Below are positions 1 to 64,000 of a stretch of DNA of 64,000 nucleotides, one piece after another. The stretch lies in NCBI RefSeq assembly GCF_000300515.1, contig NZ_AMSI01000015.1:62001-126000 (forward strand). The letters are read 5' to 3'. Numbering within the stretch: position 1 is the first letter of the stretch; each line of letters opens with the position of its first letter. The stretch is from Nitratireductor indicus C115 (GTDB taxonomy: Bacteria; Pseudomonadota; Alphaproteobacteria; Rhizobiales; Rhizobiaceae). Below the pieces are notes generated by a model that saw only the letters and a list, made by a program, of their open reading frames with translations, was not told the origin of the DNA and ran no database searches. A program made the position numbers and the translations under genes.

Positions 1-566
1 TCGGGATGGCGTTTCAGAACCCGACGCTTCTGCCTTGGCGCAAGCTCCTGTCGAATGTGATGTTGCCGCTTGAGATCGTGCAACCGCATCGTGGCAGGCT
101 GATGCGTCACAGGCAGGAATATGTCGAGAAGGCGCGGGGGCTCTTGAAGATGGTCGACCTCCAGGGGTTCGAGGAACGCCATCCCTGGGAGCTGTCTGGC
201 GGCATGCAGCAGCGCGCAAATCTCTGCCGAGCGCTGATCCACAATCCGGATCTACTGATGCTGGATGAACCGTTCGGTGCGCTGGACGCCTTTACCCGCG
301 AAGAACTGTGGGGTGTTCTCCAGGATATCTGGATGGAGAAGAGGTTCACGACGATCCTCGTCACCCATGATCTGCGAGAAGCGGCTTATCTGGCCGATGT
401 CATCTATGTGATGAGCGCCCGGCCGGGGCGGGTCATTGCGACCCATCGTGTCGACTTGCCGCGCCCGCGCACGCTGGAGACCACGTTCGAACCGCGCTTC
501 ATTGAAATCGTGCATACCATCAGAAATGAGATCGCTCAGATCCGAGAGGAAAGCAGGGCTGCCTAG
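1..566 (+). CDS. ABC transporter ATP-binding protein, nitrate/sulfonate/taurine type (5' truncated by window edge)
   Basis: This is the C-terminal part of an importer ATPase; the frame is open to the left edge, so the Walker A region lies outside the window. Visible motifs are the Q-loop (GMAFQNPTLLPW), the ABC signature LSGGMQQR, Walker B LLMLDEPFGALD and the switch histidine in LVTHD. The FGALD form and the RPGR segment near the C-terminus are typical of SsuB/TauB/NrtD-like ATPases that energise uptake of small organic anions or heterocycles at the inner membrane. The next gene, a matching permease, starts on the base after this stop codon, so the two are one operon. The substrate cannot be read from the sequence. 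Confidence 0.9.
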   Translation, partial: GMAFQNPTLLPWRKLLSNVMLPLEIVQPHRGRLMRHRQEYVEKARGLLKMVDLQGFEERHPWELSGGMQQRANLCRALIHNPDLLMLDEPFGALDAFTREELWGVLQDIWMEKRFTTILVTHDLREAAYLADVIYVMSARPGRVIATHRVDLPRPRTLETTFEPRFIEIVHTIRNEIAQIREESRAA

Positions 567-1337
567 ATGTACAGTTCAAACCGCCGTTCCCTGCACCTCC
601 TCATGCCATGGCTGGTTCTGGCCGTCCTTCTGACGGTCTGGCAGCTCTCGGTGGTGGTGTTCGAAATTCCATCCTTCATCCTCCCGTCTCCCGTCGCGAT
701 CTACCATGCCTTCCAGGAATATCGCCCGATCATCCTGCATCACGCCTCCCTGACGATGATGAACACCATGATCGGTTTCGGGTTCGGTGTTATCGTGGGC
801 GTATTGCTCGGCATTTTCATCGGCACGATACCCATGGTTTATTCGGGGCTATATCCGGTGCTCATCGGTTTCAATTCAATCCCGAAGGTCGCCCTGGTCC
901 CGATCATCGTGCTTTGGCTCGGCATCGGCCAACCCACGGCCATAGCCACGGCCTTCATTCTCTGCTTCTTTCCGATTGCCGTGAATGTGGCCACGGGGCT
1001 TGCCACGGTTGAGCCTGAAGTGGAGGATGTGCTGCGCTCCTTGGGGGCCAGCAAGATCGACCTGATCAGGAAGATCGGCCTGCCCCGCGCCATGCCCTTC
1101 TTCTTCGCCTCGCTGAAAATTTCCATTACGCTTGCTTTCGTTGGAACAGTTATCGCCGAGACCATCGCGTCGAATGACGGCATCGGTTATCTGATGATGC
1201 AGGCATCGTCGCAGTTTCGTGTGCCGTTGATGTTTGCGGGCGTCGCCGTCATCGCTGCACTCGGTATTCTCACCTATGTGATCTTCGCTTTCATCGAGAA
1301 GAGAATGACCGGCTGGGCCATTCGCGGAAAGAAGTAG
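567..1337 (+). CDS. ABC transporter permease, SsuC/TauC type
   Basis: A 256-residue inner-membrane permease of the binding-protein-dependent transport family. It has a first membrane helix near residues 10-30, about five further hydrophobic segments, and the EAA-type cytoplasmic loop (RSLGASKIDLIRKIGLP) that docks on the ATPase. Its ATG directly follows the stop of the ATPase gene, so the pair is translationally linked. It belongs to the same family as the minus-strand permease at 10933-11742, so the window holds two related importers. No binding-protein gene is seen beside it here; it is probably upstream of the window. Confidence 0.9.
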   Translation: MYSSNRRSLHLLMPWLVLAVLLTVWQLSVVVFEIPSFILPSPVAIYHAFQEYRPIILHHASLTMMNTMIGFGFGVIVGVLLGIFIGTIPMVYSGLYPVLIGFNSIPKVALVPIIVLWLGIGQPTAIATAFILCFFPIAVNVATGLATVEPEVEDVLRSLGASKIDLIRKIGLPRAMPFFFASLKISITLAFVGTVIAETIASNDGIGYLMMQASSQFRVPLMFAGVAVIAALGILTYVIFAFIEKRMTGWAIRGKK

Positions 1338-1359
1338 GGCGCGGCCGAAAGGGGCTTTC

Positions 1360-2100
1360 ATGAATCTGGTTTCAATCGCGATCGCCTTCTGTGCGATCGC
1401 GGTGGGGTCTCTGGTCAAGGGCATCACCGGGCTGGGGCTGCCGGTGGTGGCCGTTCCGGTTCTGAGCTATTTTCTCAACCTTCCCCATGCGGTGGGGGTG
1501 CTCATCATTCCCATTCTGGTGACGAACGCGTTGCAGGCCTATCAGACCAGGCACGCAGTGCGGAACGTGCCTTTCCTGTGGCCGATGCTGTTGCTTGGTG
1601 TGCCGGGTCTGGCGGGCGGCACCTGGGTGCTGACGGTGGTGGCGGCCGAAAAACTCAATCTCGGTCTCGGGTTGATGCTCTTCTTCTATATCGGATTGCG
1701 GGTGTTCAGCCCTCAATTCTCCATCAAGCCCAAGCCGGCACTGCGGCTGTCGCCTTTCGTCGGGCTGGCTGCCGGCTTTGTCCAGGGAGCAGCGGGATTA
1801 TGCGCTGCCGTTTTCGTACCCTTCGTCCACGCGATGAAGCTCGAGCGCGAGGCCATGTTGTTCACCGTGTCGATGGTCTTCCTGGTGTTTGCCATGGTGC
1901 AGGCCGTCTCCCTCACGGTTGCCGGGCTTTTTCAGCCCGTCTATTTCGTCGAGGGGCTTCTTGCGCTCATACCGGTCGCACTTTTCATGCCGCTTGGAAG
2001 CTGGCTTGGAAAACGGCTTTCACGTCAGGTCTTCGACCGTGTGTTTCTCGTGGTGCTGGCGTTGATTGGTGCCGGGTTGATCGAAACCGCTTTGCGCTAA
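1360..2100 (+). CDS. TauE/SafE-family membrane exporter
   Basis: A 246-residue integral membrane protein of the TauE/SafE (formerly DUF81) family. It shows the family's N-terminal glycine/proline-rich motif (GSLVKGITGLGLPVVAVPVLSYF), an internal second copy of the repeat (FVGLAAGFVQGAAGLCAAVFVPF) and about seven to eight hydrophobic helices. Family members are proposed to export sulfite or sulfoacetate, or small organic acids. It begins 22 bases after the ABC permease, with an AGGGG ribosome site, and probably belongs to the same operon. A role in removing an anion released from the imported substrate is an inference. Confidence 0.8.
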   Translation: MNLVSIAIAFCAIAVGSLVKGITGLGLPVVAVPVLSYFLNLPHAVGVLIIPILVTNALQAYQTRHAVRNVPFLWPMLLLGVPGLAGGTWVLTVVAAEKLNLGLGLMLFFYIGLRVFSPQFSIKPKPALRLSPFVGLAAGFVQGAAGLCAAVFVPFVHAMKLEREAMLFTVSMVFLVFAMVQAVSLTVAGLFQPVYFVEGLLALIPVALFMPLGSWLGKRLSRQVFDRVFLVVLALIGAGLIETALR

Positions 2101-2177
2101 CGCATATCTCCCGGAAGTGGGAACCGGCTCCGGGATAAAGACATGCGTAAGATCAAGAATTTAAAGCGTAAGGAGCA
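2100..2177. repeat. Rhizobial-type palindromic intergenic repeat (RIME-like)
   Basis: Just after the TauE-type gene the sequence forms nested inverted repeats. CGCATATCT pairs imperfectly with AGACATGCG, and inside it CCCGGA (2110-2115) pairs with TCCGGG (2129-2134). The following AT-rich tail resembles the tails of dispersed palindromic elements found between genes in Mesorhizobium, Brucella and relatives. The family assignment is from memory of the motif, not from a search. It could also serve as a transcription end for the upstream operon. Confidence 0.5.
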
Positions 2178-2244
2178 AATCTGAAAGATCGCGACACGCT
2201 TTAGAATGCTTTGCATGTTCCCGAATTGCTTCGGCATCTTGTCT

Positions 2245-3285
2245 TCAGCCAAGCGTATGCCTGCGTACGCCGGGATGCTCCTGAGGGGGAAGCGATCGCG
2301 GTTCCTTCTCAGAGACCGCGTTGCGCCGCGATGGCTTCAATCCGTCCTCCGAATTGAGAATTCGTGCGCCATAGATGGAGTCCATTTCGCGAATGGTCTT
2401 CATAAGAATTTCCAAAATGCGCCGCGTGGTGGGCGAGAAGGAACGCAGATGCCTTGTAATAAGGCATATCTCGCGCTCGATCCGGGGCTCGTGCAATTCG
2501 CGGAACTCGAATTCCGTCATCTGCCCAGTATGGGCCGCGAGTGATGGCAGTACGGTGATGCGGCTGCCAAGCTTCAGCAGGGCGTAGAGCGACGTGGTGC
2601 TCGATGCGTGATCATATTCGGAGCCCTGGTCATCCAGCCTGAGCTCAGGAAAGCGATAGATCAGAGCGCCGATACCGGTGTCCTTGGTAAGGCCGACATA
2701 TTCGTGATGGCGCAGGTCCGCCCAGGTCAATTTGCCCTTGTGGCGGGCGAGGGGATGGTCCTTCGGATAGACTGCGCCGAATGGGTCTGCCAAAACCGGC
2801 GTGTAATCCAGATCGGGGAAGTTGTTGAGCGGTGTCGAAAGGCCGAAATCGGTGGTGCCTTCCAGAATGGAACGCTCGATCTTGTCGGACCCTTCATCAT
2901 GAACGGAAATCGCCACTTCCGGATAGGAGCGTCGAAAGGCAACCAGCGCCGGAGCAAGCACGTGCGGCATCATGGAGGGAGCGACGGCAATCTTGATGTG
3001 CCCCCGTTCGCTTCGCGATACAGCCTGAAGATCGGAAACCGCATTGTCAAAATCGCGCAGGATCCGGCCAGCGACTTCCTTGAACCATAAAGCGTCCTTG
3101 GTCAGTTCGACACGCCTGGTCGTGCGGTCGAAAAGCTGGACGCCGGCCAGGTCCTCGAGTTGCTTGATGGTGGCGGTCAGCGAAGACTGCGTTTTGAAGA
3201 GCTGCTGCGCTGCAAGCGTGAAGGAGCCAGTCTGGGCAACCGCGAAGAAGCATCTCAGGTGCCGGAGAGATATTTGCGCGCCCAG
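2245..3285 (-). CDS. LysR-family transcriptional regulator with a probable CTG start
   Basis: The frame encodes a full LysR regulator. The N-terminal winged helix-turn-helix is visible (LRHLRCFFAVAQTGSFTLAA, then LEDLAGVQLFDRTTR), followed by the periplasmic-binding-like effector domain. There is no ATG, GTG or TTG between the in-frame stop at 3328-3330 and the ATG at 2973, which is far inside the protein. A CTG at 3285 sits 6 bases after a strong AGGAGG and gives 346 residues with the HTH in the usual place; ATC at 3288 is the alternative. The C-terminus is about 40 residues longer than usual. It diverges from the molybdenum hydroxylase genes and is their likely regulator. Confidence 0.75.
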   Translation of the reverse strand: MGAQISLRHLRCFFAVAQTGSFTLAAQQLFKTQSSLTATIKQLEDLAGVQLFDRTTRRVELTKDALWFKEVAGRILRDFDNAVSDLQAVSRSERGHIKIAVAPSMMPHVLAPALVAFRRSYPEVAISVHDEGSDKIERSILEGTTDFGLSTPLNNFPDLDYTPVLADPFGAVYPKDHPLARHKGKLTWADLRHHEYVGLTKDTGIGALIYRFPELRLDDQGSEYDHASSTTSLYALLKLGSRITVLPSLAAHTGQMTEFEFRELHEPRIEREICLITRHLRSFSPTTRRILEILMKTIREMDSIYGARILNSEDGLKPSRRNAVSEKEPRSLPPQEHPGVRRHTLG

Positions 3286-3477
3286 GATGAGCCTCCTCTG
3301 GTGCTGATTTCCCTGCCGAAAGACATATCATCTGTATTGATTAATGTCAGGGTTTTTATGATTTGCAATGGCGGCTGTGACCGATATCTTTTGTTTGCCG
3401 GCGTGGGGTGATTGCGCTTTGCGGGTCGCCTCGAACGCTCCGGGCATTGTTGGATTTCGACGGGCGACAGGGTTGGG

Positions 3478-5844
3478 ATGGCTTCAGAAGAGAGCGTGAG
3501 CACGGCAGACCAGTGGGTTGGAAAATCCGTGCCGCGCAAGGAAGACAAGCGTCATCTGGCGGGGGCGAGCAACTTCGTCGCAGATATTCGTTTGCCACGT
3601 ATGGCCGATGTCGCCTTCGTGCGAAGCCCAACGGCTCACGGCAGGATTTCCTCTATCGAGAAGCCGGAGGAGCATGCCGACCGCATCTTTCTTCTGACGG
3701 ATCTGCAGCCCTTGCACCCTATCTCTGGCGGGCCGGAAATGGCGACGTTTCGAAACGCGGCCTATCCGCCGCTTGCGGACGAAAAGGTGCTTTTCGTGGG
3801 GCAGGCCGTCGCCATGTGCATCGGTTGCAGTCGCGCTGTCGCCGAGGATATTGCCGAGACCGTCTTTGTCGATATCGAGGAACTCGAATCGGTCATGGAT
3901 GCGGTCGGGGCTCTTGAGGACGGTGCTCCGAAACTTCATGAGGAATGGCCTGACAACTCTTTTGTCGATGCGACCATTTCCGAGGGCGACATTGCTTCGG
4001 TGGCCGATGCGCCGGTGAAGATCCGTCGACGGCTCAAGATGAACCGTCAGGCGACGAACCCCCTGGAGACCCGGGGCGTGGTTGCCTATTTCGACCACAG
4101 GCTGGATGAACTCGTCGTCTACACCTCGTCGCAGGGGCCGCATGTGATGCGGCATGGCCTGTCATTGGCGCTCGGGATGGCCGAGCATCGGATTCGCGTC
4201 GTCGCTCCGGATGTGGGCGGCGGCTTCGGGGGCAAGAACCGTCTCATGCCCGAGGAGATCGCGCTTGCAGCGCTTGCGCTGAAGGTGGATCATCCGGTGC
4301 GCTGGATCGAAGATCGCAACGAACATCTGACAGCCTCGGTGCATGCGCGTGAACATCATTACGACTTGACGCTGTACGCCAGGGAAGACGGCGAGGTGCT
4401 TGGCATCGAGGGAACGGTTCATGTGGATGCCGGCGCCTATGCGCTCTGGCCTTCCGGTCCGTTCATGGAAACGAGCATGGCCGCGCGCAATCTGCCCGGG
4501 TCATACCGCGTCAGGCACCTGCAGATCGAGACCCATACGAGCGCGACCAACAAACCGCCCATAGGCCCCTATCGGGGGGTTGCCAGGCCAGGTGCCTGCT
4601 TTGCGATAGAACGGATGATCGACGAGCTGGCCGATGAGTTGGGGCTCGAGCCAGTCGAGGTGCGCCGACGCAACCTGGTCGGTCCGGAGCTGATGCCTTA
4701 TCGCACGGCGGGCGGCTTGCGCCTCGACAATGGGGATTACCCGCAAGCCCTTTCGCAGGCTCTTGGGATGGTGGATTTGCCGGCATTGCGCGAGCGTCAG
4801 CATCGTGGCGAGCCGGATGGCCGAAAGCTCGGGATCGGCTTCGCCATTTATACGGAGCAGAGCGGCCACGGAACCGCTGAATGGGTCAAGCGCAAGTCGC
4901 GCGTGGTCCCCGGTTTCGAAACGGCGACCATACGCATGCTTCCAGACGGGACAGTCCATCTCCTGGTGGGCATTCAGAGCCATGGGCAGGGGCTGGAGAC
5001 GTCGCTTGCCCAGATCGCCGCGCAGGAACTCGGTCTCGATCCCTCGGCGATATTGGTGCGGCATGGCGATACCGCGCTTTCTCCCCAGGGTTTCGGAACC
5101 TTTGCATCCCGCAGCATCGTCTTTTCCGGGGGTGCCGTTGCAAAGGCAAGCCGCGCGCTTGCCAGAAAGATCAAGTCCATCGGAGCGCATCTTCTGCAGG
5201 TGCCGCTCGATCAGGTGATCGTCCGGGGCGGTGCGGTGCACTGCGGTGGGGCGAATGTGGCCATGAAGGAGATTGCACGGGCAGCCAATATCCGTCCGGA
5301 AATGCTGCCTGCCGGCCTGGGGCCGGGGCTCGATGTGACCGAAACCTACGAGCCGCCGGAATCGGGCGGGGTGTTTTCCTACGGCGTTCATGCCGTCACC
5401 CTGCTCGTGCATCCCGTGACGGGTGTGACCGAGATCATCGACTATGTGGTGGTGGAGGACTGCGGAACGCTGGTCAATCCGATGATCGTCGATGGCCAGA
5501 TCATTGGCGGCGTCGCACAAGGGATCGGTACGGCGCTTTACGAGGAAATTCCCTACAGTGAAAACGGCCAGCCGCTTGCCACGACATTTGGCGACTACAT
5601 GATGCCCTGCGCATCGGAAATCCCCGCTTTTCGTATCAAGCATAGGGTCACCCCCGCCGAGAGCACGGAATTCGGCGTCAAGGGCATGGGAGAGGGTGGC
5701 GCAATCGCGCCACCGGCGGCCATCGCCAACGCATTGAACGATGCGTTTCGCGGTTCTGGGGCCAAATTCCTTGAGACGCCGATGACGCCGCGGCGGGTTT
5801 CCGATGCAGTGGCGGGGGCACGCGCCGGGGAGCAGGCCGCATGA
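3478..5844 (+). CDS. Molybdenum hydroxylase large (MoCo-binding) subunit, CoxL/XDH family
   Basis: A 788-residue molybdopterin-cytosine-dinucleotide subunit of the xanthine dehydrogenase/CO dehydrogenase family. It carries the small ald_Xan_dh domain at about residues 20-130 (GKSVPRKEDKRHLAGA) and the large MoCo domain with GGGFGGKN, GPYRGVARP and the C-terminal GVKGMGEGGAIAPP, which holds the catalytic glutamate. The active-site loop is GPYRGVARP, not the AYRCSFR of true form I CO dehydrogenase, so the substrate is more likely an N-heterocycle or aldehyde. ATG 3478 is preferred to the upstream TTG at 3412 because homology begins just after it. It overlaps the FAD subunit gene by 4 bases. Confidence 0.9.
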   Translation: MASEESVSTADQWVGKSVPRKEDKRHLAGASNFVADIRLPRMADVAFVRSPTAHGRISSIEKPEEHADRIFLLTDLQPLHPISGGPEMATFRNAAYPPLADEKVLFVGQAVAMCIGCSRAVAEDIAETVFVDIEELESVMDAVGALEDGAPKLHEEWPDNSFVDATISEGDIASVADAPVKIRRRLKMNRQATNPLETRGVVAYFDHRLDELVVYTSSQGPHVMRHGLSLALGMAEHRIRVVAPDVGGGFGGKNRLMPEEIALAALALKVDHPVRWIEDRNEHLTASVHAREHHYDLTLYAREDGEVLGIEGTVHVDAGAYALWPSGPFMETSMAARNLPGSYRVRHLQIETHTSATNKPPIGPYRGVARPGACFAIERMIDELADELGLEPVEVRRRNLVGPELMPYRTAGGLRLDNGDYPQALSQALGMVDLPALRERQHRGEPDGRKLGIGFAIYTEQSGHGTAEWVKRKSRVVPGFETATIRMLPDGTVHLLVGIQSHGQGLETSLAQIAAQELGLDPSAILVRHGDTALSPQGFGTFASRSIVFSGGAVAKASRALARKIKSIGAHLLQVPLDQVIVRGGAVHCGGANVAMKEIARAANIRPEMLPAGLGPGLDVTETYEPPESGGVFSYGVHAVTLLVHPVTGVTEIIDYVVVEDCGTLVNPMIVDGQIIGGVAQGIGTALYEEIPYSENGQPLATTFGDYMMPCASEIPAFRIKHRVTPAESTEFGVKGMGEGGAIAPPAAIANALNDAFRGSGAKFLETPMTPRRVSDAVAGARAGEQAA

Positions 5845-6677
5845 AACCCGCTTCCTTCGACTATGTAAGAGCAACCACTCTCGAAGAGGCCGTCGGGGTG
5901 CTTGCTGCGGATGATGGCGTAACCGTTATCGCCGGGGGGCAATCGCTTCTGCCGATGCTCAATCTGCGGGTGACCGCCGCCGAAACGTTGCTCGACATTA
6001 CGCGCCTTGAGGAACTCAAGGCGGTGCGCGAAACGGGAGAGCAGGTTTTCATCGGCGCTCTCGTTACGCATGCCTCCATCGAAGACGGGATTGCACGGGA
6101 GGCGTTCGGCGGGCTTCTGCAACGGGTTGCCTCCAAGATCGCCTACAGGGCGGTGCGCAATCTGGGCACGGTTGGAGGCAGTGTCGTTCTGTCCGACCCG
6201 TCTGCCGACTGGCCCGCATGCCTGCTCGCGCTTGACGCTACGGCGGTGCTCGCCTCGGCTTCGGGCCAAAGACGCGTTGCGTTGTCGGAATTTCTCGTCG
6301 ATGCCTATGAAACGGCACTGGAACCGGGAGAAATCCTGACCGGGTTTGAGATTTCGCGTCGCAATGCAGGCGGATGGGGCGTCGGCAAGGTGGCGCGAAA
6401 AAGCGGCGCTTTTGCAGATTCCCTCGCCGTTGCGGTGTTGGGCAGGGCGGGGCAGGCAACGCGCATCGCTCTCTCGGGTACTGCGAGTTGCGCGCAACCC
6501 ATGGCGCGTGTCGCGGCGCTTCTGGATGAGGAACCCGGTGCCCAGGCGGAGCAGCTTGCAAGGGCGATCCGCGCAGACATCACGGATGCACATGAAGAGG
6601 CGACACCCTATCAGGAGCGCTGCCACCTTCATACGGTGATGAGCGCCATCACAGAGGCACGGCAATCATGGAGCTGA
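5841..6677 (+). CDS. Molybdenum hydroxylase FAD-binding medium subunit (CoxM family)
   Basis: A 278-residue FAD-binding subunit (FAD_binding_5 plus CO_deh_flav_C domains). The FAD pyrophosphate loop is visible near residues 31-38 (AGGQSLLP), the second FAD contact near residues 100-120 (RNLGTVGGSVVLSDPSAD), and the C-terminal domain includes GRAGQATRIALSG. It passes electrons from the 2Fe-2S centres to FAD. It overlaps the large-subunit gene by an ATGA and the 2Fe-2S gene by 10 bases, as expected for a stoichiometric L-M-S complex. Confidence 0.9.
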   Translation: MKPASFDYVRATTLEEAVGVLAADDGVTVIAGGQSLLPMLNLRVTAAETLLDITRLEELKAVRETGEQVFIGALVTHASIEDGIAREAFGGLLQRVASKIAYRAVRNLGTVGGSVVLSDPSADWPACLLALDATAVLASASGQRRVALSEFLVDAYETALEPGEILTGFEISRRNAGGWGVGKVARKSGAFADSLAVAVLGRAGQATRIALSGTASCAQPMARVAALLDEEPGAQAEQLARAIRADITDAHEEATPYQERCHLHTVMSAITEARQSWS

Positions 6678-7147
6678 CGCTCACAATCAACGGCAAAACG
6701 GAAACGCTTTCGGTGGATGCCCGTGACAGCCTGTCGGACGTGATCCGCGAAAAGCTGAACCTGACGGGGACGCATGTCGGATGCGATCATGGGGCATGCG
6801 GTGCGTGCACGGTTCATCTCGACGGGATTCCGGTGCGCTCCTGCATCGTTCTTGCCGTGCGATGCGAGGGAAGCGAAGTGCGTACCATCGAGGGAACGCG
6901 CGGCGACGATGCGATGAACGTGATCCGGCGCCATTTTCACGAAAAGCATGCTTTGCAGTGCGGCTTCTGCACGCCGGGAATGCTTATGATGGCGTCCGAT
7001 ATCATCCGAAGATATGGCCGGCCCGACGAAAAGCAGGTGCGTTCCGAGTTGAGCGGCCAGATTTGCCGTTGCACGGGTTACATGGGCATTGTCGCGGCAA
7101 TTGTCGCAGCCGCCGACGAACTGGCCGGGGAGCCGGCCGCCGGATGA
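6668..7147 (+). CDS. Molybdenum hydroxylase 2Fe-2S small subunit (CoxS family)
   Basis: A 159-residue two-cluster iron-sulfur subunit. The plant-ferredoxin-type cluster ligands lie in GCDHGACGACTVHLDG (about residues 38-53), with the fourth cysteine in RSCIVLA. The helical-domain cluster uses CGFCTPGM and CRCTGY. Length and motifs are standard for the family. It is the last gene of the three-gene operon; the stop is followed after 18 bases by the end of a minus-strand ABC gene, so the two operons converge here. Confidence 0.92.
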   Translation: MELTLTINGKTETLSVDARDSLSDVIREKLNLTGTHVGCDHGACGACTVHLDGIPVRSCIVLAVRCEGSEVRTIEGTRGDDAMNVIRRHFHEKHALQCGFCTPGMLMMASDIIRRYGRPDEKQVRSELSGQICRCTGYMGIVAAIVAAADELAGEPAAG

Positions 7148-7165
7148 TCGAGGCGAAAGGCCGCC

Positions 7166-7975
7166 TCAATCCATGCCGAGTTGGCGATAGACGCGCTTGA
7201 CGTAGTCACCGAAGGCATTGGTCGTCTTGATGTCGAGATGGCGCGGATGCGGCAGGTCGATGCTGAAATAGTCGGCCATGCGGGCTGGCCCCGCAGTCAA
7301 CACCGCACAATGGGAGCCGAGGAACACCGCCTCCTGGATGCCGTGGGTCACGAACACAAAGGTCTTGCGGCTCTCCTGCCAGATACGCAGCATTTCAAGA
7401 TTCATCTTCTCGCGGGTGATGGCGTCGAGAGCGCCGAAGGGTTCGTCCATCAGGACGAGCTTGGGATCATGGATCAGTGCGCGTGCGATGGCCGCACGCT
7501 GCTGCATGCCGCCAGAAAGCTCGAACGGGTATTTGTCGCCGGCCTTGCCAAGCCCGACCATCTGCAAAAGATCGCGGGCGCGTTCGCGCGCGGCGCGCAA
7601 TGGCAAGCCCAGAATCTGAGCCGGCAGAATGACGTTCTCGGTGATGGTGCGCCATTTCAGGAGAAGTGGCTGCTGGAACACCATTCCCACGTCCCGGCCT
7701 TCCACGAAAGAGCCGTGGCCGTCGCCGATGTTGACGCTGCCGCCATCGGCGCTGTGAAGGCCGGCCAGGATTTTCAGGACAGTTGTCTTGCCGCAGCCGG
7801 AGGGCCCTACGACAGACAGGAGATCGCCTTCGTTTATGTCGAGCGTCACATCGGAAACGGCAACGGATTCGGCACCGCCCGTCCGGTAGACCTTGCGCAC
7901 ATTCTGCAGGCGGATGAGCGGGGCCGCAGCGGCGGGTTTCGGTTCAATCTGCGCGGTAGCGTTCATGAAAGCCAT
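7166..7975 (-). CDS. ABC transporter ATP-binding protein, nitrate/sulfonate/taurine type
   Basis: A complete 269-residue ATPase with Walker A GPSGCGKTT, Q-loop VFQQPLLLKW, signature LSGGMQQRAAIARA, Walker B LVLMDEPFGALD and the switch histidine in FVTHG. It is the last gene of a minus-strand operon whose first gene (10933-11742) is the matching permease, and its start overlaps the DHDPS-like gene by 13 bases. A second in-frame ATG three codons downstream is an alternative start. It should energise uptake of the ligand of the binding protein at 12652-13647. Confidence 0.93.
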   Translation of the reverse strand: MAFMNATAQIEPKPAAAAPLIRLQNVRKVYRTGGAESVAVSDVTLDINEGDLLSVVGPSGCGKTTVLKILAGLHSADGGSVNIGDGHGSFVEGRDVGMVFQQPLLLKWRTITENVILPAQILGLPLRAARERARDLLQMVGLGKAGDKYPFELSGGMQQRAAIARALIHDPKLVLMDEPFGALDAITREKMNLEMLRIWQESRKTFVFVTHGIQEAVFLGSHCAVLTAGPARMADYFSIDLPHPRHLDIKTTNAFGDYVKRVYRQLGMD

Positions 7976-9036
7976 CTCTCGCGGTTGGCCGCAACGAAAT
8001 CGTCGTCGGCAAGGTCGGGATGCGCGGCGTAAATCCTGTCGATCTCGGCAGCCTGCCCGGGGGACAGACCTTCTTCAGGATCGAGGCACCAGATGCCTTC
8101 CAGAAGGCCCTGACGCCGCAGAACCTCATGGCAGCCGGCGATGCAGCCATGAAAATTGTTGGCGACATCGAAGAAGGCAGCATTGCAGTCCGTAACACGC
8201 GCGTCGAGTGCCATGAGGTCGGCTGGCACCGGCCCGCCAACCTCCACGGCTGCATGAATGCGATCGAGAAGCTCGACCGCCTTGCGTGTCCACACCGACC
8301 AATGGCCCAGAAGACCTCCGCGAAAGCGCATGCGCACCGTTTCATCACTGTGGCGCGCGCGCGGGATGTCGAACGGCGTGATCAGGTCGGCGACGATGTG
8401 ATCGTCATTGCCGGTATAAAGCGTGATCCTCTCCTCGGCTCCGGCCGCCACGATCCCTCGCATGACATCGAGGGTGCGATACCGGTTGAAGGGGGCAACC
8501 TTGATGGCCACGGCATTGTCGATGGATGAAAAGCGCTGCCAGAAGGATGCGTCAAGCTCGATGCCGCCGACGGCAGTCTGCATGTAGAAGCCGATGATGG
8601 GCATTTCGGCGGCGACGGCCTTGCAGTGCTCGATCAGTTCGTCGCCCGATGCGCCGCGCATCGCGCCCATGCTGACCAACACCGCGTGATAGCCGAGGTC
8701 GCGGGCAAGCTGCGCCTCGCCTACCGCTTGTGCGGTTCGGCCCGCGACGCCCGCGACCATTACCGCCGGGCGGTTCGCCCAATCGGCGGCTTCCCGGGCC
8801 GCAGCCTCCAGAACGGGTTTGTAAAGACCGGTTTCACGAATGGCGAACTGGGTGGTGTGAACCCCAACGGCGAGCCCACCAGAGCCGGCATCGAGGTAAT
8901 AGCGGGTGAGAGCACGCTGACGACGCGGATCGAGCGAGCGGGACGCATCAAGCGCCAGCGGATGCGCCGGGATCACGGCACCGCGCCGCAGCGTAGCGAG
9001 AATTTCCGGTGGCAGTTCAGAATGATGGAGACCCAT
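7963..9036 (-). CDS. Dihydrodipicolinate synthase-family lyase/aldolase, substrate unknown
   Basis: A 357-residue class I aldolase of the DapA/NAL family, about 60 residues longer than typical DapA. The candidate Schiff-base lysine is K179 (VAIKVAPFNRYR) and the partner tyrosine is Y151 (IIGFYMQTAVGG). The usual N-terminal GTTGE is replaced by a divergent AVGVHTTQFA segment, so it is probably not lysine biosynthesis. Lying inside an importer operon with an epimerase and an acetyltransferase suggests cleavage of a keto acid derived from the imported compound. The start at 9036 has a GGAAG ribosome site 5 bases upstream. Confidence 0.8.
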   Translation of the reverse strand: MGLHHSELPPEILATLRRGAVIPAHPLALDASRSLDPRRQRALTRYYLDAGSGGLAVGVHTTQFAIRETGLYKPVLEAAAREAADWANRPAVMVAGVAGRTAQAVGEAQLARDLGYHAVLVSMGAMRGASGDELIEHCKAVAAEMPIIGFYMQTAVGGIELDASFWQRFSSIDNAVAIKVAPFNRYRTLDVMRGIVAAGAEERITLYTGNDDHIVADLITPFDIPRARHSDETVRMRFRGGLLGHWSVWTRKAVELLDRIHAAVEVGGPVPADLMALDARVTDCNAAFFDVANNFHGCIAGCHEVLRRQGLLEGIWCLDPEEGLSPGQAAEIDRIYAAHPDLADDDFVAANRERWLS

Positions 9037-9048
9037 GGATGCTGCTTC

Positions 9049-9867
9049 CTATCCGAATTCGGGGCCGGCGATCACGGCGCTTGCCGCTGGGCTGTCCGGC
9101 CAATCGTGCGGTCCCTTCTTCATGCGGAGAAAGGGACGTTGCTTGTTGAAACCCGCGGTCTTCAGGTGCGCTGCAAGTCCGGTGCAGTGCGCAGCCACAT
9201 CGAGAAAGACCGGCCCCTCCAATGAGGCGATGACCGCGTCCACCAGCTCGATCACGGTGCCTTCATCGCTACCGGTGACTGGTCCGATCTGAGTAGCAAG
9301 CCGCCCGTCACGGCCAAAGGCATGGGCTGTGCCCATGCTTCTGAAGGTCATTGGGGAGCGGCGGATAAAGTCGCGCAGCAGAAAGCTTCGATCCGCCCCG
9401 AAGGCGACGTTGGCGGCTTTCACGGCGAAGTCGGGTGCTGGTTGCGCGAGAGTTGGCTTCCGCGCGCCGCCGTCACCCTGCCAACGTTCGAAGCGTTCGC
9501 CCGGCTCGAAGCCCAGATTGCGATAGATGGGTTCGCCCGCAGGGGTCGCATCGAGAAAGGCCGTGCGGCCTTCCTTCTCGATTTCGGCGATGCAATGTCT
9601 GAGCAGAGCCGTGCCGAAGCCCCGCCCACGAAAAGCCTTGCGGGTCAGCACCATGCTGATCCAGGCGATGTTGCTGCCATAGGGCATGACGGCAGCGGTG
9701 GCTGCGAGCGTGACCTCTTGGAAAAGGCCGAACACCCGGCCCTGCGCGAGAAACAGGCGCCAATCGTCCGGAAGCTGGTTCCAGCCGGCCTCGCAGGAGA
9801 GCTCCATCGCCTTTGCGATGTCGTCCTGCGTCAGGGAGATGGCGCGCGTTTCATCAGTAAGCGCCAT
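9049..9867 (-). CDS. GNAT-family N-acetyltransferase, two-domain (YitH-like)
   Basis: A 272-residue acetyltransferase. The N-terminal GNAT domain has the acetyl-CoA loop RGRGFGTAL at residues 80-88 and a typical final strand motif ([19 protein letters not shown]). The C-terminal half (about 150-272) resembles the extra Acetyltransf_18 domain of YitH-like proteins. The acceptor is unknown. It overlaps the upstream epimerase gene by 19 bases or less and is followed 12 bases later by the DHDPS-like gene, so it is co-transcribed with them. Confidence 0.8.
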
Positions 9868-10936
9868 CGCGCGCCTCGAAATGGGTGGGCTTGTTGTGGG
9901 AGGGCATTTCCCTGGACACCCAGTCTGCCGTCCAGGCGATCATCCGGTCGAGCGGGACCACCGGATAGCCGAACAGGCCATTGGAAAGCTTGGCATTGGA
10001 AAGCCATGCGCTGGGCGCTTCCGTTCCGGTAACGAGAGGCTTGCGGCCAAGCAGTTCGCCGAACGTCTTTGCCAGCCAGCGCACGGAAATGACCTCGGGG
10101 CCGGTCACGTTGATCGGGCTGGTCGGCACGGTCGCCTGTTTCAGGCAGCGCAGTGCGATGGCGTTGGCGTCGCCCTGCCAGATCACGTTGACATGGCCCA
10201 TGGTGACGTCAATGGGCACGCCGTCTCGCACCTTGACGGCAACGTCATGAAGCACGCCGTAACGCAGGTCGATTGCATAGTTCAGGCGATAGAGGCGGCC
10301 TGGCGTGTTGTGGATCTGCGAAAAATGCTCGATCAGTCTTTCGCGGCCGATGCAGGACTGGGCGTACTCGCCGGGCGGATCGAGCGGGTCGCTCTCTTCA
10401 GAGCCCATGCTGTCTACGGGCGTAAAGGCATATACGCATCCGGTGGAGAAGGCGACGATGCGGGAGGCCTTGAAAACCTCGGCAACGACGGCAGGCATAT
10501 AGGTATTGGTCGCCCAGGTGAGCGGCTGGTTGCCGCCGGAACCGAACTTGCGGCCAGCCATGAAGATGACGTTCTTCGCTTTCGGCAGAGCTTCAAGCGC
10601 AGCGCGGTCGAGCATGTCGCAGGCAATCGTTTCGATGCCGTGCTTTTCGAGCTCCGTCCTGGCTGCAGGATCGCTGAAGCGGGCAACGGCGATGATGCGT
10701 TTTTCGGGTGCCGCGTTGCTGGCGAGGCGGGCAAGGGTGGGACCCATCTTGCCGCTCGCTCCGAGGATCATGATGTCGCCGTCGAGGGCCGCGAGATCTT
10801 CGATCAGGGCGCGGGAAGGCGTTGCGATGAAGGCGTCCAGCTCTTCCGGGCTTTCGAAGCGCGAAGGCAGATGGGAGCCGTCGAGAAGTTCACTGCCCGC
10901 GATACCGGAGCCTTGAATATTGGGGTCTGCGTTCAC
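9854..10936 (-). CDS. NAD(P)-dependent epimerase/dehydratase family protein
   Basis: A 360-residue extended SDR-type protein with a Rossmann glycine motif ([18 protein letters not shown], near residues 56-73) and a later segment [10 protein letters not shown] that occupies the catalytic Ser region. The usual YxxxK is represented by [11 protein letters not shown] or a nearby tyrosine and is not canonical, so activity on a sugar or sugar acid is only an inference. It overlaps the permease gene by 4 bases (ATGA), which ties it to the importer operon. Confidence 0.75.
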
Positions 10937-11742
10937 GACATCCTCGCGTCTTTGGGAACGATCATGTGTTCGAGAATAAGCACCGCCATGTAGAGCACGA
11001 TGCCGATCAGCGTGATGAGGGCGACGGCCATGAACATGGCCGGCGTGTCGAGCGCGGCCTGAACCTGGATCATCAGGTAGCCGAGACCGCGGTCGGAAGC
11101 GATGAACTCCCCCACCACCGCGCCGGCTACCGCCAGGATGGCCGCCACCTTCATGCCCGAGAAGATGTAGGGCAAGGCGCCAGGAAGCTGGATATAGGCG
11201 AACATCTGCCAGCGCGACCCGCGCAGCGATTTCACGAGATCCAGAAGATCAGGCTCTACCTCGCGCAGACCGCGCACCGTGGTCAACAAAATGGGGAAAT
11301 AGCAGAGCGAGAAGGTGATCAGGATGTTGGTGGAAATGCCGTAGCTGAACCACACGATGACCAGAGGCCCGAGCGCCACCTTCGGGATCATGTTGAGGGT
11401 GACGAGAAGGGGAAAGAGCACCATCAGCATGATGCGCGACCAGGAGAAGAGAAGGGCCGAGGCGACCCCGAGAACGGTGGCCAGAAGATAGCCGCCGACG
11501 ATCTCCAGCCCTGTGACCCAGCTGTTGCCGATCCAGTCGTAACGACCGGAACCCAGAGTGGACAGGATTTCGCTTGGTGCAGGCAGGATGAAGCGGGGCA
11601 CCTCGAGGGCGCGCACCAGAAACTCCCACAAGGCGAATGCCGCCAGATGCACGACCACGGTGACGATGCGCATCTGATTGGCGCGTCGCCGCTCCAGGCG
11701 GGCTGCTTCGCTGATCGTTGCGTCCTCGGTTGCTGCAACCAT
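10933..11742 (-). CDS. ABC transporter permease, SsuC/TauC type
   Basis: A 269-residue permease with about six hydrophobic segments and the EAA loop ([21 protein letters not shown]) that contacts the ATPase. It is the first gene of the five-gene minus-strand operon ending with the ATPase at 7166. An inverted-repeat operator lies about 50 bases before its start (11791-11811). It should form one importer with the ATPase at 7166-7975 and the secreted binding protein at 12652-13647. Confidence 0.92.
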
Positions 11743-11790
11743 GCTTCGTTCCCTCTTTATGGATCGAAGCTAATCCGCTTTTGCGGCGCA

Positions 11791-11811
11791 GTCAACCAAC
11801 CAGTTGATTAC
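11791..11811. promoter_or_regulatory. Putative TetR operator upstream of the permease-led operon
   Basis: The sequence contains TCAAC-CAACCA-GTTGA and, read on the minus strand, matches the site at 12510-12532 almost base for base around the shared core CAACTGGTTG. It lies between the tetR stop and the permease start, where it could cover the operon's promoter. Assignment to the neighbouring TetR protein is inferred from position and from the second copy in front of tetR itself. Confidence 0.6.
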
Positions 11812-11830
11812 TTGATTTGCGACAGCAATT

Positions 11831-12493
11831 TCAGGGACGTAGCGCGGACAGGACGAGCGAAATGACGTGTTCGCGGCGGCGTGCGGCCTGGGCGGGCGAT
11901 GCCATGTCGCGATCGAAGATGACGGAAAGCGTGCTGCGATTGGCAAAATAGAAGAAGGAGAGGGCGGCAATGGAAAGGTAGAGATTGACCGGCCCGAAGC
12001 GGTCGTTGAACACACCCGCCCTGACACCGCGCGTCAGTGTCTCCTCGACGAGCTGAACCAGGGGAGAGTGCATCTCGGTCACCTTGTCCGAGATTTTCAG
12101 ATGGCGAGCCTCCATGCGGTTCTCGTCGTTGATGAGAGCAACGAATTCCGGGTGATCAGCTAGATAATCGAAGGAGAAGCCGACGAGGCGGCGCATTGCC
12201 TCTTCCGGGTCGAGATCGGAAAGATGCAGCTCCTGCTCGCGTTCGCGGATCTGGCGATAGACCTCCTCAAGCGCTGTCTTGTAGAGATCGTCCTTGCTGC
12301 CGAAATAATGATAGACGAGCTGCTTGTTGACGCCGGCCTGCCGCGCGATGCGGTCGACGCGGCCGCCCTCGAAGCCGAATTCGGTGAATTCGGCGACGGC
12401 TGCATCCAGCAGCGCCCGCCAGGTGGCGGCGGGATCGCGCCGTTGAGGTGTATCCGCCTTCCTCGATCGCTTGACGGTTGCGCTATCTTCCAT
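11831..12493 (-). CDS. TetR/AcrR-family transcriptional regulator
   Basis: A 220-residue regulator with an N-terminal TetR helix-turn-helix (about residues 25-70), including FEGGRVDRIARQAGVNKQLV and YHYFGSKDDLYKTAL, and an all-helical ligand domain behind it. It sits between the importer/catabolic operon (same strand, 88 bases downstream) and the divergent binding-protein gene. Two copies of a CAACTGGTTG-centred inverted repeat flank it, so it probably represses both units and itself until the transported compound or a product binds. Confidence 0.9.
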   Translation of the reverse strand: MEDSATVKRSRKADTPQRRDPAATWRALLDAAVAEFTEFGFEGGRVDRIARQAGVNKQLVYHYFGSKDDLYKTALEEVYRQIREREQELHLSDLDPEEAMRRLVGFSFDYLADHPEFVALINDENRMEARHLKISDKVTEMHSPLVQLVEETLTRGVRAGVFNDRFGPVNLYLSIAALSFFYFANRSTLSVIFDRDMASPAQAARRREHVISLVLSALRP

Positions 12494-12509
12494 CCTTTAT
12501 GCCTCCGAT

Positions 12510-12532
12510 GTAACCAACTGGTTGATTGGTTA
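12510..12532. promoter_or_regulatory. Putative TetR operator between tetR and the binding-protein gene
   Basis: The arms AACCAA and TTGGTT enclose CTGGTTGA, and an inner CAAC-TG-GTTG is present. The site lies 17 bases upstream of the tetR start and about 120 bases before the plus-strand binding-protein gene, so it could control both directions. It shares its core with the site at 11791-11811, read on the opposite strand. Confidence 0.6.
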
Positions 12533-12651
12533 TTGATCCAGCTTAGCATCCATGCCTATAGTTTGCCACTCGGGCCCTCCGCGATCTGCCGGAAGCGCGG
12601 ACGCCCCGTCCAGAATGCGCCTTTCGACCTTTCACTTCGCTGGAGACCAAG

Positions 12652-13647
12652 ATGACGCTTCGCAGATCCTTCGTGCTGTCAGCCGCGCTTGCAGCCACTT
12701 TTCTTCCGTTCGGCGCTCAGGCCGCTGATGTCAACATGGTGCTGAACTGGGTGCCAACGGCAGACCATTCACCCTACTACTACGCCAAGCAGCAGGGCTG
12801 GTATGATGAAGCCGGCATCAACCTGACCATCGAGGCCGGTCGCGGCTCAGGCGCGGCGGCGCAGCGTGTGGGCGCGGGCATCTCGCAAATCGGCGTGGCG
12901 GATATGGCAACCGTGCTGCTGGCCAAGGGGCAGGGGGCCAACGCGGTGGCGATCATGACCGTCTATGCCAATTCTCCGCAGGGGTTCTACTGGCTGAAAA
13001 GCAACGGTATCGAGGGGCCGAAGGATTTTCCGGGCCGCTCTATCGGCAATCCCCCGGCGGATGCCTCGCGTGTCATGTGGCCGCTCTTCGCCAAGACGGT
13101 GGGTATCGACGCGGATTCGGTGAAATTCGTCAATGTCTCGCCACAAGCCAAGCTCACCTCGCTCAAGAGCGGCGCCATCGATATCACCAGCGACTTCTAC
13201 AATGAGCACGATCTGAAGGTTCGTGAATTCGGTGACGATCTCGGTTTCGTCGCCTGGCGCGATATCGGCGTCAATCCCTATGGCAATTCGGTTATCGTGA
13301 ACGGCGATTTCCTTGCGGGCAACAAGGAGCTGGTCGCCAAGTTCGCTTCCGTCACGCAGCGGGCATTCGCGGCCTGCGTGAAAGATGTGGAGCCATGCCT
13401 CAGCGCGCTGATGGAGCAGGTCTCGGGCCTCGAGCACGACAACCAGGTCGACCAGTGGAACCGCATCACCGAATTGATGACCGACGACACGACGACGACG
13501 GTTGCGCTGGGAGCGTTCAATCCTGAGCGGATGGATGCCGACTACAAGATGGTCGAGACCTATTTCAATCTGGAGAAGCCGTTCGATATCAAGGCGGCCT
13601 ACACGAACGAGTTCCTCGACGAATCCATCAAGATGACGAAACGCTGA
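12652..13647 (+). CDS. ABC transporter substrate-binding protein, NMT1/THI5-like
   Basis: A 331-residue periplasmic binding protein with a Sec signal peptide (about residues 1-24, ending GAQAADV). The NMT1/THI5-like start of the mature protein reads LNWVPTADHSPYYYAKQQGW, with GSGAAAQRVGAG further on. Such proteins bind pyrimidines, thiamine precursors, riboflavin or other small heterocycles or anions. It is divergent from tetR and is the likely binding partner of the permease and ATPase encoded on the minus strand. A GGAGA ribosome site precedes the ATG by 6 bases. Confidence 0.88.
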   Translation: MTLRRSFVLSAALAATFLPFGAQAADVNMVLNWVPTADHSPYYYAKQQGWYDEAGINLTIEAGRGSGAAAQRVGAGISQIGVADMATVLLAKGQGANAVAIMTVYANSPQGFYWLKSNGIEGPKDFPGRSIGNPPADASRVMWPLFAKTVGIDADSVKFVNVSPQAKLTSLKSGAIDITSDFYNEHDLKVREFGDDLGFVAWRDIGVNPYGNSVIVNGDFLAGNKELVAKFASVTQRAFAACVKDVEPCLSALMEQVSGLEHDNQVDQWNRITELMTDDTTTTVALGAFNPERMDADYKMVETYFNLEKPFDIKAAYTNEFLDESIKMTKR

Positions 13648-13682
13648 GCGGTCACGCTTCTTAAAAGTTCAGCTTTCTACCT

Positions 13683-13714
13683 AACTCCCCTGGGCGGATA
13701 CCGACCGGGGGAGT
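13683..13714 (+). terminator. Probable intrinsic terminator after the binding-protein gene
   Basis: AACTCCCC (13683-13690) pairs perfectly with GGGGAGTT (13707-13714), with some further pairing in the 16-base loop. It is followed by a modestly T-rich stretch. It lies 36 bases after the stop codon of the binding-protein gene. Confidence 0.5.
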
Positions 13715-13755
13715 TTCCGTTTCGGGAGTTGTTGCGCGGGCAATCGCGTCCTTGT

Positions 13756-13769
13756 TTGCGAAACTGCAA
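13756..13769. promoter_or_regulatory. NnrR/Fnr-type box upstream of nosR
   Basis: TTGCGAAACTGCAA fits the TTG-N8-CAA form of Crp/Fnr-superfamily sites and is one base from the TTGCG-N4-CGCAA form associated with NnrR. It lies 67 bases before the nosR start, a suitable position for an activator. Two other such sites lie before pseudoazurin and nnrS. Confidence 0.65.
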
Positions 13770-13836
13770 AGTTCGTCTCCGGTGCCTCCGATAGCGTCTG
13801 CCGCAAATGGCATGACGAGGCTTTGGAGGCCGGGCG

Positions 13837-16095
13837 ATGTTCAGATGGGCAAGGCGGGACCTGACGGGAAATTTCCCGGGCATCGCATGGTGGTTTGCGG
13901 CGAGCCTGCTTGCCCTTCTGGTGCTTGCGGGGTTCCCGGCAAAGACCCGCGCCGAGCCCCTGCTCGACCGCTATCTCGAACTCGCGCAGCCCTCTGAACT
14001 GGTCCCCGGCGCCGACAGCTATGGCCCCGTGCGTGGCGATCTACCCGTCGCGCCCGCACTCAAGGACGGCAAGCCGGTCGGCTGGGTTTTCCTGACATCG
14101 GATTTCGTTCCAACGGCAGGTTATTCGGGAAAGCCCATTCACATCCTGGCCGGTGTTTCGGACGAGGCCGTGATTACCGGCGTGCGGCTGGTCAAGCATT
14201 CCGAGCCGATCGTTCTTGTCGGCATCCCGGAAGCGCGCATCAGGGAAGTCACCGAAAAATATGCGGGACTGGACCTTCGCAAGGAGGCGTCTTCCGAGAA
14301 GGAAGAGCACGAGCTCGACATCGTTTCGGGCGCGACGGTCACGATCATGATCATCGACGATTCCATCGTGCGCGCCGGCATCAAGGTGGCAAAAGCGCTC
14401 TCGCTTGGCGGTCTCACGCCGGACACGGAAACGGTGGCAGCCAGGCGTAGCGTCGACCGTGGTGTCGATGCGGTAGAGGACTGGCAGACGCTGACGGGTG
14501 ACGGATCGGTTCGCCACTTCACCCTCGATGTGGAAACCATCAATGCGGATTTCGCAGCGCTTGGCGATCCGCGTGCGGGGGCCCACACGGAGCCGGGCCC
14601 CGACAGCGATGCCTATATCGATGTCTGGACGGCGCTTGTGAGCCAGCCTGCCATAGGACGCAGCCTCCTGGGCGATGCCGAATACGCAAATCTGAAGGCT
14701 CTTTTGAAGGACGGCGATGAGGCGATCCTCGTTGCTGGCCGCGGACGCTGGTCGTTCAAGGGATCGGGCTATGTCCGCGGGGGGATTTTCGACCGTATCC
14801 AGGTCATCCAGGGCGACATCTCCCATCGCTTCAGAGATCGCGAGCATCGCCGGGTGGGGCGGCTCGCTGCCGCCGGGGCGCCCGATATGACGGAGACGGA
14901 TGTCTTCATCATTCCGCAAAAGGCAGGGTTCGATGCGGCGGCACCCTGGCGGCTCCAGATGCTCGTGCAGCGCCCGGTCGGGGCGATCGACAAGCTCTTT
15001 CTCAATTATGATCTCGGCTACGATCTGCCCGACCGCTTTCTCGTCGCGCAGGAGGCGCCGGCGGTCGCGGCTCCCGCCGCGCGGCCATCCGCAGAAGAAA
15101 GCGCTGTGGCGATCCGGGATGCGCTCTGGCTCAGGATCTGGGATGCGAAGCGGAACGAGGTGGTGATCCTCGGGCTGGGGCTCGCTTTCCTGACGGGTAT
15201 CTTCTTCTTCCAGACCATCGCCACCCGTAACGAGCGTGTTTTCAACATCATCAGGACCGCGTTCCTCGTTTTCACGCTCGTGTTCATAGGCTGGTATGCG
15301 AACGCGCAGCTTTCCGTGGTCAACGTGCTTGCCGTCTTTTCGGCGCTGGTCAGCGATTTTCGCTGGGAAACGTTCCTCATGGACCCGCTGCTCTTCGTCA
15401 TGTGGTTCGCAGTGGCGGCGGCCCTCCTGTTCTGGGCGCGGGGCGCCTATTGCGGATGGCTGTGCCCCTTCGGCGCCCTGCAGGAACTCTCCAACAAGAT
15501 CGCGCGGCTTCTGCGCGTGCCGCAGGTGACACTGCCCTGGGGGCTGCATGAGCGACTGTGGCCCGTCAAATACGTGATCTTCCTCGGCCTGTTCGGCATG
15601 TCGCTCTACTCGCTCGAAATGGCTGAGCATTATGCCGAGATCGAACCCTTCAAGACGGCCATCATCCTGAAGTTCGATCGGCCGTGGCCCTATGTGCTCT
15701 TCGCGCTTGCCATGCTTGCGCCCGGCCTCTTCATCGAGCGCTTCTATTGCCGCTATGTCTGCCCTCTGGGTGGCGGGCTGGCGATCCCCGCGCGGCTCCA
15801 CATGTTCCGCTGGCTCAAGCGCTACAAGGAATGCGGCAATCCCTGCCAGGTCTGTGCGCATGACTGCCCGGTGCAGGCGATACACCCGACCGGCGAGATC
15901 AACCCCAACGAATGCATCTCCTGCCTCAACTGCCAGGTGCTCTACCAGCACACGGCGAAATGCCCGGTGGTGGTGGCGAAGATCAAGAAGCGCGAGCGCT
16001 TCGAGAAGCAGAACGGGCTGGCGCCGTCCGGCAGCGGACAACCGCCCGTCAATTACAAGCCGAAGGCAAATGCCCCGGCTGCCTCAAACCTCTGA
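13837..16095 (+). CDS. nosR: NosR, membrane flavo-iron-sulfur protein for nitrous oxide reduction
   Basis: A 752-residue protein that delivers electrons to, or activates, NosZ. It has an N-terminal signal/membrane segment and a periplasmic FMN-binding domain with the flavinylation motif SGATVT (near residue 168). About five to six membrane helices follow in the second half, with two cytoplasmic CxxxCP motifs (YCGWLCP and YCRYVCP) and two ferredoxin-type 4Fe-4S motifs near residues 668-710 ([13 protein letters not shown] and CISCLNCQ). A GGAGG ribosome site lies 8 bases before the ATG. It is the first gene of nosRZDFYLX and is preceded by an Fnr-type box. Confidence 0.97.
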
Positions 16096-16112
16096 CACAA
16101 GGAGACGAGAAG

Positions 16113-18020
16113 ATGAGTGAAACATCGATCACACGCCGGGCACTGCTCGGAAGCACGGCCGGGGGCGCTGCCTTCGCCGGGGCCATGATCGCCGGTGGCG
16201 CGGGGGCTGGTATCGTCGGTGCTCCGAGCCTCGCGGCGGCAGCCGAAGGCGCCTATCGTGAAATCCATCCGGGCGAGCTCGACAGTTATTACGGTTTCTG
16301 GTCATCGGGCCAGAGCGGCGAAATCCGCATCATCGGCATGCCGTCGATGCGCGAACTCGTACGCATTCCGGTGTTCAACCGATGCTCGGCCACGGGCTGG
16401 GGCAGCACCAATGAAAGCCTGAAGATCCTGACGGAAGGGCTGCTGCCTGAAACCAAGGCATTCCTCGAAAAACGCGGCATGCAGACTTATCAAAACGGTG
16501 ACCTGCACCATCCGCACATGTCGTTCACCGAAGGGACCTATGACGGTCGTTATATCTTTGCCAATGACAAGGCGAACACGCGTGTGGCGCGCATTCGCTG
16601 CGACGTGATGAAGACCGACAAGATCGTGGAGATCCCCAACACGTCGGACATTCACGGTCTGCGCCCGCAGAAATGGCCGCGTACAGGCTATGTGTTTGCC
16701 AATGGTGAACATCGGATTCCGCTGCCCAATGACGGTTTGATTCTCGATGATCCCACGAAATACGTGTCGATCTTCAGCGCCGTGGACGGCGATACGATGG
16801 AGGTGAAATGGCAGGTAATCGTCGATGGCAATCTCGACAATTGCGATGCCGACTACAAAGGCAAATACGCCTTCTCGACCTGCTATAATTCGGAAAACGG
16901 CGTGACGCTCGCTGAGATGACGGCCAATGAGCAGGACTGGGTGGTCATCTTCAACATCAAGCGCATCGAGGAAGCCGTCAGCAAGGGCGATTTCAAGGAA
17001 TATAACGGCGTGCCCGTTATCGATGGGCGCCATGGCTCGCGCTATACGGCTTATGTCCCCGTCTCCAACAGCCCGCATGGCTGCAACATGGCACCGGACA
17101 AGCAGCATCTGTGCATCAATGGCAAGCTCTCACCCACCGTCACTGTGATCGACGTGGACCTGATCGACGACCTCTTCGAGAAGGGGGCAGAGCCGCGTTC
17201 GTGCGTCGTCGCGGAGCCGCAGCTCGGCCTGGGACCGCTTCACACTGCTTTCGACGGCAAGGGCTTTGCCTATACCACGCTCTTCCTCGACAGCCAGATG
17301 TGCAAGTGGGACATCGAAAAGGCCAAGCGTGCCTTCAAGGGCGAGGAAATCGATCCGATTGTCCAGAAGATCGATGTCCACTACCAGCCGGGCCACAACC
17401 ACACCTCCATGGGCGAGACCCTGGAAGCCGATGGCCAGTTCCTGGTGTCGCTCAACAAGTTCTCGAAGGACCGCTTCCTGAATGTCGGACCGCTCAAGCC
17501 GGAAAACGATCAGCTGATCGACATTTCGGGCAGCGAGATGAAGCTCGTGCATGACGGCCCCACCTTTGCGGAGCCGCATGACTGCATCATCGTGCGGGCC
17601 GATATCGTCAATCCGGTCTCGATCTGGGACCGTGGCGACAGCATGTGGGAGGAAGCCCGCAAGCAGGCGGAAGCCGATGGCGTCGATCTCGACTACGGTG
17701 CCGACGTCATTCGCGACGGCAACAAGGTCCGGGTCTATATGCACTCCGTCGCGCCGTCCTTCTCGCTCGAACAGTTCGAGGTGAACGAGGGCGATGAGGT
17801 GACGGTCTATGTCACCAACATGGATGAGGTGGACGATCTCACCCACGGCTTCACGCTGGGCAATCACGGTGTTGCCATGGAGGTTGCGCCGCAGGCCACG
17901 GCTTCGGTCACCTTCACCGCCGACCGGCCCGGCGTGCACTGGTACTATTGCCAGTGGTTCTGCCATGCGCTGCACATGGAAATGCGCGGTCGCATGCTTG
18001 TGAAGCCGAAGGCGGCGTAA
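16113..18020 (+). CDS. nosZ: Nitrous-oxide reductase NosZ (clade I, Tat-exported)
   Basis: A 635-residue periplasmic copper enzyme reducing N2O to N2. The Tat signal [12 protein letters not shown] (residues 7-18) marks clade I. The beta-propeller carries CuZ histidine motifs such as HHPHMS and DIHGLRP, and the C-terminal cupredoxin domain has the CuA motif [12 protein letters not shown]. The ATG at 16113 follows an AAGGAGA site and is preferred over an upstream in-frame ATG that would extend into nosR. It is the catalytic gene of the cluster; pseudoazurin, encoded 4.6 kb downstream, is a likely electron donor. Confidence 0.98.
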
Positions 18021-18027
18021 GGGGGAC

Positions 18028-19317
18028 ATGATGCGCGCCGTTCTTCTTTTCGGTACGGGACTTTTCCTGTTTGCGCAGGCGCTGCAAGGCGCACTGGCAG
18101 CGGAAGTCCGCGTTCCGGACGAACCGGGCGCGCTCATCGCCGCCGTCGGGCAAGCCGAGCCGGGGGATGTCCTCCGGCTCGGCGACGTTCGCTATGACGG
18201 CCCCATTCTCATCGACAAGGCCCTGTCGCTCGTCGGCACCGGAAACTCCACGGTGGCAGGACCGGGAAGCGGGACCGTCATTGCGATCACGTCCGGAGAC
18301 GTGCTGGTTCAGGGCATTCGGGTCGAGGGATCGGGCCAGCGCCTCAACGATCTCGATTCGGGCATCGCGATCGCGCGTTCAGCGCGCAATGTGCGCATTC
18401 TCGACAACCGGCTGGAAGGCAATCTGATCGGCATCGATGTGCAGGGCGGGCAGGATGTCGAAATTCGCGGCAACCGCATCGTCGGGCGCAACGATCTGCG
18501 CAAGAGCGAACGGGGGCCGGGCATCTATGTTTGGAATGCGCCGGGTCTTCTGGTGGAAGACAACGACATAGCGCGCGGGCGCGACGGCGTCTTCATCACC
18601 ACGTCCAATCATGCGGTCTATCGCAACAACCGTTTTTCGGAGCTGCGTTTCGCTTTCCATTCCATGTATGCGAACGACATCGAGGTGACAGGCAATGTTT
18701 CGCGCGGCAACGACATGGGGTTTGCCTTCATGTATTCGCGCAAGCTCAGGATCAGCGGCAATCTTTCCGAGCAGGATCGCACGCACGGGTTTTTTCTCAA
18801 CTTTGCCAACCAGGCCGAGATCGCGGGCAACGAGGTCCGCGACGGTGGGGAGAAATGCCTGTTCGTCTACAATTCAAACAAGAACCGGATTGCCGACAAT
18901 CGCTTCGCCGGCTGCGGAATAGGCATTCATTTCACCGCAGGGTCGGAGGGCAATGTGGTTTCCGGCAATGCCTTCATGGGCAATCGGACACAGGTGAAAT
19001 ATGTCGGCACGCGCTGGATCGAATGGAGCGAGAGCGGCCGGGGCAATTACTGGTCCGAACAGGTTGCCTTCGACATAGATGGCGACGGGATCGCCGACAG
19101 CCCCTATCGGCCAAACGATCTCGTGGATCAGATCACCTGGAGCCAACCCATGGCCAAGCTGCTCATGGGGTCGCCCGCCGTGCAGCTCATCCGCTGGTCG
19201 CAATCGCGCTTTCCGGGGCTTCTGCCCGGTGGCGTAGTGGACAGCCACCCGCTCATGAGCCCGGTCTCAGCAGGCCTTTCCGCCAGTTCCTCGAAGGGGA
19301 CAACCAATGACATGTGA
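18028..19317 (+). CDS. nosD: NosD, periplasmic copper-site maturation protein
   Basis: A 429-residue exported right-handed beta-helix protein needed to build the CuZ site of NosZ. A signal peptide occupies about residues 1-24 (ending ALAAEV). Repeated CASH/NosD-type turns follow, such as GIDVQGGQDVEIRGNRIVG and GFFLNFANQAEIAGNEV. It starts 8 bases after nosZ and overlaps nosF by 11 bases. A second ATG one codon downstream gives slightly better spacing from the GGGGGA ribosome site. Confidence 0.95.
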   Translation: MMRAVLLFGTGLFLFAQALQGALAAEVRVPDEPGALIAAVGQAEPGDVLRLGDVRYDGPILIDKALSLVGTGNSTVAGPGSGTVIAITSGDVLVQGIRVEGSGQRLNDLDSGIAIARSARNVRILDNRLEGNLIGIDVQGGQDVEIRGNRIVGRNDLRKSERGPGIYVWNAPGLLVEDNDIARGRDGVFITTSNHAVYRNNRFSELRFAFHSMYANDIEVTGNVSRGNDMGFAFMYSRKLRISGNLSEQDRTHGFFLNFANQAEIAGNEVRDGGEKCLFVYNSNKNRIADNRFAGCGIGIHFTAGSEGNVVSGNAFMGNRTQVKYVGTRWIEWSESGRGNYWSEQVAFDIDGDGIADSPYRPNDLVDQITWSQPMAKLLMGSPAVQLIRWSQSRFPGLLPGGVVDSHPLMSPVSAGLSASSSKGTTNDM

Positions 19318-20233
19318 TGATTGCAGCAATGCCGTTTTGTCCGTTCGCGGCGCGAGCGTGCGGTTCGGAGATTTCCAGGCGCTGAGGCAGGTGTTCCTCA
19401 CGGTTTCTCCGGGTGAGCGGGTGGCGTTGCTTGGGCACAATGGCGCTGGAAAGACCACGCTGTTCAAGAGCGTGCTCGGCTTTCTCGGACTGGAAGGCGG
19501 GGTCATTGACGTTGCCGGGCATAGACCCGGATCGCGCGAGGCGCGGCTGGCGGTCAGCTATCTGCCGGAATCGGTCGCCTTCGCGAAGACCCTGTCGGGC
19601 ATCGAGATCATGCGGTTTTTCGCGCGGCTGAAGGGGATCGATCCGAGGGAGGCTCTGCCGCTTCTGGAGAGGGTGGGTCTGGCCGATGCCGGTGGGCGCC
19701 GGGTGGGTGCCTATTCCAAGGGTATGCGCCAACGTCTCGGGCTCGCGCAGGCCCTCATCGGGAAGCCGCGGCTCCTCTTGCTCGACGAGCCGACAAGCGG
19801 CCTCGACCCGGTTTCCCGACGCGAATTCTACGAGATCATCGACGCGGTTTCGGCGGAGGGGACAGCGGTGCTCCTGTCTTCGCACGCGCTCACCGAAGTG
19901 GAAGGGCGGACGGATCGTATTGCGATCCTTTCGAAAGGGAGGCTTGTGGCGGATGGCCCGCTGCCGGCATTGGCGCGTGAGGCGCGATTGCCGATCACGG
20001 TCAATATCAAGGCGAAGGAGGGCCGTGCGGACAGTCTGCACAGCCGGCTTGGCGGCGTTCGGGCCAATGGCAAATCGGTCATCCTTACCTGCCAGCCCGA
20101 AGCCAAGGTCGATCTTCTGGGCCAGATGGCGGCGCTTGGAGCCGAAATCGATGATTTCGACATCACCATGCCGAGCCTCGACGACATCTACCGCCACTAT
20201 TCGCTCGATCAGGAGAAGGGAGCGCAGCCATGA
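19307..20233 (+). CDS. nosF: NosF, ABC ATPase for NosZ maturation
   Basis: A 308-residue cytoplasmic ATPase with Walker A GHNGAGKTT, signature YSKGMRQRLGLAQA, Walker B LLLLDEPTSGLD and the switch histidine in LSSHAL. It pairs with NosY and NosD to move a sulfur or maturation species for the CuZ centre. It overlaps nosD upstream and shares an ATGA with nosY. It resembles the stress-island ATPase at 47224-48162. Confidence 0.96.
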   Translation: MTCDDCSNAVLSVRGASVRFGDFQALRQVFLTVSPGERVALLGHNGAGKTTLFKSVLGFLGLEGGVIDVAGHRPGSREARLAVSYLPESVAFAKTLSGIEIMRFFARLKGIDPREALPLLERVGLADAGGRRVGAYSKGMRQRLGLAQALIGKPRLLLLDEPTSGLDPVSRREFYEIIDAVSAEGTAVLLSSHALTEVEGRTDRIAILSKGRLVADGPLPALAREARLPITVNIKAKEGRADSLHSRLGGVRANGKSVILTCQPEAKVDLLGQMAALGAEIDDFDITMPSLDDIYRHYSLDQEKGAQP

Positions 20234-21063
20234 ATACGCCTGCAAGGATCGCGGCGGTCGCGGGAACCGAATTCAAGATCGCGTTGCGCAATCGCTGGGT
20301 GCTGCTGGCGACCGTGCTGCTCACGCTTTTTTCGCTGGCGCTTTCCTTTCCCGGCACGGGCGGGGGCACTCTCAAGGCAAGCGCGCTCCTGATGGCGGCG
20401 GCCAGCATCTCGACGCTTGCGGTCTATCTCATTCCGCTCATCGCGCTGCTCGTTTCCTACGACAGTTTCGCCGGCGAGGTGGAGCGGGGCACCATGGCTT
20501 TGATCCTGGCAACGCCGGTGAACCGGGGAGAACTGCTTTTCGGCAAGTTCCTCGGTCTGTGCCTGGTGGTTTTCATCGCAATCGCCGTCGGTTTCGGGAT
20601 TGCGGTGGCGGTGACGGTCGGCCTTTACGGTTTCGATGTCACGGGCATCGAAGCATGGCTGCGCCTGCTTGCCACGGCGATTTTCCTGGGGGCGGTGTTC
20701 GTGGCCGCCGGCATGGCGCTTTCGACCGCGGTTCCACGCACGGGAACGGCAGCGGCCCTTGCCGTGGGGCTTTGGCTGGTGTTGGTCGTGCTCTACGATC
20801 TGGCGCTGCTGGCAGGTCTCGTCGTGGATGAGGGCGGCTTCTTCACTAAGGGTCTCTTCCCCTATTTCGTGGTTCTCAATCCCGGAGATGCGTTTCGCAT
20901 CTTCAATCTGGCGGGGCTTGAAAGCGCAACGCCGGTAAGCGGCCTGGACGGGCTTGCGAACACGCTTCCATTTTCTCCGGTTCTGGCACTGGCGGCCATG
21001 GCCTTCTGGCTCGTCGCAATGCTTGGCGCCGGATTGTTCAGCGCAAGGAGGCTGACGCCATGA
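20230..21063 (+). CDS. nosY: NosY, ABC permease for NosZ maturation
   Basis: A 277-residue inner-membrane protein with about six membrane helices and the family segment YDSFAGEVERGTMALILATP (near residues 77-96) that follows helix 2. It forms the membrane part of the NosDFY complex. It overlaps nosF and nosL by 4 bases each, so the operon is translationally coupled. Confidence 0.95.
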   Translation: MNTPARIAAVAGTEFKIALRNRWVLLATVLLTLFSLALSFPGTGGGTLKASALLMAAASISTLAVYLIPLIALLVSYDSFAGEVERGTMALILATPVNRGELLFGKFLGLCLVVFIAIAVGFGIAVAVTVGLYGFDVTGIEAWLRLLATAIFLGAVFVAAGMALSTAVPRTGTAAALAVGLWLVLVVLYDLALLAGLVVDEGGFFTKGLFPYFVVLNPGDAFRIFNLAGLESATPVSGLDGLANTLPFSPVLALAAMAFWLVAMLGAGLFSARRLTP

Positions 21064-21617
21064 GAAAGATTGCAATCGCACTTCTTGCGGGAAGCCTGCT
21101 GTCGATGCCGCTCACCGGCTGCAGTGACGAGGCGACCGCCGTGACCCCTGCTCCCATCGCCATGACCGACGATGCGGTTGGCCATTATTGCCAGATGTAT
21201 GTGCTCGACCACGGAGGGCCGAAGGCGCAGATTCATCTGAAAGGGTTCGAGCAACCCCTCTGGTTCGCGCAGGTCAGTGATGCCGTTGCCTATATGCACG
21301 ACAAGGAACGGACGGCGGATGTTCTGGCGGTCTATGTGAGCGACATGGAAAAGGCTGTTTCATGGGGCGAGCCGGGCGTGGAGAACTGGGTGGGGGCGGA
21401 CCGCGCCTTCTTCGTGACCGGCAGCCGCCAGATGGGCGGCATGGACGCGCCGGAAGCCATTCCGTTCGGCACGAGAGAAGCGGCGGAAACCTTCGTTCGA
21501 CGCGAGGGCGGCAGCATCGTCACTTTCGATGCCATCCCGGAAGAGTATGTGAGACCGCAAGCAGCGATGAACATCGAGGGCGTGCAGCAGCAGCCGATGC
21601 ATGGACACGGGAGCTGA
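21060..21617 (+). CDS. nosL: NosL, outer-facing lipoprotein copper chaperone
   Basis: A 185-residue lipoprotein with signal peptide and lipobox LTGC (Cys21). It carries the NosL-family core HYCQMYVLDHGGPKAQIHLK, whose Cys and Met residues bind Cu(I). The extreme C-terminus is Met/His-rich (MHGHG), consistent with copper delivery to NosZ. It overlaps nosY by ATGA and ends just before nosX. Confidence 0.95.
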   Translation: MRKIAIALLAGSLLSMPLTGCSDEATAVTPAPIAMTDDAVGHYCQMYVLDHGGPKAQIHLKGFEQPLWFAQVSDAVAYMHDKERTADVLAVYVSDMEKAVSWGEPGVENWVGADRAFFVTGSRQMGGMDAPEAIPFGTREAAETFVRREGGSIVTFDAIPEEYVRPQAAMNIEGVQQQPMHGHGS

Positions 21618-21619
21618 CC

Positions 21620-22576
21620 ATGGAAAAACCAGGTGGAATGAATCTGACGCGCCGCAGGGCGCTTTTCATCGGCGCGACGTTTATCGGTGGGGCGTTGGCC
21701 GCACGCAGCTTCGCGGCGGGGTCTGCCGTTTCGCGCTGGAGCGGGCAGGCCCTGGGCGCGCATGCGACAATCGAACTGGCGGGAGCCGATGGAGCGCTTG
21801 CGCAGGCTGTCTTCGCGCAAATCGAGCGCGAGGTTTCACGGCTTGAAGCAATCTTCAGCCTCTACCGTGGCGACAGTGCACTCTCGCGCCTGAACAGGAC
21901 CGGAGAATTGGCCGCCCCTCCGCCGGAACTGCTCGAGCTTCTCGCGTTGGCGGGCGCAGTGCATCGCCAGACAGACGGTCTGTTCGATCCCACGGTGCAG
22001 CCGCTTTTCGCGCTTTTTGCCGAGCATTACAGCGCCGGAAAGCGCGGGATGCCGGATGTGGCGCAGGTTGAGGCCGCCTTGGCGCGCGTCGGGTTCGATG
22101 CGGTTCGTTTCGATCCGGAGCAGGTTCGCTTCGAGCGTTTCGGCATGGCCATGACGTTGAACGGCATTGCGCAGGGCTACATCACCGACCGCGTTGCGGC
22201 GCTGCTGCGGGAGAGGGGCTTCTCCAACGTGCTGGTGGACATGGGAGAAATCCAGGCAATCGGAAGCGGTACCGAGGGCAATGGCTGGCGGGTCGGCATT
22301 CGCCAGGGGGGAGGAGAGGATGGCATATCGAAGCGGTTGATGTTGACCGACAGGGCGCTTGCCACCTCGATGATGCTTGGCACGGTGTTCGACCAGGCGG
22401 GAACAACAGGCCACATCCTGCATCCCCGCACAGGCGTTGCCAGCCGGTTCAATGCGCGTGCATCGGTGGTCGACCAAAGCGCCGCACGGGCCGATGCCCT
22501 GTCGACGGCAGCGATACTGATGGATTCCAGGCAGATCGAGGCCCTCAGGCAAGAGGGTGTGGAGCTTTATCTTTGA
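21620..22576 (+). CDS. nosX: NosX, ApbE-family FAD:protein FMN transferase
   Basis: A 318-residue exported ApbE-type flavin transferase that attaches FMN to the periplasmic domain of NosR. The N-terminus has a Tat-like signal (LTRRRALFIGATFIGGALAA). ApbE motifs follow, including RFGMAMTLNGIAQGYITDRV and LVDMGEIQAIGSG near the middle, and HILHPRTGVAS toward the C-terminus. The start at 21620, two bases after nosL, is preferred over an in-frame start inside nosL. It is the last nos gene before the terminator hairpin at 22584. Confidence 0.94.
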   Translation: MEKPGGMNLTRRRALFIGATFIGGALAARSFAAGSAVSRWSGQALGAHATIELAGADGALAQAVFAQIEREVSRLEAIFSLYRGDSALSRLNRTGELAAPPPELLELLALAGAVHRQTDGLFDPTVQPLFALFAEHYSAGKRGMPDVAQVEAALARVGFDAVRFDPEQVRFERFGMAMTLNGIAQGYITDRVAALLRERGFSNVLVDMGEIQAIGSGTEGNGWRVGIRQGGGEDGISKRLMLTDRALATSMMLGTVFDQAGTTGHILHPRTGVASRFNARASVVDQSAARADALSTAAILMDSRQIEALRQEGVELYL

Positions 22577-22583
22577 TGCAAAA

Positions 22584-22616
22584 CGAAAAGGCCGGAGACA
22601 TGCTCCGGCCTTTTCG
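22584..22616. terminator. Bidirectional intrinsic terminator between nosX and pseudoazurin
   Basis: A perfect 14-bp stem, CGAAAAGGCCGGAG (22584-22597) with CTCCGGCCTTTTCG (22603-22616), and a 5-base loop. The A-run and T-run on the two sides allow termination in both directions. It lies between the convergent 3' ends of nosX and the pseudoazurin gene. Confidence 0.85.
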
Positions 22617-22631
22617 TTGGAAACGAGGTTT

Positions 22632-23084
22632 CTACTGATTGTCCAGTTCGGCAAACAGCTCCTCGAACTTGATCTTGGCTTTCTTGGGAGCCTTTGCCGC
22701 TTTTGCCGCCTCGGCATTTACGGGGGAACCGACTTCCACCAGCATCACCATGCCGAGCCCGTAATGGGGCTTGCAACGGATGCCATAGACGCCTTCCTTG
22801 TCGAAGGTGACGGTGATCTCCTTGTTCAGGACGCCTTTGAAAGGCGTGGCGCCGTCCGGATACATGCCTTCCACGCTTTCTGCATTGTGGCCCTTGTCGG
22901 TCGGCACGAACTTCACGGTATCGCCGGGAGCGGCGCGAACGATTTCCGGTTCAAACACCATCGCTCCCTTTTCGCCCTTGTTGAGCATCTTCACTTCGAA
23001 TTCGGCGGCGCCCGCCGGAACCAGGGCCGTTGCGAGGAGAGCAGCTGCGGCGAAGGCTGTCAGCGCGTTTCTTACGGTTTTCAT
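22632..23084 (-). CDS. Pseudoazurin (type I blue copper protein)
   Basis: A 150-residue periplasmic electron carrier. It has a signal peptide (about 1-27, ending GAAEFE) and a cupredoxin domain with the four copper ligands visible: His66 (GHNAE), Cys104 and His107 (RCKPH) and Met112. A Lys/Ala-rich C-terminal tail follows, common in rhizobial pseudoazurins. It donates electrons to copper nitrite reductase or NosZ. ATG 23084 is preferred to GTG 23090 because of spacing from the AGAGG ribosome site. An Fnr-type palindrome lies about 80 bases upstream. Confidence 0.95.
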   Translation of the reverse strand: MKTVRNALTAFAAAALLATALVPAGAAEFEVKMLNKGEKGAMVFEPEIVRAAPGDTVKFVPTDKGHNAESVEGMYPDGATPFKGVLNKEITVTFDKEGVYGIRCKPHYGLGMVMLVEVGSPVNAEAAKAAKAPKKAKIKFEELFAELDNQ

Positions 23085-23160
23085 GGTCACTTACCTCTGT
23101 CGTTTTCGAACACGGCGTTTGCCGTTGGCTCCGTTCTAGAGACATTGGCGGCTGCGAACT

Positions 23161-23176
23161 TTGTCCGCGGACAAAC
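23161..23176. promoter_or_regulatory. Perfect palindromic Fnr/NnrR-type box upstream of pseudoazurin
   Basis: TTTGTCCGCGGACAAA is a perfect 16-bp palindrome whose inner 14 bases are TTG-N8-CAA, the form recognised by Crp/Fnr-superfamily denitrification regulators. It is centred about 84 bases upstream of the pseudoazurin start on the minus strand and about 150 bases upstream of the DUF1858 gene on the plus strand. Confidence 0.65.
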
Positions 23177-23317
23177 AAGTGGGACGTGTTTGGCACCAGC
23201 GGGCAATCGGCGGCTTGTTTGCGCCGGAGCAACGAAGCTTCTCCCGTTACACCCTATGCGTTGAAAATGGGGCGAGCCGGCTCGAAGCGGTGTTCGGCGG
23301 TTACGCGGATGGAAGGG

Positions 23318-23569
23318 ATGGCCAAGAAGACGGAAGTCGATAACGACATGGCGCTTGAGGAACTCATGCAAAGATGGCCGGCGACCATCAGCGTGTTCCT
23401 GCGCCATCGGATGCTTTGCATCGGCTGTCCGATAGCGGGGTTCCACACATTGTTGGATGCCGCACGGGAGCACGACATCGATCTCGACATGCTGCTGGAG
23501 GAGATTGAGGACGCGATTGCGGGGCGGCCTGCCAACACCGCGTCTAGCCGTCCTTTTTACCCTCGCTGA
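23318..23569 (+). CDS. DUF1858 (ScdA-N-like) small CxxC protein
   Basis: An 83-residue cytoplasmic protein of the DUF1858/hybrid-cluster-associated disulfide family, seen in MALEELMQRWPATISVFLRH followed by the conserved MLCIGCPIAGFHTL with its CxxC pair. Relatives occur beside nitric-oxide and denitrification genes and as the N-terminal domain of ScdA/RIC di-iron repair proteins. An upstream ATG at 23309 is an alternative start. Its 3' end overlaps the convergent Crp/Fnr gene by 26 bases. Confidence 0.8.
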   Translation: MAKKTEVDNDMALEELMQRWPATISVFLRHRMLCIGCPIAGFHTLLDAAREHDIDLDMLLEEIEDAIAGRPANTASSRPFYPR

Positions 23570-24245
23570 TGAGCATCAGCCGGTGCGGGTCCGTGACGGT
23601 TACTTTCTGGCGACCACTCTTGATGACACCGAGGTCTTCCCATGAACTCAGCAGGCGGCTGACCGTGTGCAGGGTGGTTCCGGTCATTTCCGCAATGTCC
23701 TGGCGCGAAATGGGGAAGTCGATCAGCAGGCCGTCTTCGGATTTGCGACCGATCTGTCTTACGAGGCGCAGCACGGCGTTGGCCACGCGTTGCTCCACCT
23801 GGGCGACGGAAAGCTCGATCACCCGTTCCTGCGTTTCCTGCAGGCGGGCGCCCACGGCCTTGTAGCTGTTGGCGGCGAAGAGCGGGAAACGGGCCGTCAG
23901 TTCCGGCCACAGTGCCATCGGCCAGCACAGCACGACGCAATCCACCGCGGCGATGGCGCTCGCGGGATAGGTGGTACGGCCGATGGCCGGAGCAATGCCT
24001 ATGATTGAGCCGGTGCCGAGATAGCGCGCGATGATTTGATGGCCGTCCTTTGTGGTCTGGACAACGCGAACCGTGCCGTCGAGCAGCAGGAAAAACCGGG
24101 ATGCTTCAGCCTCCTGCTCGAAGACGGGCTTGTACTTGGGAATCCGGGACGAGTTCGCTCTTTCGAGTATGACATCCAGGTCGTCGGGCGAAAGCCCTGC
24201 AAAGACGTCCATATGGGCGATCAGGGAACGGTCGATCCTTGCCAT
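23544..24245 (-). CDS. Crp/Fnr-family regulator, NnrR/DNR-like
   Basis: A 233-residue regulator with an N-terminal cyclic-nucleotide-type beta-roll (about 10-130), a dimer helix and a C-terminal Crp winged helix (ISRQDIAEMTGTTLHTVSRL, near residues 175-194). It has no N-terminal cysteine cluster, so it is not an oxygen-sensing 4Fe-4S FNR but fits the NO-responsive NnrR/DNR branch. The recognition helix has LHTVSR where FNR has VETISR, consistent with sites other than TTGAT. It diverges from nnrS and probably controls nos, pseudoazurin and nnrS. Confidence 0.85.
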   Translation of the reverse strand: MARIDRSLIAHMDVFAGLSPDDLDVILERANSSRIPKYKPVFEQEAEASRFFLLLDGTVRVVQTTKDGHQIIARYLGTGSIIGIAPAIGRTTYPASAIAAVDCVVLCWPMALWPELTARFPLFAANSYKAVGARLQETQERVIELSVAQVEQRVANAVLRLVRQIGRKSEDGLLIDFPISRQDIAEMTGTTLHTVSRLLSSWEDLGVIKSGRQKVTVTDPHRLMLISEGKKDG

Positions 24246-24258
24246 TTCAATTCCAGAC

Positions 24259-24272
24259 TTGCGTTAGCGCAA
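24259..24272. promoter_or_regulatory. NnrR-type box between the Crp/Fnr gene and nnrS
   Basis: TTGCGTTAGCGCAA is an exact TTGCG-N4-CGCAA inverted repeat, the form described for NnrR targets. It lies 89 bases upstream of nnrS and 14 bases upstream of the regulator's own start. It may therefore activate nnrS and repress the regulator. Confidence 0.7.
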
Positions 24273-24360
24273 ACTCGGCGGCGCCCGTCCCTCTATAAAG
24301 AATTGCCGACGCGGCGACCACCCGCCACGAACAGCCGCCTAACAAGGAAGGAACCCGGAC

Positions 24361-25536
24361 ATGCCAATCCCCAGGTTGTGGAACTATGAGGGCCCCGCGA
24401 TACTGTCCTACGGGTTCCGTCCATTCTTCTTTTTCGGGGCTATTTATTCCGGGCTTGCCGTTCTCCTGTGGGTCCCTCTTTTCCAGGGATGGCTTGAGAT
24501 TCAGACCGCTTTCCATCCGATTGACTGGCACATTCATGAAATGCTGTTCGGCTTCCTGCCGGCCGTCGTTACAGGCTTTCTGCTCACCGCGGTGCCGAAC
24601 TGGACGGGCCGGCTGCCCGTGCAGGGAAGCAAGCTCGGCATTCTTGTGGCGCTCTGGGTGATCGGGCGCATTGCCGTGCTCTTCTCCGCGTGGATAGGGG
24701 CCATTCCTGCTGCCTGTCTCGACGGGCTTTTTCTTCTGGCGGTGACGGCTGCAACCGCAAACGAAATCGTAAGTGGCCGCAATTGGCGCAATCTCAAAGT
24801 GCTCATTCCGCTCACCGTGCTGTTTCTCGGGAACGTGGTCTTCCATCTCGAAGCGTATTTTCAGGGCACGAGCGATTATGCGCGGCGCCTGGGGGTGGCC
24901 GCCGCCATCACGCTCATCATGCTGATCGGCGGTCGGATCATACCGAGCTTCACGCGCAACTGGCTGGTGCGCGAAAATCCCGGACGACTGCCGGTGAGCT
25001 TCGGCAGGCTCGATGTGTTCGCGGTGGTTGCAAGCGTGCTGGCGCTCGGGCTGTGGGTCGCGCGGCCCGAACTTGTGTTGACCGGGGCGCTCATGGTGGC
25101 AGCCGGGGGTGTCAATCTTGTGCGGATGGCGCGTTGGGCAGGCGAACGCACGCTGCGCGAGCCGCTGGTGTTTATTCTTCACATCGCTTTTCTTTTCGTG
25201 CCGGCGGGCTTCGTTCTGACCGGGTTAACAGTCCTTCTGCCGGCTTTCGTGTTGCCGCAGGCCGGCTACCATGCCTTCGGTGCAGGAGCCATCGGCACGA
25301 TGACGCTGGCCGTGATGATGCGCGCGACGCTCGGGCATACCGGCCATGAATTGTCGATGAGCAAGGGCGCAATGGCGGTGTTCCTGCTGGCGCTCGTGGC
25401 TGTGGTTACGCGGCTTGCTGCAGCCTTCGATCTCGGCGCGGGAGCGCATCTCATCGAGATTTCCGGCGGGGCCTGGGCGGCGTCTTTTCTCGGCTTCGCA
25501 CTGGTGTTCGGACCGATGCTGCTCAAGCCGCGATGA
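24361..25536 (+). CDS. nnrS: NnrS-family haem-copper membrane protein
   Basis: A 391-residue polytopic protein with about 12 hydrophobic helices and the typical NnrS features: an N-terminal SYGFRPFF motif, DWHIHEMLFGFLPAVVTGFL with histidines, and PNWTGR. NnrS helps cells tolerate nitric oxide or its metal-nitrosyl products during denitrification. It diverges from the NnrR-like gene, with a shared operator-like site between them. Confidence 0.93.
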   Translation: MPIPRLWNYEGPAILSYGFRPFFFFGAIYSGLAVLLWVPLFQGWLEIQTAFHPIDWHIHEMLFGFLPAVVTGFLLTAVPNWTGRLPVQGSKLGILVALWVIGRIAVLFSAWIGAIPAACLDGLFLLAVTAATANEIVSGRNWRNLKVLIPLTVLFLGNVVFHLEAYFQGTSDYARRLGVAAAITLIMLIGGRIIPSFTRNWLVRENPGRLPVSFGRLDVFAVVASVLALGLWVARPELVLTGALMVAAGGVNLVRMARWAGERTLREPLVFILHIAFLFVPAGFVLTGLTVLLPAFVLPQAGYHAFGAGAIGTMTLAVMMRATLGHTGHELSMSKGAMAVFLLALVAVVTRLAAAFDLGAGAHLIEISGGAWAASFLGFALVFGPMLLKPR

Positions 25537-25630
25537 GGGCGAATGAGGGTTGCCGGCCCTGATGGATGCCCCATAAGGTAGCTGCCGAATGTGTGGCGGC
25601 GAGCGGTTGCTCGCAAGTTCAGAGGGGCAG

Positions 25631-26533
25631 ATGAACCAGCGGCAGATCCAGGCATTTCGTCATGTGATGCGCCATGGCTCCATCACGGCTGCCGCGCAAT
25701 CCCTGAACATCTCGCAGCCCGCCGTCAGCCGGCTGATCGCCGATCTGGAGCGATCCATCGGGTTTCGCCTTTTCCTGCGGCAGGGCGGCAAGTCCGAGCC
25801 CACCACGGAAGCGCTGGAATTCATCCAGGAAGTCGAGCGTATGTTCTACGGGCTCGACCGGCTCGGCCAGACAGCGCGTGAAATCAAGGATTTGCGCCGG
25901 GCGACCCTGCATGTGGCGACCATGCCCATGGTCAGTTTCGAGATCATCCCCAATGCGCTGAAAGGCTTTCTCGCGCAGCGGCAGGGCATCAAGGTCACGC
26001 ATGACGTGCACACATCGGCCCGTATCGTGGATATGATCGCCTCCCGTCAACTCGATCTCGGCGTGGCGCAGACCCATATCGAGCGGCGCGATGTCGAGTT
26101 TCTGGCTTCGTACCGAACCTATTGCGTGTGTGTTCTTGCGCCTGAGCATCCCTTGAGCGGGCGTTCCTCGCTTTCGCCGAAGGACCTGCGCGGTGAGCCG
26201 TTGGTGGCTCTTGCCCACCACACGCTGACGGCGAATTATGTGACCCAGCGCTTTGCCGAAGAGAATGTGAAGCCGGAAATTGCCATCGAAAGCCAGCCTT
26301 CCTATTCGGCCTGTGGGCTTGCGGCCAAGGGCGTGGGTATCGCGATCGTGGACCCCATGACGCCGCGCATCTTCAAGGGGAGCCTGAAGGCCATTCCCTT
26401 CGAACCGCGCATCCCGTTCGACTTTCACATCGTCAAGCCGGCGGATTTGCCCCTGTCGCGCGCTGCGGAAGAATTTCGCGTGCATTTGCTGGAGACGCTT
26501 GCTTCTTTCTCCGAAATCCATTCTTTGACATAA
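25631..26533 (+). CDS. LysR-family transcriptional regulator
   Basis: A 300-residue LysR regulator with an N-terminal winged HTH (MNQRQIQAFRHVMRHGSITA, then LNISQPAVSRLIADLE) and the LysR substrate-binding domain (about 90-295). ATG 25631, eight bases after the AGAGGGG ribosome site, is preferred to an upstream in-frame start. It precedes a TRAP transporter and catabolic genes on the same strand and is their most likely regulator. Confidence 0.9.
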   Translation: MNQRQIQAFRHVMRHGSITAAAQSLNISQPAVSRLIADLERSIGFRLFLRQGGKSEPTTEALEFIQEVERMFYGLDRLGQTAREIKDLRRATLHVATMPMVSFEIIPNALKGFLAQRQGIKVTHDVHTSARIVDMIASRQLDLGVAQTHIERRDVEFLASYRTYCVCVLAPEHPLSGRSSLSPKDLRGEPLVALAHHTLTANYVTQRFAEENVKPEIAIESQPSYSACGLAAKGVGIAIVDPMTPRIFKGSLKAIPFEPRIPFDFHIVKPADLPLSRAAEEFRVHLLETLASFSEIHSLT

Positions 26534-26644
26534 CATTTTTGCATGACGCCAGATTATATTTGTATTTGATTTTATGCCCTCCAGCCTGAACCATTGACGA
26601 TGAGTGGAACCGGCAAAACCAAAGAACAATCTGGGAGTTCAAAC

Positions 26645-27631
26645 GTGAAAATCAGCAAGCTTCTCCTCGCCGCCGTTGCCGCATTCGGCATGGGTGGTTC
26701 GGCCAGTGCGGCAGACTTCAACCTGCGTATCCATACGCTCGTGAAGTCGCCGCATCCCTACAACGACATGGCTGCCTTCCTGAAGGAAGACATCGAGGCC
26801 AAGAGCGATGGCCGCATCGCGGTGCGCATCTTCGATTCCGGCCAGCTCGGCCAGGATCCCGCCGTCATCAGCGAAATCGGCCTCGGCACGATCGACATGA
26901 TGATCAGCACGACCAGCAATGCCGTGCAGCAGGTGCCGGAATACGCGATCTTCACCATGCCCTACATCTTCACGAGCATGGACGATGCACTGGCGAAAGT
27001 TGGGCCGGGAACGCCCATCGAGGCGCACTTCCAGAAGGTCTATGAAGAGCGCGGCCTCAACATGAAGCTTCTGGCGCTCGGGGCCTCGGGAACGCGCAAC
27101 ATGTCGACGGCCGAGACGGTTGTGAACGGTCCGGACGATCTCAAGGGCCTGAAGATGCGCACGCCGCCGTCTCCGATGGATTCAAAGACCTGGGCCGCTT
27201 TCGGCATGCTGCCGGTAACCGTTGCCTGGGGCGAGCTCTACGCCGCGATGCAGACCGGTGTCGCACAGGCGATGGAAAGCTCGTTGCCGGGCTACACCGG
27301 CTCGAAGCTCTATGAGGTGGCGCCCAATCTCGCGCTGACTGCCCATACGATCCAGGTCAACCACACCTCGATTTCGAACCGCACCTGGAACAAGCTGCCG
27401 GAAGATCTGCAGAAGATCGTTCAGGCGTCGGCCATCGAAGCAAACAAGCTCGGCGTGGAAAAGGCCAAGCAGTATGACGATGAGCTGGTTTCGGAACTCG
27501 AGACGAAGCATGGCGTGAAGGTTACCCGCCCGGACACCGCTGCCTTCATCGAGGTTCTCGCGCCCATCCAGACCGAGCTCGCCAAGGAACTCGACCTCGA
27601 AGACGAATACGCTCTCGTCAAGGCGAAGTAG
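26645..27631 (+). CDS. TRAP transporter solute-binding protein, DctP family
   Basis: A 328-residue periplasmic binding protein of a tripartite ATP-independent transporter. The GTG start at 26645 (GGGAG ribosome site) gives a clean Sec signal peptide of about 23 residues (ending GSASA-ADF). The conserved DctP ligand-binding arginine region (LKMRTPPSPMD) and VAWGELYAAMQTGVAQAMES are present, typical for uptake of organic acids. An upstream ATG at 26594 would add an unlikely hydrophilic leader. The small and large TRAP subunits follow. Confidence 0.93.
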   Translation: MKISKLLLAAVAAFGMGGSASAADFNLRIHTLVKSPHPYNDMAAFLKEDIEAKSDGRIAVRIFDSGQLGQDPAVISEIGLGTIDMMISTTSNAVQQVPEYAIFTMPYIFTSMDDALAKVGPGTPIEAHFQKVYEERGLNMKLLALGASGTRNMSTAETVVNGPDDLKGLKMRTPPSPMDSKTWAAFGMLPVTVAWGELYAAMQTGVAQAMESSLPGYTGSKLYEVAPNLALTAHTIQVNHTSISNRTWNKLPEDLQKIVQASAIEANKLGVEKAKQYDDELVSELETKHGVKVTRPDTAAFIEVLAPIQTELAKELDLEDEYALVKAK

Positions 27632-27640
27632 TCGCGGCCG

Positions 27641-27662
27641 GCCGGCGGCCTGTGCCGCCGGC
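27641..27662 (+). promoter_or_regulatory. Intercistronic stem-loop between dctP and dctQ
   Basis: GCCGGCGGC (27641-27649) pairs perfectly with GCCGCCGGC (27654-27662) across a CTGT loop. There is no T-run, so it looks like an mRNA-stabilising or attenuating hairpin of the kind often found after abundant binding-protein genes. Confidence 0.55.
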
Positions 27663-27685
27663 TCCCCGCTTCGGAAAGCAATTTC

Positions 27686-28156
27686 ATGCTGACTCGCATT
27701 TCAAACGCGATCGTCAAGGTCACCGAACTCGGCCTGTGGCTCGGCTTTCTCGCAATGGTCGTGACCGTTGGCTTGCAGGTCGGCGCGCGCAATCTGCTGA
27801 AGCTGCCCTTGATCTGGACGCTCGATCTCGCGCAGCTTCTGTTCTCCTGGCTGATCTTCATCGGCGCCGCCGTGGCCTTTCGGCGAGGCGCACACTACGT
27901 GGTCGACCTGTGGCCTGAAACCTGGGCGCGTTTTCACCTGGTGCTGGAGATCATCTCCATCCTGACTTCCGCACTCGTGATCTATGTGCTCATCGTGCAC
28001 GGTTGGACGCTCGTCGAAATCCGCAGCACCAGCAATGTGCCTTCGCTCGGCATCTCCCATTCCTGGATGTTCCTGCCCATGCCCATATGCGGAGTGCTGA
28101 TGCTTATCTTTCTGGTAGAGGCCGTGCAGAACATGGTCCGGAGGGGCGCGCAATGA
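27686..28156 (+). CDS. TRAP transporter small membrane subunit, DctQ family
   Basis: A 156-residue protein with four hydrophobic helices and the DctQ-family segments LIWTLDLAQLLFSWLIFIGA and AFRRGAHYVVDL. It joins the binding protein to the large permease subunit at the inner membrane. It overlaps the dctM-like gene by an ATGA. Confidence 0.92.
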   Translation: MLTRISNAIVKVTELGLWLGFLAMVVTVGLQVGARNLLKLPLIWTLDLAQLLFSWLIFIGAAVAFRRGAHYVVDLWPETWARFHLVLEIISILTSALVIYVLIVHGWTLVEIRSTSNVPSLGISHSWMFLPMPICGVLMLIFLVEAVQNMVRRGAQ

Positions 28157-29442
28157 ACCCGCTCCTGCTTCTCATCCTGTCCTTCTTCGTGCTCATTGCG
28201 CTGCGGGTGAATATCGGCTTCTCGCTGATCGTCTCCTCGGTCTTCGTGATGTATATCGAGGACCTGCCGCTGACCTCGGTGGTCAACCAGATGTATTCGG
28301 GCATCGACAGCTTCACGCTGCTTGCCGTGCCGTTCTTCATGCTGCTTGGGCGAATCCTGAATGCCGGCTCCATCACGGAGCGGCTTCTCAAGGTGGCGGA
28401 TGCGACGGTCGGCCATGTGCGTGGCGGTCTCGGGCATGTGAATGTGTTCGTGTCGATGATCTTCGCGAGCCTGTCGGGTTCCGCGGCTGCCGACACGGCC
28501 AGTGTCGGTTCCATCCTCATCCCGGCCATGAAGAAGGCGGGATATGACCCGGCATTCGCGGTGGCGCTCACGGCGGCATCCTCGACGCTCGGTGTCATCA
28601 TTCCCCCGTCGATCATCCTCATCGTCTATGGCGCCTTCGGGAATGTGTCCATCGGAGCGTTGTTTCTTGGCGGTGTGGTGCCCGGGTTGCTGATCGGCCT
28701 TTTCATGATGCTCTACACCTATGTGCTTGCCATCCGGCACGGCTATCCGGCCAATCCGTTCCCGGGCGTGCGCGTCGTGAGCAAGGTTCTGGTGCGCGGC
28801 ATTGCGCCTTTGCTCATCCCGGTTCTGGTTCTCGGCGGTATTGTCGGTGGCTACTTCACGCCAACGGAAGGTTCCATCGTGGCGGTCGGCTGGGCATTGT
28901 TCCTGTCGCTCGTCGTCTATCGGGACATTCCGCTCAAGGCCATGCCGAAGCTCCTGACAGATGCGGTGATCGATTTCGCGGTGCCGCTTTTCACCGTGGC
29001 CGGAGCGGGCATCTTCGGGTGGCTGATCGCCTATCTGGGGGCTGCTGAAATCGTGGTGGACTTCATCACCGGGCTGACCTCCAACCGGTACGGCATCATG
29101 CTGCTCCTGATCGGCTTCCTGCTGTTGATCGGCACGGTTCTCAATCCGATCTCCGCGACGCTGATCTTCCTGCCGATCATTCAGGCGCTCGGCAATCAGG
29201 CTGGGTTCGATCCCGTGCATCTGGGGGTCCTGAGCACCATCGTCCTGTCGGTCGGCCTGATCACGCCGCCCTATGGCATCTGCCTGCTCATCGCCTCGCA
29301 GATCGGCGAGGTGCGGCTTGGCCGCGCCATGTTGGCGGTATTGCCCATTTGCGGGCTGACGGTGCTCGTCGCCTGCCTGTCCCTGTGGTTCCCATCGATC
29401 GTGCTCGGGCTGCCGAAGTGGCTCGCGCCGCAATTCTTCTAA
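28153..29442 (+). CDS. TRAP transporter large membrane subunit, DctM family
   Basis: A 429-residue permease with about 12 membrane helices and the typical DctM motifs: LAVPFFMLLGRILNAG, FASLSGSAAADTASVGS and a C-terminal GLITPPYGICLL. The start at 28153, overlapping dctQ, is preferred to an in-frame codon inside dctQ. It catalyses the ion-driven step of solute uptake. Confidence 0.94.
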   Translation: MNPLLLLILSFFVLIALRVNIGFSLIVSSVFVMYIEDLPLTSVVNQMYSGIDSFTLLAVPFFMLLGRILNAGSITERLLKVADATVGHVRGGLGHVNVFVSMIFASLSGSAAADTASVGSILIPAMKKAGYDPAFAVALTAASSTLGVIIPPSIILIVYGAFGNVSIGALFLGGVVPGLLIGLFMMLYTYVLAIRHGYPANPFPGVRVVSKVLVRGIAPLLIPVLVLGGIVGGYFTPTEGSIVAVGWALFLSLVVYRDIPLKAMPKLLTDAVIDFAVPLFTVAGAGIFGWLIAYLGAAEIVVDFITGLTSNRYGIMLLLIGFLLLIGTVLNPISATLIFLPIIQALGNQAGFDPVHLGVLSTIVLSVGLITPPYGICLLIASQIGEVRLGRAMLAVLPICGLTVLVACLSLWFPSIVLGLPKWLAPQFF

Positions 29443-29458
29443 GCAAAAGGACAAGACC

Positions 29459-30400
29459 ATGTCGCACATCAAGCCAAAGGGTTCCTTCGTCGCTCTCGTG
29501 ACCCCGATGAACAATGACGGGTCCATCGATTTCGAAGGCTTTCGCACGCTTTTGAACTGGCATGCCGAGAACGGCACCGAGGCGGTTCTGATCATGGGAT
29601 CGACCGGCGAGGTTTCCATGCTGTCGCCGGAAGAGCGCCGCGCCATCATTTCGCAGACGGCGAAGATGAAGCCCGGCAACATGCTGATGTATTACGGTTG
29701 CACGGGCAACAACACCGAAACAACCATCGACTATGTGCGCTACGCGAAGGCCGAGGGCGCGGATGGAGCCATCATCGCAGCGCCCGCCTATATCTGCGCC
29801 GACAATGACGCGATCACCGACTATGCTCTGGAAGTCTGCGACGCCGAGGATTTTCCCATCGGCTTCTACAACAACCCGCCGCGGGTAAAGACTGACCTGC
29901 ACTGGACGGATATCCTCAAGCTCGCCAAGCATCCCAACATGGTGGTGCTGAAGGAATCCACCACGCGCGTTGGCCAGGTGGCGCAGGTCTGCGCTGCAAA
30001 GCCCGATATGTCCATCATGTGCTGCTGCTCGCCCAATCTGGGCCTCGTCATTCCCACCATGTCGCTGGGCGGTCACGGCACGGCCAACATGACCGGCAAC
30101 ATCATCCCGCAGGAGATGGCCGTCATCTCCAAGCCGTGGAAGACGGGCGAGGATGCCTTCGCTTGCCGCGAGGCGTGGCTCGCCAATCTGCCGATGCTGC
30201 ATTTCGCCTATTCCGCGATCAACCCGGTCGCCATCAAGACGCTGATGCGGATGATCGGCCTGCCTTCCGGTCCGCTGCGCAAGCCGCTGAAGCCGATCTC
30301 GGGTGCGGCCCTTCAGGCCGGTGTCGATGCCGTGCGCAAGCTCGGTCTGGAGGAGCGCTATGGTTTCCGCGTTTCGCCCTCGGTGGTGGCCGCCGAATAG
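29459..30400 (+). CDS. Dihydrodipicolinate synthase-family aldolase/lyase
   Basis: A 313-residue class I aldolase of the DapA family. The pyruvate-binding GSTGE motif is at residues 47-51, the tyrosine is Y137 (FYNNPPR) and the Schiff-base lysine is K165 (VVLKESTTR). It lies 16 bases after a TRAP transporter and before an SDR dehydrogenase, which suggests cleavage or dehydration of an imported 2-keto acid and not lysine synthesis. It is more canonical than the DHDPS-like gene at 7963-9036. Confidence 0.88.
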   Translation: MSHIKPKGSFVALVTPMNNDGSIDFEGFRTLLNWHAENGTEAVLIMGSTGEVSMLSPEERRAIISQTAKMKPGNMLMYYGCTGNNTETTIDYVRYAKAEGADGAIIAAPAYICADNDAITDYALEVCDAEDFPIGFYNNPPRVKTDLHWTDILKLAKHPNMVVLKESTTRVGQVAQVCAAKPDMSIMCCCSPNLGLVIPTMSLGGHGTANMTGNIIPQEMAVISKPWKTGEDAFACREAWLANLPMLHFAYSAINPVAIKTLMRMIGLPSGPLRKPLKPISGAALQAGVDAVRKLGLEERYGFRVSPSVVAAE

Positions 30401-30479
30401 GCTGGCATGAAACGATGCGGCGGGACAGGCGTCCAGGCCTTGCCCGCCGTTTCCGACAAAACGGCAAGGAGGATGGTGG

Positions 30480-31259
30480 ATGGACCTCGGTATTCGCGGC
30501 CGCAAGGCGCTTCTGACGGGAGCCAGCAAGGGCATGGGCAAGGCCTGCGCCATGGCGCTGGCGCGTGAGGGGGTGGCCGTTACCATCGTTGCTCGCAACG
30601 CCGTGGTGCTGAACGAGACGGCTGAGGAAATCCGCGCTGCGACGGGCGCCGAGGTCACGCCGGTCGCAGCCGATGTCACCAAGCCCGAGGGCCGGGCGAC
30701 CGCGCTTGAGGCGTGTCCCGATCCTGATATTCTCCTGAACAATGCGGGCGGTTGTCCGCCCGGTGATTTTCGGGACTGGACCCGCGACGACTGGATCGCG
30801 GCCATCGACCTGATGATGCTGCCGCCCATCGAGATGATCAAGGCGACGGTGGACGGGATGATGGAACGCGGCTTCGGGCGCATCGTCAGCATCGCCTCGC
30901 GCAGCGTAAAGATCGCGCAGCCGGAACTTGGCCTTTCCAACGGCGCACGCTCGGGCCTCGTCGGCTTTACGGCGGGCATCGCCCGGATGACAGTTGCGCG
31001 CAACGTGACAGTCAACAACCTCCTGCCCGGCATTTTCGACAGTGATGCGCAGCGCGAGCACATTCACGGCATGCTTGAGGGTTCGGGCAAAAGCTTCGAC
31101 GAGATCTGGAAGGAGCGTGCGAGCGGAAATCCGGCAGGGCGATATGGACGTACAGAGGAAATCGGCGCTTATTTCGCCTTTCTATGCAGCGCCCATGCGG
31201 GCTTCATCACCGGCCAGAACCTGCTGATCGACGGCGGTAGCTATCCCGGCACCTATTGA
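30480..31259 (+). CDS. Short-chain dehydrogenase/reductase
   Basis: A 259-residue SDR with the Rossmann motif TGASKGMGKACA (residues 14-25), NNAGG and SIASRSVKIAQPELGLSNGA. The position of the usual catalytic YxxxK is occupied by LGLSNGARS, so the tyrosine and lysine appear missing, as in the 'atypical' SDRs found beside keto-acid lyases. The C-terminus QNLLIDGGSYPGTY is classical. It has a strong AGGAGG ribosome site and probably belongs to the TRAP/aldolase operon. Confidence 0.85.
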   Translation: MDLGIRGRKALLTGASKGMGKACAMALAREGVAVTIVARNAVVLNETAEEIRAATGAEVTPVAADVTKPEGRATALEACPDPDILLNNAGGCPPGDFRDWTRDDWIAAIDLMMLPPIEMIKATVDGMMERGFGRIVSIASRSVKIAQPELGLSNGARSGLVGFTAGIARMTVARNVTVNNLLPGIFDSDAQREHIHGMLEGSGKSFDEIWKERASGNPAGRYGRTEEIGAYFAFLCSAHAGFITGQNLLIDGGSYPGTY

Positions 31260-31286
31260 GCCCGTTCTGACGGCGTGAGGTTCGCT

Positions 31287-31940
31287 TCAGCCGCGCCTTT
31301 CAAGGGCGAGCCTGACGCCGAAGGCCACAAGGACCGAGCCCGTGAGGCCATCGATGGCGCGGGTAAATGCCGGGCGCTTGAGGAGCTCGGCAAAAGGGCG
31401 TGTCGCCAAGGTGATTGCGGCGAACCATAAAAGGCCCATCGCGGCGTGGATGGCGGCCAGGCCGACACTGAAGGCAACGACAGGAATGTCGGCGGGAATG
31501 AACTGCGGCAGGAAGCTGACGTAGAAAACCCCCACTTTCGGATTCAGCAAATTGGTCATCAGGCCGCGCCAGAACCAGCCAAATCCTGTTCCGTTCCGCT
31601 CCGGCCGAACCAGATCGGCCACCGGTTTCTCAATCGCGCCGGCGTGCGGACGCAAGGCTGCCCATATCATGCGCGATCCCAGCCAGAGCAGATAGGCCGC
31701 GCCCGCATATTGCAGGATGCGATAGCCGATTTCCGAGAGAGCCAGCAGGGCGCCGAGACCCAGGGAGGCGAGCAGCCCCCATGCCAGGACGCCAGCAACC
31801 ACGCCGGACCCCGCGGCCATGGCCTGTCTTGCGCCTTCGACGGTCGCGGTGCGCAAAACGAGCGCCGTATCCAGGCCGGGTGTGATCGTCAGCAACCCGG
31901 CGGCCACGGAAAACGCAACGATTGCAGAAACGGGGTCCAT
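31287..31940 (-). CDS. LysE-family amino-acid/metabolite exporter
   Basis: A 217-residue LysE/RhtB-type exporter with about six hydrophobic helices, the motif TPGLDTALVLRT near the N-terminus and NLLNPKVGVFYVSFLPQF in the middle. These proteins export amino acids or analogues. It converges with the SDR gene. The Lrp/AsnC regulator 147 bases upstream is a plausible regulator, since Lrp-type proteins often control LysE exporters. Confidence 0.9.
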   Translation of the reverse strand: MDPVSAIVAFSVAAGLLTITPGLDTALVLRTATVEGARQAMAAGSGVVAGVLAWGLLASLGLGALLALSEIGYRILQYAGAAYLLWLGSRMIWAALRPHAGAIEKPVADLVRPERNGTGFGWFWRGLMTNLLNPKVGVFYVSFLPQFIPADIPVVAFSVGLAAIHAAMGLLWFAAITLATRPFAELLKRPAFTRAIDGLTGSVLVAFGVRLALERRG

Positions 31941-32086
31941 GGCAGTCTCACTGGACTTCGGGTTGATGTTCGATCACGGCCAAGCATTCACGGGGCCAGA
32001 GCATTTCACCGGATGTATTCGCCTGCAGCATAGGCGGAATTTTCAAGTCGCACACTGAGCGGATTTCAATATGCGGGACGTATTTT

Positions 32087-32563
32087 TCACGCGCCTTCGA
32101 CCGGAAGCCGCGTCGTCGACTTTATCTTGCGCATGATGATCGTGGAACGCATTGCGGCAATCTCACTGTTGCCTGTCATCAGCTTGTCGAGCTGGAATGT
32201 CTGATACTCCTCCAGACTTGGCACCAGAACACGCAGGGCATAATCCCATTCGCCGGCTGTGAGGCAGCATTCGACGATCTCCGGCATGCGAAGAATGCGC
32301 CGCTCGAAACTCTCCGTTAGGTCCCGAGTCTGGGTCTTCAGGCGAATGTCAACCGCAAATTCCAGATTGAGACCAACAGCTTGCGGCTCAAGCAGGGCCA
32401 CATATCTGCGGATCACGCCACTGTCTTCCAGAGCCCTGACCCGACGCAGGCAGGGTGCTGAGGAAAGCCCGACGCGGGCTGCCAGATCGAGATTGGTAAT
32501 GCGGCCCTCCTCCTGGAGGACGTTCAGGATCTTGATGTCCAGCCGGTCGAAACGAGTGCTCAT
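32087..32563 (-). CDS. Lrp/AsnC-family transcriptional regulator
   Basis: A 158-residue regulator with an N-terminal HTH (RLDIKILNVLQEEGRITNLD, then LAARVGLSSAPCLRRVRALE) and a C-terminal AsnC ligand domain. ATG 32563 places the HTH at the normal distance from the start; an upstream ATG at 32608 would add 15 residues. It diverges from the ferritin-like/Rieske pair and lies upstream of lysE on the same strand, so it may control both. Confidence 0.9.
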   Translation of the reverse strand: MSTRFDRLDIKILNVLQEEGRITNLDLAARVGLSSAPCLRRVRALEDSGVIRRYVALLEPQAVGLNLEFAVDIRLKTQTRDLTESFERRILRMPEIVECCLTAGEWDYALRVLVPSLEEYQTFQLDKLMTGNSEIAAMRSTIIMRKIKSTTRLPVEGA

Positions 32564-32693
32564 ATCGGAAATTTCGCCTTGCACGAAAAGAAAGACCATT
32601 TTTTTCAAAGAATGGTCAATCCGAGATCATAACGCAATCCATTTTCTCAAACTTCTTCCTAATCTGGATTGGCAAACTGATTTGGAGAGTGAC

Positions 32694-34043
32694 ATGACGA
32701 CGACTGCGAAGAACTATACGCGGCGCGACCCCGTCGAGCTGCACGATGTGCGTGAAAACGCCCGCAAGCTTGCCATTCTTTATACGGTGGAAGTGGAGAT
32801 TGCCCGGCTTGCCGGATTGTGGCTGCCGAAAATCCGCGAGATGCCGGAGAAGCTGTGGCTTGGGCGCATGCTCTATGAGGATGCGGAACACGCCATGTGG
32901 ATCGAGAAGCGGCTCGAAGAGCTGCGCGTACCGCCGGACCTGGTCGCGACTTTTCGCACTCGTACCGCTCCTGCCTTCAAGGCGATGGAGGAGACCGACG
33001 ACCCGGAATTATTCATGCGCGGACTTCTCCTGTTGGTGAAGCCTGCGCTTCTCGCGGACTACCAGCGCCATATCGAAGCCTGCCCGCCTTATGTGGATGA
33101 TCCGTCGATCCGCTTTCTGAAGCGCATCGTCGAGGATGAGAAGGAGCATCTCGCCAAGGGGCTTTCGTTGCTTGCTTCCCGGGCCAGCGGACATGCGTTG
33201 CCCGCAGGTGCGCTCTGGGATCTTTCGGCACGCTCGGGCGATTTTCTGAAGGGGCAGTTCGTGGGGCAGGAGCCGCGCCCGCAGCCCATGCCGAACTGGC
33301 CTCAGGAGGTGGAGCATCTACCGGCGGTCGCGCCGATGCCGCTTTATCCCGGTGATTTCAAGGGCGACATGCAACGCGTCGCGCACGACCTCGTCTTCAG
33401 CGAGCTGGAAGCAGCCGAAATCTTTGCGCGGTATGTCTATGAATATCATCAATGCCCCTGGCAGTTTCACTATGAGGCCGCGCGCATCGCCTGGGACGAA
33501 TGCCGGCACGTTGAGCTCTTGCTCAATGTGCTCGACCGCTATGAGGGGCGCGTCGGGCAGTTTCCAGCCAAGGCACCGGGCTTTGAAGAATTCATGCAGC
33601 TGAAATCGCCCGTGGAACGCATGATCATGGTCAGCGTGATCGCGGAAGGCGAGGTCAGTACCGATACGCAGACCCAGCATCGCGATGCGTTCCGCCAGAT
33701 GGGCGATGAATTCTCCGCGTTGCTCAAGGACTATGAAATGGCCGATGAGGTGAGCCATGGCCAGTTCGGGGAACGATGGGCGCGCAAGTTCTGCGATCAG
33801 ATGGGGGAAGACTACGATCTTGCCTATGAGAATGCGCATGCAGCGCTTGAGCGTTTCAAGGCGCAACACCCCGAGGCGGAGGGCGAATCGGCAATCCCAC
33901 TGGTGCGGCTGGGGGCCGACGAAGCCGGAGAGAAACGCACGATCAATGTGACTGCCAAGCGGCTGCTCGGTTATTCCGACGAGCGTATCCGCAAGCTCGT
34001 GGCCGAAAGTGGCGGGCGCATGGTCGAGGAAGACACGCTTTGA
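32694..34043 (+). CDS. Double ferritin-like (DUF455-type) protein, putative di-iron enzyme
   Basis: A 449-residue protein with two ferritin-like helical halves. Candidate metal ligands recur as E-x2-3-H motifs: E62/E65-H66 (YEDAEHAMW), E149-H152 (EDEKEH), E269-H272 (WDECRH) and E352-H355 (DEVSH), with extra glutamates E237, E239, E242, E318 and E320. The segment YHQCPWQFHYEAARIAWDEC is characteristic of the DUF455-type ferritin-like family as I recall it. Its stop overlaps a Rieske gene by 4 bases, which suggests an oxygenase or oxidase fed by the Rieske protein. The substrate is unknown; the Lrp regulator and LysE exporter nearby hint at an amino-acid-like compound. Confidence 0.7.
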   Translation: MTTTAKNYTRRDPVELHDVRENARKLAILYTVEVEIARLAGLWLPKIREMPEKLWLGRMLYEDAEHAMWIEKRLEELRVPPDLVATFRTRTAPAFKAMEETDDPELFMRGLLLLVKPALLADYQRHIEACPPYVDDPSIRFLKRIVEDEKEHLAKGLSLLASRASGHALPAGALWDLSARSGDFLKGQFVGQEPRPQPMPNWPQEVEHLPAVAPMPLYPGDFKGDMQRVAHDLVFSELEAAEIFARYVYEYHQCPWQFHYEAARIAWDECRHVELLLNVLDRYEGRVGQFPAKAPGFEEFMQLKSPVERMIMVSVIAEGEVSTDTQTQHRDAFRQMGDEFSALLKDYEMADEVSHGQFGERWARKFCDQMGEDYDLAYENAHAALERFKAQHPEAEGESAIPLVRLGADEAGEKRTINVTAKRLLGYSDERIRKLVAESGGRMVEEDTL

Positions 34044-34447
34044 GCGGGCATGCGAGAGCTGTCTGGGTCGCAGTTGCAGAAAGCGGGGAGGTGGGGCGCC
34101 ACCTTCTCGCCTGCAATGCCGGCGACCGGCCTTTGGTCTTGTTTCGCAGGGAAAACGGGGACCCTGCCGCACTGGATGACGAATGCTGGCACCGGATGCT
34201 GCCGCTGTCGAACGGTCGGCTCGAGGGCGATCAGCTGATCTGCGCTTATCATGGTCTTGCGTTTGACCCTGAGGGGCGGTGTGTGCGGGCCAGGCTTGGG
34301 CCGCCGCCAAGAAATGCATGCGTGCAGGCTTATCCCGCTGTTGAAGCGCATGGCATGGTGTGGGTGAGGATAGAAATGACGGAAATGCCCGAAAATGGCG
34401 GCTCGATCGGGCTGGGCAGCGTGCGTTCCGCCTTGCCGCCGCAGTGA
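34040..34447 (+). CDS. Rieske 2Fe-2S ferredoxin-like protein
   Basis: A 135-residue soluble Rieske protein. The cluster ligands are Cys49-x-His51 (ECWHRM) and Cys68-x2-His71 (CAYHGLAF). It resembles the N-terminal Rieske part of ring-hydroxylating oxygenases such as VanA but lacks the catalytic mononuclear-iron domain, so it is an electron carrier. It overlaps the ferritin-like gene by ATGA and is presumably its redox partner. No ferredoxin reductase gene is visible nearby. Confidence 0.85.
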   Translation: MSGHARAVWVAVAESGEVGRHLLACNAGDRPLVLFRRENGDPAALDDECWHRMLPLSNGRLEGDQLICAYHGLAFDPEGRCVRARLGPPPRNACVQAYPAVEAHGMVWVRIEMTEMPENGGSIGLGSVRSALPPQ

Positions 34448-34565
34448 ACCGCATTCGTTTTGGGGAAGTCGGTAAATCGGCTGGCCAACGGCCCCGATAG
34501 TCACACGCGGAGACAAGGCGCTAGCCTTGATCCCGGTGCGAAAATTCTAATGTTTGCAGGAAATT

Positions 34566-34610
34566 TGGAGCGGGCGATGAGATTCGAACTCACGACCCCA
34601 ACCTTGGCAA
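34566..34610 (-). other. 3' fragment of tRNA-Gly(GCC): ICE attachment site (att half)
   Basis: Read on the minus strand, these 45 bases match the 3' part of a tRNA-Gly from the anticodon loop (TTGCCAA) through the anticodon-stem strand GGTTG, the variable region, the T-arm (GTGAG-TTCGAAT-CTCAT), the acceptor strand CGCCCGC and the encoded TCCA. The bases to the right do not continue the 5' half, so the gene is cut at the first base of the anticodon loop. A tyrosine integrase starts 258 bases away, so this is the displaced att copy. An intact tRNA-Gly is expected at the right end of the element, outside the window. Confidence 0.85.
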
Positions 34611-34751
34611 CCCGTCCGGGCAGTTTTCGCTCCAGCAAGTATTAAACCGCAAAACTACGAAAAACCCCTATACCTCAATAACTTACGTTGACACCCTTTC
34701 CGCCGGGCATACGCTTGTTATGCCGTGGATTTCCGTTCTGCTGCTTCCCCC

Positions 34752-34790
34752 CTGCTTCCCCGGCCATGCTGCACCTGCCCGGGGAAGCAG
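34752..34790. repeat. 12-bp perfect inverted repeat upstream of the integrase
   Basis: CTGCTTCCCCGG (34752-34763) pairs exactly with CCGGGGAAGCAG (34779-34790) across 15 bases. Together with the tRNA fragment it occupies most of the roughly 420-base gap between the Rieske gene and int; I see no gene there. It could be a terminator of upstream transcription or an integrase/excisionase arm site. Confidence 0.5.
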
Positions 34791-34867
34791 ATTCGGCGGA
34801 TCGCGCGCGCCTCCTCCGTAGCGATCGACCGAACCGAAGGAAAAGCAGAATTTGAAGGATTGACACA

Positions 34868-36172
34868 ATGCCGAAACTTACAAAGAGACTCGTCGACGCG
34901 CTGGAGCGCGATCCCAACCGCGATGTGTTCGTTTGGGATACGGAGGTGCGCGGGTTCGGCGTGCGGACGAAGCCGTCCGGAACGAAGACCTTCATCATCC
35001 AGTATCGAAACGAGGAGCGCCGCACGCGCCGGTTAGTGATCGGGCAGTATGGTGTTCTCACGGTGGAGACGGCCCGCGATCTTGCCAAGAAGAAGCTGGC
35101 ATCGGTGATCGACGGCGCCGATCCCTCGCAGGAACGGCGGGCCGCCCGCGAAGGGATGACGGTGGCCGAGGTCTGCGACTGGTATCTGGAAGAGGCCGAG
35201 GCCGGGCGGCTGCTCGGGAGAAACAGGCGTCCCATCAAGCCCTCGTCGGTGGCCGGTGATCGCAGCCGTATCGAGCAGCACATCAAGCCGTTGATCGGAA
35301 CGCGCGTCGTCGCCCATCTGAAACTGGCCGATATTGAGCGCCTCCAGGCCGACATCGCCGTCGGCAGGTCGGCGCGGGAACGCCGGGCCGGGCGCGGCGG
35401 CCAGACGTCGGGCGGCGCGGGCGTGGCCGGGCGCGCTATCAGCACGCTTCGAAGCCTGCTCAATCATGCCCGCCGGCTCGGGATCATCGAACAGAGCCCT
35501 GCGAACGGCGTTCGGGTCATCGCCTCAAACAAGCTGAAACGGCGTCTGAGCGCGGGCGAGGTCCGGCACCTTGGCAAAGTCATGAAGCAGATGGAGCGCG
35601 AAGGCGAGCATCCGACCGGCCTCGCGGCCATCCGCGTCATGCTGCTGACCGGCTTCAGGCGGATGGAAGTGCTGGCAATGCGCAAGGAGTGGGTAGAGCC
35701 GGACAACAATTGCGTAGCCTTCCCCGACACCAAGTCCGGTGCGCAGATGAGGGCGGCCGGTGACGCCGCGATCATGGAACTGATGAGCCAGGGGCAGCGC
35801 AGCACGTCGCCCTATGTCTTTCCCGCCGATTGGGGCGACGGTCATTTCATCGGGGTCGTGCGTGTCCTCGACCGGGTGTGCGCCCGAGCCGGTCTGGAGA
35901 ATGTGACGCCGCATGTGCTGCGCCACACCTTCGCCAGCATAGCGGCCTCGCTGGGGTTTAGCGAACTTACGATCTCGGGCCTGCTCGGGCATGGGCCGAG
36001 AGGGGTGACACAACGCTATGTCCACCTCGATGCCGCTCTCATGATCGCTGCCGATCAGGTCGCGGCTGAGATCGCCAGACTACTCGAGGGAGGTGAGGTC
36101 TTGTCTATGAAGGAAGCAAAGCGTCTTCGGTATTCGCAAGATGTCAGAGCTGCGATGTTTCGCTGTGTATAA
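34868..36172 (+). CDS. int: Tyrosine-type site-specific integrase of the ICE
   Basis: A 434-residue phage-type integrase of the DUF4102 (P4-like) class. The N-terminal arm domain is seen in WDTEVRGFGVRTKPSGTKTF, and the catalytic residues in the C-terminal half are R264 (TGFRRMEVL), K289, H349-x2-R352 (HVLRHTF), H375 (LLGHG) and the nucleophile Y384 (QRYVHLD). P4-type integrases commonly use tRNA 3' ends, consistent with the tRNA-Gly fragment beside it. It reads away from the att site into the element. Confidence 0.95.
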   Translation: MPKLTKRLVDALERDPNRDVFVWDTEVRGFGVRTKPSGTKTFIIQYRNEERRTRRLVIGQYGVLTVETARDLAKKKLASVIDGADPSQERRAAREGMTVAEVCDWYLEEAEAGRLLGRNRRPIKPSSVAGDRSRIEQHIKPLIGTRVVAHLKLADIERLQADIAVGRSARERRAGRGGQTSGGAGVAGRAISTLRSLLNHARRLGIIEQSPANGVRVIASNKLKRRLSAGEVRHLGKVMKQMEREGEHPTGLAAIRVMLLTGFRRMEVLAMRKEWVEPDNNCVAFPDTKSGAQMRAAGDAAIMELMSQGQRSTSPYVFPADWGDGHFIGVVRVLDRVCARAGLENVTPHVLRHTFASIAASLGFSELTISGLLGHGPRGVTQRYVHLDAALMIAADQVAAEIARLLEGGEVLSMKEAKRLRYSQDVRAAMFRCV

Positions 36173-36206
36173 CAATGATGCGCAGCTTTGGAACTCTTTC
36201 GGCAGC

Positions 36207-38060
36207 TTATGTCGTAGTTGGTTCGTCCTCATCGGAACATTCAGGACCTTCCGGAATGCCGACAAACTCTCGTATCTCCCGTTCGTCCAACGTCTCGTGC
36301 TCAAGCAGGCGGCGGGCGGTCCGCTCAAGCAACTCTCGGCGTCCCGCGAGCAGGTCCACGGTCCGGTTAAAGTTATCGTCGACGATCCGGCGCACCTCCT
36401 CGTCGACGGTTGCCGCCGTCTCGTCGGAATAGCCGCGCTCCTGCGGCCCGTACCAGGACTGGTCGGTGGCGAGGAAGGAGCGCCTGTCCTTCTCCAGCGC
36501 GACATGGCCGAGCTTCTCCGACATGCCGTAGCGGGTGACGATGGCGCGGGCGATGTCGGTGACCTTGGCAAGGTCGTCCGCCGCGCCGGTGGAAAGATGT
36601 CCGAACACGATCTTCTCGGCTGCGCGACCGCCGAGAAGGACTGCCATCTTGTTCTCCAACTCTTCGCGCGTCATCAGGAAACGGTCTTCGGTGGGGCGCT
36701 GTATCGTATAGCCTAGCGCGCCGATGCCGCGCGGAATGATCGAGACTTTGTGGACCGGATCGACGCCGGGCAGCGCCATGGCCACCAGCGCATGCCCCAT
36801 CTCGTGATAGGCGACGATCTCGCGTTCCTTCGGATTAAGCAGCCGGTTCCGCTTCTCAAGGCCGGCGACGATACGCTCGACGGCGTTGTTGAAATCCTCC
36901 ATCGTCACGGCATCCGCCTTACGGCGGGTGGCAAGCAGCGTGGCTTCGTTGACAAGATTGGCGAGGTCGGCTCCCGTGAAGCCGGGGGTTAGCGCCGCGA
37001 TTTTTTCCGGTTCGGCGTCCGGCGCAAGCTTCGCCTTCTTCAAGTGCACGTTCAGGATTTGCACGCGGCCGTGTTTGTCCGGCCGGTCGACGAGAACCTG
37101 CCGGTCGAAACGACCCGCGCGCAGCAAAGCCGGGTCTAGGATTTCTGGGCGGTTGGTTGCTGCGAGCAGAACAAGGCCCGTGGATGAATCAAAGCCGTCC
37201 AACTCGACAAGAAGCTGGTTCAGCGTCTGCTCCTTTTCGTCATGCCCGCCTGCCATCGGGCCGATGCCGCGTGCGCGGCCGAGCGCATCGAGCTCGTCAA
37301 TGAAGATGATGGCGGGCGCCTTGGCACGTGCCTGCTCGAAGAGATCGCGCACACGCGCGGCGCCGACGCCGACGAACATCTCGACGAATTCCGAACCCGA
37401 GATAGAGAAGAACGGCACGCCCGCTTCGCCGGCGACGGCTTTTGCAAGCAGTGTCTTGCCGGTGCCGGGCGGACCGACGAGCAGAATGCCCTTCGGCATA
37501 CGCCCCCCTAGCCGTCCATAGCCGTCCGGGTCTTTGAGGAAGTCGACAATCTCCTTGAGTTCGTCCTTGGCCTCGTCGACGCCGGCGACGTCTTTGAAGG
37601 TTACGCCGGTGTCGGACTGGACATAGACCTTGGCCTTGGATTTGCCGATCTGCATGAGACCACCCCCCAATCCTCCGGCACCCATCCTCCGGAGCATGAA
37701 CATCCAGACGCCGACGAACAGCGCGACCGGGACGATCCACGACAGAAGATCGCGCAGGAATGTACTCTCGATCTGCCCGGTGACGACGACATCCCGCTCC
37801 AGGAGCTGACGCGCCAGATCCGGCTCTACTCGCGTGGTGATGAACATTTGGCGGCCGTCGACCGGCTCCTTAAATGTTCCCTGGATGAAGCGGTCCGATA
37901 CCGCCACTTCCGCAATCACGCCCTCGTCGAGATAGGTCTCAAACTGACTGTAGGGAATCTGCACGACCTGCGTGACGGTCGTGAACACATACTGGAAGAG
38001 CATGAAGATGAAAAGCGCTGCAATCCAGTAGCCGATATTGAACTGGGTCTTCTTGTTCAT
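36207..38060 (-). CDS. ftsH: FtsH, membrane AAA+ zinc metalloprotease (island copy)
   Basis: A 617-residue membrane protease that unfolds and degrades damaged membrane and soluble proteins. Membrane helices lie near residues 8-28 and 106-124. The AAA domain has Walker A GPPGTGKT (196-203), Walker B IIFIDE (251-256) and the second region of homology with [19 protein letters not shown]. The zinc site is HEMGH (419-423) instead of the more common HEAGH. The start with MNKKTQ at 38060 places the first helix normally; the long upstream extension is out of character. It is the last gene of the heat-shock-type operon starting with hsp20 at 40753. Presumably a second copy besides a housekeeping FtsH. 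Confidence 0.95.
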
Positions 38061-38173
38061 CTCCGTGACAATCCCCTCGAAAGAACGGCGATTGTTTGAC
38101 TGATGCCTACGGCCGGTGGCTTCCCTGCAGGCGGAGAATACTGGCCCGGCACGAAGCCGGGCCAGTGAATGGC

Positions 38174-38533
38174 TCAAGCGGTCGAATATGGCCGCCCCGG
38201 CGTCGACCAAAGACTGCTGGCGGCAACGAACGCGATCACCAGACCCGCCACGACATGCGCAATAGTCGCTGCGTCGAGGTGTGCAAAGCTCAGCAACCAC
38301 GGGGCAATGATCGCCCACAGGCCGAGCCCAAGATTTGTCCATTCTTCGAGCTCATAGAACGCAACCAGCGCGATGCTGGCGATGATCGCGACGGCTGCGC
38401 CAACAATCCAGGCGTTCCAGGCCGCATACGGCTCAGCCGTATAGCCGAGATACCACGGACTAAGCGCAAGACCCAGGCCGACGATGATGTTGATGACATC
38501 GAAAGCCGACCGATTTTCGAAGTACTTCAGCAT
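38174..38533 (-). CDS. SPW-repeat membrane protein
   Basis: A 119-residue integral membrane protein with four hydrophobic helices and two copies of the SPW-type motif (LALSPWYLGY and AIIAPWLLSF). The family's function is unknown. Its place beside ftsH and hsp20 recalls the small HdeD-type membrane proteins of stress-tolerance islands, although the fold family differs. It lies 33 bases downstream of the omega-like gene and 113 bases upstream of ftsH. Confidence 0.8.
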   Translation of the reverse strand: MLKYFENRSAFDVINIIVGLGLALSPWYLGYTAEPYAAWNAWIVGAAVAIIASIALVAFYELEEWTNLGLGLWAIIAPWLLSFAHLDAATIAHVVAGLVIAFVAASSLWSTPGRPYSTA

Positions 38534-38565
38534 CCTATCCTCCTTATTGTCCGGTTTGTTGCTCG

Positions 38566-38862
38566 TCAGTGGATCGTCCCGGCGTGATCCGGGACGTCAG
38601 AATGACCGATGCGAAGCCGATCCCTGCCGGGATCAATCCGCAGCGGTCGCCGCTGCCCGACACGGAAGGGCGCAAGTTCCTCATCCGTGAAGGCGCCGGC
38701 GGCGATCTCGTGAAGTGCGAGGTCCTGTGCCGGCAGGTCTCTCCTGTCGATTCGAGGCTCCTTTCCGGCTTTCAGTGCGCGGCTGCGCATGGCGGCAGCC
38801 AGCGTCAGCGCAAATCTGTCAGGCAGGACCTGCTGGCTATCGAAAACAACAAAAGGGTCCAT
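38566..38862 (-). CDS. RNA polymerase omega-subunit-like protein
   Basis: A 98-residue protein resembling RpoZ. The signature PDRFALTLAAAMRSRALKAG (residues 14-33) matches the omega helix (NRFxLxLxAAxRAR), and DLALHEIAAGAFTDEELAPF corresponds to the second conserved segment (VALREIAxG). Omega assists RNA polymerase assembly and ppGpp binding. ATG 38862 has an AGGTGG ribosome site; ATG 38874 overlaps the upstream gene by ATGA. The C-terminal 30 residues are not recognisable. A mobile accessory omega is unusual. Confidence 0.65.
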   Translation of the reverse strand: MDPFVVFDSQQVLPDRFALTLAAAMRSRALKAGKEPRIDRRDLPAQDLALHEIAAGAFTDEELAPFRVGQRRPLRIDPGRDRLRIGHSDVPDHAGTIH

Positions 38863-38870
38863 GATCCACC

Positions 38871-39599
38871 TCATGCCGCTTCTTTCCGCGACTGGTTCTC
38901 CGACACGTCGCGCTCGAGAGCGAGCAGGGCCTGCTCCACTTCGTCGAGCCTGGAGGGCCGTCCGTTTTCGGGCATGCCTTCGTTGGTCGCCTGATCGATC
39001 AGGTATTCGGTGTAGGCCCAGTTCATGAGAATCGAGCGTTTCGCGTCCAGCGACAAAGTACGATCGCTGACTATTTTCATAGGCGCAGCCCAGTTCGCGG
39101 ATCCGTCGGGATCGTTGCGGTTGGCGGCACCGATCATGGCGCGGCCATAAGTTTCCGAAAGCCGCGACAGGCCCAGCCGATCCAGTGTCGAATCCGAGAA
39201 CGTGCGGCTTGCCCGCCTGTCATCGTCCGTCTCGTTTTTCCTGTCCTGCTCCATTGTCTGAACCCTGTATTGAAGACCCTGACGTTCGGCATAGCGAACA
39301 GCCTGGTCGAGTGTCGGGAAGCACAACTCGACCTGCTGCAAGGTATCCTTGCTTCCGGTGTAGCCCATCAGCGGCTCTATGAAGGACGCGCTGCGGGCCT
39401 CGAACACCAGCTTCCAGCCGTTCCGCGCAGGCGCCGATGTGGTTGCGGAGCGCGATGGCCTGAAAATACGCGCGACCGCGTCGTCGGGAAATACAGACCG
39501 CCCCATGCCCAGCGGCGTCCGCCGGTTGTCGTTGGCTCTTGTGTGGCGACGATGAGCATTTGTGTTGCCGCCGGGCTTGTCGTTGACTTCCATCTCCAT
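38871..39599 (-). CDS. NDUFS4-like (ETC complex I subunit) protein with extra C-terminal domain
   Basis: A 242-residue protein. The centre (about 40-115) matches the ETC complex I/NDUFS4 domain: ARIFRPSRSATTSAPARNGW, then EPLMGYTGSKDTLQQVELCF and a segment ending AVRYAERQGLQYRV. The C-terminal 60 residues (LSLDAKRSILMNWA, then RLDEVEQALLALERD) resemble the small protein at 41484-41828. Normal alphaproteobacterial NDUFS4 is about 100 residues, so this is a fusion. ATG 39599 is chosen over 39605 because of spacing from GGAGG. It overlaps the omega-like gene and follows hsp20, so it belongs to the heat-shock-type operon. Confidence 0.75.
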   Translation of the reverse strand: MEMEVNDKPGGNTNAHRRHTRANDNRRTPLGMGRSVFPDDAVARIFRPSRSATTSAPARNGWKLVFEARSASFIEPLMGYTGSKDTLQQVELCFPTLDQAVRYAERQGLQYRVQTMEQDRKNETDDDRRASRTFSDSTLDRLGLSRLSETYGRAMIGAANRNDPDGSANWAAPMKIVSDRTLSLDAKRSILMNWAYTEYLIDQATNEGMPENGRPSRLDEVEQALLALERDVSENQSRKEAA

Positions 39600-39627
39600 A
39601 GTCATGCCTCCATCCGTTGGCGACGGA

Positions 39628-39657
39628 CCTGACCGGCGGCGGGAGCCGCCGGTCAGG
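39628..39657 (-). promoter_or_regulatory. Intercistronic hairpin between hsp20 and the NDUFS4-like gene
   Basis: A perfect 13-bp stem, CCTGACCGGCGGC with GCCGCCGGTCAGG, closed by a 4-base loop and lacking a T-run. It lies inside the operon just after the stop of the hsp20 gene, so it probably partly terminates or protects the hsp20 mRNA, lowering expression of the downstream genes. Confidence 0.5.
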
Positions 39658-39667
39658 TTGCCGTGCG

Positions 39668-40180
39668 TCAGCTGTTGATGGCGATACGCCTGACCTGCGA
39701 CTGCGCCTTCTCGGTCTTGGGAAGGACGAGGTTGAGCACGCCATTCTTGAACCTAGCGTCGATCTTGTCCTCGACGATTTCCGTGCCGACCGGAATGCGA
39801 CGCTCGAAGCGACCGTAGATCCGTTCGGAGAACTGCTTCTCCTTGTCTTCGGTTTCGGAGCGCTTCTCGCCGCGCAGCGTCAGCACGCCATCATCAAGCA
39901 GGACTTCGATGTCCTTTTCCTCGAGACCGGGCACCTCGGCGGTTATGCGGATCTCCTTGTCGGTCTCGGAGATTTCAACGCTCGGCCATCCTGCTCCGAA
40001 TCCGGACAGAGCGCCAAGAGCCGGCAGGTTTCGGTCAAAGGAACGAAAGACATCATCGAACAGCCGGTTCACTTCGCGATGCAGCGACAGGAACGGGTTA
40101 CGCTCGTCCTCACGATAGACGGTGGGAGCCTGGCTGGTGCTCGTGTTGCGGCCCCATGGAATAAGGTCACGTACGTTCAT
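39668..40180 (-). CDS. hsp20: Hsp20/alpha-crystallin small heat-shock protein (class A-like)
   Basis: A 170-residue holdase chaperone. The alpha-crystallin domain spans about residues 60-160 (WPSVEISETDKEIRITAEVP to NGVLNLVLPK), with the GVLTLRGEK strand. The N-terminal region (NPFLSLHREVNRLFDDVFRS) is typical of HspA-like island proteins. The C-terminal I-x-I motif appears as RRIAI. ATG 40180 gives proper spacing from AAGGAGA; ATG 40186 is nearly on top of it. It is the second gene of the heat-shock-type operon. Confidence 0.95.
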   Translation of the reverse strand: MNVRDLIPWGRNTSTSQAPTVYREDERNPFLSLHREVNRLFDDVFRSFDRNLPALGALSGFGAGWPSVEISETDKEIRITAEVPGLEEKDIEVLLDDGVLTLRGEKRSETEDKEKQFSERIYGRFERRIPVGTEIVEDKIDARFKNGVLNLVLPKTEKAQSQVRRIAINS

Positions 40181-40224
40181 GGTCATTCTCCTTTCTGTTC
40201 TCGATTGTGCACAGCTTTGCCGTT

Positions 40225-40248
40225 GGCGCCGGGCGGATGCCCGGCGCC
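40225..40248 (-). promoter_or_regulatory. Intercistronic hairpin between the two hsp20 genes
   Basis: GGCGCCGGGC (40225-40234) pairs perfectly with GCCCGGCGCC (40239-40248) across a 4-base loop, without a T-run. It lies in the 93-base gap between the stop of the upstream hsp20 and the start of the second. It may tune relative expression. I see no typical ROSE thermosensor shape around the ribosome site. Confidence 0.5.
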
Positions 40249-40273
40249 TCGTGATCGCTTGTTGATCGTCGAA

Positions 40274-40753
40274 TCAGGCTGCGATCTTCTCGGCGGTGTG
40301 CGTGTTGGCTTCGATCCGCGCCGGTGTGGCTTCGCTGGTGATCTCGATCCGGCGCGGCTTCATCTCTTCGGGGATTTCGCGCTTGAGTTCGATGGTCAGC
40401 AGCCCATTGACCAAGCTCGCGTTCTCAACCCGCACATGGTCGGCCAACTGGAAGCGGCGCTGGAACGAACGCCCGGCAATGCCGCGGTGGAGATACTCGA
40501 CATTGTCGTCACCCGACTTCTGGCCGGCGACGATCAGCAGGTTCTGCTCCTGCGTAATCGTCAACTCGTCCTGGCTGAAGCCGGCCACCGCCATGGTGAT
40601 GCGGTAGTCGTCCTCGCCAAGCCGGGCGATGTCATAGGGAGGCCAGTTGTCGATGCTCTCTACGCGGTTTGCGGCTTCGAGCGCGTGCAGCATTCGGTCG
40701 AAGCCAACGCTCGACCGGAACAGGGGAGTAAAATCGAAAGTCGTGGTTCTCAT
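40274..40753 (-). CDS. ibpA: Hsp20 small heat-shock protein (IbpA-like)
   Basis: A 159-residue IbpA/HspH-type holdase. The N-terminus MRTTTFDFTPLFRSSVGFDR and the alpha-crystallin domain (DDYRITMAVAGFSQDELTIT to NGLLTIELKRE) are characteristic of class A rhizobial sHsps. ATG 40753 follows GGAGGATGTGGCT and is preferred over an upstream in-frame ATG. It is the first gene of a six-gene minus-strand operon (two hsp20, NDUFS4-like, omega-like, SPW, ftsH) preceded by a CTTGAAA/ACCAGAT promoter. Confidence 0.95.
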   Translation of the reverse strand: MRTTTFDFTPLFRSSVGFDRMLHALEAANRVESIDNWPPYDIARLGEDDYRITMAVAGFSQDELTITQEQNLLIVAGQKSGDDNVEYLHRGIAGRSFQRRFQLADHVRVENASLVNGLLTIELKREIPEEMKPRRIEITSEATPARIEANTHTAEKIAA

Positions 40754-40839
40754 AGCCACATCCTCCTTGAAGCAACATGGGTACAAGATGGTCCGGTTCA
40801 CCCGGGCGCCACCCCTTTTTTGGCAGCGGCGCAGGATCG

Positions 40840-40868
40840 ATCTGGTTGCGCGGTTTTTCGGTTTCAAG
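40840..40868 (-). promoter_or_regulatory. Sigma-32-type (RpoH) promoter of the hsp20-ftsH operon
   Basis: On the minus strand CTTGAAA (40868-40862), a 15-base spacer and ACCAGAT (40846-40840) match the groES promoter at 42034-42062 almost exactly. CTTGAAA is the RpoH -35 consensus; the -10 is a divergent relative of CCCCATnT. It lies about 90 bases before the ibpA-like start. The rest of the roughly 440-base gap up to the usg gene holds no gene I can support. Confidence 0.65.
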
Positions 40869-41192
40869 AGGTTGGCAAGGAAAAAATTCCCTGCTCGATT
40901 TCAATGGGTTCAGGGTTGGGAGCCCAGCCTGACTTTTTTCTTTCGATCTCGGAAGACATGCGGGAAAGACCTATGGTGGATCATTTCCGTTCCGGGCCCG
41001 GTCGATCACGATCTGGCGGCGAGCCTGATCGCCACCGGGCCGGCATCGAGGATTTACGGGAAGCCTGGTAACTGGTTGAAAAATGACAAAGCCCTGATCG
41101 GCGCGGGACGCCCCTGCCGGATACGAGCACTCCTGCGTTGATCTATCTATTCGGACCGCAGGATCAGCCTGACTGTGGCCGGCCTCCGTCGA

Positions 41193-41471
41193 TCAGTGAA
41201 TGGATATGATCCCATCGACCGCCTTCCACTCGGAAGGCTGGATTAACCGATGGTGGGCGATGCTCACCGAGTGCAGCGCGCCCTCCAACGTCTCGGTCCA
41301 GTAGTCAAGAAAGCCCCTCAATTCAGGAAACCCAGGCGCCAGATCGTAGTCCTGCCAGACATAGACCTGCAGCAAGCTCGGGTGATCCGGCAAGTGATAG
41401 TGGATCTCTGCCGTGGTCAGGCCGTAGCCATCCATCTGCATGCGAAATTCGCGACTGACGATTGCTGCCAT
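41193..41471 (-). CDS. usg: Usg-family protein
   Basis: A 92-residue cytoplasmic protein matching the Usg family (first described upstream of trpF in Caulobacter). Recognisable segments are FRMQMDGYGLTTAEIHYHLP, DHPSLLQVYVWQDYDLAPGF and SVSIAHHRLIQPSEWKAVDG. No biochemical role is established. Copies are usually chromosomal and single; here it sits between heat-shock genes on a mobile element. It follows the 41484-41828 gene by 12 bases on the same strand. Confidence 0.85.
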   Translation of the reverse strand: MAAIVSREFRMQMDGYGLTTAEIHYHLPDHPSLLQVYVWQDYDLAPGFPELRGFLDYWTETLEGALHSVSIAHHRLIQPSEWKAVDGIISIH

Positions 41472-41483
41472 TGCTTACTCCTT

Positions 41484-41828
41484 CTATGCGTCCAGCCTTT
41501 CCCTTTCGCCCGCCGAATGCCGGACAACTCGCTCGCGATCGCTCGCATCCCGGTCGAGCCGGCGCAGCGCATCCATGATGTCGTCGAAGGCCACCGGCTT
41601 CTGCGCGCCCGGCGGCTGACGCAAGGCAGGCATCGAATCCACCGCACAGGCATCTGACGCCCATGACGACAGGATGGCGCGCTTCTCGCCTCGGTCGAGC
41701 GTGGCGTCACGCAGTACGTCGTCGGGATGCCGGTAGTGGCGGGCCGGCGAGAGCAGCCGGTCGAGCGCGATGTCGTCGGCCTGCGGCGCGAGCGAGGGAA
41801 TGATCGTCGAAAAAGCGGTTCGGCCCAT
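41484..41828 (-). CDS. Small protein sharing the C-terminal domain of the NDUFS4-like protein
   Basis: A 114-residue protein of unknown function. Its middle (ATLDRGEKRAILSSWASD, then AFDDIMDALRRLDRD) aligns with the C-terminus of the NDUFS4-like protein at 38871 (TLSLDAKRSILMNWA, then RLDEVEQALLALERD). Both genes lie in the stress island, so the domain is probably a helical interaction module. ATG 41828 follows AGGAGGAATACG. It is the upstream partner of usg and diverges from groES. Confidence 0.6.
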   Translation of the reverse strand: MGRTAFSTIIPSLAPQADDIALDRLLSPARHYRHPDDVLRDATLDRGEKRAILSSWASDACAVDSMPALRQPPGAQKPVAFDDIMDALRRLDRDASDRERVVRHSAGERERLDA

Positions 41829-41989
41829 CGTATTCCTCCTTCCGTTGTTGCCGTTCCGGAACCCCATGTCGATCAAGTTTCGACCCCTTAAATCCGAGGC
41901 GACGATCGTGAGATTTTGTTCGATCGGTAGGAAAATTCAAGTCCTGTCGCGACCAAGTGGGCGCGACTTTAGCTCATGATTCCATGGCA

Positions 41990-42016
41990 CTAGCAGCTGG
42001 TTCCGGCGAGTGCCAA
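41990..42016. promoter_or_regulatory. Degenerate CIRCE-like element upstream of groES
   Basis: CTAGCAGCT-N9-GAGTGCCAA has the spacing of a CIRCE (HrcA) operator. The right arm is 8 of 9 to consensus, while the left arm matches only the central TAGCA. It lies about 150 bases before groES and just upstream of the RpoH-type promoter. It may be a decayed HrcA site. Confidence 0.35.
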
Positions 42017-42033
42017 AATTTTTGCCTTTCCCT

Positions 42034-42062
42034 CTTGAAATCGAAAAACGCCAAAACCAGAT
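42034..42062 (+). promoter_or_regulatory. Sigma-32-type (RpoH) promoter of groESL
   Basis: CTTGAAA (42034-42040), 15 bases and ACCAGAT (42056-42062) match the promoter before the ibpA-like gene with the same spacing and nearly the same spacer start (CGAAAAAC). It lies about 105 bases upstream of groES. Confidence 0.65.
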
Positions 42063-42166
42063 CGCTATGCGCGCGACGCCGACAAGGGTTGCGCGGCCCC
42101 GCTCTGGTCCTCCCGGATCGGCGCGGAGGGATCTCTCAAAATCTGTTTGTCCTTGAGGAGAACGAT

Positions 42167-42481
42167 ATGACGTTCCGTCCATTACATGACCGTATCCTGG
42201 TTCGCCGCATCGAAGCCGACGAGAAAACCGCGGGTGGTATCATCATCCCCGACACCGCCAAGGAAAAGCCGAGCGAAGGCGAAGTCATCGCCGTTGGCCC
42301 GGGTGCGCGCGACGATGCGGGCAAGATCATTGAACTCGACGTCAAGGTCGGCGACCGCATCCTGTTCGGCAAGTGGTCCGGCACCGAGATCCGGCTCAAC
42401 GGCGAAGACCTGCTCATCATGAAGGAAAGCGACGTGATGGGCGTCATCGAACAGCCCGCCACGCTGAAGAAGGCCGCCTGA
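42167..42481 (+). CDS. groES: GroES co-chaperonin
   Basis: A 104-residue Cpn10 protein with the start [20 protein letters not shown], the mobile loop [20 protein letters not shown] and the C-terminal ESDVMGVIE. It caps GroEL during folding cycles. ATG 42167 follows a GAGGAG site. It is co-transcribed with groEL, which starts 69 bases downstream. Alphaproteobacteria commonly have several groESL copies; this one is on the mobile element. Confidence 0.97.
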
Positions 42482-42538
42482 CGGATTCGTCGACCATTAA
42501 CCAGTCCCACCAACCAGTCAACGAAAGCTGCCTATTGA

Positions 42539-44176
<1,638 letters not shown>

Positions 44177-44193
44177 GGATCTGGCGCTGAAAG

Positions 44194-44220
44194 TGACCGC
44201 TCCCGTATCAGGAGCGGTCA
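44194..44220 (+). terminator. Stem-loop after groEL
   Basis: TGACCGCTCC (44194-44203) pairs perfectly with GGAGCGGTCA (44211-44220) across a 7-base loop, starting 17 bases after the groEL stop. It lacks a clear T-run, so it may be a weak terminator or an mRNA 3' stabiliser. Confidence 0.5.
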
Positions 44221-44247
44221 GGAGCAAAGCATAGATCGGAGACTGAC

Positions 44248-44472
44248 ATGAGCCTCATGCCAGACTTTGACCATGTACCTGTGCCGCATCATCCGCCGTC
44301 CGAGTTCCTGTCGCACGATGCGGAGGCGCGCACGGCATTGGCCCCGCTGATCGAAACCCTGCTCGACAGGCTCGTGATGGCTGGATGGGATCGGCGCACG
44401 GCGGCCTCCGCGCTGATGTTCCAGGCGGCGGCGCAGGTGTCGGCCCTCTCGCGAGACGGCCGGCCACAATGA
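44248..44472 (+). CDS. Small hypothetical protein between groEL and degP
   Basis: A 74-residue protein with a hydrophilic N-terminus rich in Pro and His (PDFDHVPVPHHPPSEFL) and a helical C-terminal half (ALAPLIETLLDRLVMAGWDR). A GGAGA site lies 7 bases before its ATG. I do not recognise a family. It sits between two stress genes on the same strand and may be co-transcribed with them. Confidence 0.5.
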   Translation: MSLMPDFDHVPVPHHPPSEFLSHDAEARTALAPLIETLLDRLVMAGWDRRTAASALMFQAAAQVSALSRDGRPQ

Positions 44473-44606
44473 TCCAGGAACCTCGCCTCCGGGCGGGGTT
44501 CATTTCCAATCGAACCAGACGCGCGAAGGACCGGCGGCGGAAGATCTCTTCCGGCACGACGGGATCGTCGCATCCAACACGAAGGAAAAATATCGGGAGA
44601 TCGACA

Positions 44607-45977
44607 ATGTTCATCGGCCTGCCTCGCGCCCCGCAGATTGTCGCCATCCTTGTCACGTGCCTTGCATTGTCATTTTCCGGTGGCGCCGTGCAGCCCGCTG
44701 CCGCACAGGATGTGGCATCCGGCGGGCATGTCGAGCGTTCATTGCCTGACGTGCTGGAGGAGATCACACCCGCGGTGGTCAACATCGCGGTCACCTCCCG
44801 CGCACCTGCCGAAACCAACCCGCTCTTCAACGATCCCTATTTCCGCCGCTTCTTCGACCTGCCGCAGATGCCACAGCAAAGGCCCCGCATGAGCGCTGGG
44901 TCCGGCGTCATCGTCGACGCGGACAAGGGTTACATTCTCACCAACCACCATGTCGTCGACGGCGCGAGCGAGATCGCCGTCACGCTGAAGGATCGCCGCC
45001 GCTTCACTGCCGAACTGGTCGGCAGCGACAAGGCGACCGACATCGCTTTGCTCAGGGTCGATGCGTCCAACCTGACCGCCCTGCGGCTGGGCGATCCGTC
45101 GCGTCTGCGCGTCGGCGACAGCGTGGTCGCCATCGGCAATCCGTTCGGGCTCGGCCAGACCGTTACCTCCGGCATCGTCAGCGCGCTGAGCCGTAGTGGG
45201 CTGAACGTCGAAGGCTATGAAGACTTCATCCAGACCGACGCTTCCATCAATCCCGGCAATTCGGGCGGCGCGCTGGTGACGGCGGACGGCCAGCTTGTCG
45301 GCATCAACACCGCGATCATCGCGCCGGCCGGCGGCAATGTCGGCATCGGCTTCGCCGTTCCCATCGACATGGCATCGGCGGTGATGACGCAGCTAATTGA
45401 GCATGGCGAGGTCCGGCGCGGACGCATCGGCGTCTCGATCCAGGACCTGACCCCCGACCTTGCCGAGGCTCTGGGCATCGATGCCAGTTTTGGCGCGGTC
45501 GTCGCCAGCGTCGAGGATCGCTCGCCCGCAGCACAGGCCGGCATTCAGGCCGGTGACATCATCATTGCCGCCGACGGGCGCGAGATCTCGGGTTCGGCCG
45601 ATTTGCGCAACCGCATCGGCCTGTCGCCTGCGGGCTCGAGGGTGGAGATCGCCTATCTGCGCGATGGCGCCCGGCGGACGGCGACTCTGACCGTGAATGG
45701 CGAATCGAGTCCCTCGCGCGCCTCTGCGAGAGCCATGCCCGACCGTCTGGCTGGTGCAGATTTCCAGGATGCGTCCGGCAACGTGCTGGTCGCCAACGTG
45801 GCTCCGGGCAGTCCTGCCGCACAGGCCGGTCTGCGCACCGGCGACGTCATCGTCGCCGTCAACCGCCGGCCAGTCGGGACCGTGGCCGAACTGACGCGGC
45901 TGCTCGGCGAAACGCGCGGCACCATCGCGCTCGATCTCTTCCGGGGAGGGGCGCGGCTCCTGCTCGTCGTTCGTTAG
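44607..45977 (+). CDS. degP: DegP/HtrA-type periplasmic serine protease
   Basis: A 456-residue protease/chaperone with a signal peptide (about 1-34, ending AAAQD) and a trypsin-like domain with catalytic triad His115 (LTNHHVVDG), Asp145 (DKATDIALL) and Ser219 (NPGNSGGA). Two PDZ domains follow (about 290-370 and 385-456, with GIQAGDIIIAADG and GLRTGDVIVAVNRRP). It removes misfolded envelope proteins. The second PDZ is near the minimum length. It starts 134 bases after the small unknown gene and precedes the NEW3/ABC set. Confidence 0.95.
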   Translation: MFIGLPRAPQIVAILVTCLALSFSGGAVQPAAAQDVASGGHVERSLPDVLEEITPAVVNIAVTSRAPAETNPLFNDPYFRRFFDLPQMPQQRPRMSAGSGVIVDADKGYILTNHHVVDGASEIAVTLKDRRRFTAELVGSDKATDIALLRVDASNLTALRLGDPSRLRVGDSVVAIGNPFGLGQTVTSGIVSALSRSGLNVEGYEDFIQTDASINPGNSGGALVTADGQLVGINTAIIAPAGGNVGIGFAVPIDMASAVMTQLIEHGEVRRGRIGVSIQDLTPDLAEALGIDASFGAVVASVEDRSPAAQAGIQAGDIIIAADGREISGSADLRNRIGLSPAGSRVEIAYLRDGARRTATLTVNGESSPSRASARAMPDRLAGADFQDASGNVLVANVAPGSPAAQAGLRTGDVIVAVNRRPVGTVAELTRLLGETRGTIALDLFRGGARLLLVVR

Positions 45978-46024
45978 GACGCGCCTTCCGCTTTGCTGAC
46001 TGTTCGTTGTGAATACGGGAGAAC

Positions 46025-47223
46025 ATGATGAGGACATTCACCACAACATTGATGGCAGCCGCGCTCGGCGCAATGCTGATGGCGCCGCTGCCGCTTGGCG
46101 CACAGGAAACCACTGCGGCGCAGCAATCCGCCGAACTCAGCGGCTTCTGGCTGACGACGTCCTGGCCAGAGATGACCATCAAGCCGGGCGAAACGCAGTC
46201 GGTTTCGCTGTCGCTGCGCAATGAAAAGCTGCCGCCCCAGCGCGCCACGATCGAAGTGTCGGGCGTGCCGGAAGGCTGGGCGTGGTCGCTGAAAGGCGGC
46301 GGCCGGGAGGTGACGGCAGCGATCGTCTCGCCGGATTCGACCGAGCGACTGACGCTCGAACTCACCCCTCCGGAAGACGCTTTCACCGACGGCGAACACG
46401 CCATCGAGGTCCGCGCCCGCACCGCAGCAGAGACGGTGACCCTGCCGCTTGTGGTGCGCCTGTCGGAAACCGAGGAGGCCGCCTCCGGCCTTTCGCTTGA
46501 GCCGGAATTGCCTGCGTTACGCGGCACCGCGCGCTCGACCTTCTCCTTCAAGATCAAGGTGAAGAACGAAGGCGCGGAAGACGGGCTGTTCAATCTGACA
46601 GCCAGCGTGCCGGCCGGCTTCCAGACACGCTTCAAGAAGGGTTATGGCTCGGAAGAGATCACCGGCCTGCCCATCGCCGCCGGCGCGATCGAGACGGTCA
46701 CGATGGAGGTGATCCCATCGCGTGGGGTCGCAGCCGGGCGCTATGAAGCCGGGTTCGAGGTTTCCGGCGAAGGGCTTTCCGGAACCACGCAGCTCAGCCT
46801 CGACGTAACGGGCGAACCGCAGGTCGCCATCGTCGGCCCGCAGGAGCGCCTGTCTGGCGAGGCGGTGGCCGGCAGAGAGTCGAGCTTCACCTTCACCCTC
46901 GTCAACACCGGAACTGCTCCCGCGACCGATCTGGAGCTTTCCGCCACGCCGCCCTCCGGCTGGACCGTCGCGTTCGAGCCGCGGGACGTTGCCCAGATCG
47001 CGCCGAACTCCACCGGCGAGGTCAATGTAAAAATCACCCCATCCGAACAGGCGATCGCCGGCGATTACATGGTGTCGGTGCGGGCCTCCAACGACACCGT
47101 CTCCGAAAACGTGCAGTTCCGCGTCACGGTCAGGACCTCGACGATGTGGGGCGCTGCAGGGCTTGGCGTGATCGCCGTCGCCGCGCTGGTGCTGGGCGGC
47201 GCAGTAATGAGGTACGGGCGGCG

Positions 47224-47227
<4 letters not shown>
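46025..47227 (+). CDS. Secreted, membrane-anchored NEW3-domain protein
   Basis: A 400-residue protein with a signal peptide (about 1-27, ending LPLGAQE), three beta-sandwich NEW3-type repeats and a C-terminal membrane anchor (WGAAGLGVIAVAALVLGGAV) ending in a positive tail. The repeats read KPGETQSVSLSLRNEKLPPQ, FSFKIKVKNEGAEDGLFNLT and FTFTLVNTGTAPATDLELSA. The body is periplasmic. It overlaps the ABC ATPase gene by 4 bases, so it likely forms an export or envelope complex with it, analogous in layout to NosD with NosF and NosY. Confidence 0.75.
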
Positions 47228-48151
<924 letters not shown>

Positions 48152-48162
<11 letters not shown>

Positions 48163-49105
48163 AGGATCTCCGTTCAGGGGTGTGGGCACGGTGGCGCTCA
48201 AGGAAGCGGCCGACCACATGACGAGCGCCCGAATGCATCTCATCATGCTGCTGGTTCTGCTCACGGCCATCGGAGCGGTCTACGGCGCCATCGACCGCAT
48301 CCGCGACACGACGGCGCAAGACGCCTATCTGTTCCTCAAGCTGTTCACGGTGGCGCGCGAGCCGTTGCCGTCTTTCGCTGCATTTCTCGGCTTCCTGCTG
48401 CCGCTGGTGGCTATCGCGCTCGGATTTGATGCCATCAACGGCGAGTTCAACCGGCGCACCATGAGCCGGCTGCTTGCCCAGCCGATCTATCGCGACGCCG
48501 TGCTGTTCGGAAAATTCCTCGGCGGCCTGCTGGTCATCGCCATCGCCCTCCTGACACTGTGGCTGATGATGGTCGGGCTTGGCATGCTCTTCCTCGGCCT
48601 GCCGCCTTCCGGCGCGGATATCGTGCGCGGCGTGTTCTGGCTTGCCGCGACGCTCGCCTATGCCGGCGTCTGGCTCGCGCTCGCAATCGCATTCTCGACC
48701 GTAATCCGCTCGCCCGCCACCTCGGCATTGGCCGCGCTCTCCGTCTGGCTAGTGCTCACCGTGTTCTGGGGCATGATCGCGCCGCTGGTCGCGGGGATCG
48801 TCGCGCCGATCGACCCGTTCGATCCGATGAGCGTGCTCAACCGCTTCGAGTGGCAGCAGGCGATCGCCCGCATCTCCCCGCAGACGCTCTATGGCGAGGT
48901 CACGGGGCTGTTACTGGACCCTGCCGCGCGCTCCGTCGGGCCGCTGTTCATGCACCAGATGCAGGGCGCGGTGATCGGCGCGCCGCTGCCGACCATGCAG
49001 AGCCTGCTGATCGTCTGGCCGCAAATCTCCGGGCTGATCGCCGCCATGCTGGTCCTGTTCACGCTTGCCTATGTCGTGTTCCAGCGGCAGGAGGTGCGGG
49101 CATGA
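48152..49105 (+). CDS. ABC-2-type permease, NosY-like
   Basis: A 317-residue membrane protein with about six helices and the NosY-like segment ALGFDAINGEFNRRTMSRLL, followed by ILFGKFLGG-like VLFGKFLGGLLVI. It forms the membrane part of the transporter with the preceding ATPase. ATG 48152 has a GGGAGG ribosome site; a TTG two codons upstream is less likely. It overlaps the small HTH gene by ATGA. The substrate is unknown. Confidence 0.88.
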
Positions 49106-49371
49106 TCGCCGCGCGCTTGCGCCAATGCCTCGCCATCCTCCGCTGGACTCAAGCCGACCTTGCGGAGGAGTTGGGCGTTCCCGTCGAGCAGGCTGGCGAA
49201 TGGCTGACGGGACGAACCCATGTGCCCGTCGCCGTCGCCGCGTGGCTTGAGGCGCTAGTCAAGGCCCATCGCAGCGTGCCGAAGCCCGACATTCTTGAAA
49301 GCAAGGCAATATTAGGCCATCTGGCGTCGGCCATGGATTCATCGCAGCACAGTCCAGGTATTTTGCAATGA
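49102..49371 (+). CDS. Small XRE-like helix-turn-helix protein
   Basis: An 89-residue protein whose first 60 residues form an XRE/Cro-type HTH (QCLAILRWTQADLAEELGVP, then EQAGEWLTGRTHVPVAVAAW). It overlaps the ABC permease gene and the htpG fragment by ATGA junctions at both ends, so it is embedded in the operon. It may autoregulate the NEW3/ABC unit; no operator is evident. Confidence 0.7.
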   Translation: MIAARLRQCLAILRWTQADLAEELGVPVEQAGEWLTGRTHVPVAVAAWLEALVKAHRSVPKPDILESKAILGHLASAMDSSQHSPGILQ

Positions 49372-49499
49372 CGTCAGACATCGAGGAAGCCGAGACCAGA
49401 TCGTTCGAGGCGGATGTCGCCCGTCTCCTGCACATAATAGTGCATTCGGTCTATTCCAACCGCGATGTGTTCCTGCGTGAGTTGACCTCGAATGGTGCC
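49368..49499 (+). pseudogene. htpG: htpG (Hsp90) remnant, N-terminal 44 codons only
   Basis: The first 44 codons match the start of Hsp90/HtpG (TRSFEADVARLLHIIVHSVY, then SNRDVFLRELTSN), including the N-terminal ATPase-domain helix. After about 49499 the similarity stops and the frame runs through unrelated residues to a stop at 49685. An intact HtpG is over 600 residues, so this is a beheaded relic. It marks the end of the stress cargo where it meets the conjugation backbone. The stretch 49500-49734 has no gene I can support. Confidence 0.8.
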
Positions 49500-49734
49500 G
49501 TTGATGTTCAGTTAGGATGCGGTGACGGCGATACGGACTGGGGCTGCACTAAAGGCCAAGGCGACCGTGAACGGCCGCGCCCAGTAAGTCAATTTCTCGA
49601 TTTCGCTTTCCAGTTTCACGTCCGCGCTAGCGCGGGCGCCAGAGCTATCGACACAATGATGCGGCACAGGCCAACCGTAGCCTGAAAGGAGGAGTCAGCC
49701 GAAGCCGCGTCGCCGCTCTTGAGGAGGGAGCACA

Positions 49735-50709
49735 TTGGCGATGGACGGAACGAACCCGCCACTCTGGGAACGTCCAGTGCGCTGGCCGGCGGACGGACTT
49801 CCATTCGACATGAGGGCGCTGCGCTATGTGCTGGCGGCGGCCGAGCAGATGAGCTTTTCGGGCGCGGCCTGTGCGCTCGGCATGAAAGTATCCAGCGTCA
49901 GTCGCCATGTGCGCGACTTTGAGGACGAGATCGGGATTTCCCTGTTCGAGCGAACCACGTCGGGCGTCCGGTTGACCGATGCCGGAAGCCGGTTCCTGGA
50001 CGACATCATCCCGGTTCTCCAGATGGCCGAGGCCGTGCTGCAGCGCGCCGGCGCGGCCGGGCGCGTCGAGGAAGGCACGGTTCGGGTGGGCATAATCACG
50101 ACCCTTGCCGGCGGCTTTCTGCGCGAGCTGGTCGCTTCCTATCGGCGCTGCTATCCGGGCGTCGAGCTCGACATTCAGGATGGCGGCCGGCGCGAGCATC
50201 TGCGCGCGATCCGGGCGCGTCAGCTCGACATTGCGTTCTTCACCGGCAATGCGCCCGTTGCCGGGTGCGACGTCGAGGAGTTCTGGCGCGAACGGGTGCA
50301 TGTGGCGATGGCGGTCCACCATCCGCTGGCGAGCAGCAATGCGCTGGACTGGCCGCAACTGCGCGACGAACGATTCATCGTCTCCACCACGGAGCCGGGG
50401 CCGGAGGTGCATGACTATATTGTGCGCCGCGTCGCGGACTACAGCACCTACCCGGATGTGACCGCTCGTCATGTGACGGTGGAAACGCTGATGCACATAG
50501 TCGCCATCGGCGAGGGCATCACGCTGGTCTCGGAAGGCTGGACCAGCATGGCGCATGCCGACCTGGCGATGCGGCCGCTGACGGCGGCCGAGGACATCGT
50601 TCCCTTCAGCGCGGTGTGGTCGCCGTCGAGCGACAATCCGGCGCTGCGGCGGTTCCTGAGCTTCGCGCGGGATCTGGCGGCAAGGCAGCGCGTGCGCCGG
50701 AATCAATGA
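49735..50709 (+). CDS. LysR-family regulator linked to the trb cluster
   Basis: A LysR regulator of up to 324 residues with the winged HTH near residues 25-85 (MRALRYVLAAAEQMSFSGAA, then MKVSSVSRHVRDFE) and a substrate-binding domain. TTG 49735 is 5 bases after GAGGAGGGA; ATG 49741 is the alternative. The N-terminus is about 25 residues longer than usual. It converges with DUF2274-trbI and resembles LysR genes found beside trb operons in alphaproteobacterial ICEs, so it may control transfer genes. Confidence 0.85.
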   Translation: MAMDGTNPPLWERPVRWPADGLPFDMRALRYVLAAAEQMSFSGAACALGMKVSSVSRHVRDFEDEIGISLFERTTSGVRLTDAGSRFLDDIIPVLQMAEAVLQRAGAAGRVEEGTVRVGIITTLAGGFLRELVASYRRCYPGVELDIQDGGRREHLRAIRARQLDIAFFTGNAPVAGCDVEEFWRERVHVAMAVHHPLASSNALDWPQLRDERFIVSTTEPGPEVHDYIVRRVADYSTYPDVTARHVTVETLMHIVAIGEGITLVSEGWTSMAHADLAMRPLTAAEDIVPFSAVWSPSSDNPALRRFLSFARDLAARQRVRRNQ

Positions 50710-50984
50710 TCGGCGTCGGCCGCGCCCGGCCTGGCGCTGGTCTGGCCGGAAGCGGTCCCGCGCGACTTCGCGGCGACTTTCGATTTTCGGCTGCGCCAGC
50801 CGCGATCCGACCGCAGGAACGCTTCCAGCATATGCGGGATCAGCGTGGCGGCGTCGACCTCGCCATAGAGGCGGCCGTATTCGGCAGCGTAGAGGTCGAG
50901 TTCCTCCTTCAGCGGCTCCGGCATCGGAACGGTCACGCGGACGATGCCGAGCTTGGGCAGCGGGCCGAGCTTTAGATTGCTCAT
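50703..50984 (-). CDS. DUF2274 protein of the trb operon
   Basis: A 93-residue protein starting MSNLKLGPLPKLGIVRVTVP, the conserved opening of DUF2274 proteins, which are found directly downstream of trbI. The function is unknown. Its start overlaps the trbI stop and its 3' end overlaps the convergent LysR gene by 7 bases. It is the last gene of the trb operon. Confidence 0.85.
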   Translation of the reverse strand: MSNLKLGPLPKLGIVRVTVPMPEPLKEELDLYAAEYGRLYGEVDAATLIPHMLEAFLRSDRGWRSRKSKVAAKSRGTASGQTSARPGAADADH

Positions 50985-52159
50985 CAGTGGGCTCCGTAGG
51001 GCTCGAGGACCAGATCGCGGGCGACGATCACGCGGACAGGGAAGCCGGGGCGAATGGTGAGCGTCGGGGCGACCTGAAGCTGCCGCTGGACGATCTGCTG
51101 GCCGGCCTGGTTCACCGTGTCCTGCGCCCCGTCGCGGATGGCACGAACCAGGCGGTCCTCATCGCTCGTGGCCAGTTCCGCGCCGACGGCGAGAAGCGTC
51201 GAGAGGCCCGCCGCCTTCATTAGATCCCACCAATGGTAGTCGACTCCGTCTTCGAGGCCCGCATAGCCCGACGCATCGGCGCCGCGCTGGCGCTCCAGCA
51301 CGATCGAGCGGCCGTTGGGCAGGATGAGACGATTCCACACCAAGAGGACGCGGCGTTGGCCGAAGGTCACGCCGGCATCGTATTCGCCGATGAGGCGGCT
51401 TCCCTGCGGAATGAGAAGGAGGGCGCCGGTGGGGCTGTCATAGACGTTCTGCGTCACCTGGGCGGTGATCTGTCCCGGCAGGTCCGAACGGATGCCGGTG
51501 ATCAGCGCGGCGGGGATCACCGCACCGGCCTGAAGGATATAGGGCGAGGCGGGCGCCATGACGTGATCGGACGCGACCGTGCGCCGATCGACCTCGGCAT
51601 TGAGGAAGGCAAGGTGCCTGTCCTGCGTTGCGGCGCCCGTAAGACCTGGCATGCCCGGAACGGCCGGGATCGAGGGCGAGCCGGTGTTCTGGCCGGCCCT
51701 GATCTGGAAGAAGATCTCGCTGGTGCGGGCGGCTTCCATCTCGGCAAGGCGGCGCTGCTCCTCGGGATCGGCCGCGGGAACCGGCATCGGGGTCGCGGGA
51801 ATCGGCTGGCCTTCCTCGCGGGCGCGCAGCACCGGCCCGCCGAGATCGCCGGGCAGCGGCGGGCCGAGGACCGGCACGTCGCCATAGCTGCCGGGAAGCC
51901 CCTGCAAGCCGTCTGCGGTCTGGCGGCGATCGGTCGAGATCAGCTCCTCGGGCTGGCCGCCGCGATCGACGCCCTGAAGCGCATAGATCAGCGCGCCGCC
52001 GATGCCGATGCCGGCGACCAGACCCGCGCCCATCAGCGCCTTGCGCGAGATGCGCGTGACGCGCGGCGCTTCGGCGCGCAGGCGCATGGAGCCCGCCTTG
52101 TCGCCGGCCGCTCCGCTCAGCTCGATCCCTTCCTCCTTCCGGCCTTCGGTCTCGCTCAT
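50984..52159 (-). CDS. trbI: TrbI, VirB10-like T4SS inner/outer membrane bridge
   Basis: A 391-residue VirB10 family protein. A single membrane helix lies near residues 45-65 (MGAGLVAGIGIGGALIYALQ), followed by a Pro-rich periplasmic linker and the C-terminal beta-barrel domain (GSRLIGEYDAGVTFGQRRVL, then LPNGRSIVLERQRG). ATG 52159 overlaps the end of trbG. It energises the T4SS core complex. Confidence 0.93.
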   Translation of the reverse strand: MSETEGRKEEGIELSGAAGDKAGSMRLRAEAPRVTRISRKALMGAGLVAGIGIGGALIYALQGVDRGGQPEELISTDRRQTADGLQGLPGSYGDVPVLGPPLPGDLGGPVLRAREEGQPIPATPMPVPAADPEEQRRLAEMEAARTSEIFFQIRAGQNTGSPSIPAVPGMPGLTGAATQDRHLAFLNAEVDRRTVASDHVMAPASPYILQAGAVIPAALITGIRSDLPGQITAQVTQNVYDSPTGALLLIPQGSRLIGEYDAGVTFGQRRVLLVWNRLILPNGRSIVLERQRGADASGYAGLEDGVDYHWWDLMKAAGLSTLLAVGAELATSDEDRLVRAIRDGAQDTVNQAGQQIVQRQLQVAPTLTIRPGFPVRVIVARDLVLEPYGAH

Positions 52160-53189
52160 GACGACGACCCTCCCGTTGCCGTGCTTTGCCCACTGGTCGC
52201 GGCGGCGCTCTGGCCGGGCTGAACGCGGACGATCCTTACGGTCTGCTGCCGGTTGCCGGAACCCAGCCGTAGCTCGGCCGCGCCGAAGAGGCGATCGACA
52301 ATGAGGACGTTCTGATAGATGCGGCTGTTGACGATCTCGGGTTCGCCGCCCGAGCCGATGACGAACAGGGGCGGCATCTCGGCGGCATCTCGCCCTGAAC
52401 GATGCCGCGCGGGAACACCACGTAAGCGCGCCGCCCATCGTCGAACACGGTGGTCGGCCGCCAGGGCGGGTTGTCGCCGGTGAGGCCATAGCGGTAGTTA
52501 CGCGCGGACTCGGCCGGGATGATCGGCGCGGCGGGCGCGGTCACGCGCTGGCTTGCAGGCGGTGCGGGATAGGCCCAGGCGATCGCCGGCATCCACGTCT
52601 CCTCGCTCGCGCGCAGCTCTACGAGGTAGGTCCGGCGATCCGTGGTAATCACCAGATTGGTGGAGATGCCGGCGCGGGTCGGCTTGACCAGCACATGGAC
52701 ACGGCGCGTCGTGCCGGAGCCGCTTTCGGTGTCGCCGATGATCCAGCGGGCGGTATCGCCCGCCGCGATCGGACCGGCGCCGGTCAGGCTCTCGCCGGGT
52801 TCGAGCGCGATGGTCGTGATCTGCCCGACGGCGGCATAGACCTGAAACAGCGCCCCCTCCGACCAGGGATAGATCTGGATCGCGTTGTAGTAGCCCTCCC
52901 GGCGCGGCTCGACGCGTGCGGCCGCGTTGGCGTTGCCGACACGGCCCTCCGGGTTGGTGGCCGCCTCGCCGCCGCGCGAGACGGTCCAAGCGGGCGGGGT
53001 GTGCAACGGCCGAGGCGTGCCGTCGGTCACGGCGGTCCTGACGACGGGAAGCGCCGGCACGTCGGCATCGTAGCTGAATTGCGGCGTGCGGTTGGTGGCG
53101 CAGCCGGCGAGCATGGTGGTGGCCAGCAAAGCCGCCAATACGGGTTTACGGAAAGCCGCGGGTCCGGCTTTGTGAGGATTGCGGATCAT
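52156..53189 (-). pseudogene. trbG: trbG (VirB9-like), frameshifted by an 11-bp tandem duplication
   Basis: The N-terminal part (residues 1-270) is a normal TrbG: lipobox-type signal (TTMLAGCATNR), the periplasmic region and the C-terminal VirB9 domain start (ARNYRYGLTGDNPPWRPTTV). At 52370-52391 the plus-strand unit GGCGGCATCTC is present twice in tandem. Removing one copy restores the frame through MPPLFVIGSGGEPEIVNSRI to a stop at 52156. As it stands, the first frame ends at 52236 with an altered tail. The C-terminal lobe normally contacts VirB7/VirB10, so a true lesion should impair the pilus channel; a sequencing error remains possible. Confidence 0.85.
52370..52391. repeat. 11-bp tandem duplication inside trbG
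   Basis: GGCGGCATCTC occurs twice in direct succession (52370-52380 and 52381-52391). The two copies shift the trbG reading frame by two bases net, and deleting one copy gives an uninterrupted TrbG of 340 residues. Confidence 0.9.
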
Positions 53190-53875
53190 TGAGACATCTC
53201 CCGCGACCAGGAGATCGCGTTCACATAGATTCCTAGGGGGTTGGCGCGCAGGCGCTCGGCGGTGCGCGGCTGCTGGAGGACGATGGTGAGTATCGCGGTC
53301 CAGCGTTCGGTGCGGGAGAGCTGGCCGTTCTCGTAGTGCTGTTCCGCCCAGGCCACACGGAACGAGTCCGGCGATGCCCGGATCACGCTGGAGACTTCGA
53401 CCGAGACCTGTTGGCGACCGACGCGGGTGAAGGGATCGTTGGAGCGCGCATATTCGTTCAGCGCCACCGCACCCCTGTCGGTGGTGAACTCGTAGGCGCG
53501 GAGCCACGCTTGTCGGAGGACGATGGGGTCCGAGGGCAGGCCACGGACCTGCTCGATGAATCGCGCCAAGTGCCAAGCCACTTGCGGGTCTGTCGGCCGA
53601 TAGTCGGCGACCGCCGACTCGACGGCGCGGGCCTCGCCGTGGCGGTCGATCTCGACCACCCAGGGAACGACGGTGCCGCGGGCGGACTGCCAGACCAGCG
53701 CCGAGGCGAAGCTGGCCGAGAGGATCAGGCAGCCGAAAGCCATGTAGCGCCAGTTGCGGGCCTGAACGCGGGCCGAGCCGATGCGCTCGTCCCATACCTG
53801 GGCGGCCTTCTGGTAGGGCGTAACGGGTTCGGGCGTCTTGCCGTAGTGGGTGGTCGGTCGTTTGAAGATGTTCAT
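53186..53875 (-). CDS. trbF: TrbF, VirB8-like T4SS assembly protein
   Basis: A 229-residue VirB8 family protein with a cytoplasmic N-terminus, one membrane helix near residues 45-65 (YMAFGCLILSASFASALVWQ) and the periplasmic VirB8 domain with YVNAISWSRE at its end. It overlaps trbG by ATGA and trbL by 4 bases. Confidence 0.94.
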   Translation of the reverse strand: MNIFKRPTTHYGKTPEPVTPYQKAAQVWDERIGSARVQARNWRYMAFGCLILSASFASALVWQSARGTVVPWVVEIDRHGEARAVESAVADYRPTDPQVAWHLARFIEQVRGLPSDPIVLRQAWLRAYEFTTDRGAVALNEYARSNDPFTRVGRQQVSVEVSSVIRASPDSFRVAWAEQHYENGQLSRTERWTAILTIVLQQPRTAERLRANPLGIYVNAISWSREMSQ

Positions 53876-55230
53876 GTGCGGTCGCTTTCGGAAAGGCTGA
53901 TGGAGGCTCCGCCGCCGTGGCTGTCACCGGATCGGACTGCATGGGCGGCGGCCGTGACGCCGTGGCTGAGGGCTTGGCTGCGGCGCATACGCTGCGCCCA
54001 GGCGGGCGGGCCGTCGGCAACGGGTGCGCTTGCCGGGGCCGGTGAGGCTCCCCCGCCGACCGTCCCCATGGTGGAAGTGCCGCCGGTCGTCTCGAAGCCG
54101 CCCTTGACGCCTCCGGTGTGGCTGGACTTGAGGCTGTCGGCCGCACGGGAGACGGCGCGCTTCAGCGGCGAGACCGCGGCGGCGCCACCGGCGCGAGCGA
54201 CACCGCCGAGACCGGCCGCGACGCCCGACGCGCCGGATTCGCCCATGGAAGCGAGGGTGTATGCGGTCGAGGCTGCGCCAGCGGCCGATGCGCCGCCGCG
54301 CGCCAGGGCAGCACCGCCGGAAAGCGCGGCGGCACCGCCTCGCGCTGCCAGCATGGTCGCGCCGCCAGCCGCGATCGCGGCGCCACCGACTGCAAGGCCG
54401 GTGCCGACGGCAGCGCCAGCGCTGAGCTGCGGCCCGCCAGAGACCAGGCCCGTGGCGATGCCGGGGCCAAATATTCCCAGCCCCAAGAGCGACAGCGCCG
54501 CAAGGACGATGGCCATCGCCTCGTCGATCGTCGGAGTCGCGCCGCCGAAGCCGGAAGTGAACTGGCCGAACAGGGTCGAGCCGATGCCGATGATGACCGC
54601 CAGGACCAAGACTTTGATACCCGACGAGACGACGTTTCCAAGGACGCGCTCGGCCATGAAGGCGGACTTGCCCCAGAGGCCGAAGGGAATGAGGACGAAG
54701 CCGGCCAAGGTGGTCAGCTTGAATTCAATCAAAGTGACAAACAATTGGATCGCCAGAATGAAGAAGGCGAGGATCACCAGCGCCCAGGCGAAGAACAGGC
54801 AAAGGATCTGGACGAGGTTCTCGAAGACCGCGATCCAGCCCATGAGATCGGAAATGGATTCGAGCAGCGGCCGGCCGGCTTCGAGGCCGGTCTGCGCCAC
54901 GCGGCCGGGGCGCAGCAGATCGGCCGTCGAGAAGCCGGTGCCGGAGGCCATGAGGCCAAGGCCGGCGAAGCTCTCGAAGACGATGCGGGCGAGATTGTTC
55001 CAGTTGGAGATGATGTAGGCGAAGACGCCCACGAACAGCGTCTTCTTCACGAGGCGGGCGATGATGTCGTCGTCGGCGCCCCAGGCCCAGAACAATGCGG
55101 CGAGGGTCACGTCGATCACGATCAAGGTCGTGGCGATGAAGGCCACCTCGCCGCCGAGCAGCCCGAAACCGCTGTCGATGTAGCTGGTGAAGATACCGAG
55201 GAAGTTATCAATGACGCCGGTGCCGCCCAT
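53872..55230 (-). CDS. trbL: TrbL, VirB6-like T4SS membrane protein
   Basis: A 452-residue polytopic protein. Five or six membrane helices occupy residues 30-280, with FILAIQLFVTLIEFKLTTLA typical of TrbL. A long low-complexity Gly/Ala/Ser-rich C-terminal tail (about 290-452) follows. It forms part of the inner-membrane T4SS channel. Confidence 0.93.
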   Translation of the reverse strand: MGGTGVIDNFLGIFTSYIDSGFGLLGGEVAFIATTLIVIDVTLAALFWAWGADDDIIARLVKKTLFVGVFAYIISNWNNLARIVFESFAGLGLMASGTGFSTADLLRPGRVAQTGLEAGRPLLESISDLMGWIAVFENLVQILCLFFAWALVILAFFILAIQLFVTLIEFKLTTLAGFVLIPFGLWGKSAFMAERVLGNVVSSGIKVLVLAVIIGIGSTLFGQFTSGFGGATPTIDEAMAIVLAALSLLGLGIFGPGIATGLVSGGPQLSAGAAVGTGLAVGGAAIAAGGATMLAARGGAAALSGGAALARGGASAAGAASTAYTLASMGESGASGVAAGLGGVARAGGAAAVSPLKRAVSRAADSLKSSHTGGVKGGFETTGGTSTMGTVGGGASPAPASAPVADGPPAWAQRMRRSQALSHGVTAAAHAVRSGDSHGGGASISLSESDRT

Positions 55231-55233
55231 GGC

Positions 55234-55521
55234 TCACCGCCCTTCGTTCGGGGCGGGAGCTTCCGGTGCGGGCGAGCGGCCGAGGAAGCGGTCGCGGGTT
55301 TCGGCCCAGACGCGCAGGCAAGAGGCGTCGCTGGCGGCGGCCTCACCCAGTTCCTGGCACCGCCGCTGCTCCAGACGCAGCGGATCGGTTGCCGGCTGGA
55401 GCACCGGAGCGGCTGGCAGTGGCCCGGCTTTCTCCTCGCGGGTCATTTCGATGATCGTCGCCGTGATGGCGACAGCGACGAATATGATGGCCGCAATCCG
55501 GGCCAGCACCTTGCCTTCCAT
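55234..55521 (-). CDS. trbK: TrbK-like entry-exclusion candidate
   Basis: A 95-residue protein with one N-terminal membrane helix (VLARIAAIIFVAVAITATII) and a periplasmic part with two cysteines (RRCQELG and ASCLRVW), the pattern of the alternative TrbK family found between trbJ and trbL. It lacks a classical lipobox. It is placed between trbJ and trbL, 3 bases before the trbL start. Confidence 0.7.
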   Translation of the reverse strand: MEGKVLARIAAIIFVAVAITATIIEMTREEKAGPLPAAPVLQPATDPLRLEQRRCQELGEAAASDASCLRVWAETRDRFLGRSPAPEAPAPNEGR

Positions 55522-55541
55522 GATGTCCCCCTTCCGGCCCG

Positions 55542-56318
55542 TCAGTTGTTGAACATCTGCGCGCTGCCCGGCTGGTAGCCGGAGCCGGGCGTTAGGAAGC
55601 GTTCGCGCTGAATGCGGCCCTGCTCTGCCGCCGTCGCGCGCTCGGCTTCAGCAAGGGCCTCGGCGCGGCCGTTGGCGGAGCTGACGGCAATGAGGTCGGA
55701 GACCTGTTGCGACAGAAGCCCGAGGAGCTGGTTGCCGGCCTGGGTGGCTTGCAGCGCGCCGACGGCGCCCTGGCTTTCGCTGATGAGCGCGCTCATCTCG
55801 GCGCGATTGCTGTCGATATTGCCGACCACGCCTGCCTGGACGCGCATCGCATCCTGCAAGCCGCCCACGGTATTTTCCCAGCGGCCGCGCGCGTCCGCGA
55901 TGAGCTGCTGGTCGGTGGCGTTGAGGGAGAGATTGCCGTAGTCCTGCTGGAACATACTGTCGATCGACTGTACGTCGAAGGCGATGTTCTGCGCCTGGGC
56001 GAGAAGCTGCTGGGTTCGCTGCACGTTCTGTTGAAGCGCCTGAAGCGAGCTGTAGGGCAGGCTCGCGAGGTTCTTCGCCTGGTTGATGAGCATCTGCGCT
56101 TCGTTTTGCAACGAAGTGATCTGGTGGTTGATCTGCTCAAGGGTGCGTGCCGCCGTCAGAAGGTTCTCGGCGTGGTTGGTCGGGTCGTAAACGATCCGGC
56201 CGAAGCCGAAGAGGGCGTGGGCCGGCGTGGTGAAGACCGGCGAAAGCGCCAGCGGCGCGGCGAGGGTGAGCGCAAGCAGGGAAGCGCCCGCGAAACGGGG
56301 GAAGCGGTGTCGGGTCAT
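55542..56318 (-). CDS. trbJ: TrbJ, VirB5-like T4SS component
   Basis: A 258-residue secreted protein with a signal peptide (about 1-35, ending TPAHALF) and a long coiled-coil region (NHAENLLTAARTLEQINHQI, then QNEAQMLINQAKNLASLPYS), characteristic of TrbJ. It is likely a minor pilus subunit. It overlaps trbE by ATGA. Confidence 0.93.
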   Translation of the reverse strand: MTRHRFPRFAGASLLALTLAAPLALSPVFTTPAHALFGFGRIVYDPTNHAENLLTAARTLEQINHQITSLQNEAQMLINQAKNLASLPYSSLQALQQNVQRTQQLLAQAQNIAFDVQSIDSMFQQDYGNLSLNATDQQLIADARGRWENTVGGLQDAMRVQAGVVGNIDSNRAEMSALISESQGAVGALQATQAGNQLLGLLSQQVSDLIAVSSANGRAEALAEAERATAAEQGRIQRERFLTPGSGYQPGSAQMFNN

Positions 56319-58840
56319 GGCATGATCTCCTGTGGGTCGAATTCGAGGGCTTCGGTGAGGTCGAGGACCGGCGCCGGCGCTTGCGGCGCGGGTGTTTGAG
56401 GGGCGAGTGCGACGGCGATGTTGGTGAGGTTGGGAATGAGATCGGCCGCCCATTCGACGCCGCGCGCGGTTAGCCACGCGGCGAGGAAACCGTCGCGGCC
56501 ATGTTCGGCGAGGATGTCGGCGATCAATGCCTGGTCGGACTTGGAGGAAGCCGCGCAGAGCGCCAGGCCGACTTCGGACAGGCCCAGCTCGAACAGCCGG
56601 TTTCCCCGCCGGCTCTGGCAGTAGTAGTCCCGCTTGGGGATGGCGCGGGCGAGGATCTCGATCTGCCGGTCGTTCAGGCCGAACCGCCTGTAGATCGCGG
56701 TAATCTGCGGCTCGACGGCGCGATCGTTGGGCAGGAGCAGCCGGGTCGGGCAGCTTTCGATGATTGCAGGCGCGATCGTGCTCTTTTCGAGCTGGGCGAG
56801 CGATTGCGTGGCGAAAACGACGCTGGCGTTCTTCTTCCTCAGCGTGACCAGCCATTCGGCCAGTTGCTTGGAGAAGGCAGGATCGCCGAGCGCCAGCCAG
56901 CCTTCGTCAATGATTATCATCGTCGGGCGACCGTCGAGGCGGTCGGCGATCCGGTGGAAGAGATAGGCGAGGACGGCCGGCGCCGCGCCGGTATCGAGCA
57001 GCCCTTCAGTCTCGAAGGCCACGACGGAAGCATCGCCGAGGTTTTCCGCCTCCGCGTCGAGCAGCCGCCCATAGGGGCCGCCGACGCAATAGGGCTGGAT
57101 GGCGAGCTTGAGGTCGTTGGACTGGAGCAGCACCGACAGGCCGGTGATGGTGCGCTCCTCGATCGGGGCGGACGCGAGCGAGGACAGCGCCGTCCAGATA
57201 TGCTCCTTGGCCTCGGGCGTGATGGTGACGCCTTCGCGCTGCAAGATCGCTACGATCCAGTCCGCCGCCCAGGCACGATCCTGCGTCTGCTCGATGCGAG
57301 CGAGCGGCTGGAGCGAGACCGAGCCGTCGGCGCTTTCGGTCAGCCGGCCGCCGAGGTCATGCCAGTCGCCGCCCATCGCCAAGGTGGCGACCCTGATGGA
57401 GCCCCCGAAATCGAACGCGAAGATTTGCGATCCCGCGTAGCGGCGGAATTGCAAGGCCATGAGCGCCAGCAGCACGCTCTTGCCGGCGCCGGTCGGGCCG
57501 ACCATGAGCGTGTGGCCAACATCGCCGACATGAAGTGAGAGCCGGAAAGGGGTCGATCCTTCGGTCCTGCCATAGAGCAGCGGGGGTGCGCCGAAGTGAT
57601 CATCCCTTTCCGGCCCCGCCCACACGGCGGACGAAGGAACCGTGTGAGCAAGGTTGAGCGTCGAGATCGGAGGCTGACGCACATTGGCGTAGGCATGGCC
57701 CGGCAACGAGCCGAGCCAGGCGTCGACGGCGTTGACCGTCTCGACCATGACGCTGAAATCGCGGGACTGGACGACCTTCTCGACCAGCCGCAGCTTCTCG
57801 TCGGCGCGGCGGGCGTCCTCGTCCCAGACCGTGACGGTCGCGGTGACATAGGCGATGCCGGCCACGTCCGCGCCGAGTTCCTGCAAGGCCATGTCGGCGT
57901 CGAGCGCCTTGTTTGCGGCATCGGTGTCGACGAGCGCCGATTGCTCGTTCGTCATCACCTCTTTCAGAATGGCGGCGATGCTCTTGCGCTTCGCAAACCA
58001 CTGGCGGCGGATTTTCGTGAGCAGCCGAGTCGCGTCCGTCTTGTCCATCAGGATGGCGCGGGTCGACCAGCGATAAGAGAAAGCCAGCCGGTTGAGGTCA
58101 TCGAGCAGGCCGGGCGTGGTGACGCTCGGAAAGCCGGTGACGGTGAGGATGCGCAGATGGGCGGAGCCGAGGCGCGGTTCGAGGCCGCCGGTCAGCGCCT
58201 CGTCGGCGAGCAGCGCGTCCAGATAGATCGGCGTTTCCGGCACGCGCACGCGATGCCGTTTGGTCGAGACGGTCGAATGGAGATAGGTCAGCGTCTCGGC
58301 ATCGGTGAGCCAGCGGCACTCGGGCATGAAGCCGTCGAGCAGCGCCAGCACGCGGTCGGTGCGGTCGACGAAGCCGCGCAGCAGCTCGTGAGGGTTGACC
58401 CCGGAGGTTTCGCGGCCCTCGTAGAGCCAGCTCTCGGCGCGGGCGGCCTCCTCGGCCGGGGGCAGCCAAAGGAAGGTGAGGTAATAGTCGGAGACGAAGT
58501 GGCTGCCTTCCTCCTCGAAATCGGCCTTCCGTTCGGCATCGACGAGAGCGGATGCGGGATCGGGAAAGACATCGTTCGGATAGGTGCCGGCCTCGGACCG
58601 CTGCGCCTCGACGAAGATCGCCCAGCCCGATCCGAGACGGCGGAAGGAATTGTTGAGGCGTGCGGCGACGCCGACTAGCTCGGCCGCGACCGCGGAGTCG
58701 AGATCCGGGCCGCGGAACTTCGCGGTGCGCTGGAAGCTGCCATCCTTGTTCAGCACGACGCCCTGACCGACCAGCGCCACCCAGGGCAGGTAGTCGGCGA
58801 GGCGGGCGGCGGTGCGGCGATATTCTGAGAGGTTCATCAT
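56315..58840 (-). CDS. trbE: TrbE, VirB4-like T4SS ATPase
   Basis: An 841-residue ATPase with the family start MMNLSEYRRTAARLADYLPW, a CagE/TrbE N-terminal domain, Walker A GPTGAGKS (about 448-455) and Walker B MIIIDEGWLAL. It drives pilus assembly. Full length, with no visible defect. It starts 11 bases after the trbD stop; a second ATG one codon downstream is possible. Confidence 0.96.
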   Translation of the reverse strand: MMNLSEYRRTAARLADYLPWVALVGQGVVLNKDGSFQRTAKFRGPDLDSAVAAELVGVAARLNNSFRRLGSGWAIFVEAQRSEAGTYPNDVFPDPASALVDAERKADFEEEGSHFVSDYYLTFLWLPPAEEAARAESWLYEGRETSGVNPHELLRGFVDRTDRVLALLDGFMPECRWLTDAETLTYLHSTVSTKRHRVRVPETPIYLDALLADEALTGGLEPRLGSAHLRILTVTGFPSVTTPGLLDDLNRLAFSYRWSTRAILMDKTDATRLLTKIRRQWFAKRKSIAAILKEVMTNEQSALVDTDAANKALDADMALQELGADVAGIAYVTATVTVWDEDARRADEKLRLVEKVVQSRDFSVMVETVNAVDAWLGSLPGHAYANVRQPPISTLNLAHTVPSSAVWAGPERDDHFGAPPLLYGRTEGSTPFRLSLHVGDVGHTLMVGPTGAGKSVLLALMALQFRRYAGSQIFAFDFGGSIRVATLAMGGDWHDLGGRLTESADGSVSLQPLARIEQTQDRAWAADWIVAILQREGVTITPEAKEHIWTALSSLASAPIEERTITGLSVLLQSNDLKLAIQPYCVGGPYGRLLDAEAENLGDASVVAFETEGLLDTGAAPAVLAYLFHRIADRLDGRPTMIIIDEGWLALGDPAFSKQLAEWLVTLRKKNASVVFATQSLAQLEKSTIAPAIIESCPTRLLLPNDRAVEPQITAIYRRFGLNDRQIEILARAIPKRDYYCQSRRGNRLFELGLSEVGLALCAASSKSDQALIADILAEHGRDGFLAAWLTARGVEWAADLIPNLTNIAVALAPQTPAPQAPAPVLDLTEALEFDPQEIMP

Positions 58841-58850
58841 CGCGCGCGCC

Positions 58851-59132
58851 TCACACCGACAGGTGGCCAGGCACGCGCAGATGGCGGCGCGCGACCTCAA
58901 CGAAGAGGGGATCGCGCTTCGCCGCCCATACGGCTGCGAGATGACCGAGCGCCCAGATCAGGATGCCGGCGAGCCAGAGTTGGAGACCGAGCCCCACGGC
59001 CCCGGCCACGGTGCCGTTGAGGATCGCCACGGAACGCGGCGCACCACCCAGCAGGATGGGTTCGCTGAGAGCGCGGTGAACCGGGGCGGTGAACCCCGGC
59101 ACGGCGTCGAGCTGTTCGAGGAACGCCGCCAT
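58851..59132 (-). CDS. trbD: TrbD, VirB3-like T4SS membrane protein
   Basis: A 93-residue protein with the conserved TrbD opening (GFTAPVHRALSEPILLGGAP) and two membrane helices. Its start overlaps the trbC stop. It works with the TrbE ATPase. Confidence 0.92.
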   Translation of the reverse strand: MAAFLEQLDAVPGFTAPVHRALSEPILLGGAPRSVAILNGTVAGAVGLGLQLWLAGILIWALGHLAAVWAAKRDPLFVEVARRHLRVPGHLSV

Positions 59133-59461
59133 CAGATCACCGCCCCGCCGCCGAACGAGAAGAAGGACAGGAAGAAGGAGCTGGCGGCGAAGGCGATCGA
59201 AATGCCGAAGACGATCTGGATCAGCCTGCGAAACCCACCGCCGGTATCGCCGAAGGCCAGCGTCAGGCCGGTGACAATGATGATGATGACGGCCACGATT
59301 TTCGCCACCGGCCCCTCGATGGATTCGAGGATCGACTGAAGCGGGGCCTCCCAGGGCATGGAGGAGCCCGAGGCCAGTGCCGGCGAGGTCAGGAGCGCGA
59401 CCCAGGTGAAGGCGGCGGCGGTTGCGATATGGCGGCGGACGCGGAAGGCACGACGGATCAT
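59132..59461 (-). CDS. trbC: TrbC, VirB2-like pilin precursor
   Basis: A 109-residue pilin with a long signal peptide (ending SPALASGS), then the mature sequence SMPWEAPLQSILESIEGPVA and two hydrophobic helices. This is the conjugative pilus subunit. It overlaps trbB by ATGA. Confidence 0.93.
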   Translation of the reverse strand: MIRRAFRVRRHIATAAAFTWVALLTSPALASGSSMPWEAPLQSILESIEGPVAKIVAVIIIIVTGLTLAFGDTGGGFRRLIQIVFGISIAFAASSFFLSFFSFGGGAVI

Positions 59462-60456
59462 GCGGGGTCTCCTGTTTGGTCGGTGGGGATGGGGTCTGGA
59501 AAGGCGGGGGCGAGCCGGTAGTCGCCGTCGGCGCCGAGGCCCTCGACGCGGGCGAGTTCGGCAAGCCGGCGCGCGGACCCGCGGCCGGAGAGAACGGCAA
59601 CGAGGTCGATGGTCTCGGCGATCATCGCGCGCGGGACCGTGACCACGGCCTCCTGGATGAGCTGCTCGAGACGGCGCAGCGCGCCGATGGCCGAGCCGGC
59701 ATGGATCGTTCCGACGCCGCCGGGATGGCCGGTTCCCCACGCTTTCAGGAGGTCGAGCGCCTCGGCGCCGCGCACTTCTCCAATCGGGATGCGGTCGGGG
59801 CGCAGGCGCAGAGAGGACCGCACGAGATCCGAGAGCGTCGCCACCCCGTCCTTCGTCCTCATGGCGACGAGGTTCGGCGCGGCGCATTGCAGCTCGCGCG
59901 TGTCCTCGATGATGACCACGCGGTCCTGCGTCTTGGCGACTTCCGCCAGCAGCGCATTGGTGAGCGTGGTCTTGCCGGTGGAGGTGCCACCCGCCACCAA
60001 GATATTGGCGCGGGAGGCGACGGCCTCGCGCAGCGCCGCAGCCTGGGCGTCGGCCATGATCCCGGCGGCGACGTAATCGTCGAGGGTGAATACCGCGACC
60101 GCCGGCTTGCGGATGGCGAAGGTCGGCGACGTGACAACGGGAGGAAGGAGGCCCTCGAACCGTTCGCCGCTCTCCGGCAACTCCGCCGAGACGCGCGGCG
60201 CGCGGGCGTGGACTTCGGCCCCGACATGATGGGCGACAAGACGAACGATGCGCTCGCCGTCCTCTGCGGTCAGCCGCTCGCCGGTGTCTTCCAGTCCTCC
60301 GGCGAGGCGATCGACCCAGATGCGCCCGTCGGGGTTCAGCATCACCTCGACGATGGAGGGATCGCGCAACAGGTCCGAGATGGCAGGCCCGAGCGCGGTG
60401 CGGAGCATGCGCGCGCCACGTTCGATCGTTGCCTGTTTGCGATTTTGGCCAGCCAT
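59458..60456 (-). CDS. trbB: TrbB, VirB11-like T4SS ATPase
   Basis: A 332-residue hexameric traffic ATPase with Walker [10 protein letters not shown], the Asp box [12 protein letters not shown], Walker [14 protein letters not shown] and the His box [12 protein letters not shown]. It is the first gene of the trb operon. The 302-base stretch upstream (60457-60758) up to the toxin-antitoxin genes has no gene I can support and presumably holds the trb promoter. Confidence 0.96.
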
Positions 60457-60758
60457 CTCGTCCCCGTTTCCGGGGAGGAGGGCGAAGGCGGTCCCCGGAT
60501 GGGGATGACTAAAAGAACGGCAAAACGGGCCGATTCAACAAGTTTCGGTCGTAGTAGTAGTGCAGCGCAGTAATACAGGAGAACGGCGGAATCGGATCGC
60601 GGCGAGAACGTGCTGCCGGCCCTGTAGCGGGCGAATCAGTCGGTGGGCCGAAATGGATAATCCAGCCGCCGCGACAGGCCGGACGTCCTGGCGCGGCCCG
60701 AAGAGGCGATGGCCGGGGGTCTTCGAGCCGGCGCGCAGTCCCGCGATGCGTCAGGCCG

Positions 60759-61118
60759 TCAAGCGGCTGCGCTCACGTCGAAGTCGAAATGGATGTTCTC
60801 GTAGGGAAATTCCACGCCGCTTTCGGTGCGGTCGATGACGCCGGCATTGATGAGCGTGGTCACGTCCCGGTGGACGGCCTGCACGTCGCGGCCGACGCGC
60901 CGGGCGACCTCGCGGATCGACAGCCCGCCTTGCCCGGCAAGCGCCTTGACGATGGCAAGGCGGGAAGGGGCGAGAACGCGGTGCATGTCCTCGTAGCTGC
61001 CGAAATTGAGGCAGGGTTGAACATCGACGTGCTGACCGGCGAGCACCTTCCTGCTGGCCGCGGCGATCCTGCTGCGGATTTCAGTCATGCCACCCAGGCG
61101 AACGGTCAAGGTCTTCAT
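60759..61118 (-). CDS. TumA-type antitoxin / HTH DNA-binding protein (HVO_A0114-like)
   Basis: A 119-residue protein with a winged HTH (LAIVKALAGQGGLSIREVAR, then RVGRDVQAVHRDVTTLINAG) and the C-terminal segment VEFPYENIHFDFDV. It matches the antitoxin partner of TumE-type toxins in size and gene order. It overlaps the toxin gene by ATGA, so the two are translated together. It probably autorepresses the pair. Confidence 0.75.
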   Translation of the reverse strand: MKTLTVRLGGMTEIRSRIAAASRKVLAGQHVDVQPCLNFGSYEDMHRVLAPSRLAIVKALAGQGGLSIREVARRVGRDVQAVHRDVTTLINAGVIDRTESGVEFPYENIHFDFDVSAAA

Positions 61119-61396
61119 GCCAGCATCCTTTCCATGTCGCGCTCGAAAGCGGTCAGAAGCGCCTCCAGCGTGGTGAACTCGAACGGTTCCTCTCGCTCGC
61201 CGATGTGGCGGTGATCGCCCTTGCCGCGCTCATTGTCGTAGCGAAGAATACATTCTCCGCGCACCACGAGGGCGAGGCGGTATTTGAAGCCGTGGCCGCT
61301 GCCGGGAACCGGGGAGGGCACCTGCCAGACCACGATTTCATAGAAGGCATCTTCGCTGAGTGACGTGCGCTCCTTGGCGATCAATACCGCATCCAT
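61115..61396 (-). CDS. TumE-type toxin (DUF6516 family)
   Basis: A 93-residue protein with the family core DAFYEIVVWQVPSPVPGSGH followed by FKYRLALVVRGECILRYDNE and GDHRHIGEREEPFEF. ATG 61396 has a GGGGA site 7 bases upstream and is preferred to ATG 61423. With its overlapping HTH partner it forms a type II toxin-antitoxin pair that could stabilise the ICE after excision. Confidence 0.7.
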   Translation of the reverse strand: MDAVLIAKERTSLSEDAFYEIVVWQVPSPVPGSGHGFKYRLALVVRGECILRYDNERGKGDHRHIGEREEPFEFTTLEALLTAFERDMERMLA

Positions 61397-61487
61397 GTTG
61401 TTCCCCATAACAGCGGTGTCCATGCGTTGTCAATGAGAACATCACCCTGCCAGACGCCTGCAAGCATCCGGGGTGGTCGCCCAGCCC

Positions 61488-61928
61488 TCAACGGAGGTCA
61501 TCCACACTGCCTTCAGCGGCAGGCTTCGCGGCGATGTCGTCGGGGATCTCGCTGAGGAAGCTGTTGCCCTGCTGGAGCCGTAGGCCGAGCGTCTGGACGA
61601 AACCGTCGAACCGCTTCAGACCCCTGGTCTGGGCTGCCGCGTTCTCCTCGGGCGGGAGCTGCGGGGTGACGGTCAGCCAATGCCGGATGAACAGCGCCAG
61701 CGTGTCGGCGGTCAGCCGCATATCGCGTTCGAGCCGTGCCGTCTGGCGCGACAGGCGATCGAGCCGGCGCGTGAAGGCGGCCTCGCGTATGTCCTGGGCG
61801 TCGGGCGACAGGAAGGAGGCGATGGCCGCCTCGGCCACGGCCGAGCGCGACAGCTTGCGGCGATCGGCGAGGTCGTTGAGCTGTCCGAGAAGCTCGGACG
61901 GAAGGGTCAGGCATAGTCGTTCGCGCAT
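61488..61928 (-). CDS. CopG/RHH-type DNA-binding protein beside traG
   Basis: A 146-residue protein with an N-terminal ribbon-helix-helix (RLCLTLPSELLGQLNDLADR, then KLSRSAVAEAAIASFLS) and a C-terminal helical segment with LFIRHWLTVTPQLPPEE. Such proteins accompany traG in alphaproteobacterial ICEs and may act at oriT or as a repressor. It lies 9 bases after the traG stop. Confidence 0.85.
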   Translation of the reverse strand: MRERLCLTLPSELLGQLNDLADRRKLSRSAVAEAAIASFLSPDAQDIREAAFTRRLDRLSRQTARLERDMRLTADTLALFIRHWLTVTPQLPPEENAAAQTRGLKRFDGFVQTLGLRLQQGNSFLSEIPDDIAAKPAAEGSVDDLR

Positions 61929-61937
61929 GGTCGATCC

Positions 61938-63941
61938 TCACATATCAATGCCGTCATTCGGGTCCATGGAGACCTGGCGGGCGAGACCGCGCATCTGGCG
62001 GCCCATGACCTGTCGCTGCCGGGCGCTGTCTTCCTGATCGTCGACGAGCAGGTGCTTGAACTCGTCCTCGGGTGCGGGCTCCTTCTTTTCGTGGACGATC
62101 TCGACATGCTGGGGCATGTCCGGTTCGCGGCGCAGGCCGGCATTGGCCTTGTCCTCTGCCTTCTTCCTCGCGGCCTCTTCGGCGGCCGCGACTAGCGCGG
62201 CATCGGGCGCGAGAGGCTTCAGCGCCGACCATCCATCGGGGCGCGCCGAGCTGGCGATCGTCGCCGGGTCTGGCGGCGGCAGGATGCGTTCGGTCAGGCG
62301 CGGGTCGATGTAATAGCGCGCCTTCTTCGCCCGGATCGGTGGGCTGCCGGCCACCATGACGATCTCGTCGTCGGGCGGGAGCTGCATGATTTCGCCGGGG
62401 GTGAGGAGCTGGCGGGCGGTCTCGGAGCGCGACACCATGATGTGTCCCAACCATGGGGCGAGGCGGCTGCCGGCATAGTTCTGCATTGCCTTCATCTCGG
62501 TCGCCGTGCCGAGCGCGTCGCTGACCCTTTTCGCTGTCCTTTCGTCATTGGTGGCAAAGCTCACCCTGACGTGGCAGTTGTCGAGGATGGCGTTGTTCTG
62601 GCCATAGGCTTTTTCGATTTGATTGAGGGATTGGGCGATGAGGAAGCTCTTGATCCCGTAGCCCGCCAGAAACGCCAGCGAGGACTCGAAGAAGTCCAAT
62701 CTGCCGAGCGCGGGAAACTCGTCGAGCAGCAGCAGAACGCGATGCCTGCGGTCCTGGGCGTGGAGGTCTTCCGTCAACCGGCGCCCGATCTGGTTGAGCA
62801 CGAGCCGGATCAAAGGCTTCGTCCGCGATATGTCCGAGGGCGGCACCACGAGGTAGAGCGTCGAGGGTTTCGGATCGGCGATGAGGTCGGCGATGCGCCA
62901 GTCGCAGCGCGAAGTGACGGCCGCGACCACCGGATCGCGGTAGAGGCCGAGAAAGCTCATGGCCGTCGACAAGACGCCGGAGCGTTCATTGTCCGATTTG
63001 TTGAGCAGCTCCCGCGCTGTCGAGGCGACGACGGGATGCGGCCCGGCCTCGCCCAGATGGCGTGTCGCCATCATGGCGTCCAGCGTGGCCTCGATGGTGC
63101 GGCGCGGATCGGAAAGGAAAGCAGCGACCCCCGCGAGGGTCTTGTCCTTTTCCGCATAGAGGACGTGCAGGATCGCGCCGACCAAAAGCGAATGGCTGGT
63201 CTTTTCCCAATGCGACCGTTTCTCCAGCGAGCCCTCGGGATCGACCAGCACGTCGGAGATGTTCTGGACGTCGCGCACTTCCCACTCGCCGCGCCGCACC
63301 TCGAGCAAGGGATTGTAGGCCGCCGAGGCTACATTGGTCGGATCGAAGAGAAGAACGCGGCCGTGCCTCGCGCGGAAGCCGGCGGTGAGCTGCCAGTTCT
63401 CGCCCTTGATGTCATGGACGATGCAGCTTCCCGGCCAGGTCAGCAGGCTCGGGACCACGAGCCCGACGCCCTTGCCCGATCGCGTCGGCGCGAAACATAA
63501 GATGTGCTCGGCGCCGTCATGCCTCAGATAGTCGCGCTCGTAGCGGCCGAGGATCACGCCGTCCTGGCCGAGAAGACCGGCGCTTTCGATCTCAGACCGC
63601 TCTGCCCAGCGCGCCGAGCCGTAAGTGTCGATGTCTGACGCCTCGCGGGCGCGCATCACCGACATGGTGATGGCGACGGCGATGGAGAGGAAGCCGCCCG
63701 AGGCCGCGATGATGCCCCCCTCCGCGAAAATGCGCGGGGCATAGGCTTCATAGAAATACCACCACCAGAACAGCGCCGGCGGATAATAGACCGGCCAGCC
63801 GGCGACCTCGAACCAGGCGGGGCCGAGCTGAGGCTGGAAGCCGAGCCGGAAGGCGACCCATTGTGTGCCGCTCCAGACCGAGACGAGGACGATCAGGAAG
63901 ACGATGCTGATCTGGCCCCAGAGGATTTTCGTGCCGGACAT
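61938..63941 (-). CDS. traG: TraG, VirD4-type coupling protein
   Basis: A 667-residue T4SS coupling ATPase with two or three N-terminal membrane helices, Walker A PTRSGKG (ERDYLRHDGAEHILCFAPTR region) and Walker B LLLLDEFPALG. It brings the relaxase-DNA complex to the mating channel. The C-terminal 100 residues are charged and variable. Full length for the family. Confidence 0.96.
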   Translation of the reverse strand: MSGTKILWGQISIVFLIVLVSVWSGTQWVAFRLGFQPQLGPAWFEVAGWPVYYPPALFWWWYFYEAYAPRIFAEGGIIAASGGFLSIAVAITMSVMRAREASDIDTYGSARWAERSEIESAGLLGQDGVILGRYERDYLRHDGAEHILCFAPTRSGKGVGLVVPSLLTWPGSCIVHDIKGENWQLTAGFRARHGRVLLFDPTNVASAAYNPLLEVRRGEWEVRDVQNISDVLVDPEGSLEKRSHWEKTSHSLLVGAILHVLYAEKDKTLAGVAAFLSDPRRTIEATLDAMMATRHLGEAGPHPVVASTARELLNKSDNERSGVLSTAMSFLGLYRDPVVAAVTSRCDWRIADLIADPKPSTLYLVVPPSDISRTKPLIRLVLNQIGRRLTEDLHAQDRRHRVLLLLDEFPALGRLDFFESSLAFLAGYGIKSFLIAQSLNQIEKAYGQNNAILDNCHVRVSFATNDERTAKRVSDALGTATEMKAMQNYAGSRLAPWLGHIMVSRSETARQLLTPGEIMQLPPDDEIVMVAGSPPIRAKKARYYIDPRLTERILPPPDPATIASSARPDGWSALKPLAPDAALVAAAEEAARKKAEDKANAGLRREPDMPQHVEIVHEKKEPAPEDEFKHLLVDDQEDSARQRQVMGRQMRGLARQVSMDPNDGIDM

Positions 63942-63956
63942 GGGAGGCTCCTTTCG

Positions 63957-64000
63957 TCAAAGGCCGAGGTCGCGCTTGCGGCCGAGCGACCAGTCGATGC
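63957..64000 (-). CDS. 3' end of probable relaxase (VirD2/TraI type), cut by window edge
   Basis: Only the last 13 codons are visible on the minus strand, ending IDWSLGRKRDLGL and a stop at 63957-63959. A DWSLGRKR-type tail upstream of traG is typical of the DUF3363/VirD2-like relaxases of these ICEs. Identification rests mainly on position. Confidence 0.5.
   Translation of the reverse strand, partial: IDWSLGRKRDLGL

Follow-up and report, generated by a model that had tools for sequence, protein, structure and literature searches.

Gene content of the locus

The window (the whole stretch of 64,000 nucleotides of Nitratireductor indicus C115 that was analysed) holds, from position 34566 onward, a displaced tRNA half, an integrase, a block of genes for protein quality control and a conjugation module. 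Every part that the first-pass annotation had listed here (tRNA fragment, integrase, FtsH, SPW, omega-like, NDUFS4-like, two Hsp20, Usg, GroESL, DegP, NEW3/ABC, htpG relic and trb/traG) is present, as judged by Pfam, TIGR, tblastn or nucleotide identity. The features are as follows.

34566..34610, reverse strand: native 3' half of tRNA-Gly(GCC), displaced, the left attachment site of an integrative conjugative element (ICE) (sequence identity)
34868..36172, forward strand: P4-type tyrosine integrase (PF13356, Arm-DNA-bind_3; PF00589, Phage_integrase)
36207..38342, reverse strand: FtsH protease ORF (TIGR01241, 789.7 bits; HEMGH zinc motif, GPPGTGKT Walker motif)
38174..38533, reverse strand: SPW-repeat membrane protein (PF03779, E 8.7e-25)
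38566..38862, reverse strand: omega2, an additional omega-like subunit of RNA polymerase that lacks the MARVT N-terminus (Pfam RNA_pol_Rpb6/omega)
38871..39605, reverse strand: NDUFS4L, complex I NDUFS4 domain plus helical C-terminal part (PF04800; predicted model and Foldseek)
39668..40186, reverse strand: Hsp20, second of the pair (PF00011)
40274..40754, reverse strand: Hsp20, first gene of the operon, start codon within the ROSE fold (PF00011)
40747..40830, reverse strand: ROSE RNA thermometer (Rfam RF00435, 57.3 bits against a cut-off of 45)
40840..40868, reverse strand: sigma-32 (RpoH)-like promoter CTTGAA-N17-CCAGAT, 5' of hsp20 (pattern match; same position in relatives)
41193..41471, reverse strand: Usg-family protein (PF06233)
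41484..41876, reverse strand: 130-residue ORF resembling the C-terminal part of NDUFS4L (BLASTP E 4e-7, 29% over 69 residues); no Pfam match
42034..42062, forward strand: sigma-32-like promoter of groESL (pattern match)
42167..42481, forward strand: GroES (PF00166)
42551..44176, forward strand: GroEL (PF00118)
44385..45977, forward strand: DegP/HtrA-type protease ORF (TIGR02037, 475 bits; GNSGG motif)
46025..47227, forward strand: NEW3-domain protein (PF10633)
47146..48162, forward strand: ABC transporter ATPase (PF00005)
48146..49105, forward strand: ABC-2 permease (PF12679)
49368..49499, forward strand: htpG relic, first 45 residues (tblastn, 69% over 45 residues)
49735..50709, forward strand: LysR regulator adjoining the trb cluster (also in the ICE of congener G009, 85%)
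50703..61928, reverse strand: DUF2274-trbI-trbG-trbF-trbL-trbK-(trbJ)-trbE-(trbD)-trbC-trbB, TumE-type toxin pair and copG (Pfam)
61938..63941, reverse strand: TraG coupling protein (PF02534, E 1.3e-101)

The true start of FtsH probably lies near 38087, since homology to most relatives begins at residue 72-92 of the ORF, and that of DegP probably lies 70-80 codons into its ORF. Within the trb cluster Pfam matched trbI, G, F, L, K, E, C and B; trbD and trbJ were without Pfam confirmation.

The mobile element

As read from the sequence, positions 34566 to 64000 form one end of an ICE inserted at tRNA-Gly(GCC), because the native tRNA half is displaced, the intact tRNA carries an element-type half and, in congener G009, a complete element of the same kind (118 kb) fills an otherwise collinear site. 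The attachment halves and the backbone genes thus bear out the ICE that had been proposed at first. More specifically, the 45-nt piece adjoining the integrase agrees at all 45 positions with the 3' half that tRNA-Gly natively has in the genus (reference, congener G003). An origin in a different tRNA was rejected, the remaining five tRNA-like matches being Thr, Val and Arg tRNAs. An intact tRNA-Gly, which the first-pass annotation had proposed to look for by extending the contig to the right, does exist with the other half, not on the contig of the window (C15) but on contig C18 of the same genome, and its 3' half shows four T-stem differences from the native one.

Position 64000, given earlier as the end of the element, is only the edge of the window: ICE genes continue through the last 11.4 kb of C15, which ends before the second attachment half and lacks the other end of the ICE. 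Contig C18 carries another traG plus a truncated relaxase and was therefore not kept as a simple continuation of C15; a composite of elements is likely. More than one element may lie between the two ends, since the right attachment site falls on a different contig, next to one or more other ICE remnants. To the left of tRNA-Gly, neither eight congeners nor the compared 10.5 kb of G009 show a counterpart of the window's left flank (1-34566), save for one 206-nt match of 70% in G002.

The backbone also comprises traF, parA, rep and, as read by eye, an rdfS-like gene (L004:7044-7382). Together with the integrase, trb/traG and an RlxS-like relaxase, these genes indicate, at the level of sequence, that the vehicle is a known kind of ICE. 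It shares the Pfam-matched trb genes (trbK included), traG, the RlxS-like relaxase, traF, rep, parA and the rdfS-like gene with the ICEMlSymR7A and Tn4371-type ICEs, which have an RlxS relaxase and a Trb pilus. It differs from them in its cargo, a putative stress island, and in its relaxase, for which RlxS is the best family at 542 bits, below the RlxS cut-off of 850. Passages of PMC8627217 report tRNA-Gly as a target of Mesorhizobium ICEs.

Predicted heat-shock signals

The ROSE thermometer at 40747..40830 and the two sigma-32-like sites had been missed by the first-pass annotation. In the predicted ROSE fold, the start codon of the first hsp20 and part of its Shine-Dalgarno region are base-paired, and a ROSE element covers the hsp20 start in 12 of the 13 further loci scanned. 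The sigma-32-like pattern, which was picked after the sites had been seen, has two matches in the window versus none in 100 shuffles, and 18 of its 21 matches across 1.36 Mb lie at most 350 bp upstream of hsp20 or groES. It differs from the published RpoH1 motifs (N15-16, CCTATAT). The pattern CTTG-N16-CYTATNT, with one mismatch allowed, gave five scattered matches, none of them 5' of hsp20 or groES, and was dropped in favour of CTTGAA-N17-CCAGAT. CIRCE has no exact match in the window and the best site upstream of groES carries five mismatches; therefore control by HrcA is not claimed. A scan of 34500-51100 for sigma-70 promoters found none.

Omega2 and NDUFS4L

Omega2 scores 25.9 bits against the Pfam omega family, just below the cut-off of 26 (26.6 in the genome search), and relatives at 30.7 and 32.1 bits lie above it. 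Omega2 proteins form one group, apart from housekeeping omega (RpoZ), with which they share the core sequence and the predicted fold. In the predicted model residues 1-70 form a block with pLDDT of at least 84, and the best 50 of 101 Foldseek matches are all RNA polymerase entries (best E 2.6e-3), so that the predicted fold appears nearest to RNA polymerase omega. Differences from RpoZ are that omega2 is mobile, lies in a heat-shock operon and lacks the MARVT start, which occurs in none of 39 distinct omega2 forms versus 30 of 30 housekeeping forms; omega2 begins with M-D/N, mostly followed by P. In addition, the position of R52 is R in only 2 of the 39 versus all 30 (it is still R in two Mesorhizobium omega2, L127 and L128). 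These counts leave out 16 of 67 matches, ten of which are broken or partial. A second omega occurs in 3 of 61 genomes of the order, and all three are island carriers.

Omega residues 2-5 are part of ppGpp site 1, according to passages of PMC7676912, where omega lacking these residues is reported to give a ppGpp Kd above 100 uM without DksA. Omega2, without the omega residues tied to that site, is predicted not to build it, and we infer that it may be an exchange subunit, induced by heat, through which control by ppGpp is weakened. Alternatively, omega2 could have degenerated, lost its binding to RNA polymerase and taken on another role or none, which we regard as somewhat unlikely. The weak sequence score and the ten broken or partial copies would agree with degeneration, whereas the RNA polymerase origin of all those best 50 structural matches, the core positions conserved over 31 sequences and dN/dS values below 0.4 in six of eight pairs (0.13-0.36; about 1.1 in the other two) argue against it.

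NDUFS4L combines the sequence and the predicted fold of an NDUFS4 domain. Its N-terminal domain resembles alphaproteobacterial complex I NDUFS4, as seen with the Paracoccus subunit 8qby_Q (sequence match E 1.4e-25; 44% identity in the structural match). Unlike that subunit, it has about 120 further residues, predicted to be helical and not covered by the alignments to the PDB matches; this extra part resembles the neighbouring ORF 41484..41876, and complex I NDUFS4 is without it. The dN/dS of NDUFS4L is 0.13-0.34 in six of seven pairs and 0.82 in one.

Recurrence, transfer and decay of the block

The order Hsp20-Hsp20-NDUFS4L-omega2-SPW(-DegP)(-FtsH), whole or partial, recurs in Hyphomicrobiales and Rhodobacterales, often alongside Usg-GroESL and in some cases accompanied by a ClpK-like ATPase. 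Within 10 kb, the 63 related loci contain Hsp20 in 60 cases, omega2 in 51, SPW in 44 and GroESL in only 23, so that the idea of an island built around GroESL finds no support in this form. The control loci around chromosomal NDUFS4 are just 1.9-3.3 kb long and show little on wider neighbourhoods. NDUFS4L is matched by 106 plasmid records, 26 of them over at least 80%. The block does not occupy a fixed chromosomal locus, being carried by 2 of 11 genomes of the genus. NDUFS4L-omega2 is 98.7-99.4% identical in nucleotides among loci of Aquamicrobium (L099), Shinella (L101) and Mesorhizobium (L100, L102), and the ClpK-like gene 92.4-92.8% between two Rhizobiales and four Rhodobacterales loci; such closeness across genera and orders points to recent transfer. 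The ICE of G009 has NDUFS4L and GroEL only in split form, and no match to omega2, SPW or FtsH; together with the broken or partial omega2 copies this indicates that the block decays. On these sequence comparisons the island appears to belong to a widespread mobile alphaproteobacterial family. Among the papers listed, judged by titles, abstract openings and passages, we found none on this gene block or on a second omega.

Plain accretion, in which individually useful heat-shock paralogues collect on ICEs and plasmids without joint function and omega2 and NDUFS4L are passengers between hsp20 and ftsH, is in our judgement unlikely. It would account for the variable neighbours and decayed copies, and for the two halves of the window block, which have different histories: compared with L099/L102, GroES to the ABC permease is 90-100% identical in nucleotides versus 68-86% for FtsH to Usg. 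Mere passengers, however, would hardly explain why omega2 lies beside NDUFS4L in 51 of the 63 loci (none was found near it in the other 12) and in 21 of 24 omega2 plasmid records (the other three are not among the NDUFS4L matches listed), why ROSE and promoter-like sites are common to the loci, or why selection is mostly purifying.

Relation to the tLST

The block resembles the transmissible locus of stress tolerance (tLST), also named locus of heat resistance or of protein quality control, as a mobile block with Hsp20, FtsH, DegP and a small membrane protein; the first three confirm the likeness that had been noted earlier. Some relatives also have KefB-like (17 of the 63 loci), TrxC, YfdX or ClpK-like genes, and on a Sphingomonas plasmid YfdX, TrxC and ClpB lie close to an NDUFS4 gene. 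The two Clp ATPases tested (L103 and L117) have ClpK as best family; the ClpK-like proteins score 1533 versus the ClpK cut-off of 1900. The window has two Hsp20 but, in contrast to the tLST, no Clp ATPase, and carries GroESL, Usg, NDUFS4L, omega2, SPW and predicted control by ROSE and sigma-32-like sites. Because the defining dna-hsp20-clpG core is absent, we set the island apart as a variant. The opposition to ClpG/ClpK drawn in the first-pass annotation holds for the window, but not for the 13 related loci with a ClpB/ClpK-type ATPase within 10 kb. Pfam named no HdeD in the window, where the SPW protein is found instead. An alphaproteobacterial tLST that lost clpG is quite improbable: the window's Hsp20, FtsH and DegP, the KefB-like and Clp genes of relatives, the ClpK assignment and the Sphingomonas plasmid would suit it, whereas ClpB, KefB, TrxC and YfdX have no tblastn match in the window or L004 at E 1e-3, the ClpK-like proteins stay under their cut-off, and the words NADH, SPW and groEL are absent from the consulted main text of the tLST review (PMC8290217).

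Interpretation

What is read from sequence, namely both attachment halves, the backbone genes of the ICE, a gene order that recurs, near-identical copies across genera, the ROSE element over the first hsp20 start and the sigma-32-like sites, makes it likely that an RlxS/Trb-type ICE at tRNA-Gly(GCC) carries a heat-inducible protein-quality-control island of a widespread mobile alphaproteobacterial family, with omega2 and NDUFS4L as proposed replacement subunits. For the heat-inducible quality-control island as such our confidence is slightly higher and may be called good. On heat shock the host RpoH would transcribe both operons and the ROSE element would open at the start codon of hsp20; the two Hsp20 proteins would hold unfolding proteins and GroESL refold them, while FtsH and DegP would clear membrane and envelope damage. 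Omega2 could then serve as a heat-grade replacement for RNA polymerase omega, predicted to be without ppGpp site 1, and NDUFS4L as one for complex I NDUFS4. This exchange step, by which both would replace the housekeeping subunits, is tentative. Still more doubtful is its general form, in which mobile elements would carry a heat-induced exchange omega that yields a polymerase without ppGpp site 1 and uncouples host transcription from part of the stringent response, with NDUFS4L swapping similarly in complex I.

A gene block whose members are now annotated piecemeal, as 'ETC complex I subunit', 'subunit omega' or 'SPW repeat', gains a name and an order, and a mobile second omega would be a natural reagent for the function of ppGpp site 1 outside E. 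coli. If the proposed reading is true, stress tolerance travels among alphaproteobacteria, legume nodule isolates included, as a regulated cassette, which would bring chaperones and proteases together with replacement components of RNA polymerase and of the respiratory chain.

Integration at the tRNA-Gly(GCC) gene

The right-hand part of the window had been read in the first-pass annotation as an integrative conjugative element (ICE), a reading borne out by the two halves of a tRNA-Gly gene, a parallel element in the congener G009 and ICE backbone genes beyond the window. The genome is a 4.99-Mb draft of 73 contigs. The window (bases 62001-126000 of contig C15) held no complete tRNA detectable by ARAGORN, and C15 stops 11.4 kb to its right. 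Extending the contig rightward, as had been proposed, showed the right end to be absent from C15, and an intact tRNA-Gly(GCC) was located on contig C18 (91% match to window 34566-34610). Origin of the fragment from another tRNA was rejected, the five further tRNA-like matches compared being Thr, Val and Arg.

Within the genus (11 genomes, our own included), the T-stem of the window fragment is that of all eight compared congeners with a tRNA-Gly locus, and the fragment equals the 3' end of the native tRNA of G003 in 45/45 nt. The intact tRNA on C18 differs from it at four T-stem positions and has the same T-stem as the intact tRNA of G009. In the latter genome (2 contigs), the 10.5-kb left flank aligns up to the tRNA with G003 in a single piece (87%) and with G001, G006 and G007 in 2-3 pieces (80-90%, one 57-nt piece at 91-100%). 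The native tRNA half is displaced to 890546 and is followed by an integrase (52%), LysR (85%), a trb cluster (71-94%), traG (88%), relaxase (79%), traF (79%), rep (69%), the stress island and, at about 1008625, the intact tRNA. Displaced native halves, the element-type T-stem on the intact tRNAs and the layout of G009 together show, at the level of sequence comparison, that such elements insert into the tRNA-Gly gene, push out its 3' half and bring a new one. The vehicle is an already known kind of ICE: right of the window are genes for a relaxase whose closest family is RlxS (542 bits, the RlxS cut-off being 850), for TraF peptidase, ParA and a rep protein, along with an rdfS-like helix-turn-helix gene, and ICEs with such a backbone are known from Mesorhizobium (PMC8627217).

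An inverted repeat with CTGCTTCCCC arms lies near both tRNA-Gly ends (window 34741-34790; 11987-12035 of L005, the C18 locus); its exact sequence is absent from the element of G009. Left of its tRNA, C18 carries another traG and another GroESL (GroEL 76% to that of the window), a truncated relaxase and a Fic gene, so the stretch from the end of C15 to this tRNA may comprise several elements. L005 1-12085 is a second element remnant at tRNA-Gly and also encodes a transglutaminase. Moreover, further trb clusters, with trbE matches on C26, C7 (two) and C38 at 63-95% identity to the window trbE, point to several ICEs or ICE remnants in this genome. The left flank (window 1-34566) is perhaps another island; compared with congener flanks it gave no match except 206 nt at 70% in G002.

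Gene content and mosaic structure

Pfam matches recovered the genes that had been named by eye, i.e. integrase, FtsH, SPW, omega-like, NDUFS4-like, two Hsp20, Usg, GroEL, GroES, DegP, NEW3 and an ABC ATPase and permease. For the trb/traG module they cover trbI, G, F, L, K, E, C, B and traG, and trbD and trbJ lack a match. The supposed htpG relic holds, with 45 residues at 69% identity. The FtsH motifs and the GNSGG motif of DegP are intact. Between trbB and copG (60759-61423) lies a pair of an HTH protein and a TumE-type toxin, which probably serves the ICE as an addiction module.

The block occupies no fixed locus, in line with the mobility claimed for it: NDUFS4L, the NDUFS4-like protein with an extra C-terminal part, occurs in only 2 of the 11 congeners, ours and G009. 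The island sits at the integrase end in the window versus the tRNA end in G009. In the G009 copy both NDUFS4L and GroEL are split, and no match was obtained for omega2 (the second omega-like protein), SPW or FtsH. The FtsH side of the block adjoins trbI in Aquamicrobium defluvii (L099) and in Mesorhizobium microcysteis (L102). Compared with these two loci, GroES through the ABC permease is 90-100% identical in nucleotides, Usg 85-86%, the FtsH, NDUFS4L and Hsp20 genes 68-84% and SPW 69% over 177 nt, and omega2 has no nucleotide match; compared with L072, FtsH through the orf at 41484-41876 reaches 86-98%. These unequal identities mark the block as a mosaic whose two halves are exchangeable. 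Among L099, L102, L100 (Mesorhizobium) and L101 (Shinella), identity over NDUFS4L-omega2 is 98.7-99.4%.

Distribution among relatives

The search within the order (Hyphomicrobiales, as judged from named relatives) covered 397 genomes, our own included. Five of the others (G142, G065, G221, G344, G015) show a long match at 61-67% identity; the match is split in G253 and weaker or incomplete in G309, G308, G181 and G352. With the NDUFS4L C-terminal part as query and one genome per species, we collected 63 loci, judged alphaproteobacterial from names in titles, several of which end at contig ends. Their neighbours are Hsp20 (60), omega2 (51), SPW (44), DegP (35), FtsH (35), GT4/GlgX (32), GroEL (23), Usg (20), KefB-like (17), ClpB/ClpK-type (13), TrxC (5) and NEW3/ABC (4), with conjugation genes in at least 5 and integrase in at least 3, both lower bounds as the queries were the window's own genes. 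groESL and the hsp20 operon are often separated by genes for a GT4 glycosyltransferase and an amylo-alpha-1,6-glucosidase (L065, L067, L079-L081 and others).

In PLSDB, 106 plasmid records match NDUFS4L, 26 of them with a query coverage of 80% or more, and the short or weak ones may represent ordinary NDUFS4; six of the 106 are from Acinetobacter. Annotated blocks occur in Rhizobium sp. AB2/73, Mesorhizobium sp. B1-1-8, Pelagibacterium sp. H642, Rhizobium sp. Kim5 and M. ciceri, and more distant ones in Phenylobacterium zucineum (YbaL/KefB, DegP, GroESL) and Sphingomonas paucimobilis (TrxC, ClpB, DegP, YfdX). At one Brucella pseudintermedia locus, integrase and tRNA-Gly(GCC) adjoin the core.

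Rhodobacterales and some Rhizobiales encode, next to KefB and an additional NDUFS4 paralogue, a ClpK-like ATPase of 926 aa with a Cys-rich N-terminus (L103, L111, L115, L117-L121, L123, L124; 931 aa in L126; partial in L095 and L122). Comparison of its gene in L103/L111 (Rhizobiales) with that in four Rhodobacterales loci gave 92.4-92.8% identity.

Predicted heat-shock control

A ROSE RNA thermometer scores above the Rfam cut-off at 40747-40830, and its fold (z-score -1.98) covers the start codon and part of the Shine-Dalgarno region of the first hsp20. ROSE lies directly over the hsp20 start in 12 of 13 further loci scanned and elsewhere in L070. L117 has a single hsp20 at ROSE, and in L105 the hsp20 pair is on the opposite strand to NDUFS4L. 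The sequence CTTGAA-N17-CCANAT, picked after the sites had been seen and guided by a sigma-32-type consensus, has two matches in the window, one ahead of ROSE/hsp20 and one ahead of groES, and none in 100 shuffles. Loci L065-L134 (1.36 Mb) contain 21 matches, of which 18 lie at most 350 bp upstream of hsp20 or groES, and the exact form is absent from many of these loci. The literature gives CTTGAA-N15-16-CCTATAT for RpoH1 (PMC4843759) and cTTGaa-N16-CgATaT for R. etli (PMC4167512); the latter source also reports that heat shock raises two HSP20 genes and the groES/groEL pair on plasmid pRet42f, be they of the island family or not.

Omega2 and NDUFS4L

Gaps within the operon are short (by coordinates, 8 nt for NDUFS4L-omega2 and 32 nt for omega2-SPW), and NDUFS4L lies beside omega2 in at least 21 of the 24 plasmid records with omega2 among the matches listed. 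A second PF01192 match was found in 3/61 order genomes (our own, G015 and G065), all island carriers, and another 3/61 had no PF01192 match whatever. All 30 housekeeping omegas compared start with MARVT, and in each of them the residue aligned to E. coli R52, which we take to be a ppGpp contact, is R. Omega2 gave 67 matches, some being the same place twice, of which 51 passed the filter as 39 distinct forms: none starts with MARVT, 36 have P at position 3 and two have R at the R52 position. Of the 16 filtered out, ten were broken or partial, and the six intact ones (L048, L068, L097, L103, L107, L111) likewise lack MARVT and R52 by eye. In a 69-row tree of few columns and unsettled bootstraps, omega2 forms a single group (support 100/100). 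Its predicted structure (mean pLDDT 80.7) most closely resembles RNA polymerase omega; the best 50 of 101 matches are all RNA polymerase entries (best E 2.6e-3), assigned to omega chains by length. The RpoZ N-terminal MAR motif is named for ppGpp binding in PMC6416229. In PMC7676912, variant M7 (omega residues 2-5 deleted plus beta-prime changes) is reported to bind ppGpp only about twofold worse, which warns against too simple a reading. In the NDUFS4L model (mean pLDDT 75.4), the first half takes the NDUFS4 fold, and the second forms helices to which the alignments with PDB structures do not extend.

A proposed working of the island

The sequences themselves show the element, its gene order, the match to the ROSE model, the conservation of the promoter-like motif and the changes in omega2. 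In the proposed working, RpoH would drive the synthesis of the island genes, gated by the ROSE thermometer; Hsp20 would hold proteins, GroESL would fold them and FtsH/DegP would remove them. Omega2 and NDUFS4L might serve as exchange subunits, the weakest step of the scheme. The island would work like a transmissible locus of stress tolerance, but is not classed as one because the defining dna-hsp20-clpG core is missing. The novel point of the whole system is omega2.
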